Assembly: GCA_032358255.1 (NCBI GenBank) | Contig: JAULBX010001669.1 | Span: forward strand, 62,001 to 126,000 | Length of the DNA: 64,000 nucleotides | Reading direction: 5' to 3' | From: Heterotrichella gracilis | Lineage: Eukaryota; Sar; Xanthophyceae; Tribonematales; Xanthonemataceae | Shown: positions 1 through 64,000 of the stretch, piece by piece | Layout: each line of letters begins with the position of its first letter | Numbering within the stretch: the first letter of the stretch is position 1 | Notes under the pieces: model-generated | The model's database searches: none | What the model saw: only the letters and a program-made list of their open reading frames with translations | Told to the model about the DNA's origin: nothing | Position numbers and translations under genes: made by a program

Positions 1-1805
1 GAACTGCTCAATGCCCAGCGGCAGATAGTGGCAATGCAGACAGACAACACGGCGCTGAGGCACAAGGTGGCACAAAAACGGAAGCTAGCCCAGCAGCAGG
101 GGAAGAAGATTGAGGAGCTGAAGCAAAAGTGCGTGGTTGCGCTTTTATTCTGTTAAGTCTGACCCTAAACCCTAAAGCAAACTGGGCCTTATCCAAATGC
201 TAAGCTGTTTATGGACAGCTGACACCAATGCAGAAGCGTGGTTTAACACGAGTAGGATGATAACAGCATATGGCTGGCGTACAGGGTTGTGTCCATGGGC
301 AAGGAGCAGCGCTTTCTGGTGCAGCGCATTGGGGCATTGGAGGGGCGCCCCTCAGCGGTCAAGCCCCCAGCCCCCAGGGAGGATTACACCAACGAGGAGG
401 CGGGGAGGCGGTTTATGCGCCAGCAGGAGGAGCTGTGTGACCTGAAGGCTGAGAACAAGCGGCTGCAGCGGCTGGTGGGGGGCAAGCAGGGACCAGGTGG
501 GGAATTCACCCAGGAGGTGCACTTCACTCTAAACCCTAAACCCTAAAGCCAGACTGCCAAGAGACTGATGGATGTTCATGCCCTGTGAGGCGGCAGCATT
601 ACTTCACTAAGTACATGGCGCTTCATTCAGCACAGGTATCAGATAAATGTGCACCGCCTCGTATGTGCCAGTGCTGCAATCAGGACATCGCACCTAAGAT
701 CACATGCGCCATTGTGCAGAGAATGGGGCGTCAGCTTCAATGAGCGAGGCTGCATCACAGAAGCGTGTGACTGAGCTGCAAAACCTGGTGAAGCTGAGGG
801 AAGACACGGTCGCTAGCTTGGAATCAGAGGTACGTGCACACAATCTGTGGCTGAGACATTCCAATATAATGCAGTAACGCAGATGCACTGTGCGTGCACA
901 GCACTAATGCATCCACACCCTTAGCAACCGCAGGCAACGGGATCCTAATTTCACAATATACACGCACCCCTCGCAACTTTGAACACATTGTGCTTTCCAT
1001 GTAGGGCGTTGCATTGCATCTGGCAGTGTGGAATTTTGTTGCATCCCAAGGTGAGCACACCCTCCCCCCTGCTTCATCAGGTGAACGCCCTACGCCGTGC
1101 CAGCCACCATGCTGCAGCAGGCAGTGGCAGCCAGCAGCCGTGCCACACAGACCGCTGCGGCCCCCCTCCACCTGGGTTGATGCAGGCTGCGTGGGACAAG
1201 CTGGCCTCCCTCAAGGCGCGGTACAGCGAGACGCTGCACACTGTGCAGGCGCTGCTGCAGCACAACGCAAGCCTGGTCAAGGTGAGGATGGGGCCTCAGG
1301 GCAGCAGTGGCAAGCGTTTACATGCGCGGGCAGGAGATTTGCCTTCAGGGTGTGTTGTATGCACGTGTCCACTTGCATTCTCCCCAGTGCCAGGCATGCC
1401 AATGCCATTTAACAGCAAGCACATCATAGCAGTGCCAGGACACACCTGCTTGGCACCGCATGTGCAAGACTGACGGCTGATCTGGCTGTATTGCTAGATT
1501 GCGCATTTTAATTAAACAATCAACAGCATGGCATGGCAATGCCATGCGTCATGTGTCCTAGTGGGGCCCCTGGGGGTAAGGCATGCAGCGGCCCCTCAAC
1601 CCGAGTACCCACTTGCCTGGGGTACCCCCCTGTGCAGGAGCTGGAGGAGAGGGACAGCCTGCTGCAGCACCATGCACATGCAGGCATGATGCACCATGGG
1701 CAGGGGCAGGGGCACTGGCAGCAGCCTGGGCAGTGGCAAGTGGGCAGCGGGGGGCACCACATGCGAAGCACGGGCGGGATGTACTATGCGGCACATGGGA
1801 CATAG
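1..1805 (+). CDS. Coiled-coil protein, C-terminal part (5' end outside window)
   Basis: Not recognised as a named family. Five exons can be followed: 1-128, about 286-496, about 718-830, about 1080-1280 and about 1638-1805. The frame is continuous across the first junction (phase 2). The exons encode heptad-rich, Lys/Glu/Gln-rich helix (for example IEELKQK, then a stretch ending AENKRLQRLV, then QNLVKLRE), which predicts a long coiled coil. The last exon switches to a His/Gln/Gly-rich tail and ends at a TAG at 1803-1805. Telomere-like CCCTAAA repeats sit in the first two introns (about 163-176 and 531-546), just past the donor sites. A structural or cytoskeletal role is only a guess from the coiled coil. 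The start codon lies before the window. Confidence 0.7.
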
Positions 1806-2544
1806 CCACCTACGATCAGCATTGGGCCAATGTGAAATCATGGCTTTGGGGTCGTACAGCCAATTTACAAACTTTGATAATGTTGTAATTATTGTGCACA
1901 CTCTGCCACAGATTACACACTGTTCAGCCTGAGCGGCCTGGGCCTCTGCGGGCAGAATCTTAAATTCCAGATTCTGATTCGTGCTTGCATCAGCCCCACA
2001 CACCCTCAGCACACGAGTTCCCCGCACATTGTTGGCTGCCATCACATGCATCACTGTATTTTCTTAGCTCAGTTTCTTTGCTCAGCACATGCTAAGCGAG
2101 TCACTGATGACCAAACAAGACAGCAGGTCCTGGCAACATCTGTTCAGTATACGCAATCTTGAACAAAGAACGATATTGCAGCGCAATGAGTCACTCAATA
2201 AAATTTTCCGCTCTAGCAGTCTGAATATATTTGTAGCATAAAGAGAAGCCATTCACACACAATGCCATGAACGCAACAGTCAGGACAGTGCGCACAGCAG
2301 AGGCGCACATAGCATGCATACATACGTGTACACTGGAAACCCTTTCCAGCAGGCCTGAGACCCAACGAAAAAAGAAAGAAAGAACGAAAGGGAATGCACA
2401 AAAGGCCTGCTATCATATAGGTACACTAGAAAATATATGTAATGGGCCATTTGAACTCTTAGACTATGGAAATTGCAGGTAGAATAGGGAGTAATCCTTG
2501 CATGCATCTGTCCTTCATACTGCAGAATAACAGGGATACTTGGC
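1806..2544. other. Convergent 3' spacer
   Basis: This is the 739 bp between the stop of the coiled-coil gene (+) and the stop of the membrane protein (-). I see no gene in it. It contains one of three copies of a GAAA-run followed by a conserved GCACA-containing motif (2365-2410; see the dispersed repeat entries). Confidence 0.6.
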
Positions 2545-4832
2545 TCAGAGTTGCTCAATTGCGCCCCCCTCCGAAGCATAATGCTGTTGCACAGCTGCAA
2601 ATGGTGACATCGGCACATCACCAACATCCTCGACATCCCTGCCCGTCCACACCATGCCACCCTGATCAACGCCTTGGAAGATTTCCTCACTCTCAGCATA
2701 CTTGCGCTGCCGCTGAAGTGTTGGCGAGGGGGTGCACACATCAATACTCACTCCTGCATCCCCTGTGGCTGGTGGTTCGCTGTGTGGTACATCAATAACC
2801 ACTTCCGCTCCAATAGCCGCAGGGATGTTGATGTGCTGCTGCTGCTGCTGTTGTCCGGCAATCTCATGTGGCATCTGTTGAGATCCTGACACTGGTAATG
2901 AATGGACAAACTCTGGTGGCACCTCTTGCCCTGCCCAGCTGGTTCCACTCAGTGTCGCCTGCTGGGGGCTGCTGTGGCCCGAAGCATAGACGGCTGAATC
3001 ATTGCTTTCCGGCAATGTGTACACGCCTATTGATCCCACGCTTGAATCAACTTCGTAAAAGGCTTCTGCCTCGGAGCCTGCTTCTGTTTGATCAGCATCA
3101 TATTCCGCCAGCAACACACCGCCACCCTCCACAGCCCCAGTACCAAGCCCTGCCTGCGCCCCCTGGCACACTTTAACGCTTTCTGCGCCTACCACTTTGC
3201 TCCCGCTGCTGCTGAGCCGCCTGACAGACGCGCTGCTTGATCCACCAGCCTCTGACTGCGGCAGGAGGGCGCTGTGCATGCGGCTGATCGCCCTGTCTAG
3301 GGTAGACAGGGCAACTGTCACTGCGCGGCTGAGCTGTCTGGGCAATGAGCCTGCCATTGGGAGGCTGAGGGAAGGGCGGAGCTCAACATCCGCACGCATG
3401 TGGCCTGGCACCCGCCCTGCGGTGAGGGGATGTAAGTCAGGAGCTAGCCTTGTGGGGCATGCAGCATGTGGGATCGAAAGGAGTCAGCGACATTCCTTGG
3501 GTGGTTTGTATTTGTTCAGGTCGATCTCAAGCCTCACACATGGATGCTGTGCCACATTGTGTTTGAAGCATCCACTTGTGAGGCGTAAGTGCGACCTTAA
3601 CAAGTGCAATCGACCCAACAATGGCGCTGACTTCTTCCGATGATAGGTCATGGGTGCAACAATAGTTGTTAATGACAAGCCAAGCATGGGCAGTCACAGC
3701 GCTCCTAACTGCCAAGAAGCAACGTGATGCAATAGCAAACACAATTATGAGCAGGACCTGAGCCAGCTCCTGAGTCCGAGCAGTGCACACCCACCTATCC
3801 CAGGCTGAAGTGCTGCAAGCTCCCGCTGCTTACCCTCCTGCATCAGCGTCCCCGTCGCCTGCTGGTGCGCAGGAAATGCGCACTCCACATCCTTGCCTGG
3901 GTGCACCACCACCAGGGGGATATCCGCCATGGTCGCTTGTGGACCATCTGCAGCCCTGCGCTGTGCTGCTGCCTCCTCCGCCCGAGCTGCATAAGGTATA
4001 TCAGAGATCAGCAACATACTGGGACCAGCGCACGGTACATGGTTGGCTGCGCCCAATGGACATTGTGCCCTCTTTGAGTGCCCATGAATGCAATGCCAAG
4101 GTGATCATCATATAGCTCAAATTCATGTGCATCAGGCACTAGCCTATGCAGGGCTGAAGTTCATGGAGAAGCCGTGCATATTCACATGGTATCAAGCCTG
4201 TCTTCCTTACCTCGCAACGCTCGGATCAGTCTCAGCTCCTCAGCTCTGTCAGGGACCTCACGTACCCTCAGGCAGCGCATCCGCCGAATGCAGCAGGACA
4301 CCGCCAGAGTCAGCAACACACATGCCACAAAGGTGGCGGTTCCTGCACGGCAAGCGGTTGGCTCAGAAAGCTATAGCCATACAAACACTGACAATAATAA
4401 TCACAATAGCACCTTACACCAAGCACTGTATTTCATCAAAGTCAGCAGCACCCTAGATCCAAATCCAAGTGCGAAGTACTCGGTAACCAAGTAAGCCAAG
4501 TGCTAACTACTATGTAGCAACCTGTGATGGCTGCCAGTGGCAGTGAACCCAAGCGCGCTGGGTGAGCATCTTGGAACTCACCCCAGCTGTCTGGTGGTGG
4601 TACGCCACTGCTGAAAGCTGATGGCTGGGTCATGGCCCAAGCTTTGTCAAGGGTTACCCAACAAGAGTTGATATGGGACTGTGTGCAACGGGCTGCTGCT
4701 GCTAGGATACGCAAGGTAATAAAACAGGGCAAGCGCACATATTGTTGCCAGCGCTATACCGGGGTTCTGCAGCGACAGCCCACAAGACTCGGAGTTTGTT
4801 ACACCGAGTGGAGAGAAGGTGTGTGTAACGTG
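2545..4832 (-). CDS. Two-TM membrane protein with long disordered cytosolic tail
   Basis: Family not recognised. Four exons were joined by phase: about 4832-4658, about 4356-4210, about 3990-3830 and 3416-2545. The first visible exon carries a hydrophobic helix (GIALATICALALFYYLAYP). The second carries another (ATFVACVLLTLAVSCCIRRM) followed by a basic/acidic region, so a hairpin or two-pass topology is likely. The third exon is an Ala/Glu/Arg helix followed by a short beta-like patch (DIPLVVVHPGKD). The last exon encodes about 290 residues of Ser/Gly/Glu-rich sequence with a six-Gln run. The first visible exon starts at an acceptor with no in-frame ATG, so a 5' exon remains unplaced between about 4850 and 5181. 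The motif order does not let me assign a role. Confidence 0.6.
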
Positions 4833-5181
4833 CTGTAACTATGGGATCGAGCTTCATACGGTCATGAGTGAGGACTTTCTTCTAGAAGGTTTGTGACAAT
4901 TCGAGTCGAAGCAAACACTCCGATAGATAAAGTAGTTGGGGGCCCGATCCCAAAAGTGGGGTTCGGACCCCAGTCGTGTGCAAACCTACTCGGAAACGCG
5001 TGTTGTATGTCCAACACCCAAAGTCGAAGGGAGCGGGTACCTGCTCGAAGGGAGCGAGCAGGTGAATTGTATTACAAGGGTTGAGGGTTTTCCAGGAGGG
5101 TTTTCAATCGCAATTTACTTGCCTTTTGCTCAATAACTTCCCTTTCTCACAAGTAGCCCTTAAATTGGTTTTGCTGCCTCT

Positions 5182-7159
5182 TCAGGCTGGCCTGATCACT
5201 GTGTCTACCAAACGCACATGGGTACCCCTCCAGCTTGCGTCAGGTTGCAATCTGCCCTTTGTGAACTGGAGAGCAGCCAGCGCATCAGTGGATCCAATCC
5301 TCACTATGTATACATCTATTCCCATGGCTGCAATCTGGGCAGACTCGTTCACTTTGGCAGCCATGCCACCTGCAACAAAACAGCAGTGGAGCAAGTTCAC
5401 CTCAATTAAGGTAATATTTCACCAACAAGCAGTATCATCATTCCCCCACCTCAGTTATTGGCAATAGCGCAAGTCACTCATGTGGTCGATCAAGCATACC
5501 TGTAGTGTCATGCTCTGCTGCGTCCATTTGCACTGGTCCCTGTGCACTGCTTGCAACCCATGATCCGTCTGCATTACAATAAAAGTCACAGCTTCAGTTT
5601 CAAGCACTGCAGTCATGACAATGTCCACTGCCCAACACAAGAGGAGCCATGTTTGTAAGAGGACTTTGCCAGTGGCAATGATTCAGGATATGTTGGCAGC
5701 ATACCCGTAATTCTACAGCATCGCAATTGCAGTTGCATGCGATCCAGGTGGCAAATTCGTTAGGAAATTACACTCACCAGGGTGAACATCGATAGTGCTG
5801 AGCAAGATAGCCCCTGGCAGATGTGGCGGCCGGTCAAACACCCCATCCACATTTGTCTGCACACAAAAGAACACAATCAGGCTCGCAATCTCATTATAAT
5901 ATCATACCGGACTGTGTATGGCTGTCTCGCTAACTCTGCAGTGCACGCACATGTACCCATCTAATTCAGTCAGATATGCTTACCATGAAAATTACTGTTT
6001 CTGGACGCAGCAAGGCAGCAATCCTGCTTATGATCACATCGCCACTGCGCGCAGCAAGAGACTCATTAGCTGTGAAGCCTAGGAAACCAATTTAATACAC
6101 ACAGAACCTGCCCGCCAGGCACGAAAATCACCCATTTCTGTCAACAATTCAGCACATCACTATAAGCCCAGTGCCGCGCCTACCCACCTGAGTATGGTAC
6201 AGCCCAGGATTTCATCCAGCACTGCATCGCCATGCAGCACAGGCAGCAGCCCTGCCTCTAGTGCCTGCTGCACGGCTGGCACACCATCTTGCACCAACTA
6301 AATAAGGGGAAAAAAATCGTCAGCCGAAATGTGAACCTCAGCAGGCAAACGCAGATGGCACATGCACTACGTTGCATTACATAGGTGCGTAGGACTAGGT
6401 TTTTTCCTGTCGGATATAATATAAGTAACATTGTCAGATTGCACAGCATTGTGCTTACTGGCACACCTGCCCGAGCTTTCTTTGTCTACACCATACAATG
6501 ATGTTTTGCATGTGGCGGAGCCAGGCGCTGGGCGTTCTGAGTGCAAAGATCGGCAGCTCATTATGCATGAAGTGTCCCAGTGATATATGGCAGTGCACGC
6601 GCACCTTGCGCCTGGCTGTCGTCCAGCCCCCAAAGGCCGGCATGCCACAGGCGGGAACGCCACCTGCACGCAGTGCTCCTCGGTGAGACCCATATGCAGT
6701 ACCAGTTGAGAAGCAGGAAAATTGCTCGAAACCATCAGCCAGCGCCTTACCTTGGTTCAGCTTAGAGACCACTACATGGTTGAGCTTGGTCACTGACACC
6801 CTGCAACAGCGAAAAATGTCAAACAGTTGATGTGTGGTGTGCCAACAGATGCATCTTGTGACTGATTTTGCATCATGGTGCCAAGTTACCTACCTGGTGG
6901 TGGCAAACCCTGATCGGACTTTTGGATCTGAGATAGGCCCAGTTGCCACTCTATCTGCTTTGGCTTGGAAGTGACCAAAGGAGCCTGCCCCATGCACCAC
7001 AACCGTGTCCATGCGGTCACAGTGTAGTGTCTCAGTGAGCTGCTGCACTGCGCTGTCCAAAGCACCCTCGTCTAGGGTTTCCAGCACAACTTTGTTGGTG
7101 ATGGCAGAGCCACCTAGCTTGATGATCCGCTTCAGGGGGGTTCCCATGGGTTGCTCCAT
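5182..7159 (-). CDS. IPK: Isopentenyl phosphate kinase
   Basis: An amino-acid-kinase fold enzyme that phosphorylates isopentenyl phosphate to isopentenyl diphosphate, feeding isoprenoid synthesis. Visible signatures in order are KLGGSAITNK near the start, VVHGAGSFGHFQA (the His belongs to the catalytic motif of the family), SVTKLNHVVVSKL, GVPACGMPAFGGW, LLPVLHGDAVLDEILGC, a GDVIISRIAALLRPE segment, TNVDGVFDRPP, and AAEHDTT joined to GGMAAKVNESAQ near the C-terminus. About eight exons: 7159-6894, 6800-6751, 6663-6605, 6297 to about 6187, about 6065-5985, about 5852-5780, about 5580-5500 and about 5370-5182. The first three were checked for phase. I chose the ATG at 7159 because upstream in-frame codons are non-ATG. 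The gene stands alone; the next gene downstream on this strand is the two-TM protein. Confidence 0.9.
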
Positions 7160-9376
7160 TGCGGGCAACTCTTGACAAGAGTGAACTATTACACCTTACC
7201 TATAAGCTATTTAGTTCTCAGTGGCAATGTGATAGCGTAACATATGGTTACATTCAACACCTATGCAGAGGACCTGATGCCTGCTCCTTGGCTGAACCAT
7301 TCAAGTGCTCGGCATCAGGGTGAGTGCACTCAGGGACCCACAAGTGAGCAAGGTTGTTCATGTCTTTCAACCCAGTACTGGTGGTATGCCGGTCGTGTTC
7401 TACAACGTGGCTGGTGCAGGGCTTTCTCGAAACAAATAAGGAGTTTGTCAGGTATTTAGTTTGAACTCCCCGTGCCTGACTCGGGGCCCCAGCCTGCCTT
7501 GGCTCGAGTATATGGGTTATGGAAAGGAACTCGCAATAGCAACTGTGTCATTAGGCAGCAATACTTCTCAAGACATACCTCCCGGTAACCGCTGACCAAA
7601 TCACTGGGATATTCGTGCATGGCATGAGTTCCGGCAAGTGTTGATGTTCATATCCAACGCTTCAAACTGCTGGATATGCCTGCCCACGTCAGGTGCTGTT
7701 GATTCAAACCTATCTGAGAGCCTGCAACCACCAGCTCTGTAAAATTCGCGCATACCCCAGCTCACCTTCGCCATATGCATGCATGCATATATTTGCATGC
7801 ATATTAAAAGCACGCCGCAAGCGAGTCAGCCTATACAGTTCTTCTTATTCTATCAGCATAAACAAAATAGCAGGAGGAGTCATTTCCGTGTGCCAGCTGG
7901 GCCCCATGGGTTCCTCTAGCTGCCCTCCTCCTGAGGGCAGTTCACAGGCAGCACCAGGGGGATCGCCGCAGGGTCTTTTTGACCGCGCAAAGGAGCACCT
8001 CAAGGAGTTCATGCAGGCAACACCAGCGGAGCATGGGCAGTGAGCGAAGGGTTTCCTGGCCAAGGTATCTGGGCTATGCATGCATATTGTGGGTGAGGTG
8101 AATGGCCTAGGGACCCGCCAGACCAGCTGCTTGCTGCTACAAATCGGTGTTCCCAAGCGCTAACTTGGTGGCAAAGTAGATCCCCACCGTATCTCGTAAA
8201 CCTGCAAATATGGTACCACTGCTTCCCTGTGCGGTGTGCGCCCGCACATCACCTAAAGCACCCACAGGGCGCACCAACCTCATACCTACTTTGTTTCTCT
8301 GCCCAGCTGCTGTATGGATCGCCTCCGAAGCCTGAGGTGCATGCTGTGTACCAACTGAGAGTCACCCATGGAGACCAGAGCTAGCTAGCCAAGTGCGGTT
8401 GAACTGCGTTTGCTCAGGATGCCACAAGCCCACTTTGCGCCATGCTCACCGCTCACTGGTGATAGAGCGTGGTATCACTGGTGATAGAGCGCTAGCCTAT
8501 GGCGAAGGGGATGGAGTGAGGAGCTTCAGCTTGACCAGCCACACAAAATCATCTGCAGCATCAGGATGGGATACAGCTAGCCCTGCAGGGTTTCCAAGGA
8601 GCAGGGAGGGGCATTGACAATATGTATGATAGCGGCAGGGCTCTTCAGACATCCCAGGGCATCCATGTTGTGCCTGCTATGGCAATCATGACGGGTGGCC
8701 TGCAAAGCCCTAAGTAGGGAACAGGCCACCTTGAGCCAAGCCGCAGCAAGGCATCTCAGGACCTGGCCATAATTACATGGGCATTTTTGACGCTTCCAGC
8801 GAGGTGCCTGGGGAAAACCCTTTTCTTTTGCTATACTCACGGCAATGGCAGTGCCTAAGAAGTTGCTGCACAACAATTGATTGTGCAATTATAAAGGTGA
8901 ATCGTACTATGTCACACACACACAGTGTCATACACGAAATAATGATGAACATAGAGAAGCCCAACTCGAGCTTGTGGGAACCATTGGTGATTAGAAATCA
9001 GGAAGGCTATTGTGGTGTGTTGAGCATTGCATTTATGCTCCGCATACACAGGCAAGCAAGCCCCCTCAGCTGTAATCACCATGCACCATTGTTCGCTGAT
9101 GGGTGTCCTTCGTATGCCTACAGCTACAGCACAATACGCCTTAACGCTAGTCTGTAAATTGGTTTCAATTGCTGTCTGACATTGAAGGCCTGGTGGCATT
9201 GCCTGGCCTATCATGCATGGAGGTCAATGTATAATATGTTGCAATTGGGCATGCATACTATGTAAATAGATGCACGCCCATCCCGAGTGCTGCTTTATAA
9301 GAAAATTCCAAACCGTATTGGTACATAAAACATCCCAAAAGCACTGGTAAACAGGCTCTGCGGCTGTAGCCCCACC
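7160..9376. other. Gene-poor 2.2 kb spacer
   Basis: This lies between the IPK start and the stop of SulP-A, both on the minus strand, so it holds the IPK promoter and the SulP-A 3' flank. TGCATGCA-type palindromes cluster near 7775-7805. A 22 bp unit containing GGTGATAGAGCG is repeated directly at about 8457-8492. A doubtful small gene (7908-8384) is listed separately. I see no other coding signal. Confidence 0.5.
7908..8384 (+). CDS. Possible small two- or three-exon gene or gene relic
   Basis: Weak evidence. An ATG at 7908 opens 45 codons with a Pro/Gly/Ser-rich start and an amphipathic helix (GLFDRAKEHLKEFM). A plausible GT donor (CA/gtgagc) overlaps the end of that frame near 8039. Further on, after a CAG at about 8309, an open segment (LLYGSPPKPEVHAVYQ) runs to a TAG at 8382-8384. 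No family is recognised and the intervening exon junctions are ambiguous. It could equally be a decayed gene fragment or chance. Confidence 0.2.
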
Positions 9377-12300
9377 TCACCGAGCCTTGCCCAGCGCCTC
9401 CAGCAGATGGGCAGCGCTGAGCCCAAAATTCCGCAGCACAATGGTGGTCACCGCATTCAGCAAGTGCGGCGCATCCCCCGCCATGCGCTCAAAATCCGCC
9501 CTGCTCAGGCACAGCAGCTGCGCACGTCGCTCACACACCACGCTCGCGCAGCGCGGCCGCTGCAGGAAGAAATCGAAGTCCCCGACGATGCCCCCGGGAC
9601 CGTACCGCATCTCCTGGGAGTCGATGTTTTTGGCTAGTCCTTGGGGGATGTCGAGGGCGATGCGCGTGAACCCTTCTGAGGGTGCGTACTGCATGCACCA
9701 CACCAGGGTTCCTGCCAGGAGGATGAAGATGTGGTCGGAGGGCTCCCCGGGGCTGAACAGCACCTCACCTGCAGAAGTTGCAAGGGGTATTACGTAATTG
9801 ACAGGAATTAAGGGTGAAGCACACCTAGGCCCGGGCACACTGTTGCACCATGAATAGGTCTTCACAATGCCACTGCAAGCATAGTCCGCCGCTCCACACC
9901 CCAGTACAGACATCACTGATCTTCATGTAGAACACTATAACAGCGTATAGGCAAGAGGGCCAACAGTGAGCCCCTGATCAGATGCACTTCGATACAGGCT
10001 TGTTATAGCACCCTGTTATGTCCTTGCGCACCTTCCTCCATGACTCTTGGCACCAGGAATCCCTCCAGCTGGTGCGCCATGCGATCCATGGGCAGCGAGG
10101 TGGGCAGGATGCGCTGCGGGAGCTCCAGGTTGGCGTGCAGGACCTGACGGGTGGGATGTGGGGGTAGGGAGTTGTCAGTGCACACAGTGATCCAAGCATG
10201 TTCAGGCTGATGAAACATAATTTGCCACAGTGATACGGAAAGGCTCTTGTCGAGAGCCTATGATTAGGGCACTGGTTAAAATCCTCGGTACCATGGGCAG
10301 GATGCAGCAGTTCATGACAGCCATGCCGGGAGGTGCTGGCAGATGGTGCACATGGAGTTGCGGGCACCTGGATGGATGCATTGGTGCCACTTAAGGGACC
10401 AGCACAGCAGTAAAAAAAGAACAAGTACGGGCATAGGCTAGTACGAACAAGATGTCCTTCACGAGCTCATTATAGAGCGTTCTTACAAGGCTCAGAGATT
10501 TACCTCTTCCAGCGACATGTGCTCAGCGCATGGCTTACACAGCCCATGTGCTGTCGCCACAGCCATCATCTTTTGCTCGCAGTACTGCAGCCCCCCATTC
10601 AAGTGGGAGAAGTAGCGACAGGACGGGGAGGCGGAGGAAGGGGCATCTGCGATGACCTTGTGCGCGCGCAGCAGCTTCTCGATGGTGGGGGAGGTGGGGG
10701 GGAGGTGCGTGACGAGCAGCTCCACACCGATGGTGTGCAGTGCGTGGAACAGCATTGAGAAGGTGCGGGCTGCCGTGGCGTCCAGGCCAGTCACATGCCT
10801 GCAAGGGGGGTTAAACGTGGGTTGCATTTCATGGACCCAAGGAAACACATCAGGTGTGGTGAAAGCATGAAAATTTGACATGGTCACTCAAGAGCATGTG
10901 TCAAACCCGTCTCATAATCGGTACATGACTGTGCAAACAGTCCCCTCATAAGGAACTGACATTGAAACCCCAGCTGAATTGGCATCTACCAGACCTGCCA
11001 ACGCTTCCTGCCAACGCATGCAACAAAGCTCTGCACGTTGGGGATCCATGAAAGATGACATACTATTGCAGCCACAACATGATCCATGACCACCCAGGCT
11101 TTCCAGCCTACCAACTCTGCCTCCTGCCATCTTATGCCAGAGCCTAAACTCACCGGAAATCCAGCAGCAGGAAGTAGGGCGCGTCAGCCAGCGCCTCCCT
11201 CACCAGCTCAATGCCTGTGGGCTGGGCTAGTGCACGCAGGCCCGGGGAGCTTGGTACTTCAGCAGCATGCCAGCCTGGCACTGGGGCAAATCCTCCCGAG
11301 GTTGTTCTATACCCTAGGGCGCTGAAGATGCCGCTGAGAAGGCGCTGTTTGCTGGGAGGGGTGGTGGGTGGGGTGGTGGTGCCGGAGGGTGGGGGTTTGG
11401 GTGCGCCGGGGTGCAGGGGTGGGAGGTGCGGGGGGTGGGAGGTGGCGGTGGAGGGGCGGGTGAGTGAAGCCCCCATGACAGTCAAAGCTGCCAGCGGGTC
11501 AACCTTTTTCAGCGCATGTGCCACCTGGCAAGGAGGGGGTACAATATGGTTAATAAAGCAGAGCCTTGAATCGTGATTGGCAGCACAACAATAGGGGGAA
11601 ATAGCCTATCGGATGATGTCCAAATTCGGCAACACCTACATAGCCTAATTAGTGCACTGTTCGCACAGCAACTAGTGACCCAGCTCCATGCAAGCAGTCA
11701 CTTCACACTGCAGGAACACATAATACGTCATCTGCACCAGCTCGGACTGACCAATGCCATATCCACTCATTCCTACCTGCATTACACTCTCGCTGATGGA
11801 TATCGATGACCCAAAGAAGATGTACCCAGACAGGTTGACAGCTGCGATGTGTGTGGAGAACAGCTCAAGGATGGTGCGCTGCTCGAACGTCCTGACTTGG
11901 CCGCTGCGACTGGGCACGACAGTCATTGCCGTCACCGACACCTGCAGTCAGCGCAAAGAAATATGCATTCCGTACAATAAAGGTATTGTCGTGAACAGTC
12001 TTGGGGTGCAATAGATTGCTCAGGATCACTTGGGCAAAAATTGGATCGCATGTTTGCAAAGCGGGCATGCACCTGTAAACATGCACAGCAGAAAATAATG
12101 GTTGTGCCACCCTTTACGTAACCAAGGGTGGCACAACCATTGCAATGCACAAGGAACTCTACAGAAAATGTATGAAACCATTCTTACACATTGAATCAAC
12201 GTTGTACAGTATTGTCAATTAGAAGAAGCCCACCTTTGCATACGAATAGGCAAATAGCAGCGCCGCCATGACAATGCCAAGTGCGATCCCAATCTCCAAT

Positions 12301-15300
12301 CCAAAGACCACAATGAGGATGAAGGTGACCCACAGCAGCACATACTCAGCATCAGCAACCCTTCCATGGGATTTGACAAGCCAATCCTGCAACCAGTTGC
12401 CAAACATGTCAGGTGTTGTGTTTAGGGTTTCACAAATGTTTTCTTGTGGACACCCACCATTGCGATGTCTACGCCCAGGAACATCATCAGGGAGCCAAAG
12501 AAGAATTTGGGCAGGTACTCCACGATTTGGATGTTGAGCGCGAAAATGGCCAGTTCTACAAGCACCAGAAGGGCGCCTGCCAGCCGAGTGTCTACGCCAA
12601 GACGCATGGTGAAGATGGTTTGAGAGAAGATGTATGACCCTGTGAATCCCGCTCCACTGATACCAGCCAAGGTGTTTGACACACCTGCAAGACAGGAAAT
12701 AAAATTAATCACGACACATCACCACTCAGCCCCTCAAAACAGCAGCATGTTGCTTTTGACAGAGGACATACTAACAGGTGGCAAGCTGCAGGAGGTATGT
12801 TTGCCACAGTTGCTAGTAAGGCCCTGCCCTGCACCCCATACCTACTGTCACCAGTTCTTTGTTGTAATCCAGCGCCCCTGGCGCATCCTGCTGGATTGCA
12901 GCAACATCCAAAGATGACCCAAATGCAACCACGAAGAAGAGTGCTATCAGCATCGCCCAATTGCCGACCACTGCCCTCCACTGGATGTTGCTTGGTAGGA
13001 AGTTGTGGAAGTTGTAGACCTTCCACACGTCCCAGAAGTGCTCCAACGTCATTCCCTGCAACCAGCCAATTTGCACAGTAACTGGGCAACTTCAACAACC
13101 CATACTGTGACAGCATTTGTGAAATCCCCACATTCCCACAGATAACAGCAAAATTCAAATGTAAAGGCAAACAAGTTTGATCCCCGATTCGTGCCTCAAA
13201 TGGCCGCAACGAATGCTGGCGAGCCCACGCACCCATTAAAAAACCCTTCCTCATGTCATCAAAAAAATGTGATGTTTACGCATCAGCTGCCTTACTCCTG
13301 AGTATACACTTGCCTCAGGTTTGATGATCCAGCCGGCATCCTGTGCCTCTGTCAATGACATGCCTACTGCCAGCAGCACAGCGTGGAAGGCCAGTGGGAT
13401 GAGCACCAGCACGGCAGGCAGCGCATATGGGCTGCGGAACTTCCTCATGGTGCCCATGAGCATTGCCATGGAGGCGACAGCTGGCAGCAGCTTGAGGAGG
13501 GTGTCCTGGTCAAGCAGCTGCAGGTAGGCTTCAAGGGAGTCCAGGGAAACACCTGCCCAACAAATAAATAGCCTGTAACAGCGCGCGCTGCTGGCATAGC
13601 TGCTGAGCTTCATACATTTGAGTTTTTTGAGGAAATAAAGCAAATATAAAAGAAATGCATGCATAGGTGGGCAATGTCCATAGCCAAACCCCCGCACATG
13701 CAATTCATTTGCTTTGTTGTGATAAAGACATGCAGCCAACCTACTCGAGTCTGAGCTAGGCAAACCATACTGAATATTACCCACTGTCATACAGTCTGCA
13801 AATTCTTGGGTGCAACCCAAACTCTTTGTTCTTCTGATATGCATACCTCATAATCTCTAAATCCATGCCTACATGCTATGGCAGATTAGTCTCCACTCAC
13901 CTGATGCCAGCTGCACCCCGGACATGAGGCAGAAGAACCCCACGTAGCCTAGGTAGCCCCCAATGGCGGGCATGGGCACATACTGCACCAGGGAGGCAAG
14001 CTTCAGGTAGCCTGCGGGGCACACAAGCGGCAGTTGGGACACAGGCAGCATATCAAGAGGTGGGGCACATTTGCGCACTAGCTGCATGAGACCCGAGCTG
14101 TGCATGAACAGTGTTCAGCTACAAGGGCACTGAATGGATGAGGTTTCAAGAACAAAAAACCCTAAGAAAGGGTGAAGGCCTTGCCGCAGTCTGGAGGAAG
14201 GCGGCTCCTGGGCAGAGAGATTTCCAATCCCAGTAGTGCATGCACAGCAACCTATGCATCAGCCAGGTAAAAATATCTGCCATGCCATCTTCAACATGGA
14301 ATGAAGAATATGCTACCTTTTCTTTCTTGCCTTCCTCACCTACGAGTATGATGAGCAGGCCCACCACCAGTGTGCTGAGTGTGAGGGTTACCATGACGGT
14401 GGCTAGCGTGTCCTCGGGAGACACCCCCTGGTGCCCTGCGCAAGCAACAGCAACAGTTGGCACAGCACAATGTCGTTTGAGTAAGGAACTATACAGCGCC
14501 ACCCATGCTTCCACACGCCTCTACTCAAAAGTGCAACAACCAGCGCAAGTGCATCCCTATCAGTTGCTATCATTCCTATCCGATGAAGGAACAAACACTG
14601 TGGGCCACCGTGTGCACTCCCGGCTACAAATTTCTTGCCCATGCCGCGTATGCTCTTGACAGCTCCTATACGTGTCGTGAGCAGCTGCACCATGCTACTC
14701 ACGTGTCTGCTGCACCACATTTGTGGCCATGGCTGACAGGAAAATGAGCCCCACGTCCTGCACCTGGCCCACCGCATAGGGCAGGGTGCTGAGGCAGCTG
14801 AACACGAGTTGGTGGATGGCGGAGGACAGGAAGGTAAGCTTCACGAGCTCCCCAGTGTAGGGGTGGAAGAAAGGGTCCTGTGGCGGTGGGCTAGGGTTTA
14901 AGGAGGGCACATGGCAGGGGTTTGGTGCAATGTGTTTGCTATTCTCCTGGACTTCACAATACTAGGAACAACAATTTAGTGTCACTAATTATTTTGTGGT
15001 TTTATTATTTGTGCATTACAATTGGTGCAGCACGAGTGCAGAATAGAACGAGACTGGCGAAGGGGCTGCGTACCTGGAAGATGACTGCTGCGAACGAGAT
15101 CATGACAGGGAGGCAAATGATGGAGTTGACCAGCCCCACAGTGATCCCTGTGCCCACCCGCTGGGACGTGGTCTTGGTGTGGGGGAGGGTGTGCACCACC
15201 TCCACACCCTCATGCTCAGAGGTAGTTGTCCTGTGGAAGCCCTTGCCTGTACACAGGCAGTGGGGTGCAGCGGCAGGTGTTAGACAACTTGTTGCATGGG

Positions 15301-16131
15301 ATAGTGAATGGCCACTGTGCAAACAATAAAACTATCGTAAAGCCATGGAATGTGGGTACCCCTGCCGTCTGCAGTGAACCCTAAGGCCATCCAGCCGAGA
15401 GGGCTCACTGATGCTATGAGGTATTCTTGAGGTTATCCTTTGGTCTTGTATTGAGTTTGTGCCAAACATATGCATAACCGTAAATCCAGTTGGTATACAG
15501 TGCCATATAGCCTTCAACCCTAAAACAATGCCATATGCATGCATATGCCACTGCTTGACTTACCGCCTAGAGGGCTGGAGAACGACCCGTTGGCTGCTGA
15601 TCGAGGCGTGGCAGTGGGTGTGTTGCCGCTCGAGTCCCCTGCCCTAGGGCTGCTGCCAACCTACGATAGGGTACTGGCGTGAGCAGCAGCGGTGGACAAC
15701 GCCATAAATGTGTGAGTTTGTGTGTCTGAGGTTATCGCAAGCGCTGGTGCTGAAGCATTGAAGGCTTTGAAGTTAAAGTTAGCAAGAAGAAGGGGTGCAG
15801 GCTGGGCTGGGCTGCTCAAGTGCTTGCAAGTGCTGCGAGCGTTTCCACGTTGTGTCTCCCTTACCAGGCCATGGCTCCCCTGATCTGGGATCTTGGTGAG
15901 CGCGCTGGACACACTCGAGAACCGCAGGGTGGGCCAGTTGGCGTCAGGTGGCTCGGGTGGCTCATACCCCGCCTGACTGCTGTGCTGTGGTGGGTCAGCA
16001 CACGGTGCATTGTGCTCCACGTCGTCAGGGGAGGGGGCTTGGAGGAACGGGGTCAGTATCTCAGGTGTGTCCACCAATAGGGCCTGGTACTCTTCGCTAA
16101 CCTGACTGCTGGTACTGCACTTGGCTGCCAT
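9377..16131 (-). CDS. SulP-family anion transporter with STAS and cNMP-binding domains (SulP-A)
   Basis: A polytopic membrane transporter of the SulP (SLC26) superfamily carrying a C-terminal STAS domain and then a cyclic-nucleotide-binding-like domain. About fifteen exons run from 16131 (ATG) to the stop at 9377. The cytosolic N-terminus is disordered (16131 to about 15868, then about 15652-15567). The membrane core begins near 15248 with VGLVNSIICLPVMISFAAV and continues through GQVQDVGLIFLSAMAT, VQYVPMPAIGGYLGYVGFF, FFVVAFGSSLDVAAIQQD, SGAGFTGSYIFSQTI and the segment near 12390-12225. STAS starts near 11941 (GYIFFGSSISISE), is interrupted by a Pro/Thr/Ser-rich insert in the 11526-11153 exon, and resumes at VTGLDATAARTF. 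The cNMP domain is at 9770-9377 and keeps a phosphate-binding-cassette-like motif ending RPRCASV. The substrate is not determined; yeast Vsb1-type and cyanobacterial SulP relatives have been described with related domain sets. Its paralogue lies head to head at 16889. Confidence 0.88.
12097..12141. repeat. Perfect 18 bp inverted repeat with 9 nt loop
   Basis: The arm 12097-12114 (AATGGTTGTGCCACCCTT) is exactly complementary to 12124-12141, across a 9-base loop that is itself partly palindromic (TTACGTAA). It lies in an intron of SulP-A, between the last transmembrane exon and the STAS start exon. It would fold into a stable RNA hairpin or mark a tiny foldback element. No flanking target-site duplication is evident. 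Confidence 0.85.
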
Positions 16132-16888
16132 AGTACTTGACAGCAGCTATGTGTGAACAGGTGCATGCGGCGTATTCGTGTGTCCTTTCACCTGTTGTGC
16201 TGCCACCTAAAAGCACAATAAACCATCCTTTTGTTCAACTTCCACGTCCTGTGGTGCTGTGCTATGGCCTCCTAAGTAACAGCAACGTGCAAGCTGTGCG
16301 CCGGGTGCCCATGTGGGAGGTACCTAGGAAACCCCAACCACACCCAACCAACACGCCCTGCCAAACAAGTCAGACGCTGCTGTGCACTGGATGTGGAGCA
16401 ACAAGAAGCACAGCTCTGTTGTATACAGCTTTTCCTAAAACACTGCCTGGCCGTAGCCCTTGATTATAAACTGTTTATACTCCCCGGCCTGCTTCGTGGG
16501 CTGCGCGACTTAATAGACAGGCTTCCGGGCGCAGCATAACAGCGTGTGCGTCACGTACAGTACAAATAGTATATGCGCAACTCCTCAAGAGTTTGCATAC
16601 TTTGTTGAGGAGCTTGCAACAGTAGTAGGCAACCCCCTAGTAATGCATGCAGTTTGAATATGCATGCATGTGAAACTCGTGCGTTTTCTCTGCACAGCCA
16701 AAGCAGAGCTCCCGAACACACGCTGCTCAATTTCTTTAACACAGCCGCTGCACGTCTCGATCCACTATTAACCTCGTAACGCAGCCAGAACAACAGCGAC
16801 TTGGCAAACCCTAGTCAAGGCGCCATCGTTTTGACTGCCTGCAGCAACGCATATCAGACACCCAGGCCAGCAGGCGCTTCTCAGCACA
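16132..16888. promoter_or_regulatory. Shared divergent upstream region of the two SulP genes
   Basis: This is the 757 bp between the ATG of SulP-A (16131, minus) and the ATG of SulP-B (16889, plus). Both promoters must lie here or overlap. It contains paired TGCATGCA palindromes at about 16643-16672, and no ORF that looks coding. I cannot identify a TATA box or a specific operator. Confidence 0.65.
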
Positions 16889-19800
16889 ATGTCGGTGAAC
16901 GGTGGGGGTGAAATAGACGAGGAGGTCGGGCTGTCTGGCTCCTTACCCATCGCCATTACAGCACCCCTCCTCCACCACCGGCGCTCAAACGACTACCACC
17001 GCACCAACTCGTCCTACGCGTCAGCGCGCAGCTCATCCTACGGCACCTCACCGTTCCGTGTGGGCTCCACAAGCGTCTTTTCGCTCCCGCCGCAGTTTGC
17101 TGAGGAGGTGGTGCAGGTAAACACATTGCATCTTTCCCTGCTTGAACTTGTTTTCCCGCGGTTTTTCCCTGCGTGTGTAGAGGGAAGGGTGTTCTTGCGG
17201 GGCACCTTTGTGCATGCTTGCAAATGCTTGCAAAACATCTTTTCTTCGTCATACAACACACAACTGCGTATGCACTGAGCACACCACTCTGCTTCACCTA
17301 CCCACTCACTCTAGCCGCTTCCTCCCCCTGCCTCAGGAGCACCGGCGCAGCAGTATGGAGCACAACCGCAATGCATCCATGCGCCCCCGCCAGGAGTCAC
17401 TTCACAGCGTGGACTCCATCCCCGAGATGACAGGGTCCCCAGCAGCACCTGCGGGGGTTACACCGCCACCTGCGCCCGGGGCACCGCTAGGTGGGGGCAT
17501 AGGGTTTAGGGTTTGGGGTTTAGGGTGAAGTGCTCCTGGGACACCGCTAGGTGGGGGCCATTTGTACTCCTGCGCCACCCACTGGTATATGCATGGACAG
17601 CAGCAACCAGGGCATGATGTTGATTTCATATGAAATACGGCATCGTTGTCAGGGCATGACCAAGGGTGTGTGGACATCCTAGTGTGTCATGTTGCTCGCC
17701 ACGCGTGTGCATGTTGATCACACCAAGCCATCCAGGTGGTGCATAGCAGACAATGGCCTGGGATGGCATGTCGGGGGTTGTGCATGCAAGCGGCTGGGCT
17801 GCTATTCACGACCCTAATCTGGCTGTACTGCTGGAATTACCACCCGCATACTGTAATGTCTTCACGATCCAAACTCCACTGCAACCGATGTGCACAGGCA
17901 AACAGTCTGTGAAGGAAGAGGAGGAGGGAGGGGATGAGGGGGGGGATGCCCCAGAGGAGAGCCGGGGCCAGATCCTTTCTCGCTCCATTCAAGCGGGAGT
18001 TATCAACGCCATCGTGTGCCTCCCTGCGCTCATGTCATATGCAGCCATCATTTTCAAGGTGGGCATCAAACAGGCAATCCTCGATTAATCATCTCTCAAC
18101 GCGACGGGTACATTATTGACTTTATCAATATTCTTACCCCCCATCCTCAACTTACCTTATCTCGTTTCTTACTCCTGAACCCTGTCCCCGCTCCTATTTC
18201 CTGTCCCCACAGGAGCCCTTCTTCGTCCCTTACATGGCCCTCCTCACCAAGTAGCCAGCCCTCCTTCAATCGTTTGTTATCCTAAAACCCTGCCCTAAGC
18301 CTCAATTCCAACCCCCACAGGAGCCCTTCTTCGTCCCATACATGGCCCTCCTCACCAAGTTCCTGTTCCTGTCCTCGGCCATCCACCAGCTTGTGTTCTG
18401 CATGGGCAGCACGCTCAAGTTTGCAGTGGGGCAGGTGCAGGACGTGGGCCTCATATTCCTGTCAGCAATGGCCACCTCGCTGGTGGAGGATGCAGGTGGG
18501 TGGTTTAGGTGTTTTTTTGTGGCTGATTGCGTGGGTTGTGGGTGGGATTGTGGCGCTGGGGCGCAATGGTTGCGTCACGGATGAGGGTGCAAAGTTGCAT
18601 CAGAACAGCAACATCAGAGTGAGGTTTGTGCAGGGGTTCCGCACATGTATTGCTTCTGCATGCAAGCTCTTTTTTGTACCTGTTGCTATTGAAGTCAACG
18701 TGTGCGCATATTGGTTTGGGCCCCGTAACCAATACCATGTCAATGCATGGATTCAACCCCTACAGCTGTCAATAACACATACTCCACCTGGCAGGTGCCT
18801 TTGGGCTTGATGACAAGGAGACCCTTGGCACAGTGCTGCTCACCCTGGCTGTCAGCACAGTCATAGTTGGGGTACTCATTGTGGGAGTAGGTGGGTGGCC
18901 ATGATGTGGGATACCCCTGTATGTGTTGGCTCAAGGCTGCTTGCTTGTTGCACCCATCTCAGCATTTGACTGCAATGTGTACAACCTGTGTGATGATACA
19001 ACTGCTTGGTATACCAGTCATTCTACCCATGGCTCTGGCTGTTGTGTATTTAGCTCTACTGATCGTTGTGGCAAAACTGCATTTCCTATTTATTTCCCCA
19101 GGTTACTTCAAGCTGGCAGGTCTGGTGCAGTATGTGCCCCTGCCAGTGGTGGGAGGCTACCTGGGCTATGTGGGGTTCTTCTGCCTGGCAGCAGGGTTTG
19201 CACAGGCGACAGGTGCGTGCGGTGATCCTCTGAAAGTATCACTGGTCCACAGCATAATCATACTTGACTGGGACAGGCTAGGTTGGGTCATTGGATGTGA
19301 AATGCATCGGCACAGTATGGGTCGCCATGAAGCAGTTCCACACATGACTCATGTGACATGATGTGTTGGGTGGCAGCACCTGTTGAAATAATTATTATCG
19401 ACCTTGCGCATCGCCCACATGATTATAACTTTGACCAAAACTTCCGATGTAAACCCTGGTAACACTCGTCCACTGGCTTGCAAAACCAGGCATCTCCCTG
19501 GACGGGTGGAGGGACTGGCTGCAGCTGTTCAGCGCCGATGCGGCCATCAAGCTCTTGCCCGCCTTTGCCACCACCGCCACCCTCATGACTGTGCTCCACA
19601 AGGTGTCCAACCCCCTGGCCCTCCCGGTGGTGCTGGTGCTGGTGCCGGCGCTGTTCTACGCCCTGCTGTTTGGCAGCGGCCACACCATGGAGGATGCGCA
19701 GGACGCTGGGTGGCTGTACAAGCCCACGGTAGGTGCTCAAGTTACAGCTGAACAGCAAAACGATTGGTCCTGTAAAGCAGTTGATTGGCATCTATTCACC

Positions 19801-22800
19801 GGGAGTCTTCCAGGGTGATGTCATGGCGAGGGAGGTCATGAACTTGTGTCATTGCTTTGTAGGCAGAAGGGCTGCTCTGCAACTGTTGTGCTCCTCAACG
19901 CAATATCTGTCAGTACAGGAAAATATAATTACAACATTCACTTTGTATTCCGTTGCATTTGCCTTTCTTTGGAAGATTTTCATTCGAATGTCTACATTGG
20001 TATATACCTGTGCGTTCCTCAATTGCCCGAGTATCTCATGGTGACCTCATTTCCCTTCCACTCTGCTTCGGTGCAGGCTGCCAGTGACGACCCCGAGTTC
20101 TGGCACATCTACAAGCTGTTCAACCTGACTGGCAAGATCTACTGGCGGGGCCTGTGGGAGCAGTCAGGGAAGCTGCTCATGCTGTTCTTTGTGGTGGCAT
20201 TTGGGTCCTCACTGGACGTGGCTGCCATTCAGCAGGACACACCAGACAAGCTGGACTACAACAAGGAACTGATGACTGTCGGTGAGTGTTCTGAGGACAA
20301 GCAGCTCTGCCATGGCTTTGCTACAAGCTTTGCTTTGCTACATTGCGACCCTCATCGTAGGTCGTACGAATGTGGGAGATGTAGGCTGCCGCTCAATTGT
20401 TATTCTAAATGGGCCAACAGCTTGAGCAATTTTGACATTTGCTGGGTGCTGCAGGTCTGTCCAACATCTGCGCTGGCCTGTCTGGAGCAGGCTACACAGG
20501 CTCCTACATCTTCTCCCAGACCATTTTCAGCATGAGGATGGGCGTCAAAAGCACCGTGAATGGCTACATAGTGGCAGCTGTCGAGCTGCTTGCCTTCATG
20601 CTGCCAATCCCCATTGTTGCATACATCCCCAGCTTCTACCTAGGGGCGCTCATGATCTGGTTTGGGGTGGACATCTCCATGGTGAGTGTGTTTTTCCGAT
20701 ATCAAAGCCTTGCCACGCTGATTGTGTGGGCATGCATGACTTGAAGGCGTTACAAAACGTTCGTTAACAAATCCATTTTGACTATCATTCTCCTTAAAAG
20801 GCTGGATCCTGTGACCTTGATGATTGTATTATATCTAAAATATACAGGATCATCTGCAATTGCCTCCTGTCCCCTGCAGGACTGGCTGGTGCACTCATAT
20901 GGGCGTGTGACCTCGATCGAGTACACCCTGCTGTGGGCCACCTTTGGCATTGTGCTGCTCACCAGCCTGGAGGTGGGGATCCTGGCGGGCATAGTGCTGG
21001 CGGCACTGCACTTTGCCTACGCCTACGCACAGGTGAGAGGTGGTGCATGCATGCCAGCCCAGGGTGAAGCTCCATTGTTGGGGGAATGGAGGCTGTCAAG
21101 GAGTCCGCTTATTTGTGTTGAAGACATTGAATTGCATTGATGTCACATGTCGATAGTGCAATTTGTGGTCAATTTGATTGTGTTTTTGTTCTTGATGCAT
21201 GTCACCACTGATGATTTACCTGCATGTGATTACTCTTCCCAACTGCATGATTGTACATCATGCATTGCAGAAAGCATGCATGCGCATGGCAATCAACGCA
21301 TTGCTAGTACATGTATCATTTATCTGGCAGTGTAGTTGCAAACATGAGTGTGCGCTTGCAGGTCAATATGGCCGCCTTCAAGGTCGTCCCCAGCCGCAGC
21401 GGGGCCCTGCGTACTTTTGACCAGCGCGCAGTGATGCAGCTGTTCTCGTCGCGCATCACAGCCATCTCCCTGCAGGGCTACATCTTCTTCGGCAGCTCAC
21501 TAAAGATTAGTGAGAAAGTGGAGGAGGTACGGGCAAGATAAGAATGTCGGTTTTCTGCCTTAATCCATTGTTGAGGCTTGCGCAAGCATGTGGAGTTTAA
21601 TCAGCAATCCTACACGCCTTTGAGCAGCAATGCAGTTTGTACCTTGAGGGCAGGTTGCATTGGGTGCATGCCCCTACATGCCAATTAATGTGTGATCCAC
21701 CCTGCGTGCCCACGTTGAACGTTTGTCCTGTGTAGGTTGGGGCAGCGCTGGCGAAGGTTAATGCTGAGGAGGTCCTCAAGACCCGCACTGCCAAGATTAT
21801 TGATGACGGCACCCCTGCTGAACCAACCACCCAGCCTGCTAGCACCTCGACCAAAGTCACCTCGTCATTCACATTCTTTGCTCCCAAGGTCTCCAAGCAG
21901 ATGGTATCAAGGCACAAATTGTTCCGGGAGTCATTCACTACTGGTGCCATTGATGCAATCAATGCATCGCCCAAGTTCTTGCTCCTTGACTTCAGGTAGG
22001 AAATGCAGTCTCAACTAATCTTGACGTGCAGCACATTGCATGTCAAAAAGCTGCACTGCATATTTGCACTTTTTGTCATCAGGCCCTGCAAGACAGTTGT
22101 GTCTCGGCATTGTGTGATACCATATGCTTTTTCCTTTTCCTTTGCCTGCTAAGATGATTGTACACTGTTGACTGACAGATCCTGCTGCAGCATGGAACAT
22201 AGCCATCCACTGCTCCGCACGCATGTCCAGAAACTGGGGCACTCAGCATCAATATCCTATCTGCAGGCGAGTAACTGGCCTCGATGCAACAGCCGCGCGT
22301 TCATTCTCCCTCATATTCTCTTCCCTCAAGCGCATGGACATTGACCTCATCATCACACACCTCCCACACGACAAACCGGAGATTAGGAAGCTGCTGTATG
22401 CCAATGGTGTCATTGCAAAGGACGACAATGAGCACAGGGGGCGCTGCCTGGCCTTCCCCACCATGGAGCGGGGCTTGGCGCACTGTGAGGAGCAGATGCT
22501 GGAGGTGGCGGTGGAGTTTGGCCTGTGCAGGCCACTGGATGCAGAGATGACCCTGGCTGAGGTAGGTGCATTATGGTGTGTCAGTCCGTGCAAGTGCAAG
22601 CATTTGCTGCAATGTTTTTTTGGCATTTAAATTTGCCATTTCAATTTGGGTGAATCCAGATTGTCACCTTGTACTGTTTTTGGTTGCTATTGTCGCGCAA
22701 TTTTGAGCCACAAAAACAGTGCTTGCTGCTGCATATTTTGCCACACATGTAGCAGCATCTAGAATCCCCCTGCTGTCCCCTTGCAGGTGCTGCAAACCCA

Positions 22801-23305
22801 GCTGGAGCTGCCCAGGGAGATCCTCCCCACCCCCTCCATGACAGACTACGAGCGCGCCTCCAAGGAGCTTGCCAGCTTCACGCAGCGCTCATTGGTGGCA
22901 GCCGGCACCGTGCTCACCAACATCGATGATCCTGTTGACGAGCTGTACATCGTGCTGAGCGGCTCCTTCATCAGCCACATCAACATCTCCAGGGCGGGCA
23001 AGCACGACGTGTTCCATGTGGAGGTGCCAGACAGCGATGGGCACCTGGACTCCGCTCTGCGCGAGCAGAAGATTGGGCCAGGGGCCATCATCGGCGGCAT
23101 GGACTTCTTCCTGCAGGCCCCCAGCTCCATGCAGCTTGTGGTGGAGCGGGACAGCGTGGTGCTCACACTCACCCGGGACCAGTTCCTGAGGATGGCTGAG
23201 AAGGCGCCCTACCTGCTGGTCATGCTGGAGACCATCATGCTGCGCTCCATCAGCCTGTCGCTGTCACACCTGTATGAGGCCTTTGACAAGAGCAGCTCGT
23301 CGTGA
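16889..23305 (+). CDS. SulP-family anion transporter with STAS and cNMP-binding-like domains (SulP-B)
   Basis: Paralogue of SulP-A. Fourteen exons give a continuous frame of 995 residues: 16889-17116, 17337-17490, 17898-18058, 18321-18495, 18795-18890, 19102-19212, 19490-19728, 20077-20281, 20455-20681, 20880-21032, 21362-21526, 21736-21995, 22267-22561 and 22787-23305. The N-terminal 180 residues are cytosolic and Ser/Arg- then Glu/Gly-rich, with an RRSSM patch. The membrane core shows GQVQDVGLIFLSAMAT, VQYVPLPVVGGYLGYVGFF, FFVVAFGSSLDVAAIQQD and SGAGYTGSYIFSQTI. STAS runs from GYIFFGSSLKISE through VTGLDATAARSF and is split by a disordered insert. The C-terminal cNMP-like domain is in one exon, whereas SulP-A has an extra intron there. 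Its cassette reads GGMDFFLQAPSSMQ, without the usual arginine, so nucleotide binding is doubtful. Two splice edges of this gene are duplicated. Confidence 0.9.
17476..17562 (+). repeat. Duplicated donor edge with telomere-like spacer (SulP-B intron 2)
   Basis: The exon 2 end and donor (CACCGCTAG/GTGGGGGC, 17482-17499) recur 60 bp downstream at 17542-17559 as a decoy donor. Between them lie three degenerate TTTAGGG/TTTGGGG units. Use of the decoy would add intron sequence to the message. Confidence 0.85.
18205..18361 (+). repeat. Duplicated acceptor plus exon start (SulP-B exon 4), possible poison exon
   Basis: The CCCCACAG acceptor and the first 39 bases of exon 4 (real copy 18321-18359) are repeated 108 bp upstream (18213-18251) with almost no change. 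The upstream copy reads the same 13 residues (EPFFVPYMALLTK) and then meets TAG. Splicing into it would give an early stop right after the first membrane segment. Confidence 0.85.
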
Positions 23306-23442
23306 GGAGCTGGGGGGAGGTTGGCAGCTGAGGGCAGCAGCCCGCCTGGTCAGCTGTGGGAGCCTCGTGATTCTTGAGCTTGGGGGGGAGGGTGGCAACC
23401 GAGGGTGGGGGCCGGCGTGGTGAGGATTGTGCTGCGTCATGA

Positions 23443-25385
23443 TCACCTACGGCCAGCGACAGGCCTGGCTGCCGCCAGCTGGGCATCGAGGTTCTTCAAT
23501 TTGGACTGTAGAGCAGAGTTTTCGTCTCTCAACTCAGTCAGCCTGTAGGTAAATAGTACAGTCAAACACTTCAGTGGGGTAGGGGGGCACTGCAGCTGCA
23601 TGCAGTTTCTGGGGGCTGGGTGGGGGCCTGGCGGACATAAATTGCCAGTGCACTGCTGCAGAGCACTCGGGGAGTCAGAGTGTCACTTTGTATCATTGAT
23701 AGCACTTTCTCTTGCTCCAAATTATTCGATGTCTGCAACACTGTCTCAGCATAGACACGCAGCAACTTGATTAGTCAGCCTGGGGGATCAATTGCCAGTG
23801 ATCTTCATGAGAGTGCCAAGCCTTGAGGGGTGCCAACTGGGACATTAGTACTTTTGCGTTGCAAATATTAAATTACTGTAGTAAGTCAGTTTGCATATGC
23901 CATTGGCCGATGACAAGCGTACCTTTTATCACTCGCTTGCTGGTGTGCTTGCAGCTTGTTCACGCTCCCAGCGGTTGACGTCAGATCATTTTGGATCAGC
24001 TGCAATTTGATCATCAGTAAATTCCAACTTCCAGCAATTCGCAGACATCAGAGAGACTCAATGGATCACCAGGTGGTGGTGCCAGCAGTGCATTGAATGC
24101 AAGGCAGCATCGAAATTGGTGGCCAGCATGGATTGTGGCACATTGTGCACTGCAGCCTGCACCGAGTGCAATGCCATGAAGCCAAGCCATGGAAAAAACA
24201 TGCGGCTGCATTAAAATTTAAATTTATTGTAGCTACATGCACGCGCCTTCATGTCTTTGCTGGCCGGCTCTTTTGCTGAAATCAGCGTGTCCAATGTGCA
24301 GTGCAGCTCTGCAAGCCTGATGTCATTTTGACGGCATTTTTCGCTCAGCTCTTGTTGCTTCTTCCTGTTCAGGGCAATTTCCCTGTGCAGGTCAGTGGTT
24401 CTGGGCTCCCATGCCTTCTGCTCTTCCTCTTGCTCCAAACCCTTCATTGTGTCCTCAGCCTGCAACAACATATCCCTTGTCATCATAATGGTTTTCTCAC
24501 TGACAGTTGGCTGTCAGCTGTCAGTGACCAGGGGGGTAGTCCAGAATATAGAACATACATGACACGGATATCCTATACTATATGATATCACAATGGTACC
24601 TTGCGAAGCTCATCATGCAGCACTTGTACACCAGTAGTGTAGGTGCCAAGGTGTTCCTGCCAGACACCTTCGTACTCTTTGATGACCTCAGACTCTTGCT
24701 TCATGGCCGATCGCATCCTCTGCTTTGCAGCTTTCAACTTGTTGAGTTGGTCTCGCAGTCTGCGCCCATTAGCAGTTGGATAAGCCATTGAATAGTGCAA
24801 GTGTCAGCAGTCATGCAGGAGTGGGTGCATACAACTTCATCATGCGACAGCAGCAATGACCAACTGCGGTACGTTTGAAGGCTTTCACAGTCGCTGTCAC
24901 CGTCCCCATCTTTGCACTGCTTCTTGAGCTCTGAGCACTGCTTGGCGTGTTGAGCCTTGGCCAGTTGCAGACCCAGCACCTCCTCCTCGATCAGGTACTG
25001 CAGGACACAAAAATGGATTTACCCAAAGCCTTTCTTGCAGAAGAACTTATGGCGGTTTAAAACTTTTTGAACCCACCACTTCCTTATCTATTCTGTCTAG
25101 CTCCTCCAGCAGCTCTTGCCTCCTTTGCTGCTGTGTGGTCAGCTCCTCTGCACGTGAGTTGAGGACACCCTGCACAATGATAGTCAGACCTTATCCCACT
25201 TCGGCAATAGTACTGAACGTTGCCCAGCATGTAAAACTGCATGCACCCACCCAATCGAACAATTCATGCTTGTGTTGTGCTTGTCACAACACGTTGCATG
25301 ATATGCGCATGGTTCAAAACATTAAAAATCAACTTGCCTCGAGCTCCTGCACCCTTATTAGCCACGACAGCGCAAATGGGTCCAT
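23443..25385 (-). CDS. Coiled-coil protein of unknown function
   Basis: About eight exons: 25385-25338, 25169-25077, 24997 to about 24865, about 24757-24600, about 24470-24230, about 24000-23930, about 23760-23690 and about 23535-23443. The first four junctions were checked for phase. It starts MDPFALSWLIRVQELE, and nearly everything after it is charged helix with heptads (QQQRRQELLEELDRI, EIALNRKKQQELSEK, ENSALQSKLKNLDAQL), so an elongated coiled coil is expected. The first intron uses a GC donor (GAG/GCAAGT) and keeps phase. The stop is only 138 bp from the stop of SulP-B on the other strand. An augmin, kinetochore or other cytoskeletal role is possible but not supported by any motif I can name. 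Confidence 0.65.
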
Positions 25386-25938
25386 GGTGGCTACCTCGTG
25401 GCATGCATGCAATGCCTGCCAATTGGTCAACGGTGATTAGCAGCGTGGTTGGGTTCGCTCTTTTATGTAAAGCGTGATCAAGTTAGCAACTGAAAAGCAG
25501 GTTTCGTTTGTGAACTAGGGACACACTTGTGTGCATGCATTGCAATTGCTTAGTGCTTTCCCCTCTCATTGTCATGCTATTATAACTCTCATAAAAAGGA
25601 AAGTGATTTTACCAACAAGCAGCGCAGACTTGATATAAAGGACAGCAACGTTTGTGCATGCACTGGTGAGAGCCATACCGTATGGTACTGGTACGCTATT
25701 TAAGGTATTGCGTATGTTGGTTCTTGCAATAACTGTGTCGTTTCCCGTCAGTGGGCGCCCAACGCCGTTGTTGGCCAAGTGGCCAAATGGAGGTGTTGAC
25801 TGCTGCTCACCAGGAACTGCACACAACAACAGCAGTAATACCTGACTTTGCAGCATGGGACCACGCTCTGCAAGGCTGCCTATGAGCTGTGCGTTCATAA
25901 CAGGCCACTCTTGGCCAGTCAGCAGGGGGGTGGCCTAG
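25386..25938. promoter_or_regulatory. Divergent upstream region (coiled-coil gene / glycosyltransferase)
   Basis: These 553 bp separate two divergent ATGs. They contain a palindrome around 25674-25686 (CCATACCGTATGG) and no convincing ORF. No core promoter element could be assigned. Confidence 0.45.
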
Positions 25939-28026
25939 ATGTCTACTCTCAGCTTCAGCTCCTCGTTTGGTGCCCTGGCAACTATGCGCAAGTCAGGCTC
26001 CAGCAACGAAGTGCGGAGCCTTGAAGCCATGGAGGCACCAGAGACGCCTTCAAAGAACATACGAAGGAGCTCGCTGAAGCAAGTACTCCGCAAGAACGAC
26101 CAGTTCATCCTGTTCGCCGCAGTGCTGCTGCTGGTATCAGGGGGGTCCTGGTTCACTGGCTACCAGTACGCACGGCTTCGATCGCGAAGAAGAACAAACG
26201 AGGAGGAGGGCTACTTTCCTGGGTCGTCCGTTTTCTCCCGGCCAAAGGAGGTGGTCAGTTCAAAAGCGCTGGCACAGACGCTGGTCATGTACGTGTTCTC
26301 TGGATCAGACAGCGAGTACACGAACAACCTCAACTTCTTCGTCAGGGAAGCAATACGGGTGAGTCACAAGGCGGACAACGGTGTGGGCTGGTGTAGTTGG
26401 CGACTGGCACCTCCATATGCATGTGGGCCATCCTAGATCAGTGCCGCCTCGCACCCCTTGAACAGCCACATGCATATGGTCGCAACCAGTGACAGCGTGG
26501 CACCAGCCCAAAGCAAAAATCTAGTGAAACTGACTGGCTTGCACTGTTGTCCTGCAAGGAAAACGACAACTGTGACTACTACCTCGTGATCCAGCAAGGC
26601 GAAGGGCTCACGCAGCCCGACCCACTCCCTGCACTGCCCAGCAACGCCCACTACGTCCAGCACAAAAACGAGTGCTTCGACTTTGGGACCGTGGGCTGGC
26701 TATTAGAAGCCAAGCGCATAAACGTCAAGTACGTTTTCCGCACCCTAGGTGCACTTGTGTTCCAGGTAGCACACCACATCGTGAACTATACCTCTGTAAG
26801 AGCCCAGGCCAACTGTGTGTGTAGAGAACCCTGGCCAACCTATGTATGTGTGTGCCCCTGCAGGCGGTACAAGTACTTCGTGTGGCTCAACTCCTCTGTC
26901 AGGGGGCCCTACCTGCCTGCTTACTTGAGCGGCAAGATGCACTGGACCACCCCGCTGGTGCAGAAGCTGACAGGCAAAGTGAAGCTGGCTGGGCCCACCA
27001 TCAACTGTGGGTTGACAGGTCAGTCAGTCAGGGTGCAAAGGTCTGCAGCATGTCAGGGCGCCGTGTGCGCTTTTTACCTGGAGATTGCACACTCATTCTG
27101 TTTTTGTTCGTGTGCGCAGGGGCACAGAAAGACCATGTGCCCCATGTACAATCGTACACCATGGCGACAGACGTGGCGGGGTTTGGGATCATCCGTGACG
27201 CCAGGGTGTTTGGGTGCTACAGCAAGTACGACGACGTGGTGTACCACAGTGAGATTGGCGCCAGCGCAGCAATATTCACGGCTGGGTACACCATCGACTC
27301 GCTGCAAATACGGTACCAGGTGAGGGTCATCACACAGCTTTGATGGCAACCGACGTGCACTGACTGCCCATCACATTCAAGCCGGGAGTTGCTGTAGTCC
27401 AGCCATGACATGATCGATCCAGGATATTCAGGATACAGGATAGAGTTTATGATCACGATAACCCTAATTAAGGGTATATCATTTTATGGAGAAAATGGGA
27501 TGGTAACTGTGTCAGGGATGTCGGCAAACCTTTTGCAATGGTCATTTATGTAAGGTAATGGCACACCATAGCTGACGCTCTTCCTGTGCAGGGTGTCAAC
27601 TGGACTGACTCCAAAGCCAGCCGCTGCAACGGGTCCCTCAATCCCACCAACGACCTCTTCTATGATGGAACGAATCTGGACCCTCTGGAGGTTTTGTTCT
27701 TAAAGGTGAAGGGTGTCATGACAGAAGTAGGTTGGACGCACGTGCAGCGCGCATTGAAGATGGACAAGTGGCTGCAAAACCAGCGGCTACCTGCGGATGA
27801 GGTGCTGAGCAAAATCTCTGGCAACGATTTCTGGGGAGCGGCTGCCAAGCGGATAGAGGAGGCCAAGAGGAGAGGTGCGAAATGCTTTGACATGGAATTC
27901 TACCTCAGGGCCAGCCCCTATGACATGGCGTGGGTGAGGGGCCAGCCGCGGCCGGTGGAGGCAGCCTTCAAGCACTTCCTCAACCATGGGATCATTGAGG
28001 GCAGGCCGCACAAGTTCACCTGCTGA
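25939..28026 (+). CDS. Type II membrane glycosyltransferase-like protein
   Basis: Five phase-checked exons (25939-26358, 26559-26728, 26864-27018, 27120-27319, 27592-28026) give 459 residues. A Ser-rich cytosolic N-terminus of about 53 residues is followed by one hydrophobic segment (FILFAAVLLLVSGGSWFTGY) and a basic stretch, the layout of a Golgi type II enzyme. The lumenal part holds a conserved-looking block, FVWLNSSVRGPYLP, then KLAGPTINCG, HVQSYTMATDVAGFG, a GYTIDSL segment, and the pair YDGTNLDPLEVLFLK / HFLNHGIIEGRPHKFTC at the end. I recall this pattern from uncharacterised glycosyltransferase-like proteins of algae and bacteria that modify surface glycans. No donor or acceptor can be named. 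It ends in Cys. Confidence 0.7.
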
Positions 28027-30339
28027 CATGCTGCTCAACCTTGGTGTGCCCGGTGCGCAGCGTTAGGGTAGGACCGTCCGCTTGGAGGAAGAGAAGTTCA
28101 GTCGAGTATGAGGCAAATTTGATCAGCCAGGTGCCTTGTATGTTCTTTTTCAAGTGTGCATCAAGGCAGGTGCCACACAGCCCCAATCTTGCTGAGCATC
28201 AAATAGGACATAGGAAATCTACATCTATTTTTTATAGTAAAGCGTTGGGACATGTGCTTTACTCTATTCCATTATTTTTTAGGCTTTCTTTGGTTAGTTT
28301 GCCAGTTCTCCGAGTGACGCTGACTTCAATTTTACTTTTCTCCAGTGTCACTTACCACGAGCATGCAGCACCTCCTAGCCTGGACATAAATGGTCCAGGA
28401 CCTGCTGTAATATTTATTGTTTGTCAGCCCATCTCCTTTGTTCCTTCCCGAGTTGCCATGAAGCACACCTATCCACAGTGAATGTCCATCATGAATAATG
28501 TATGCACCAGTACTTAACGGATCACTCGTTGAGGCGCAAACTGATAACAACACATTCTGGCTAGCCTTCAAGGGCCACTAGCAAAATTCGAATCAAATGC
28601 GCATGCATGCATGCATGCCCACTACGCTTTGCAAGGTTGCCATCATGGGCATTGGTAAAATTCCTGCATTTTTACATCAAATGTCAAATGGCACAGCATG
28701 GTACTAACGGGCCGGGCCAGGGTGTGGCACACATCAACTGCATTAGGCCCTCACAGGCATAGTACACAAAATAAATAACTCATGGCTGCCGCAGCAAAAA
28801 ATCGGCCGCTCGCTGCGATGGTTGTGCCACCCACATCCGACAGCGCCTACGACCAAACTTGCATTGTCACTGACCAGCTGGCGTCCTGCACACCAGTGAT
28901 ATGCAAGTTGAACATCATCTATGGCCTCCATAGCAAAAAATATAGCGAGACGACTCTTGAGGAAACACACGAAAATAGCGTCATGCCATGCCACAACCCT
29001 ATTGACCAGTGTGCCACAATGGGCTAGAAATCGAAAACGATGTAAGGCAAACTCAGCATACAATTTGCACAAATTGCAGGTCATATGCAGTTTTTTGCCA
29101 TGTGACACTCGTCAAGCCCATCGGAAAATTGGAAAAGGCAGGAATTTGCATCATTATCTACCCACTGGGGCAGCGCTAACAGTACCTGTGGTTCAGGCAA
29201 TACGAAGCGTGCAGGACAAAACAGCCTAAACACTGCATATGTGCCAATGTCTGTGGCAGTTCAAACATCAATCAATGACGCTGCGCTGAGCATATACTAC
29301 AGCTATCTTGGCACTCGAGAAACCCCAAAAAAACTACTCACCGCCAAGCTGTTGGCTGTTACTGCTACATAATCTAGTTGTACAAAAGCAAGGTGTGGAT
29401 GCATCGACTGCAACCACTCTACTATACAAAATTACTATATGCTGTGCATAAAACCACTGCAGGTGGCGCATCGAATGCACCAACTGTTGGTCTGGTATTG
29501 ATACTGAACAAAAACAGTTTGTATCAAAACCATTGTCAAGAAAAACCGGGCTTGACAAAAGGCGCAGCAGAATCAAACACTGACAAAAGGAAAGCTACCA
29601 GGCCACCAGCATCAAACAGGGATTGTGATGCGCCTGGTTACACTGGTACGGCGTCCAATAGAAATTCTCGCAGAAAACAAAGTGCCCACCCGGCAAAAAG
29701 CTTGGTGTATCACATTAGGTAAACAGTACTCAGTGCTCCGAACCAAATCCCAAGTCCCGAAAAAGCAAATAATAAGAGGAGATGCGTTTGTTCAACATTT
29801 TTGACAACAGCAGCAAAAAGAGGTTGATTGTAAACGGCCAAAGCTGGCCGGTTGTGCATGCATTCAGCCCTGCCCAAAGTCAGCCAGGCAAAAAGTAGTG
29901 CACGCTATCAAGCATGGCAACTGTGCTGCTACATGTAATGGTGTAGCACCACAGCGCACACTCCAGCAATGACGCCACAGCCACTGCCAATGGACGTGGG
30001 CCCTGGCAAAAATTTGTAGCGAAGCCCGCTACTGACAATTTCGTTGTTCAGCCGGCTGCAAACTGCAACTGTACCTTGAACCCCTTATACATCACCCTCT
30101 GCCAGAGCAAAATGGCGCGTATGAACCCCCCCTTGCTACGCGCACCCGTATTCATCACTGGCGGTCGCTGCCCCCTAGCAGCCACGTGCATCCTCGCCAC
30201 CAGGCTGCTGGTGCACTGCACCCCTACGCACCCCCTTGCACCCTCCCACTACACTCCACCCTCATGCCGCCGTGTGCACCCCCCCCATCATCCTGCACCC
30301 ATGTGCTTTTTCATGCATCCTCGCCAGCATACAGCACCA
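28027..30339. other. 2.3 kb gene-poor convergent spacer
   Basis: This lies between two 3' ends (glycosyltransferase + and FIG4 -) and is far longer than the window's other convergent gaps. Open frames exist on both strands (for example 28743-29108 and 30076-30522), but they lack coding bias, splice context or recognisable domains. A GCATGCATGCATGCATGC run is at about 28601-28618. The stretch 30220-30370 is C-rich and imperfectly repeats the 3' end of the FIG4 last exon (units with CCGCCG and TGCACCCTCCCA). Confidence 0.5.
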
Positions 30340-33300
30340 CTACGCCGCCGCCTGCACCCTCCCATCGCACTCCTCAGCAAGGCTGCGCAGCTCGCTCTCC
30401 CCAAACGTGACGCTGCCCAGGATGCCCGCCTGCTTGCGCCAGGTGGACCCCGGACCGCTGTTGAACCCCTGCATGCTCACCAGGATGGCGGGGTTGCACA
30501 GCGCGCGGTAGGTGCACTCTAGCTCCACCTGCTTGTCGCCCTGCAGGGGGCTCAGCGCGCTGTCCAGGAACCTGCAGGGGCAGCCACACACCAGGGGTCA
30601 AAAAATGGGAAAACCTGAGTATTACGACTATGCATGATTATTTCGGTACAAAAATCTGTTTTTTTTGTATTTATATAAAAGATATTGAAGATAGTAAAAT
30701 TGCACGGATAGGATTTCACGCTCCCAGCACCCTACTCCATCTCGCCCCATGCATCCCACCCACACAACACTGCCCCATGTGAATAAACCCTAAGCCTAAA
30801 CCCAGTGCTGCACATTACCGCACGCATGCATTACTATGGAAGCTGTGGATACTTGTTGACCAACAACACCCTGACCGCACCTGCTGTACGTCCTGCGCGC
30901 CGCGCGCTCCTGCTGCAGCAGCTCGGCCCCATCCACCTGCCCAGTGCGCCACCACGCATTCAGCGCCGAGGGCAGGCCAAGGTCCTCCTCCCCACGCACC
31001 ACCGCATCCTCCGCATACAGCACCGAGCGGATGTCCAGCGACCGGGACCGGAACTGCGCTGCGCTGCGCCGCCGCGCGTCGGCGCCCTCCGGGGCGCCGG
31101 CGGCGGGGGGCGCCGGCTGCAGGGCTTGGCTGTTGAGGCTGCCGGCGGACCGCGACGCGGCGCTGCCGAGGCCCAGCCGGGATGCGAAGGAGAGGCGGCG
31201 GCGGGAGCCCAGCGGCACCGGGCCGTCCAGGGGCTGGCTGGTGGTGCGCTGCAGGCCTGGGAGGGGCACAACGTGTGTTCAGCGGTGTATGTGGCAGGTC
31301 CAGCACAGTGCATGCAAAACGTGGGAGAGGGCCACTTGCCAACAGTCATTGGAAGCGTCCAGACCCTGCAAGTGCAGTGTTGCGATACATGTGCATGGAC
31401 AAGGTGTAACATAGCACATCGCTCTGCTGCTCATGTGTGTTGTGCACAAAGTGGTCAGCGCACCTCGGCGTTCCCCGGCCGCATCCCGCAGGCCGCCGTG
31501 GCCCAAATCCAGCGGCAGCGACCCGCTGCTGCCAGCCGCCTCAAACCGCTGCAGGCGCGACAGCGGTAGCGACAGATCCAGCGCGTCGTACAGCGTCACC
31601 CCCATGCATTCAGGGTCGGTCAGGTCAGGTGAACCCCTGCGCGCCATCCCCGGCTGCACCGCATCAAGCACCACCAGGCCCTGCGCATGCGACTTGGAGG
31701 GCAGGGGGGCCACTGCTCTGCGCCGAGAAGCAGCTGGCGGTGCGGTGGGTTTGGGTGGCTGCAGGGTCCTGGAGCTGTCCTGCGGGTGGAGGTCCTTGGC
31801 AAGGTCCACCTTGCGCATGCCCAGGGGGGAGGCCAGCCACTGGGGCAGGTAGGCGCGCTGCGTGACGGGGGCGGTCAGCCGCACCTGCAGGTGAGGGAAG
31901 AGAGGATCACCATGTATCGGTATGTATAATTTGGGCATAGGCAATGTGGGCACCTGTGGCACTTGTGCATTCTACTGGTAGCTCAGCCACAGCATGTTGA
32001 ACACCATGCACACATGCCATGGAAACCAGGGCATTATACGTGCATCTCCAGCCCTCACATCATGGTACACTTCAGCCCATAAGGCGCCCTGCAGCAAGCC
32101 CCATGTGCGTAATTGTGTGCGCCTGCTTCTTCAACAGCTTGTCAAACCCTAAATGAAATCCCAAACCCTATATTCTACACCCCAAACCCTAGACCCCACC
32201 TGCGTGACCGTGTGTGCCTGCTTCTTCAGCAGCTTGTCAAACGACTCCAGCTTGAGGCGCTTGGAGGTCTTGCCCATCCACCCTAGCCAGCGCGCGCCCC
32301 GCGGCTGCTGCTGTCGCCCAAAGGGCGCCTGCGTGCGCGAGGTGGACGCCTCCGACACAGGCGTGCTGCCGCCGCTGTCGGGATCCCGGGGTTCGGGCAC
32401 CGCCTTGTGCAGATTGAGCAGCGGCAAATTGGCCACGGGCTGCAGCTGGGGCTTGGCGGGGGTGGTGGGCGAGGGGCGGGCATCGGGCGGGTGGCGGGGG
32501 GCCGAGCCTGTCGAGTCCGATGTGGTGTCACCGCGATTGGCGAGCTCCGCATGGCTTGGGGATTCAGGGACCGTTGGGAGCGACAGCAGCTGCGATTCGT
32601 AGGGCTTGAGGGGCTCTATGTGGGTGGCGACGGGGGCGGGGGCGGGCGCGGGCGCGGCGGCGGGCGGCGGCGCGTCGGTGTCCGCCGCAGCGGTGTGCAG
32701 CGCCAGGTTGTGCTGCGTGAGCGTGGCGAGGTTGGCGGCGCTGGGGGGCCGCGACGACTCGGGAGTGAGCGGCTCACAGCTGCTGCTGCGGCTGATGCAC
32801 CCCGCTGAGGTGTCGGTGCTCCAGCCATCGTTGGAGTACTTGGTGGGGAGGCGCATGGAGGCGCTGGCGGCGGCGGGTGGCTGGGTTGGGGAGGGGGGCG
32901 GCAGCGTGCTGGGCTGGGCGGCGGGCTGCTGGGAGGGGCCGCGGCCTGCAGGGGCAGGGTGTGTGTGTCAGTGGCAAGCGCAAAAGGTCTGGAATACTTG
33001 GTTTGTTCAAGCACATGAGGGTTGGTCAGCCGCCAGAGGGCATTGGTCCACCGCCAACAGCAAGCCTGGCAACGATTACCTTCAATCCCCTGGAACAAAC
33101 CCTCCAGGACCCCTTCAAAGCAACCATGGTCACCCATGTGCACGTAGTAGTACCTTGGTGCAAGGAGGCAGAGGCTCTATAACAATCCCCGCAACCCTTT
33201 CATCCTTGTATTATACCCCTTCAACAACTCATACTAACAGGCACCAATGCCCATGGGCAGGTAGTAGTCCGAGCCTTAAAAAACTCTACATAAACTCCCT

Positions 33301-36300
33301 TAGGGTTCTCGCCTTCCACTAACCACAACAGGTTTCACCCATGTGCAGGTAGTAGTCCAAATGTTAAAATCCCCTACATAAACCCTCGTAGGGTTCTTGC
33401 CTTCCACATCACCACAACAGATCTCACCCATGTGCAGGTAATAGTCCGAGTCCAGCTCCCACAGCGCAGGCTGCCCCGGCTGCGGTATGAAGTTGCCCAG
33501 CAGCAGGTTGATGGCGTCCTGCTTCTCAGAGTCTGTGTAGGTGTTGTTGTAGAAGCGGCGGATGGAGGTGACCAAATCCCGGGATTGGGTGGCAGGCTCC
33601 CAGTCCCCGCGCTGGCGCTGGAAGAAGGTGGAGTGCGCCTCCGACCCGCCGTACTGCAAGGGGGTTGATGCGTTTAGATTGGGGCTGTGGAGAGGGCAAA
33701 CACTGGAGGTTCATTGTCAGTATAAGATCGCCTCAGACCAAACTGCATTGGGGCAAAGAAGGCAAGGATCCGGCAGAAACGCAAAACTGCTCCTTAACAA
33801 ATTTGATACCAATAGTTCAATGTGCAGTGGCCATGCCGGTGGCTTCTCACCATGCAGCAGCATGGCAACCCTAAACCCAAACCTAGGCCCACGGCTTACC
33901 TGTCTGGCCAGCGTGTGCCCCATGGCCTCATACATGTCCATCACCTGCCGCGCAACGCTGCTCTGCGCATCCAGCGAGGGCGAGTCGGACAAGCCCAGCA
34001 GGTGCAGCTGCTTGGCGAAGGACAGCAGGCCGCAGGCAAACTGTGCCACGTTGGTTCGGTCCAGGCAGTCGATGCAGTTTGTGCGCACCACCCCGCACTG
34101 GGTGATGGAGTTGGTGGGGGGCGAGTCGTGGTCGGCGCCGCCCTGTAATGCCACATAGCAGGGTGTCAGATAAAAGCAAAGGGGAAAAGTGGATGCCAAA
34201 GAAGCTACACTAAAAGTACAGGACAATATGACTCAATAAAACCAAATGTGATTAAAGGCTTATTTTTTTCTTTTCTAAAGAAAACTATTATGATTAATCG
34301 CTTACTTATCTTATTTTCTGCAAAGAAAAACAACTTCCACAAAAGTAAATGAAATTTATTTACTCTTGTTCAAATTTCTTTGCAATTGCCAAATCAGGGT
34401 TTTTCATTAGGGTCCAGCGCACCATAAGGTCCTGGGAGGGCGGGAACACAAACACCCCCGTCCTGTCCAGCGCAGGCTCCAGCACTGCAGACAGGTCCTC
34501 CAGGATGTGCTGCGCGCGCAGCTTGGCGTGGTGGTTGAAGTCAAAGGACTGGTGCTCAACGCGCTCCTCGGGGGCACAGCGCTGGTTGAGGTAGGCAATA
34601 GCGTTGCCGAACTCCTGGCCCAGGATGGTCTCGCGCGGCCGCTTCTCGGCGGTCTTGATGAGGTCAAGGGCGATGACGGGGTTGCCGTAGCGCCGCCGCA
34701 GGTCCTGCGGGCAAAAATATATAAAATTCAGTGGATTACATGCAGGAAGTGTTCAATGGCAAGATCCCCAGAACAAAATGTGTTAGCTGAAGTTTTTGCA
34801 CCTTCGAAACAAAACAGCCATAGGTAAATGGAAGGTGGCAGTGCACTGCAACAAGTAAACTGGGCCAGGGAGAACAAAATTGCGTGTGCAGCGGAGGAGG
34901 CACTGGTGAGTGAGCAGGCCTCCTACCTGCAGGTGGTCCCTGGTGGCTGTGTAGAGCGGGTCATACTGCTGCAGGATGATGTCGGGCTTGAGGCGAGACC
35001 CTTCCTGATACCAGTACAGCGGGATGGAGCCGCGCACCTGGAACAGGTTGGCAAGGGGTGTGAGCTCAAGGCTGGGGTGATGGTGCGACGAAGGCGGGCA
35101 GGTGGGGGTGGGGGGATTAGGCTGGCAGTGGTGCAGATAGGTTGGACAAGAGCGGGGGTGATCAACTTAGTAAGCAGAAGGAGCCCCGGCGAGCTGCAGC
35201 GAGAAGTGACAGCGGCGCATGATACCACTGATGCCAAGGGGTGTGATGGGCGGGGGGCGCACCTGGACTGCAGCAGACAGGCGCGGGAGGCCAGTCTTCC
35301 AGGCATAGCCAGCGTGCACAATCTGCTCCGTCTCCACGTCGTTGGCCACAAAGCCCTGGTCATTGACTCCCCGCTTGCGGTAGCGGGTGCCTGCAAAGTG
35401 CTTGGAGCGGCGCGCGATGAGGGACACGGTCACGGTGCGCCCGAAGAACGCCAATGAGCGTTGCTGCCAGAAGCCGTGGATGAGTGGGGACACCCAGCGG
35501 GAGCCGCCCAACGCCTCCCGAATGGGCCTACACCAGCAGCACACAAGTCAATATGTGTAAAATGTCAAGACCTCTCCCTGGTATACATGCAGTGGAGTCA
35601 GAAGCGGTATGTCTAGTGAGTGTGTTGTGCAGGGCAATGCTGCTGGTGGGTGGATTGTAGGCTGCACACATGTCAGGTGGGATCAGATGAGCCATGGCCT
35701 GACTTGCCTTGTCAGGTGGTCGTTCCACACAAACATGCTGCTGAAAACCGCTGGGTCGCTGCTGGGCTGCAGGAGGTTCTGCTGGAGCGTGCGCGACAGG
35801 CAGTAGGTGTAGCTGAAGAAGAAGCCCTTGGTGAGGTCCACGCCAGTGGACATAAGCTTCCTGTACCGCTTCTCAGCTGAGCTCTCCTTTTGCACCTGCA
35901 TAACAGGAAGGTGGGAATGTCAGCAGGTTGCTTAAGTAATTTGCCATAGGGGGCAAAGCAAAGCAAGAGCAGAGAGCTCGGGAGACGTACCAGTATCCTG
36001 TCTTTCCCCAGAAAAGGGTTGAACAGCGGCACCAGCGCTGTGTTGTCTATCCCATACACCTTGTGACCTGCAGTGCCACAGTCAGATGTCAGTGAGACAC
36101 GCTGTCAGTGTTTAAAGGTGCAGTCACATTTGAGAGGCTTGCTTTGCCACCTACCGCATATGTTCCCTTCACACCTCCTCTTGGTGACCAGCAGCAGATA
36201 GTAGCCTTCAAGGAACTTGAAACAGCCAATGACGGCCACAGCCTACAGAACGCAGGGCAGGGAGTTGCGGTTACCACCTGATACAAACTTGCAGGGAACC

Positions 36301-37177
36301 AGTTGCGCAAAGCAGGGTTTGAAAGTGGCACCGCCCACCACGCACAAACTCGGCATGGCCCATGCGGGCGGCAGTACATCGTGCCTCGCTTCGAAAACAC
36401 ACCGTCCCTGGCACTTCAGAAAAACGCTAGTGAAAACAGGGGGATGCACGGAAAGACTCAGAAGGAGCATTGCCCGACATAGTGCTTAAAAGGGCATGCT
36501 CTTTTGATGACTAAAGTTGTGGATCAAAACAGCAGTACGGGACGTGCGTGACCCACCACGCTCTATGCACGCCTTGCACTCCCTCGCGGCACGCTGTAAC
36601 ACGCGCTGAACGCATACTAGTGACGCTTATTCCCGCAACCTCCACGGCTGTAAATGCTCTTGGGCATGTGGAACTTTGGCACGGCACCACGGCTTTACCC
36701 TACTCATGGTCACCACGGAACCATGGTTCATCCCGCAATGGAGCGCTCTCCCGGCTAGCCCGCTCTCTCCACACGACCCCTGACCAGTGGGTAGCGAGGT
36801 GCAGTGTCCTACTTGGCCCCGTAACACTCAAGCTTACCACGACAGGGTGATATCTGCCAGGGAGCCAACGCAGACGTCATTGGGCAGTGGTTTGCACAAC
36901 GGCCTGACAGAGCCCCTACCTGGCACACAAGCTGAAGCCCGCCGTGCTGGAGGTTCCCGTCGTGCACCTGCCGCAGCAGCGCAGCGCACTCCTGCTTGGA
37001 GTAGACCGTGGGGTCCTCCACAACGTCCAGTTGGTGGGGTTCCGCTCGGCTGAACTTGAGCACCCTCCAGTTGTCGCCATGCTTGCTGTGCCCCACCAAG
37101 TAGTACCGAGTTTTCGTCTGGTACAGGAAGAACTTCTGCAGGATATCCCCCTCATCAGGTGGCTCGTGGGGCGCCAT
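30340..37177 (-). CDS. FIG4: SAC-domain polyphosphoinositide phosphatase, FIG4 type
   Basis: A phosphoinositide phosphatase of the FIG4 / plant SAC1-5 group, expected on endosomal or vacuolar membranes and acting on PI(3,5)P2. The ATG is at 37177. Exon 1 (37177-36920) has [17 protein letters not shown] and [11 protein letters not shown]; exon 2 (36242 to about 36149) has [17 protein letters not shown]. The SAC core follows through about 36066-33429, with [44 protein letters not shown] and [12 protein letters not shown]. The catalytic CX5R motif is intact: [15 protein letters not shown] in the 34142-33899 exon. The 33654-33429 exon encodes [20 protein letters not shown]. After that come about 600 residues of Pro/Ala/Ser-rich, very GC-rich sequence (32945-32202, about 31890-31463, about 31256-30880) before a short C-terminal block ending at 30340. 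Thirteen exons in all; two donor edges are duplicated. Confidence 0.88.
32104..32245 (-). repeat. Duplicated donor edge with CCCTAAA spacer (FIG4)
   Basis: The exon end coding [11 protein letters not shown] and its donor (about 32201-32245) recur about 97 bp downstream in the transcript at 32104-32147, with a few substitutions. Between the copies are several degenerate CCCTAAA/CCCAAAC units (32146-32193). Confidence 0.8.
33128..33455 (-). repeat. Fourfold tandem array of a donor edge (FIG4 intron)
   Basis: The real exon end codes DSDYYLHMG and its donor GTGAG (exon end 33429). Its last ~25 bases plus the donor recur at about 33335-33361, 33249-33277 and 33128-33155, spaced about 89, 86 and 121 bp. 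Two of the decoys keep a GT directly after CATGG. Intervening sequence also repeats (ACCACAACAG..., CTACATAAAC..., TAGGGTTCT). Confidence 0.85.
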
Positions 37178-37916
37178 CGTGCCAGTAAACTAGGTGTCAG
37201 AGGCAATTCGCGATGTAGCAGGGGATTGCAACCCCTGTTGAACAGGATACCGCGGTGGAGACACCTCCACCCAGGCCTGTGCCTTTATAGGCGGGCTGCA
37301 CAGCCGTATGACGTCCATGGCGCCAGTGTGACATAGAGGCAATTGCACAGGTACGAACGAAACTAGAACTTCCTCAGCTTGAACGGAACGAATATGGGTT
37401 CTGGAGAAATGACCGACTCAGTCGTACGTAAGACAGGTCATTTTTTGCAGCAGGCACTCGAGTGCGCAGGCGAAACCCTCTAGGGTAATACGCATACGAC
37501 CCTAACCCTCCACCCTACACAGTGGAGAGGGTTCAAATGTTCAAAACCTCGATTGGGCGCCTCAGGTCTGACTATTGCATGCCCACCAGCTTAAATAAGG
37601 CACTGGGAACATGTCACACCCATGTCCGGAAAGGTGGTGCTGTTTGTAAACCAAAACAGTTTGCACAATATTGCCACCACAACCACAAGGGCAGAGCCAC
37701 AACCAGCTGAGCCCAGAAGGCCTCATCCCGCTTTCTAACTTTTTGACAGACGCCAAGCTGCCTACCCACCACTACCAGTGGGAGGAGTGCAGTACAAAAT
37801 CACGGTGATGGTGACAGACCGAGCGCCAGTTTCAGATGCAGATGAGACCATGCGTGACGAGAGTTGTTGGAGCTTCATGCAAAGAACCTGATGTCTGGAC
37901 TAGTCCCACGACTGGG
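37178..37916. other. Spacer between FIG4 start and YchJ stop
   Basis: 739 bp that must hold the FIG4 promoter and the YchJ 3' flank. A few telomere-like pieces (TAACCCTCCACCCTA near 37502) are present. I see no gene. Confidence 0.5.
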
Positions 37917-38760
37917 CTATTGGTATGTGTGGTACTTCCAGTCGGTGTCGCCATCAATGTACAGCCACCTCCCGTCCTCCCCCCGAACAAAGCGGCTCTT
38001 CTCACTCATGCTCTCCAGCTTGGTGCCCTTCTGCCGCTGCCCATCCTGGTTGATGAACTTGAACTGCGCCTCAAAGCTGACAAAGGTCTCATCGGGATTG
38101 GAGCCCTCCTCGGCTGAATACACGGTCAGCTTCTCAAACCCACACTTGCTGCAGGTGGCCCGCACATCCTGCTCCAGGGTCGACGAGGGCCTGCCATCGG
38201 GCGCCTTGCTGCCGTGGAACGCGGGGTTGTCCGGGTGTGTTGTGGCCACCACGTAGGAGGGGATGTCCTTCACATAGGCACTGAAGCGTGAGCGCATCAC
38301 CGCCTCAGCTGTGGGGGCCAGCGCGCCGTCATGGTACAGCTCGCAGCAGTTCTGCAGCAGCAAGAAGCGGCATATTATTAATTAGCAATCATTGTATTAC
38401 ACTTATCCGCCCAGTTGTGCACAGTTGGGCGCTTGAACCAGAATAGGTGCTGTTCATCATGGGCCTTTATTGTGCAGTAATTGCTGGGCCCAACAGGCCA
38501 TAGTACAACAGAAAAACAGGGGGAGTGCTGTTACCCACAGGGCTGTCAGCCAATTGGTTAAAATAAATTAGAGCTGCACACATGCCGTCCATGTGTATAT
38601 TTGTCGTCCTCACCTCATAGTTCTTGCCTGACCCGCATGGGCACTTTTTCTTGTCCCGCACCCATAGAGGCAGCGCCTTGTCCGCGGCGCTCAGCTTGGG
38701 TTTGGTGACCTTGCCAAAGCCCTTGGCAGGCTTGGCAGCGCTCTTTGCTGCATGTTCCAT
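37917..38760 (-). CDS. YchJ-like SEC-C motif protein
   Basis: Two phase-checked exons (38760-38614, 38351-37917) give 193 residues. The zinc-binding SEC-C motif CPCGSGKNYENCC is complete only after splicing: the intron falls exactly between GKNYE and NCC. It is followed by YHDGALAPTAEAVMRSRFSAYV, the hallmark of the bacterial YchJ/UPF0225 family with an NTF2-like domain, and a C-terminal beta-rich part ending WLYIDGDTDWKYHTYQ. A short basic N-terminus (Lys/Ala-rich) precedes the motif; it might act as an organelle leader but is not a clear one. The function of YchJ is not established. I chose ATG 38760 because the longer frame starts with TTG. Confidence 0.85.
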
Positions 38761-39898
38761 GCCAGAAAATTGAGCAGCTGGGGCAACTTGGATCAGCTGA
38801 GGCAACTTGGATCAGCTAGAGCAGATAGGACATATAGGCAACCGGGAGCATAGCCATCCAAACTATGACTGATGTGTGCAACATGGCGCTAGCAACTTGG
38901 AAGGGAATTGCAGTTGATTTAAAGTGCAGGGCTATTTTTCAGGGCAACTTCGAATTCTTGCTCCATGGATGTGCTGCTCATGCTTCACTACGCGCCTGGC
39001 TAGTGGCCTCACCATGGCATGTTACCGCAAACCTCGTGATGGGCGGCCGTTGTGAAGCCTGGAAAGGTGTCGCGGCTGGCAAACCTACACAAAAAGATAT
39101 ATTAATGCACTCAGAGGCGACATGGGTGGTCAGTAGAGGAGCAAACACTGACAGTGTGGACAGGCAGGCTGGGCACAATGCATGCATATGGGCGTACATG
39201 TAAGCAAACGCCAGTCAATCTTACCTGTCAGTTTCACTATGCTGTTGCAACGAGTTTGTGTTATCGGTGGGCGTACGTGCGCCATCGCTGGTTGCTCCAA
39301 GCTCTCTGTTCAGGTTGAAACTCCCTGCTAGTACTAGCCAACGGGCAGGGCTAACCAGAAGCACGGTATTGACGGATAGTAAGCGACTGACTGTACGCTT
39401 GAAGACCAGGCTAGGTAGACACCGAAAACTTGCAGTACTGCGAAAGGTTTGCTCCGTAGGCACTCAAATGGATTGCCAAAAGTCCTACGGCATGCAGAAA
39501 TGCAAGTTTCAGCCGCCTCAGCAAACGTCAGTGAACAACCAAGAATCTGTCACGACTACAGGCGACCTTCCGTTTTTGGCAACCCGACGTGCTTATCGTT
39601 GCAAGGCGCAGAAGCCCAATTTTAACAAGTAGGCCGGGGCTGCTGTCAAGACCGAGGTCAGGGTGGCAATACGGGGGGTGCAGAGTCGTGCACGTCGCGC
39701 GACTGCTGAAACTAGAACGGCCTGCTTGAACTCTTCAACTTGGAGTTAAAGAGGGTTTCATGTAAACGCGTCCTACTATTCGTGGGCTGCTCTAAACTGC
39801 CTGTGCGTACTCTTTCAAAACGGTTTTAACCACATACATCTAACCGGTGAATGCCGGTGATTGATACATTCTCGTGGGGGTGAAGTTGGACGAATGAC
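38761..39898. promoter_or_regulatory. Divergent upstream region (YchJ / PET100)
   Basis: 1.1 kb between two divergent starts. An open frame at 39258-39632 is Arg/Ser-rich but has no coding bias and no ATG at its head, so I do not call it a gene. An upstream ATG at 39894 opens a 9-codon frame that overlaps the PET100 start and stops at 39918-39920. Confidence 0.45.
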
Positions 39899-40317
39899 AT
39901 GGCACGCTTCAAGAGCTTAGAGGTACTATTTCTACCTCAACTGCACAACGTCAAGTTACGGCGTTGTATAGACGTCATGTCTGAGCCATACGGGTGCTGC
40001 AGGTGTTCAAGTTTGGGTGCTATGTGTCCATACCCGTGGTGATGACCTACTTCGTCTCCGGGTCACCCGAAACTCTAGAAGCTATCATCAAGAGCGTAAG
40101 TGCTAACGTGCAGTCACGCATCTGGGTCATCTTTGCAAGCATTGCGGTGCATATGCATGCACTTGGCGTGCTCACATGCCACCCTCCTCCTCCATCGCCC
40201 ACCAGTCCCCTCGTTTTGCAGAGGTCGTACGTAGTCTACCCTCCAGAAGCCCCAAGACCTCCATCTGCAGAAGATCTTTACGAGTCTGTGAAGAAGAACA
40301 AGGCAAAATCACAGTAA
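39899..40317 (+). CDS. PET100: Cytochrome c oxidase assembly factor PET100
   Basis: Three exons (39899-39922, 40003-40095, 40222-40317) give a 70-residue protein beginning MARFKSLEVFKFGCYVSIPV. It has one short hydrophobic segment (CYVSIPVVMTYFV) and the PET100 signature RSYVVYPPEAPRPPS, with a charged Lys-rich end. PET100 is a small mitochondrial inner-membrane chaperone for complex IV assembly, and its length fits the family. Intron phases are all zero. Its stop is only 22 bp before the ATG of the next gene on the same strand, which suggests a shared transcript. Confidence 0.88.
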
Positions 40318-40339
40318 ACTGCTGCATTCTCCCATCGTC
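40318..40339 (+). other. 22 bp intercistronic spacer of a putative dicistronic transcript
   Basis: The PET100 stop (40315-40317) and the ATG of the sterol dehydrogenase (40340) are separated by 22 bases. This is too short for a 3' UTR, poly(A) signal, promoter and 5' UTR of two ordinary genes. The downstream ATG has G at -3 and +4, a favourable start context. Confidence 0.8.
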
Positions 40340-41692
40340 ATGGCAAGAGCCAAGTCAAAGCAGACAGGGCTGGTGACTGGTGGCTCGGGGTTCCTTGGCG
40401 GTCGCATTGTTGAGCAGCTGCTGGACAGCCAGAAGTATGATGTGGTGGTGTTTGACATCGCCCCCGTTGACAATCCCAAGATCAGATGTATAGTTGGTGA
40501 TCTGAGAGACCTCGGGCAGGTGTCAGCTGCTTTCAAAGGTAAATATGCACAAAGATGCATGTCCCCAGCTGCTGCTGCTTAACAAGCAGCATTAGCTAAC
40601 TCCAGGTGTCTGTGACAGGTGTGGATGTGGTTTTCCATGTGGCCACGGCTGCCCCCACTGGCACCAACACGCTCAACAAGCAGCTGATGTGGGATGTGAA
40701 CGTCAAGGGAGCCCAGAACGTCGTGGATGCGTGCATCGCGCAGAAGGTGCCCAGGCTGTTGTACACCAGCTCTTCATCTGTTGTGTTCCAGGGCAAGAGC
40801 CACTTCTACATCAACGAAGATGCGCCCTATGCGAAGCGCCCCATGGACTTCTACACAGAAACCAAGGCAGAGGCAAGTTGCGTCTTTTGCAGCAACCCCA
40901 GTACCCAGCTTGATGCAATGATTTGTTCTACCAGAGGAGGGCTTGTTTCCATACTGTTGCTGTGTGGTGGCAGGGGGAGAAGGTCATCCTTGCGGCCAAT
41001 GGCAAGGGAGGCGTGGCAACCATGGCTCTCAGACCCAGCGCCATCTTTGGTGAAGGGGACAAGCTCATTGTGCCCACCACGGTGGCCAAGTGCAAGGAGG
41101 GCAAGATGAAGTACATCATCGGCACCGGCAAGAACGAGATGGACTGGACGTATGTGGGCAACGTAGCCCTGGGACACATCATGGTGAGCTCACCCCTGCT
41201 GCCTGCTGCCTTACAAATCCAGGGTATCTCCTCTGGTTGTGCCTTGCTACCTCAAGAGGCTCATAAAATTTGTTGCGCCGGTTGCAGGCTGCCGAGCACC
41301 TGTCACTGGACTCCCCGCTGGCTGGCAAGCCCTACTTCCTGACCAACGACGACCCCATGCCCTCCTTCACCTTCCTGGGCAACGTGCTTGAGGGGCTGGG
41401 CTACCCACGGCCCCACAAGAAGCTGTCAGCCACACTGCTGTTTGTGCTGGCATTCATCTTTGTGTGGTTCATTGCACCAATCTTCAAGCTCGTGGGCAAG
41501 CAGGTGTCCACCGAGTTCACCCCCAACCGCATCAAGCTGGTGTCAGTGAACCGCACCTTCAGCATCGAGCGGGCAAAGAAGGACTTTGGTTACAAGCCAA
41601 CAGTGGGCATGCAGGAGGCAATACGGCGCACGATTGCTGCGTTCCCACACCTCCGTGCGGACGCGGGTCAGCCAGATAAGAAGGGAGATTAG
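40340..41692 (+). CDS. Sterol-4alpha-carboxylate 3-dehydrogenase (decarboxylating)
   Basis: An extended SDR enzyme (NSDHL/ERG26 and plant 3-beta-HSD/D type) that oxidises the 3-hydroxyl and decarboxylates C4 in sterol synthesis, probably at the ER. Four exons (40340-40538, 40619-40872, 40974-41183, 41288-41692) encode 355 residues. The NAD-binding TGGSGFLG is at residues 13-20. VFDIAP, the catalytic-type YTETK and the Ser-rich strand LLYTSSSSVVF are in place, and RPSAIFGEGD is typical of the family. A hydrophobic segment (LLFVLAFIFVWFIAPIF) near residue 270 may anchor it. The second intron has a GC donor (GAG/GCAAGT). See the spacer entry for its link to PET100. Confidence 0.9.
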
Positions 41693-41902
41693 TTCTGCAG
41701 TTCCACATTGTCGTGGCTGGCAAAATAGCTGACCAGCATACTTTGTGACTTTTTAATCTGTCAATGCCCCCCAAAGTGGCTGCTAGCCTTGTAACAAATA
41801 CGTACTGGTGTTGAGCACGCGCAGCCAAAGGTGTGCAAATTAACAAGAAAGACAGGGCTGCAGTTATATTGGCGCCCAGGAGATCACCGCCACTGCAATG
41901 CA

Positions 41903-43407
41903 TCATGCTGCAATCGCAAACTCTGTTGCCGCCACATCAAACTCCGACTCCAATCGCTCTGTGGTCTTGAGGAAGGCATGTGTGGGAGCAACCACCTTCA
42001 ATTGACTGCAGCCAACCAATGCCAGGGTCAATGCCTCAGTGACACCACGGTGAAGTTGCAGACTGACACGCCAGGGCAATGCTGTACTCACCTTTGGTAC
42101 CTGGCCACTGCTTTCCCCAAGTGTGTGCCGACCACCACCAAGTTGGCAAGGGTGTCAGGGTCCTTGGGGTTCTTCTCAAACGCCTCCAGCAGCTCCTTCT
42201 CTGCATCCTCCACCTTCCCCATCTTCAGGTTGCACACCGCGCTGTCGTTGAACAGCCTCACCTGGTCACAAAACAATGCGAAGTGGTCAATACCCCACAC
42301 ACGCCGCAAGCAAAGCAATGCACGTGTTGGGCACCCGTGGGCCCTACCGTCCAGCTGTACTTCTCGCCCAGCTCTTGGAAGATGTAGAAAGCCTCCTGTA
42401 CCTTCTCACCGCCCTGCAAGGACAGGCGCACTCTCAAATCACTGCGCACAGGGTTCCTGCTGAAGCCTGCTTTGGCAGAGAGATTATCAGCACTCACCAA
42501 TGCCATGCCTGTCCATGCTTGGCTCAGCTGCGTGAGAGTGGCATCATCGTCCACCGCGGACATTGCCTGCAAAAACCAACGGGTTTGAGACATGCCAGCC
42601 ACAGTGTTGTGCATCAGCTGCCTTGCAACAGAGCAGTTGCTTGCAGAGGCTTGCCCTGCACTGCATACCTTGACCTGCTTGTCTGCTTGGTCAGGCCGGT
42701 TCATCTTCAGGTATATTTGTACGCACAAGGCCATCCTGTTCCACACACAAGGGTTTCAGCTCTAAGCGACATGCCTTCCAGACGTGGACAGTGACCAAAC
42801 AAAAAGGACACGTACATTTCAAGGTTGAGGCCCCTGTAACAGCACTTGAGTGCCTCCACATGGTTCTCCTCGTGCGCATAGATGGTGCCACCCACAATAA
42901 GCACAGTGGGGTTGTTTGAGCAAGCAGGGTCCGCCAGCCAGTCTGCCAAGGTGCTCAGAGCATCCTCCTGCCCAGGTTTGCAGCAGAGGTAAGTAGCGTC
43001 CCAACCTTAAACCAATTATATGACAACCCATCTGCAAAGAACGACCTGGCTACCCAACACCCACCTTTGGAAGTTTCCCTGATAGGTATTGAGCAAGGAG
43101 CTTTACAGCTTGGAGTGCCATAGGAGCAGAGTCTGGTATCTCGTTGATGACAATCTGCACAGGTTGTGATGGTGATGGTTAGTGGGGGGTGAGGTGGGAC
43201 AACCATGCCATTCAGAGCAAGCCACATGCCCTGCCAACTTACGTCATGGCTGCCAAGCTCTATGTACGACCTATACACGAAGCTGTCCCTCTCTACTTGC
43301 TCCAGTTCTGACAGCATCTCCAAATCAGAGGCCTCGTTGATAGCTGTCTGGAAGGCACCAAGGTAGAAGTTGTTCCGCACTGGGAACAGCATATCTGGTC
43401 CCGACAT
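41903..43407 (-). CDS. Coatomer subunit epsilon
   Basis: Epsilon subunit of the COPI coat in Golgi-to-ER and intra-Golgi vesicles. About eight exons from the ATG at 43407 to the stop at 41903. Order: LFPVRNNFYLGAFQTAI; the segment IVINEIPDSAPMALQAVKLL; LADWLADPACSNNPTVLIVG; EENHVEALKCCYRGLNLEM; CVQIYLKMNRPDQADKQVK; AVDDDATLTQLSQAWTG; EAFYIFQELGEKYSW; then RLFNDSAVCNLKMGKVEDAE and NPKDPDTLANLVVVG, the TPR-like repeats of this family. The last junction joins ARYQ to SQLKVVAPTH in frame. Ends 210 bp from the stop of the convergent sterol dehydrogenase gene. Confidence 0.9.
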
Positions 43408-44124
43408 GGTGTGGGACTATGTCAAAGCCTCCAGTTGTAGCAGAATATGGCCTAGACAGCAGCTTACACAACGTCACAGTACGGAGATCATAAGGGTGGT
43501 GTGGCCAACTCCTTGAACGAGATCAAACGGGAGCACCGGTTGTTTGCTGGCGAGGTAAGACTGCAAGTTGCTCTTTGATCCCAAATCCACAAGTTGGTCA
43601 CGCCTTTCGAGTAGCAGAGTTCGTACAACAGCAATCCAGTGCAAACAAAAGTAATGGGTTGAAACAATGAAAGCTGCATCTTTTCCTGTGTGCCGCATAT
43701 GGGGCTGCCGCCTTTCCAAGTGCCGCCGTTTTGCGGCGCAGTCGGGGTCTTGGACATATGCATGCATCGCCGTTGCTGTGTTGTTAACCCTGCTAATCAC
43801 GCACAAGCAGCGCGCTTACTACTTCAAAGTGCTGGACGAGTCAACACCACGCAATGACCCACCAATAGGCTGGCTCAAATTGTCCATGCAACTAATGCAT
43901 GCAAGATCCCAACTCAAACACAGCACCTCACCTTGCGTATAACACTGTACATCGTATTAACAGTTGCAGACTCAACTCCTGTTTTAAGCCTCGCTGCGCC
44001 CGCTAGTGTCTTTTGAGAGGAACACCCCACACAAGGGTCAACCCGACACTGTGTTTTGCACCTGAACTACAGGGGTACGGGCAGCACCAAACAGCCATTG
44101 CAGCCGGGCCCTTGTACCCTCACG
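43408..44124. promoter_or_regulatory. Divergent upstream region (epsilon-COP / homoserine kinase)
   Basis: 717 bp between divergent ATGs. It contains an open frame at 43667-43942 with one hydrophobic stretch (CIAVAVLLTLLITHK) but no family resemblance, and an ATATGCATGCAT palindrome near 43757. I treat it as non-coding. Confidence 0.45.
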
Positions 44125-46695
44125 ATGGCGCATTCACACCCAGTCTGCTTCCAATGCACGTCACACTCGCAATTCCGCCGCCCACTCGCACCACCCGGCC
44201 TCACGAGGTCCAGGCACGCCCAGCGCCATGCCACCCCCCGCCTGGTGTGCCAGCTAGCCACCAAGTCTCCCGAGGCCAGCATCGACCCAACGGAGACGGA
44301 GGTGGCCGCCTTTGCACCCGCCACGGTGGCTAATCTAGGGCCAGGGTTTGACTGGATGGGCTGTGCAGTTGAGGTAGGGTTTCCACCCAAACCCCAGTAG
44401 GGTGCGCCTGGACCACTGTTAGGGTGTATGCTACTGTCGCTCGCTTGCCCTCCATCCCAGCCAGTGCAGTACCTTTGAATGGGCTTACACAGAGGTACAT
44501 GCCAGACCCTGCAAAATTGTTCAAATATTGCACACAGGTGCCACACCCACACGAGTGCAGCCCGACTATCGCAGGCATTGCTGCAGGCCTATTATATGCA
44601 CACCATCCACTTACCCTGCAACACACACTGTACTCATCCAATCCACTTGCACAGGGGGATGGCGACACAGTCATCGCACGGGTACTGCCGGACCGACCAG
44701 GGGAGGTGGTTATCGCCAGCATAGAAGGGGATGGCGGGCGCCTGTCCCTCATCCCTGCTGAAAACTGTGTTGGCATCGCAGCCCTGGAAACCCTTAAGCT
44801 GCTGGGAACACCAACCTGTGGCATCGAGCTGTCACTGAAAAAGGTACACCCTGGCTAGGGTTTTCCTTAACTACCTAGGTAGCTAGGGTATGCACTGACA
44901 CTGACACTGACACTGACACCGCCACTACCACATATGCACTGCCACTGCCTGTGCCACACCCATGTGCACAGGGTGCTACCGTCTGCATTACGACTTCCCA
45001 TGCGTATCAGGTATGTCGCCATCCATTCGCAGTTGGCTGCCTATTGCCACCACCCCACCTCCACCCACCCCCTCCCCTCCTACCTCCCTTTCAGGGTCTC
45101 CCCCTGGGCAGTGGCCTGGGCAGCAGCGCGGCCAGCGCAGCCGCGGGCGCGTGGGCGGTGAACATGCTGTTTGGCTGCCCCCTGACCAAGCACCAGCTGG
45201 TGTACCCTGGGCTGCAGTCCGAGGCGGCGGTGAGCGGGTACCATGCAGACAACATCGCACCCGCGCTGCTGGGGGGCTTTGTGCTCATCAGGTGCGGCCA
45301 GCGACTAGGCAATGTTGGGCCTAGGGTGTATGATGGCGACTATTAGAAGGGGTCCATGTGGGTCCATGTGTCGATCGACCACCGTGAACACATGGTTATT
45401 CCCAACTCAGTGCATCCCGCCCTCGCACAGCACATGCTTGCTCACGCCACACGACATAGTCCTCACCACAGGGGACATGGGTCCGGCGTGCAAACACTCA
45501 AACACTGCTCAAGTACCCTTCCTCGCGGGGCACTGTGCCTCGTCCCCCTCCACTCACACATTCCCAGCAGCTGCCACCATCTCACCCTTCCTCCCCACCT
45601 CTTCCAGGAGCGCCGACCCCCTGGACATCCAGCAGCTGCCCTTCCTCGGCCAGGACCTGTGGTTTGTGCTTGTCAACCCGGTGTTTGAGGCACCCACTGC
45701 ACAGATGCGCGCGGTGCTGCCCAAGCAGGTGGACATGAGCCAGGCAATAGCAAACTGCGCGATGGGCGGGTCGCTGGTGAGAACCTAGCTAGGGTTGGAA
45801 GGGGGAGAGTGGTACTGAAGAGAACCTATTTAAGGGTATAGGTGTTAGCTGGAGCAGGGTCGCTGGTGGGAACCTGGCTAGGGTTTGGGGTGGGGGTGCC
45901 AGTCTGGACTTGCTCAGGGTATTGTCTCGTTATACATTTGGATTTGGATAAGAGTCCCTGAGTGCTATCAAAATCAATAAGGAACCTGTGCAACGGAATG
46001 TTTAAGGGAGAAATGCATTTGACCTATTTCAGCAATTATATTGGTTTTAAATTCCGAACTGATCCCTGCAGGTGGCTGGCATCCTCACCGGCAACGTGCC
46101 GCTCATTGGCCGGGCGCTGGACTCCGACGTCATCATCGAGCCCGTCAGGGGGCCACTCATCCCAGGGTTTGCGGCGGTCAAGGCGGCTGCGCGCGCGGCT
46201 GGCGCACACGGGTGCACCATCAGCGGGGCGGGGCCCACAGCGGTGGCCATTGTGGATGACCCAGTCGTGGCGCAAAAGGTGGGTACGGTGGGGTGTGGGG
46301 GGCCGGGGCAGGATGGATTTTTGGCAATTGGGAGCGCTTCCTTCCAGGCGGCAAATGCTCTAGCGGGGTGTAGGTGGAAGCAGGGGCGTGTGTGTTTGAT
46401 GGCAGGGCCTGGTGCATCACCATGGCAGATGACGCACAACGTTGGATCTGGCATAATGCACTGGATTATGCATGTCCATTCCGGGTAGTGTGAGCTGTCG
46501 CATGCTTTGCATACCATAAGGATAGAAAAGTACAATGACCGTGCATATCATTCCTTGGTCGCTATCGCCGAACAATGGTTCCCCACGGCGCAGGTGGCAG
46601 ACGCCATGTGCGCTGCATTCCGCACCCACGGCCCCCTGGAGGTGAACTCGTGCAAGATTGTGCGGCTGGACCCCGTGGGGGCAAAGGGACTATGA
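44125..46695 (+). CDS. Homoserine kinase, probably plastid-targeted
   Basis: A GHMP kinase (ThrB type) that phosphorylates homoserine for threonine and, in plants, methionine synthesis. Six phase-checked exons (44125-44373, 44655-44843, 45095-45291, 45608-45776, 46072-46278, 46594-46695) encode 370 residues. The first ~50 residues are rich in His, Arg, Ser and Thr and poor in acids, consistent with a plastid transit peptide. The enzyme then shows APATVANLGPGFDWMGCA, the ATP-binding GLPLGSGLGSSAAS at the start of exon 3, and the C-terminal GHMP motif GCTISGAGPTAVAI. A piece of the exon 4 donor edge (TCGCTG/GTGAGAACCTAGCTAGGG) recurs downstream at about 45859. A (CACTGA)n microsatellite sits at about 44893-44920. 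Confidence 0.9.
45767..45892 (+). repeat. Duplicated donor edge (homoserine kinase intron 4)
   Basis: GGGTCGCTG/GTGAGAACCTAGC around the exon end at 45776 is repeated with a few changes (GGGTCGCTGGTGGGAACCTGGC) near 45858-45880, each followed by TAGGGTT. The copy keeps a GT and could act as a second donor. Confidence 0.75.
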
Positions 46696-47818
46696 GAAAC
46701 AGGGAGGGATTGGGAGGGGCACGCGGCCAGGCGGTGTGGTGCAGATGCATGCGGTCATGCCCTGGACAGGGTGAGGGATGGGGACACTAGTGTTTGAATC
46801 ACTGCCAAGAGTTACTGCGGTCTGGCATGCTCTGCGTTAAAGCTGCCCACCAGGCCGGCCTAGGCATTTTGGGAACATCCGATGGCATCATGGCTGTGCC
46901 ACATGCGGCATGCTCACTGGTACGGCACTGGGATAGATATACCCTGTGGGACGCCCTGAACACGGTTACAGTCATTTGAGAACAAACTGCTATGCTTGAC
47001 AGTCAATTTAATTTAAGTGATGTTTATATGTCAAACAATGTTGACGAGGGACCCTGTTTGGTGGACCCAGGATGTGCGTGACGGATTGCTGGCTATCATA
47101 GCACACACCCAGTCAGTGCTGACAATGCCAAATGCCATGGCCCATATATGCATGATATATCCCAGGATTGATGATGCGTCTTGAGCCTCAAGTTGAGGCC
47201 TACTGTTTGTCAATGAGAATTCATTTGAAACACCAGCAATAGTCCTGCTAATACTGCATAGGCACTATAGAGATTGAGCAGACTTCAGCGCAACGCCAAC
47301 AAAAAGAATTCCATCGAAATGTGGTCTAGTCCTTGCCAACAAGGCTGCAGAGAATAATTTGGCATACCCGCGTACCGTTCACCCTCAGCAGCCTGTAACC
47401 ACGACGAGACCATATTTTGGCGAGCAGTTCTTGTTGACAGTCCCTTCCACTTCATCGCTTAACATTGTGACAGTCGTACAAGTAACCATTATGATACTAA
47501 TGCTCGGCAGGAACAGCACAGAAAAAAAACTGTCTGACTCAGTGACGCAGATATCTTCCTGAATTTTAGACAATCCTATGGAAACGTGGAACTCATGATT
47601 GTCATGTGATCAGCGGCTACAGTGCTGAACTTCAAGGTGCAACGTCAAATCCTGGCTTTTTCCAAGTTGGCTAAAACCTGGTGAGGTTTGGGGTAGCTGC
47701 AAGATAAGGCCATGTAAAGCGCTCCTTATCAACAAGCTCACGCAGATTGTTAGCCGATACCCTAGTGAGTAGTCACACCCACTGACTGCCCATATGGTAA
47801 GAAATGGGTAAGAATCAG
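46696..47818. other. Convergent 1.1 kb spacer
   Basis: This lies between the stops of homoserine kinase (+) and the zinc-finger protein (-). No coding signal, RNA gene or clear repeat was seen. Confidence 0.5.
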
Positions 47819-50800
47819 CTAGAAGAACCTCCTGCCAATATAGCGCTGGCACCACGCCTCCACAGGCTGGGCCACCACCCGCCACACAGCCTCAAGCGCA
47901 GCCTCATTCCCCTCCCCTGCCTCACCACTGCCCCCCTTGTGGTGCCTGGGTGAGGGGAGGAACGCCTTGTGGTTGCGGCTGCTTCGGAAGCGCCACATGG
48001 CACTCTTCACCATGTCTGCGAAAGTGGGGTTGAGGGTTTAGGGTTGAAGGGCTAGGGCTAGGGTTTGAGGTTTAGGGTGTAGAAAAGCGCCACAGTGCAT
48101 GTCTGCGTGGCTGCAAGGGGGCACATGGGTTGTGTGCGGTGACCGAGACCCTTCACATCCCTAATACCACGTGTAGTGGCAGACCGGACGTGCATGCTTT
48201 ACACCTTCAATCCATCTAGTGATCCACCACTCCAATGACAGGTTTGACCCTAAGGACAACTGAAAGGACACCATGTCACATGATGCATCTTCAAAGGGGT
48301 CACAGACAGCGGGTGACCACCTCACCCCACCCCACTCACCGTACAGCTCATCCTGTTGCCTGGGCCCACCCGCAGCCTCCACCACCGCGGCCTCCACCCC
48401 CGGATCCGCCATCACCTCCTCCACCACATTGGACACATGGAAATCGATGGCTGCGGGGGGCAGGTCGGATCGGCACATGGGCCCCATGTGCGCCAGGTCA
48501 GCGAGGGTGCAGGCTGCCAGGGGGGCGGGGTACAGGGAGTGAAGGTAGGAGGGCCAGGTGGAGGGGGGATGGGGATTGGTGGGGGTGCCTGGGGATAGGA
48601 AATGGAGGGTGCGTAAGGGTCGTAGCCAACAAGGAGAGTTTAGTGAAGGGTTTGCCACCTCATTTACTTTAGTGAAGCTACAACGATGCATTAGCTCCCA
48701 TGTAGTAAGTAGTAGTTGTTTGATGCCGATGCCACATGTGGCTGGCTATACAGGCACAGTGCCCATCCATGTATGATTCTGCAACAACCATTTGCATCCC
48801 CTCTAGGGTTTGGCGACAATCCTTACCTGTCAGCGGCACAAACACACCCGCAGGGGGAGGCAGGGGGGGCGCAGACCCTGGCGCCTGCCCCAGGCGCGCA
48901 GCCCAAACCCTTGCAAAACCCTTCAGCATCTCCACATCCCCTTGCATGCCCCCAAAGGCGGCGCGCATGATGATGGCGCGCACCAGGGACGCCGAGCTAG
49001 GGTCTAGGGTTTTGGGGCAGTTCAAGAAGAGCTGGAGCAGGGTGGGGGGTGCTGCTTCCCCGCTGTCTGGCAGGGAGGAAGTTTGGCCTGGCGGTGAGGA
49101 GGACTGGTCTGGCGGGGGCTTGTGGTCGCGGACGGGCGCCTCGGCCATCTGCAAGGGTTTGGGAGTAGGGTTTTAGGATTATGCAGTGCAGTGGCAATGG
49201 CCCCACCCACACCAGTCACCCGCACACCTCCCTGCTTCCCCATTCCCACTCCACAACGTGCTGTGCGATGCTCACACCACCCAATCCTCTCAAAATCCCT
49301 TCACATTCAACTTTTGCGACACAGCAGGCATGCCGCCAAATTGTGCAGCCCCTATGTCACAACCAACAGCAACTATGGTAGCAACCCACGACTGCCTGCT
49401 ACCAGGCTAAGATGTGTCAGCCCTCAGGTGACCCCCCCATCCCCCTCCTCACCTGCTGCACCATCGCCAGGCACGCCGCCACCTGCGCCGCCCCCATGTG
49501 GTACCCCTTGGCCCCCGCAGCCATGAGCCACACCAGCATGGGCAGCCAGGGGTGCAGCAGCGCATCCTCCAGACAGATGATGAGGGCGCGGCGCAGGAAA
49601 TCGGAGGGGTCCTCCTTGATCAGGTGCAACGCAGTCCTGTGGGGGCATGCAACAAGTTATGCTTCGCAGTGGATTGCTTTTTGGATCGTACTATATTAGC
49701 GGATGATGATGGTGCAGCGCAGGAATTCCGAGGGGTCCTTCTGACCACGTGTAATGCAGTCCTGTGGGGGCATGTGATCAGCTCAGATCGGTAGTGCATT
49801 GGTTTTTATACTACGTGATAACAACGTTTCATTCATGGTGCATGAGTGGGACCAGTGTTGGATTGAATGGGTACTCTACTACGGTAAGCGGCTCAATTGG
49901 CTGCGACGCACTACAAAGCAGCTCACACCCCCTCCCTTGGCCCTACCTCATTGCCGCTGCCCCCCTGCACAGCCGCACATTCTTCTGAAGGGCGCTTTTC
50001 AGTGCGCTGGTGCTGCCATGGAATTTGCCACCAGCAGGGGGGCGGTTGCTCTCCAGGAATTTGGAATCCCAGTCGACAACGCCACCCTCCCCGGGGCGCA
50101 CGTTGGTCATCAGCTTGATCACCACATTCTGACCTGTGTGGGCACGTAGTTGTAGGGAATTAGATTATGGTGTCCACCTAAGAAATCAGCGTAAAGTCAG
50201 CATAAATCCAGACAGCGCGGTACAATGGAAACTCTTTTCCGGCATGAAAGCATAAAAAATGGGAGGCAATCACTGGACAAGAAGAAAGAAAGAAAGAAAG
50301 AAAGGGAACGCACAGAGGCATAGTTAGTGGGGAAGAGAAGGCGTTCCCAGGCTCCAACTCCTTCCTAACATTGTGCGCGAGGGGGTTATCATCCCCAAGG
50401 AGGTCAACTGCACAACCTTTTCTTCCATTCCCCACCTGGCTCCTTCAGCTTGGCACCAGCCAGCACTGTGTTTGCCGACCACACGCTCTCCTTCTCTAAT
50501 TGTCTGGCGTCCACCTGCCCTGCGTCGCCCCCCTGGGTGCATTGGGTTCCCTCCCCTGGTCCTTGAGACTCTGCCACCCCCCCTTGCATGGGGCGGGTGC
50601 GGTGGGGCCACCAGTGCCACTGCCACTCACCGGCAGGGGTGCGGTGGAGGTAAAACACAACCACCTGCATGGAGGGAATGCAGGGTTCCGGGTTTGTTAT
50701 GATTGTGGAGTACGGAATACGCTAACCATAAACCTTGCGCACCACTGTGAAAGGACGCCAGTGAGGTGGGTACACGCATTTCAGCCGCAACCGATTTTGT

Positions 50801-51944
50801 TCCGCCGCTGGGAGGACATTGGTCATTAACAAAATCCAACTGCCAGCGCCTATGGGTCGGCTATGCCAAATGCTGGTTGGGTAAGGGACGTGTAGGGTAT
50901 AGCCGCGGCCTCACCTTTTCCTGGACCTCCTTTTGGCGCCGCATCATGAACGAAAATGCATTCTCCTTGCCGGCCTTTGCCTGGGACCCACTGGTGCTCT
51001 CCCCACCTGTGCGCCGCTCCCCACATGGCTGCACCCCACCACCACCACCACCACCACCACCACCACCACCTCCACCACTGCCACCGTCACCGAGGCCACC
51101 GCCGCCACCATCACCACCACCTTGCATGTACGGTGCAGCACCAGGCCCTTCCCTTGCCATGGATGATACAACAGGGTTAGCGGGGTGGGCGCTAGGGAGG
51201 GAGGCGTCAGGGGGTAATAATAGTGGTTGTCCCGCCGCGGCATCCTCGCCAGGTGCAGAGGCGTGGCCTGGAATGCTGGTCGACGGCTGACAGCTGCCCG
51301 TTGGTGCCTGCTCCAGTGGTGATCCCTCACTGCCACAACTGCCACTCGGGTGCGTGTCACTCCTCGGGGCCGTTCCAGGAGTGTCATCTGGGGTGGGCGA
51401 AGTGGTATATTGCCGTGGGTGGTTCCGCGCTGCGTTGGGCTGTGCGGTTTGTTCACCGTGTGCTGTGCCACTAGGGCACTCCTGTGTGGTGGTGCACGGC
51501 GTGGCAGTGTCTCGGTCCGCTCTGCTGTCTATGCAGGAGTTGACATGCAGCTGCAGCAGCGGGGTCCCCACTGAAACCCCACACACGGGACAAGGCGAGA
51601 AGGAGGAAACCTGCAAGCCCAGACAAAGAATGTAAGGATATCGGATCCTTGAGGCGGCAGGTTGCACCTACATATTGGGTTGCATGCAGCTGTTGTGGTG
51701 GAGGGTTTGAAAGTTCAAATTTTGAGCGGCTTCCAGCAAGCTCCCAACCGACCTCCTATCATATAGGCTGTTCCAATGTACGAGTACCCATTCACACACG
51801 TACCCCTGGTCTGGGTTTGGAAGGCACACTGGCGGTTTTCTGCCTTTTTGCGGAGTTGGTACCAGCGGGTTTTGCTGCCAGCCACCATGGCACAGCAGGT
51901 TTTGGCGCGGGTGTGTGCTCCTGTGACCCTCTCGAGCCCTCCAT
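47819..51944 (-). CDS. Unknown protein with Rad18/UBZ4-like zinc finger
   Basis: Eight exons (51944-51804, 51610-50915, 50664-50631, 50133-49947, 49636-49453, 49148-48827, 48513-48340, 48015-47819) join in phase to 644 residues. Residues 1-47 are basic with a KRQK cluster (possible nuclear signal). Then comes CPVCGVSVGTPLLQLHVNSC, a C-x2-C-x12-H-x3-C finger like UBZ4 fingers of Rad18 and related repair proteins. About 200 disordered residues follow, with a Gly-run encoded by a (CCA)n microsatellite (51037-51070). The C-terminal ~370 residues look folded and conserved: VVVFYLHRTPAGQNVVIKLM, DWDSKFLESNRPPAGGKFHG, a helical part with DFLRRALIICLEDALLHPWL, and a final RYIGRRFF. I do not recognise that domain. 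Ubiquitin binding and DNA repair are inference from the finger only. One exon is just 34 nt. Confidence 0.75.
47985..48107 (-). repeat. Duplicated acceptor edge with telomere-like spacer
   Basis: The last acceptor of the zinc-finger gene and its exon start (CGCAG/ACATGGTGAAGAG..., exon start 48015) are partly repeated about 90 bp upstream in the transcript (copy about 48083-48107). The interval is filled with degenerate CCCTAAACC units (48028-48078). Confidence 0.7.
49574..49775 (-). repeat. Duplicated acceptor plus about 60 bp of exon
   Basis: The CCCCCACAG acceptor and first ~60 bases of the 49636-49453 exon are repeated about 126 bp upstream in the transcript (copy about 49702-49775) with roughly one change in six. 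Here no telomere-like spacer is present. Confidence 0.8.
50279..50318 (+). repeat. Dispersed (GAAA)n-GGGAACGCACA motif, copy 2
   Basis: A GAAA run followed by GGGAACGCACAGAGGC, lying in an intron of the zinc-finger gene. Other copies are near 2365-2410 and 56450-56490. The conserved non-simple part after the run suggests a common origin, perhaps the end of a short interspersed element. Confidence 0.6.
51035..51075. repeat. (CCA/CAC)n microsatellite in coding exon
   Basis: Trinucleotide run of about 12 units plus degenerate flanks. On the minus strand it encodes the poly-glycine part of the zinc-finger protein. Confidence 0.9.
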
Positions 51945-52861
51945 CTCACGTTGTCGTATACGAGAGGCTATCACCGAGACTTGTCAACTTGAAACTCGTC
52001 TCGTTCAGCTGCATTATGACATGCATGCATATATGCATGGCAGGAATGTGAAGCTGTCTCTTTCTGGTAGGTGCTATTAGCTTGCGCATCAACCCAACGA
52101 GTGTACAAGCATGCAAACAAGGTGCTGAGACGCAGGATGGCGTGGGTTTTGTGTTGAAATGCCAGTCTAGGTTGAGACAACCTTGCACCTTCCTCGTTGA
52201 TGTACATAGTACTCCACCTTGTCACCAGCGAATGAAGGTCCAAGCGACCTCTCGAGGTGATCAAGCCTCCAAGACCTATGAAACCGTGTTGACAGACGGC
52301 TTATGTACCATACTTACGTTCTCGCGGCACAACAGGCGTGAGTGTCAAAGGTAAGGAGTGGTTGCTGGGCGCCCACATGCGCACATGTCCGGGGGTGAAG
52401 TCAACGAGTTTCGCTGGCCATAGACCCAACGCGTCTTTCAGTATCGTGCACCTCGCCACCGTAACAAGTGTCTCATAACCAACAAATTTCAAGTGGGAGC
52501 TGTGACAGGGTTCCTATGCTGTGCCTACACTGAGCTAGGTACACAGTCCAGGGTAGGCTGGCAGCGCTAGTTCAGCTGCTTGATGACGGATGAACTAGTT
52601 TGTGTGCTCTCTGCCTGAACATTTGACGCACACATATCGTCAGTCTAGTCTTCAGTGTTGCTTACCTAGGTGCAGGTTGCCGCAACCTTTCCACAAGTTA
52701 GGGGCATCCCCGGTACTCCTGCCTAGCTAGGCCTATAGGCAGCGCCAGTTCACAACCTCTAAAGACCTAAACAACATTCCTACTTTTGTCACAGGCACAG
52801 CAAATCAAAGGCAATAAACCAACCTAACCATCAGATCTGAAGCTTTACTGCTGTCATCAAG
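51945..52861. promoter_or_regulatory. Divergent upstream region (zinc-finger protein / HIR protein)
   Basis: 917 bp between divergent ATGs. An open minus-strand segment at 52301-52489 is protein-like, but has no ATG and does not join the downstream exons in phase, so it is left out. TGCATGCATATATGCATG is at about 52021-52038. Confidence 0.45.
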
Positions 52862-55800
52862 ATGGTGTTTTGGTCATGCGTGGACCAGTCCTCGGTGGAG
52901 GTGGTGGAGCAGTTTGGGAAGTACTCGCGTATCGCGTACCCTGGGCTGAACTGGATCTGGTGCTGCCTTGGTGCGATAGCTTCCCTTCTTAAACCCCAAC
53001 ACGTGTTGCCTGTCCATTTACCCTTCCGTGCTTGCGGTGGATTGACTTGCACAGTGTTGGAAGTTGTCACCACTGATTTGGACCCTGGATTACACCCTTA
53101 GGCGCACTCTGGTGCATTGCCTGGCTTCTGTCAGCCAGCAGAGACAGAAACAACTGATGTCATTGTCAACTTTGCCCCTTTTGTAGAGATGCATGCAGTG
53201 TACTGTTGACCCCTCGTACAAAATGCTGGGGTTTACCACTGTGCAGGTGAATCTGTGGCGGGGTCCCTCTCCCTTCGAATCCAGCAGCTGGATGTGCGCT
53301 GCGAGACCAAGACAAAGGACAACGTCTTTGTGGACGTGATTGTGTCAGTACAGTACCAGGTACCCAGTGGGGGAAGTGAAGGAAAAAATGGTTATTATCT
53401 TTGGGGCAGAAATTGAACCATTTGTTTTCCATTTTGTGTTCACAGTTTTCTTTCCATTTTTGTGTTAGCATTTGCATCCATGTCGGAGTACTCATGTGAT
53501 CACAGGGATTGCGGCTACAGCACGCCATGTAGGTCAGATGCAATATATGCTGATGCCAAGCAATGGGGTGCTTTCATTGCAGGTTGTCAAGGAAAACATC
53601 TACGATGCCTTCTACAAGCTGACAGACAGCCGCAGCCAGATCACCAGCTACGTGTTTGATGTGGTGCGCGGCACAGTGCCTCGGATGAACCTGGATGAAG
53701 TCTTCCTGGTGAGATGCAATGCGCTGCATGTGCACTGCATTGGCGGCTGGATACCATTACTGGAGGGCACGTAGTCAGAGTCCTATAGCATATGCATTGA
53801 TGCATGGACACATACATTCAAATCAGTTACAATATACAGCAGCAATCCAATCACTTGGTCTGTCTGTCACAATGCACAAGTGAATAAGGGTGGTGATTCA
53901 CCTGTATGGTTCCACCCCTGCAAGCATCCATGTGTACATATGCAGGCCCGGTGTGCTCTCTTGATAAGCCGTTGCAAGTTCTTTCAGTCACCGCATGTCG
54001 CTTATAACTCACCGAGACACACCCTAGACCATAAAGCTAAACCTTGAACAGTAGAACGCATTCCGCTTGTTCAGGCCAAGGAGGAGATAGCCCACACCCT
54101 ATCGATACACCCTAAACCCTACACTGTGAGAACGCATTCCGTGTGTTCAGGCCAAGGAGGAGATTGCCCAAACCCTATCGATATACCCTTAACCCTAATC
54201 CCTAAACAGTAGATTTGTATTCCCCTTGTTCAAGCCAAGGAGGAGATTGCCCACACCCTATCAATAAACCCTAAACCCCTAAACAATAGAATGCATTGCT
54301 TTTTCAGGCCAAAGAGGAGATTGCCCACACCGTGAAGGACGAGCTGACCAAGAGCATGGCCTCCTTTGGGTTCATGATTGTGCAGACGCTGGTCACAGAC
54401 ATCGAGCCCGCCAAGCGGGTCAAGGACGCAATGAACGAGATCAACGCAGCACAGCGCCTCAGGTATGGTCACTGACCCATGCATGTGAAATATTACCAGC
54501 ATTACACTGCTGGCATTTGCGCTGATGCCATCTCCAATTATGAGAGTTTGATACAAGTGACACAGATTTGATACCTGCAGGCTGAGCACTTTTATGATGG
54601 TTCTCGGCGGAGACATATCATTAGTAAAAATGATTAAACATTATTCCTGCATGTACAATAATCTGACACCAGTATGTATGCGTCCAGTTTTGATTTCCCC
54701 CTTAAATATACTACTGCGGTTGTCTTTTATTTTGTTTATTTTATTGAGAACGAAATGTCTAAAATTACAAACATTTAATACCATTGTCTGCAGGGTGGCT
54801 GCCTATGAGCAGGCTGAGGCCCAGAAGATCCAGGTGGTGAAGGCAGCCGAGGCAGATGCAGAGGCAAAGTTCCTGGCTGGCCAGGGTATTGCCCGCCAGC
54901 GCCAGGCCATCATCAACGGGCTGAAGGAGTCTGTGAACGACTTTGGGCGGGACCTGCCGGGCATCAACTCCAAGGACGTGATCGAGATGATGCTCATGAC
55001 GCAGTACTTTGACATGCTCAAGGAGATTGGTGGGTGGGGCAGGGGGCTGGGGCGCAGGAGTATACGAAATTTTTTATTAAATTTGACGATTTGGAATTAC
55101 ATGTGGGTTACACGCATATGCTCAAGGAGATTGGTGGGTGGCGCCGGCGGAGGGGCGCAGGAGAACAAAACGTTTTATTAACTTTGACGATTTGGAATTA
55201 CATGTGGGTTAGATGCATATGCGTGTGTGCAAGTGGGTGTCAATGAGTCTGCGTGCATCTATGGTCCGACCCAGTGGGAGGGTTTCTACCGGCCGCAGTT
55301 GCAACCAGCTGCATTGACAGCAGCCGTTGTTGGTGTTGTACAGTAGCCGTGTATGGAATGCAATGGATGATCATGGATCATGGCGACCACGAGCTCCAAC
55401 GACACTTGGTCTATGCACTACCAATCCTGACCATCCGATGATACAGAGTAGGGTACCCGTAGCTGGCATTGCAACCCTTGAGGCTATTTTGGCTTCAAAG
55501 CACCATGTGTGCAATGCAGGTGCCAACAACAAGAGCTCTGCAATCTTCGTCAACTCTGCCCCGGGGTCTGTTGGGGAGTTCTCCCAGCAGGTAAGTAGTT
55601 GTAACTAGTGCACCAGGGTGAAGTTACGGCTAAACAGTGTGCGCCAATTGGTGCCATCTATCATTAAAGCTTGACATTAAATGCACTGGCTTGTCACATG
55701 TGATGCACACTGGGGCGGGGGCACCCACCGGTGTTGTGCGCACTATCACGCTCCATGCCATAAATGGCATGCACTGCGGCAGCGTGATAGTGCGCACAAC

Positions 55801-56075
55801 ACCCCCACCCCAGATCACTGAGTGTGGTGTGGCTGGCACAGGGCTACTACATACTCATTGCTTGCATTGAGATCTATTCACCTCACATAATATTTGCAAT
55901 GTCCCACTATCAAGCTGTAGTTGGGCAATAATTGTACTCCTCTCTTTTGCGCCACAATGATTTAATTTAGCCACTGGTTGCAATGACGATATCTTATGAT
56001 ATGTTCCCTGCCTATCTGGCGCAGATGCGGAGCGCTTTCATGCAAGCCTCTGCGGTAACTGAGATGAAGCGCTGA
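52862..56075 (+). CDS. Hypersensitive-induced-reaction (HIR) type band-7/prohibitin-domain protein
   Basis: A membrane-associated SPFH/band-7 protein, plant HIR type. Seven phase-checked exons (52862-52970, 53247-53359, 53583-53708, 54308-54462, 54794-55029, 55520-55590, 56025-56075) encode 286 residues. It starts [20 protein letters not shown]; the first segment lacks the Gly-2 needed for myristoylation, but cysteines near the start could be acylated. SPFH features follow: [76 protein letters not shown], then the coiled-coil [20 protein letters not shown] and [16 protein letters not shown]. It probably oligomerises in lipid microdomains. Exon 4 is preceded by three decoy acceptors and exon 5 is followed by a duplicated donor. 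Confidence 0.9.
54060..54340 (+). repeat. Fourfold tandem array of an acceptor edge (HIR exon 4)
   Basis: TTCAGGCCAAGGAGGAGAT-type units occur with GCC at 54075, 54151, 54235 and at the real exon start 54308, spaced 76, 84 and 73 bp. Each decoy keeps about 25 bases of exon (coding AKEEIAHT in the real copy), then CTATCGATA and CCCTAAAC-type telomere-like repeats. Two decoys keep an intact CAG acceptor, and the third reads CAAG. Confidence 0.92.
55012..55222 (+). repeat. Tandem ~105 bp duplication including the HIR exon 5 donor
   Basis: The unit starts in the exon (ATGCTCAAGGAGATTG/GTGGGTGG) and runs to ATTACATGTGGGTTA. A second copy starts at about 55119 and keeps the donor. Spacer differences are mostly in the GC-rich part. 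Confidence 0.88.
55731..55802. repeat. Perfect 22 bp inverted repeat, 28 nt loop
   Basis: 55731-55752 is exactly complementary to 55781-55802 (arm begins GTGTTGTGCGCACTATCACG). The loop itself folds (ATGCCAT/ATGGCAT). Flanking GGGGCGGGG and CCCCACCCC extend it imperfectly. It lies in the last intron of the HIR gene. It may be a foldback element or a small-RNA precursor hairpin. Confidence 0.9.
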
Positions 56076-56856
56076 GCACTGCTGAGCTCGACTGAGTGGC
56101 CCTTGGTCGCACCCAGGCTGCAGCATAGGGATTGACTGTGGCACCCATGGCTGCTAGATGGGGTTTGATACTATCATATCATGCACCCGGCAGTTGGGAT
56201 CTGCCATGGCCCTCAGCTGCTCGGCACACGCCACACAGTGTCACCCTCAAATCCTTTCAAATGGCAAGCCTCACTACTTAGTCTTAGAAACTCACGTCCT
56301 ATATATAGGCAGCTACGCAAGTCTCAATAGACCTTAGCAGTCCACTGGAAGCATGTGTCAGATCTCAGCATAGGCCAGGCTTTTTCATAATAGTTACAGC
56401 GCAGAAAGCATCACCAACGCAGCAATGCAGGAATCGGTTAATTTTCATTGAAGAAAGAAAGAAAGAAAGGGGACGCACAAAGGCGGAGTTCAGGGGCCAC
56501 TGGCTCGCACTAGGGCACCGACCAGCCAGAACGGCCGGTCAAGCACAGGCCTTAGCCTATGCCAGCATGTATGGCATGCAAAAGGGTTTGACGTTTGGTA
56601 TATACATAAGGAAGAGTACAGTAGAGCTGCTAGGACTGCAGGCATAAGTACAGGTTACAAGTCACATGATCACTTATGAGACAAAACGTAAGCAACAATT
56701 GTTATCTAGGAACACCTTCTGACAAGTATTTATGAGAATGAGAAGTTGTGCTGACTAGGACATACTTTGTCTGGTGCATGCATGCCGGGTAGCATGGCAA
56801 TGCATTGCGCCAATTCAGTAAACGGAGGCTGGCCAGCATTGCACAACATGCTGGGC
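56076..56856. other. Convergent spacer with dispersed GAAA-motif copy 3
   Basis: 781 bp between the stops of HIR (+) and the glycosyltransferase (-). At 56450-56490 a GAAA run is followed by GGGGACGCACAAAGGCGGAG, the third copy of the dispersed motif. No gene seen. Confidence 0.55.
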
Positions 56857-59584
56857 CTATTTCTTCTCTCGTTGTCCATAGTACCAGGTGGCAAGCGTAT
56901 TGGGGTCAACACCCAGGTTGTAGGAAAGCAAAATCGCCTGCAAGCATATGCACAAACCCTTAGGTTCTCGCCGCCAATACAATCAAGGCTTCTGCCCCGG
57001 CAGCAGTGCTCAGCATGATGTACCGTACATAGTATGTAGTGCTCTGAGACGCATTGGCCATGTGTACCACGCCTTGCTGGGCATATTGCCTGGGGCCATC
57101 TGCTTTCATGCGCATTATCCTGATGCAATGGAGCCCTGTGGCATGCAGTGGCCCATGAGCCAAACACGTGGGCTATGCATGCGGCACACACAAACCCATT
57201 CAATGCGACCGTACATTTTAAGGGTTAAAGATAAAGCTAGACAGCCTGCGTTACCCCCATATTTGCAGCATAGCCATCACAGAACGTTTGGTATTATGCT
57301 CAATCCCACCTGGTTCATGAGCGTCGTCTTGATGAATCCGTGCTTGTGCCAGCGCCGGGCCGAGGTGGTGATGGGCTGGCGCACAATGACAGGGGGGCCA
57401 AGCTGGCGCAGGCGCCGCACCAGGTCAACATCCTCCATCAGCGCTATCTCTCGAAACCCTTGCAAGTCCCTGCGTGGACCAACCCAGCATGACTGCTGCG
57501 CCCCCATTCCATGCACACATTGCCAGCAGTATCATGTTGTGGTGGTGGTTGTATATATTGTAAATGTAGTTGCATGCATTGTACTTGTACTTGTAACTGT
57601 ACTTGTAACTGTAAATGTGACTGAAGTTTAATATTGTAGCTGCAGCCGTACTCCTGTGTGACCTCTTAAAGGTGCCACTGACCCACCTGAATGTACACAA
57701 TGACCCGCCGATCACGGTACCCACCTGAATGTGTGCGCCTTGACAAAGATGGCCTGGTCCCCGTAGGGCATGTGCGTCAGGTGGGTGCGCAGCCACACGC
57801 CGCAGCGCAGCACGCGACCTCCCCAGCTGGCGTCCTGCGAGTTAAGGGTTTAGAGGATTCAGCCAAACCCTAAGCCTAAACCCTACATGGATGCGCAGCC
57901 ACACGCCGCAGCGCAGCACACGCCCTCCCCATCTTGAGTCCTGCAGGGGGGTTTAGGGCAAGGGTGGAATATATGCCCCACAGGTGAGATTCACATGCAC
58001 AGCAGCTGGTAGTGGGGCTATAATTGCAAGCAGCAATCATTGTCAAGTGTGGATTATGAAGCTGGAATATGCAGCTACATCATGTACCATTTTCTTTACA
58101 AACTAAATTTGCACCTTTTGATTGGATGAGAAATTTGCAAACCCGGTCCCATCATGGCGCTCATTGCATTGACGGTTCGAGTACATCACACGATCCCATA
58201 TGAAAGTGCATATAGACGCTGATTGGATGCAGAGTGCCAACCCTCACATCTGTTTGTATGGTTTCGAAGCAGCCCCACTGGCCTGACCCCGGCCCATGCT
58301 GCGCAGAGTGCTGCTCAAATGCCTGCCGCATGTGTTGTTGGTACCTGCACCAGGGTGGGGTAGTAGAGCTCAAGAATGCAGATTTAGGGTATCTGTGTGA
58401 CTCCGTGCATTAGGCATGGCAGTGCTGGTTAGAATTGTACATGGCATAGGATCAATGCAAGTGATAGTATGACCGGACCACCCATTTCCACTCCTTCACG
58501 GTGCTCACCCGGGGGCCAGGTTACATTCTGCAGGGAGGAACAGCAGAGTGCCGCCACTGCAAAGCCCCGATGTGGCGTGTTTACATAGCTTGGATGGCAT
58601 GCACTCTTGGACAAACGAGGTGTGCACTTCGACAACCATGGGTGCGCGTTTGCAACAGGTGCTCGTCTGAGCGCATGCAAATATTGCGCCATTCACAGTC
58701 TCACCCATGAGGCAGGGTGCTGTCTGCATGGAGGAACAGCAGGGTGTTGCCGCTACAGTGCCCCGCCCCCGCGTTCATCTGGACAGCCCTCCCCTTGGGC
58801 GCACACACCACCTGCAGGGCCATTGCACGCAGCTAAGTTTCTGGGCCTGAACCCTAAACCCTAAACACGTGGACAGAGGAGTGCCGTGGTGCGGTAGAGC
58901 ACACACCACCTGCAGGGTCAATGCACACAGCAAGGTCTTAGAGCTTGAACCCTAAACCCTAAACACGTGAACAGAGCAGTGCCGTGGTGCAATAGGGCAC
59001 ACACCTTTGCCCCTGCCTTGCGAGCAGTGGCTGCTGTCCCATCCCCGCTCCCGCCATCCACAACCACCACCTCCGCCACTGACACCCCCGGCGTGGAGCT
59101 GGAGGGCAAACAGCTGCAGGGGTGAAACCTCACGTCACACAACTATGTGGGGAGGAAAGCACGTGTGCAAAAAAGCACCTGTGGTCCTAGGCTGCAGTTA
59201 TATTCAGAGGGTCGCCATCAGCCAGCAACCTGCAGGCGTGTATGGTGCTTCACCTTGCAACTGCAATCCCAACCCTTGCCTCCTCGTCCTGCAAGAATAT
59301 AAGGCACGGTCACGGAAGTAACAGAAAAGACCTCTGTGGTGTTTCTAGCGCTTGCAGCAGGGGAAAAGCGACTAAGGCTGAGGTGGGGGAGCGCAACATA
59401 CCAGTGCTGGAATGATTACAGAGAGGTGCAGTTGGTCAGCTGGGGTTGCCTGCTTCACGCGTTTAGTGGTATCGCCGCCTTGCAGCCGATTCTTCAAGTA
59501 TGAAAGTAAGGAGAACGCGCCAGCTACTGGTGGGAGTGCACCGCTCAGCGCGGCGTGATCGTCGCTAGGCATTGGCATATGCAT
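56857..59584 (-). CDS. Family 2 glycosyltransferase (TIGR04283-like)
   Basis: Eight phase-checked exons (59584-59402, 59288-59254, 59113-59005, 58811-58705, 58344-58248, 57834-57725, 57469-57310, 56937-56857) give 293 residues. GT-A fold signatures: HLSVIIPALDEEARVG near residue 55, EVVVVDGGSGDGTAATARKA, a nucleotide-binding-like stretch APKGRAVQMNAGAG, the DxD-like LLFLHADSTLP, HMPYGDQAIFVKAHTF, ALMEDVDLVRRLRQLG, SARRW, and a terminal NLGVDPNTLATWYYGQ. This order matches bacterial and plastid-lineage TIGR04283 glycosyltransferases. Substrate unknown. No transmembrane segment is seen; the N-terminus of about 50 residues might be an organelle leader. Three of its exon edges have duplicated copies in neighbouring introns. 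Confidence 0.88.
57776..57946 (-). repeat. Duplicated acceptor plus ~60 bp exon start (GT2 exon 6)
   Basis: The exon start at 57834 (GACGCCAGCTGGGGAGG...) has a diverged copy about 110 bp upstream in the transcript (57889-57946) with its own GCAG acceptor. The copies are separated by AAACCCTAAGCCTAAACCC-type sequence. If spliced in, the copy would run into the telomere-like spacer. Confidence 0.85.
58505..58750 (-). repeat. Duplicated exon end and donor (GT2 exon 4)
   Basis: CTGCTGTTCCTCC...GGGTGAG at the real exon 4 end (donor after 58705) is repeated about 195 bp downstream (58505-58560), keeping GGGTGAG. Confidence 0.75.
58800..59005 (-). repeat. Tandem duplication of acceptor edge with CCCTAAA spacer (GT2 exon 4)
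   Basis: The acceptor CCTGCAG/GTGGTGTGTGC (exon start 58811) is repeated at about 58898-58918, and a further partial copy abuts the exon 3 donor near 59000. Each unit also carries AACCCTAAACCCTAAACACG and a GTGCCGTGGTGC segment, with a period of about 90-110 bp. Confidence 0.88.
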
Positions 59585-60209
59585 GCATGCATAAATTTAA
59601 TATGCATGCACTGCCACATGCCATCAAGCCCAAGTGCTCGGCCTTTGATTCAGCCTGCCCGCCAATGCCAGGCCTGAAACTATCGATAGTGCGATAAAAG
59701 GTGGTGCCAGCAACCGCTTGTGTAGATTGCGAGGCAAAAACCTATTGAGAGGGTGGGATCTCAATTGTAACTCGTAGGGATATGATTTTCAGGATGTATC
59801 CCCGTCGATAAAGCACGTATTCCGATCACATGAAAAATCGCCATGCGCAAAGATGCCGATTGCAGCAATCGTGCGCAAGGTTGCAGCATGCCGCGGCTTC
59901 TGGAACAAGCTATAAAGCTGGCTATCATACCGAACTACCGCCAACCAGAGCATGCCAAACGCAACAGCATTTTGAAAACACTAATACTTCAAGGGATTCC
60001 CACAATTTCATTGTTGACAAGGTGTTGTGTGACTCACCACCAAACCAAAGTGACCAGCGCTTTAGCGCAGGTAAGTCCTGGCTACTTCCTGCTGGTGCTT
60101 TGCTCCTAATGCATGCATGCTATCGCTCCATAGCGCTAGCGAACCCGTTGAGCTCACACCATGCATATGGTCGCAGACGATACAACCAAACAGACAAAAG
60201 CGAGCAGCC
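59585..60209. promoter_or_regulatory. Divergent upstream region (GT2 / SYLF protein)
   Basis: 625 bp between divergent ATGs. TGCATGCATGC palindromes occur right at the GT2 start (59576-59611) and again at 60110-60121. No gene seen. Confidence 0.5.
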
Positions 60210-62179
60210 ATGATGTCCCTGAAGCTGAAAGAATTCCCCCAATCCGCAACGAGGGTACTTCGCGAGGCGCTGTCCGGTGAACCCCTGCTGCTCCGGACAA
60301 GCGCCCACACCCCCAGCACCGTGTCGGAGTTGCTGAAAGCTGCAGAGGTGGGTGGAGGACTATGGTGGCATGCATGCATGTTCACGAGTAATATTCCGAC
60401 ACACGTGGACGCCTTTGTGACTTGTGAACAGGAACAACTGCTTTATTAGCAATCCTATGTTTGCTGGGCAAGCTCAGCCACGTGCGTGCCTGAAGGTTGA
60501 CGTGTGTGTGTCCAAACTCCCATGCATGCCAGCTCCGAAACCATCTCCGAAACCAACCCCCGAAACACCTGCTGCATATATATGCTGCCAGCCTGCCAGC
60601 TCAGGTCTTTCGTTGACTCGTGCCTGATTGGGAGTTGTGGAACTTGTTTTCTGTAAAACCCTTGAGTTGTTCACGTCGTCCGGAACCGGGTCAATTGGTG
60701 GGTACACTCCGTCCGCCCATTGGCGTAACCTTCACACCCCTGCTTCTGAAGAGGCTGCCTTCCCTGTCAGGGGCCTGTCTGCCAGTGGAGCATTAGGGGC
60801 TGATACCAGAGCCAAGCATTCCTTAATGTTGTCGTGTACAGTTGGCTTCAAAATTGGCTTCTTTCACCCGCCACCCAGACAGGGGTAGCTAAGGAGGGGT
60901 CTAGACCCACTCAGATCTGACCGACTCTGTGGCCTGCAGGGCATTCTGGTGCTTGAGGAGATCAAGGTTGGGCTGATAGCCGGCGTGAAGCTGGGCCAGG
61001 CCATCCTGCTCAAGAAGCTGCGGCGAGCAGACGGCAGCGTGGAGTGGACTGCGCCTGTGTACCTCAAGGCCAGGGAGTTCTCTGCAGGGCTGACAATCGG
61101 TACGGGACAAGCCATTACTCCCTACATCCTAAACTGGGTCTTTCTTGTTAATTTAATCACAGGACATTGCATTGGTTTGGTACCACGATGCTTACTGCAA
61201 TGAGCCCAGTGGAACGCTGCGAACGTACTGTGATGCTGTGCCTGTCTTAGAAGGCTGAAAAGGGCTGATCAGCTGCTACAACCGCGCATGTATCATGACT
61301 GCGCTGGCCTTGTTGGGTTTTACCTCCCGCGCAATTACCCTTTCACAAAGTAGACAAACGTACCCATCTGGCAAACGTAACTGAGAAAGGGACTTTTACT
61401 TCCAGGTGTTGACAAGGTGGAGGCCCTGCTGCTGCTGACCGAGGAGGGTGTTGAGATGTACAGCGAGGCGCTGACCCAAGTGGACCTGGACGTGAACGCA
61501 GTGACGGTCAGCAACAGGAACAACAAGTACCTGTCCGACGCGCTCACCCTCATGCACGAGGGCAAGTCCAACGTAGCCTTTGTGCTGGAGAAAGGGGTGA
61601 TGTACGACATATCGCTGGGAGGTACGCCACTGTGCGCACTGTAAGCCTGTCTCCATGGCAAATGTGGCCTTTATTTCAGCTGTTTGGAACCGCTATCTAG
61701 GTTGTTACCTGCCATTATCATGACAAGTAGCTGCTGTGTGGCGCAGCACATATCTCTTTTACTTTACGTTTGGTACATTGTGGATAACAAATAAATTATC
61801 ATGTTGATTCTGTGACTAATGTACATGATATTCATGCCTCGGATCCCTCCCCACAGGGCTCAAGGTGTTCCCCGATGAAGCCAAAAACAAGCAGGAGTAC
61901 GGCGCCGACGTGACCATTCCCCAGATCCTGAGCGGCGCCGTCCCCTTCCCCGACTCCCTCGCCCCCCTGGCAATTGAGCTCAAAGTCCTCATGGAGGGTC
62001 AGCCACAAGATCAGGACCAGCTTGGTGAGGTGACCAAGGACCAGCCCCACCTCAAGGTGGAGGGCCACGAGGTGAAGGTTGAGAGCGGGGAGGATGTGGC
62101 GCTTGAGAAGGATGTTGCGCGGGTGAGGGACCAGATGCGGGCGGAGATTCGCGCGGAGGATGGGCTGGCGCCACTGTAG
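60210..62179 (+). CDS. SYLF (Ysc84/DUF500) domain lipid-binding protein
   Basis: Four phase-checked exons (60210-60347, 60940-61099, 61406-61621, 61857-62179) encode 278 residues. After a helical N-terminus (SLKLKEFPQSATRVLREALS) comes a SYLF-like core: LVLEEIKVGLIAGVKLGQAI, a DGSVEWTAPVYL strand, and VDKVEALLLLTEEGVEMY, where the family usually has its I/VLxNTEE-type segment. The SYLF fold binds phosphoinositides and acidic lipids on membranes. There is no FYVE or SH3 partner domain. Instead the C-terminus is a charged Lys/Glu/Asp/Gln-rich helix ending in EDGLAPL. Two ATGs in tandem (60210 and 60213) open the gene. Assignment rests on pattern, not on a search. Confidence 0.75.
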
Positions 62180-63315
62180 CCGTTGGTGTTGCAGTAAAGC
62201 ATGGGAGCGAGAATGAATTTCCGCACACTGGGAGGAATATTTAAAGGCACGATTTTGGAAGGAAAAAATAAAATAGCGTCTACAGGGGGTAAGCGAGGTA
62301 CAACAGACAGAGTTTCCTTGACGGTGGGACAAACTAGTTTGTGCGCAGTGAAGGCGGGATTGCCTTTGCCACATGTATACATATTACTGTTGGACGCAGA
62401 TTATTGTTGAAGGCATTTGTACTCTAGTGTTCGCAAGTAGAAGTCGGTAACTGGGTCAGGGACGATGTCTCGTGCCACTTTTGACCATTTTGTTTTCGAG
62501 CCGTGCTGTAAAAGGCTTTTCTTGCGCAACCATTTAGATACTGTATTTATAAGTAGTGTCAACTGCATGCAATAAAGTGTTTTAACAAGTCTGCTGCTCA
62601 CCAGAAAAGGCAAATACCATACGGACCCTGTGCAACCCCACTTGCGTGGTGGGTGGGTCCTACCAAGTTGGGCAGGGCCTCATAAAATGGCGTTACTGTA
62701 TGTCTCATGACTGAAGCATATGTGTGTTGCTGTACGGGTATCTTCTCTGTACCCATGTTTGTATTGGTAACAGTATTCTGCGGGCTGATGGACATACAAG
62801 GGCATAACCTTTGATGGTTCTGTGTTTGGTCGCAGGCTCTGAAACCCTTTGGCAAGAGGGGCGAGAATCCTAATACCCAGCCTAATACCCTAGAAACCCC
62901 CAAAGTTTTAAAATGGGCGATTGCACCCGCACCCGTGGCTTTTTAGCAGCGTCAGTTGTACAGTCCATGCAGAAAACGTTGCAACCAGTGTAACCAGATA
63001 CTTTGCGCTCCTCTTCACTTTGGAACAGTTGATTTTGGGTCAGACTTGCATGCAAGATGCCAGATGCATCTGAACGGGACCCGTAACGGTGAAACAGCCA
63101 CTACGTTACGTAGTATGTAGTTGCTGTGTCCTAAGCCCTTGAGAGGTTTTGAATTGCCTGTATATTTGACCTAAGAGGGCCACTGGCGTTCTCCTCTTGG
63201 GACAACAACTTTTCGAAACAGACTGAGTTTGAACCGTTTGTACACATCAGCTGAGGCAATGTGACTGGGGTTGTGCACCGTCTGTCCAGCAAATGTGACC
63301 CTGCATACCCCCGTC
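62180..63315. other. 1.1 kb spacer upstream of VPS52
   Basis: Contains the SYLF 3' flank and the VPS52 promoter. No gene or repeat family is recognised. A short uORF-like frame (63271, non-ATG) precedes the VPS52 ATG. Confidence 0.5.
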
Positions 63316-64000
63316 ATGCCGGCAGCTTCGGTACCACCCAGCAACGCTGGCGAAGAGCTGGAGGACCGGGACGAGCAGGACCAGGGGACCATCAGTCTGG
63401 GCGAGCTCGACATCACGACCACCACCATCAGCTTGGCCGGCGTGGAGCAGCAGATAGAGAAGTTTGTGGACCACGAGGTGCTCAAAGCTATCCTTGATCA
63501 GGGCTGTGATCCCAAGGAGTATGGCCGGGAGTATGAGGCCAAACTACGGCAAGCTGAGCTGGAATCCATCCAGGACTACATCACAGAGAGTGACAACCTG
63601 GTGGCCCTGCACGAACAGGTACTTCCTCCTGAGATAAATACTATACGTAGGTACAACTGACGATTGCAGTCCTGTTCCACAGATTGCCCTGATACCGGTA
63701 CAATGGTTGTTTGCATGTCTCTGCCCCTGCCAACCTATATGCATGCATTGCAGATAAAAAACTGCGATGAGATCTTGGCCACGATGGAGGACCTGCTGGG
63801 CAAGTTCCAGTCCGACCTGGGCAACATCAGCACGGAGATCAGGCACCTGCAGGAGCAGTCACAGACTATGAGCGTCAAGCTCAAGAACAGGAAGGCCACG
63901 CAGCAGAAGCTGGGCTTCTTCATCGAGAGCGTGACCATCCCCGCCCAGCTGATCGAGGGGGTGGTGCAGAGCGAGGTGGACGACAAGTTTCTGGAATACC
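63316..64000 (+). CDS. VPS52: VPS52, GARP/EARP tethering complex subunit (partial, N-terminus)
   Basis: Two exons are visible (63316-63618 and 63754 to beyond the window). The N-terminus is acidic and disordered. It then shows the VPS52 coiled-coil start: QIEKFVDHEVLKAIL, GREYEAKLRQAELESIQDYI, ESDNLVALHEQIKNCDEIL, then LLGKFQSDLGNISTEI, MSVKLKNRKATQQKL and FIESVTIPAQLIEGVV, the most conserved part of the family. GARP tethers endosome-derived vesicles at the trans-Golgi. The phase across the single intron is zero. The 3' part lies beyond 64000. Confidence 0.9.

Follow-up and report, generated by a model that had tools for sequence, protein, structure and literature searches.

The 64-kb window, that is, the whole stretch of DNA analysed here, is eukaryotic nuclear DNA with a GC content of about 53%. 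Seventeen genes were predicted from the sequence with splice-aware models corrected by hand, and 112 introns were used in the tests. In these predicted models the mean intron length is 250 bp, and the GC content is 61% in exons vs. 49% in introns. Similar values are on record for the green alga Coccomyxa subellipsoidea C-169, with a GC content of 53% in the genome, 59% in exons and 49% in introns, introns of 240 bp and exons of 182 bp (PMC3446292). Pfam matches were obtained for a sulfate transporter (SulP), a FIG4-type SacI protein, a GHMP homoserine kinase, an SPFH protein (HIR) and a GT2 glycosyltransferase-type gene product (GT2). Viral and prokaryote collections yielded no algal relatives when queried with the epsilon-COP and HIR proteins. 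SulP-A and SulP-B (8497–23305) are divergently transcribed neighbours and paralogs, and SulP-B contains STAS and cyclic-nucleotide-binding domains. Duplications were searched over the whole window irrespective of gene models and with low-complexity repeats masked, those scoring at least 36 being classed as strong, and were further checked by self-BLAST of the window, by reading by eye and by junction-centred alignment. Every count and P value given below refers to this one 64-kb window and its predicted gene models.

Six genes carry recurrent duplications of splice edges. All loci named in an earlier note on this DNA were present (SulP-B 2, FIG4 2, homoserine kinase 1, a zinc-finger gene 2, HIR 2 and GT2 3), and GT2 gained a fourth, short one. 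In SulP-B (plus strand), the donor duplication (17471–17558) consists of a working edge (17471–17498, junction 17490/17491), a telomeric insert (17499–17530) and an inner copy (17531–17558). The SulP-B acceptor duplication (18162–18360) has its inner copy at 18162–18252 and its working edge at 18270–18360 (junction 18320/18321); the copies share 47 of 48 nt around the junction. FIG4 (minus strand) harbours a first donor duplication, D1 (32099–32242), with the working edge at 32194–32242 (junction 32200), a telomeric insert at 32148–32193 and the inner copy at 32099–32147, and a donor array (33130–33458) with the working edge at 33428 and inner copies near 33339, 33251 and 33134. The homoserine kinase donor (45768–45885, plus strand) is present as 45768–45796 (junction 45776/45777) and 45857–45885. 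On the minus strand, one zinc-finger acceptor duplication (49576–49807; working edge 49576–49682, junction 49636; inner copy 49702–49807) has no telomere repeat, and the second acceptor (47994–48108; working acceptor 48015) has a telomeric insert (48027–48085) and a short degenerate copy at about 48086–48108. The zinc-finger gene also contains a (CAC)n tract (51032–51121) encoding a long glycine run.

HIR (plus strand) carries four arrayed copies of an acceptor edge, with inserts of CCCTAAA (54018–54331; working acceptor 54308), and a tandem donor duplication with a period of 104 and without telomere repeat (55014–55222; working donor 55029), whose block comprises 16 exon and 92 intron nt. The remaining four loci lie in GT2 on the minus strand. 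Acceptor duplication A1 (57782–57944) has its working edge at 57782–57838 (junction 57834) and its inner copy at 57888–57944; the insert between them (57839–57887) reads TTTAGGG and then CCCTAAA, head to head. The short donor duplication (57681–57732) pairs 14 nt at 57719–57732 with 57681–57694, and a longer donor duplication (58495–58765; working edge 58692–58765, junction 58705; inner copy 58495–58569) has no telomere repeat. In the acceptor or whole-intron duplication A2 (58801–59005; working acceptor 58811), a 98-bp unit with TTTAGGGTTTAGGG is present twice, plus 11 exon nt. Another GT2 intron stretch (57548–57623) is a minisatellite of short TGTAAC/TTGTAC-type units.

Each of the 11 strong, independent duplications found in the whole-window scan spans a splice junction, and none was confined to intron, exon or intergenic DNA of the window once low-complexity sequence was excluded. 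Four scan rows labelled as intron and two labelled as other exon represent inner parts of the same 11 loci. Two weaker cases, the 14-nt GT2 copy and the degenerate zinc-finger acceptor copy, bring the total to 13 in six genes. In shuffled windows score 36 was never reached, and no class had more than 0.17 duplications per window at score 28. Alignment of exon edges to their adjoining introns, a check proposed in the earlier note and run here across the window, returned a copy at score 28 or above for 12 of 220 junctions (about 5.5%), vs. 0.25% when the same edges were aligned to other introns. The duplicated working blocks are 14–108 nt long and hold 8–61 exon nt; with this size they are short head-to-tail duplications as in CST/Pol alpha-type events. 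Unfiltered BLAST returned two off-junction pairs at score 32 or above, one G-rich and within a 3′UTR (23307/23376) and one C-rich (30215/30331), in addition to coding repeats of G-rich and (CCA)n type.

With blocks placed at random over tolerated positions, the junction position of all 12 loci has a P of about 1e-10. Purely intronic copies would be detected in about 80% of cases at twice the divergence and in 59% at three times the divergence. If just 59% of non-junction copies are assumed to be detected, P is 1e-8 for 12/12, about 4e-5 when only the nine strongest loci are taken, and about 3e-6 for 12/14 when the two off-junction pairs are entered as failures. The earlier claim that the duplicated block nearly always straddles a boundary, and does so beyond chance, is borne out by these figures.

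The outer copy serves as the exon edge, and the inner copy drifts inside the intron. Outer copies yield intact proteins: the outer donor of the homoserine kinase gives a gap-free GGSLVAGIL against homoserine kinase 4p52, and the alignment of HIR to SPFH proteins runs without a gap across the working junction. The inner copies of SulP-B read into stop codons, TGA if the inner donor is used and TAG after the inner acceptor copy. Between copies, 22 of 39 coding differences are synonymous and 17 nonsynonymous (P=0.06 against equal rates), a lean expected if the outer exon is constrained and the inner copy is free. A coding constraint on the inner copies, considered because differences favour third positions, was rejected, as synonymous drift of the outer exon explains the pattern. 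The exon parts of the copies diverge by 0–19% through independent substitutions and indels. As had been noted earlier, the copies keep splice-like dinucleotides (GT/AG in 14 of 17), but neutral decay predicts about 13 and the retention is therefore no sign of selection. Many inner sites have splice scores equal to or above those of the real sites, so that the decoys described in the earlier note are abundant and missplicing at them, judged from these scores, is a real possibility.

Telomere-type repeats are concentrated in introns. The window contains 15 TTTAGGG-type blocks vs. 0–3 for each of 19 compositionally matched necklaces, an excess of 5-fold or more. All 15 blocks are intronic and none lies in the 12 kb of intergenic DNA. 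For ten of 11 telomere loci the nearest intron edge is no more than 50 nt away (P=0.0013), and six of the 11 telomere-bearing introns also hold a duplication (P=0.0002). The arrangement copy–telomere–copy is present in SulP-B, FIG4 and the zinc-finger gene. Among the inserts tested, six of 12 are clearly telomeric, scoring above all shuffles; the earlier statement that telomere repeats lie between the copies thus holds as an association, but clearly for about half of the inserts and not for all. In some duplications (SulP-B acceptor, GT2 A2) telomere-like sequence is located inside the duplicated unit itself and therefore may predate the duplication. Donor-side inserts carry TTTAGGG in gene sense (SulP-B, FIG4), acceptor-side inserts CCCTAAA (zinc-finger, HIR) and GT2 A1 both. 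This difference in orientation between donor and acceptor sides is suggestive only; the trend is broken by GT2 A2, and some telomere blocks without copies are also reversed. Bases at the break ends that match the register of the repeat were clear, as judged by eye, only at FIG4 D1, register or microhomology being unconvincing at the other loci.

Five telomere blocks have no recognisable copy. Four are on the minus strand, two near donors (162–176 and 529–547), one in FIG4, inside an intron and 87 nt from its donor (30784–30793), and one 21 nt from a FIG4 donor (33867–33878); the fifth lies on the plus strand in a 71-bp intron of SulP-A (12420–12430). An identical 19-nt variant telomere stretch, GGGTTTAGGCTTAGGGTTT, occurs in a FIG4 intron (30785–30803) and in a GT2 insert (about 57865–57883), a match suggesting that the inserted repeats may derive from one source. 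In the zinc-finger gene, the telomere-like stretch CCCAAAACCCTAGACCCTAG (48998–49012) lies in frame within a coding exon and is possibly an in-frame insertion. Matches to the telomere pattern in viral contigs were discarded, since those examined (L003, L005, L014) are phages with a CCCTAAA-type motif and unrelated. Phage-like contigs (L014, 2529–9005; L001, L003, L005 and L017) bear up to 10 CCCTAAA blocks in less than 10 kb, several just outside ORFs, which are perhaps a promoter or regulatory repeat.

Introns that bear a duplication have a median length of 324 nt vs. 225 nt for the others (P=0.0003), a gap of about one added unit, in agreement with the lengthening proposed in the earlier note. 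The copies sit on one side of the intron and not at its opposite ends. SulP-A and SulP-B have 12 intron positions and phases in common, including those of both duplication-bearing SulP-B introns, and junction-centred alignment detected no copies in the matching SulP-A introns. The two SulP-B introns are therefore older than their duplications. On this comparison of predicted gene models, they predate the paralog split and the process lengthens existing introns; they lend no support to the idea, also raised earlier, that it could create them. The only candidate for intron creation is the GT2 intron at 58812–59004, predicted to consist almost entirely of two 98-bp units.

The duplications, their position on junctions, the association with telomere repeats and the constraint on the outer copies are read directly from the assembled sequence. 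The reading that suits them best is that they are scars of break repair at exon–intron edges, produced by staggered breaks, fill-in, often telomerase addition, and end joining, which we hold to be about as likely as not. In such an event, one nick would lie tens of nt inside the exon and the other in the intron, so that the overhangs contain the splice junction. Fill-in of both overhangs before end joining would double the junction-bearing block, and telomerase-type addition at an exposed 3′ end, in about half of the cases, would leave TTTAGGG or CCCTAAA between the copies. The head-to-head repeats of GT2 (57839–57887) look like the outcome of extension at both broken ends. The outer copy would remain the functional edge while the inner copy would become intronic and drift, and later slippage between copies could amplify the unit (four copies in HIR, three to four in FIG4). 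Existing introns would in the end be longer and would contain strong decoy splice sites. Repair by fill-in and telomerase-type addition, as suggested in the earlier note, fits the anatomy; the breaks, the fill-in, telomerase, end joining and slippage, the enzymes and the order of events are what we infer from it. One guess for the junction bias is accessible linker DNA between exon-sized nucleosomes, because introners prefer linkers (PMC9860276); another is selection acting as a sieve on breaks that favour exons.

The same anatomy might arise if tandem duplication were random everywhere, with selection removing lethal exon-only copies and divergence at twice the rate hiding purely intronic ones. 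Constrained outer and drifting inner copies would follow from this, as would the reduced detectability of intronic copies. Yet the junction bias persists at 12/14 after the detection correction, and telomere blocks, recognisable even where no copy survives, also lie near edges and are absent from the 12 kb of intergenic DNA; we consider random duplication an unlikely though serious contender. Breaks could instead be biased to exons, with only those blocks surviving that reach a splice site, where splicing removes the extra copy. The lack of intron-only duplications and the 8–61 exon nt in the working blocks agree with such a sieve, but telomere blocks without copies also occupy introns near donors, and several blocks, among them that of the HIR donor, are mostly intronic, which renders this explanation rather improbable.

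Retention for function, with copies and telomere-like motifs adjusting expression as, for instance, decoy sites or intronic splicing signals of the UAGGG type, would account for the high scores of many inner sites and for copy-less telomere motifs near donors. It is very doubtful, since GT/AG retention equals the neutral expectation and the inserts differ from one another in orientation as well as in sequence. Insertion of an introner, or of another transposable element, at splice edges with target-site duplications is more remote still. The copy–insert–copy anatomy would suit it, and introners occur mostly in lineages that evolve fast, green algae among them (PMC9860276); however, the duplications measure 14–108 nt vs. 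3–9 nt for introner target sites (PMC9860276), and terminal inverted repeats were not noticed in an informal look at the inserts. A transposable element shared among the inserts was ruled out, as telomere repeats are the sole sequence common to them. Tandem repeats misassemble easily, but an assembly artefact is hardly credible because the copies diverge from each other, most of them also from the exon.

Intron growth and the origin of new splice sites are an old question with few clear molecular traces. Extending the break-repair reading, we tentatively propose a junction-targeted mutation in which edge breaks healed by telomerase and fill-in would steadily lengthen introns and plant decoy sites at some 5% of junctions genome-wide, a proposal we think less probable than not. 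If common in the genome, the process would supply extra intron length and alternative splice sites by mutation and would tie telomerase to gene structure.

Telomere-associated duplications at splice junctions were not found described in the open literature. The earlier view that no system of this form is known is fair for the combination, but each ingredient has been described (PMC2246262; PMC8355091; PMC4974935; PMC7138796). In introners, intron-linked insertions in algae are a point of likeness, but these are repeated elements, of which none was seen among the inserts of this window (PMC9860276). New introns of Daphnia have direct repeats from staggered breaks and share with our loci the link to intron growth; their repeats measure 4–12 bp and lie at opposite ends of the new introns, whereas those reported here are longer, on the same side and in at least two old introns (PMC4202315). 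For Lipomyces stwintrons, copying of a donor into the intron was proposed to result from a staggered break whose 3′ overhang was filled in, but there 4–7 nt of the donor element are involved, in a single gene, with telomere repeats undescribed (PMC7138796). A tandem duplication crossing an exon–intron boundary, similar to ours in spanning it, is known from the potato RdRp gene; it is a single case that made a new intron, and the abstract says nothing of telomere repeats (PMC4974935). In rodents and primates, short interstitial telomere repeats were inserted at double-strand breaks, some flanked by target-site duplications, and telomerase was implicated (PMC2246262). Duplications accompany 5–16% of these mammalian cases and no preference for splice junctions is mentioned, whereas here about half of the telomere loci are flanked by copies and the duplications are at junctions. 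In mammalian cells, CST/Pol alpha-primase, the machinery of telomere C-strand fill-in, fills 3′ overhangs and thereby generates small head-to-tail tandem duplications of tens of bp (PMC8355091); those followed induced breaks, and telomere inserts or a junction preference were not found reported there. As far as the literature was searched, the parts are thus known, and the combination and its position at junctions are new: break fill-in duplication (PMC8355091) joined with telomere insertion (PMC2246262) would give the anatomy seen here.
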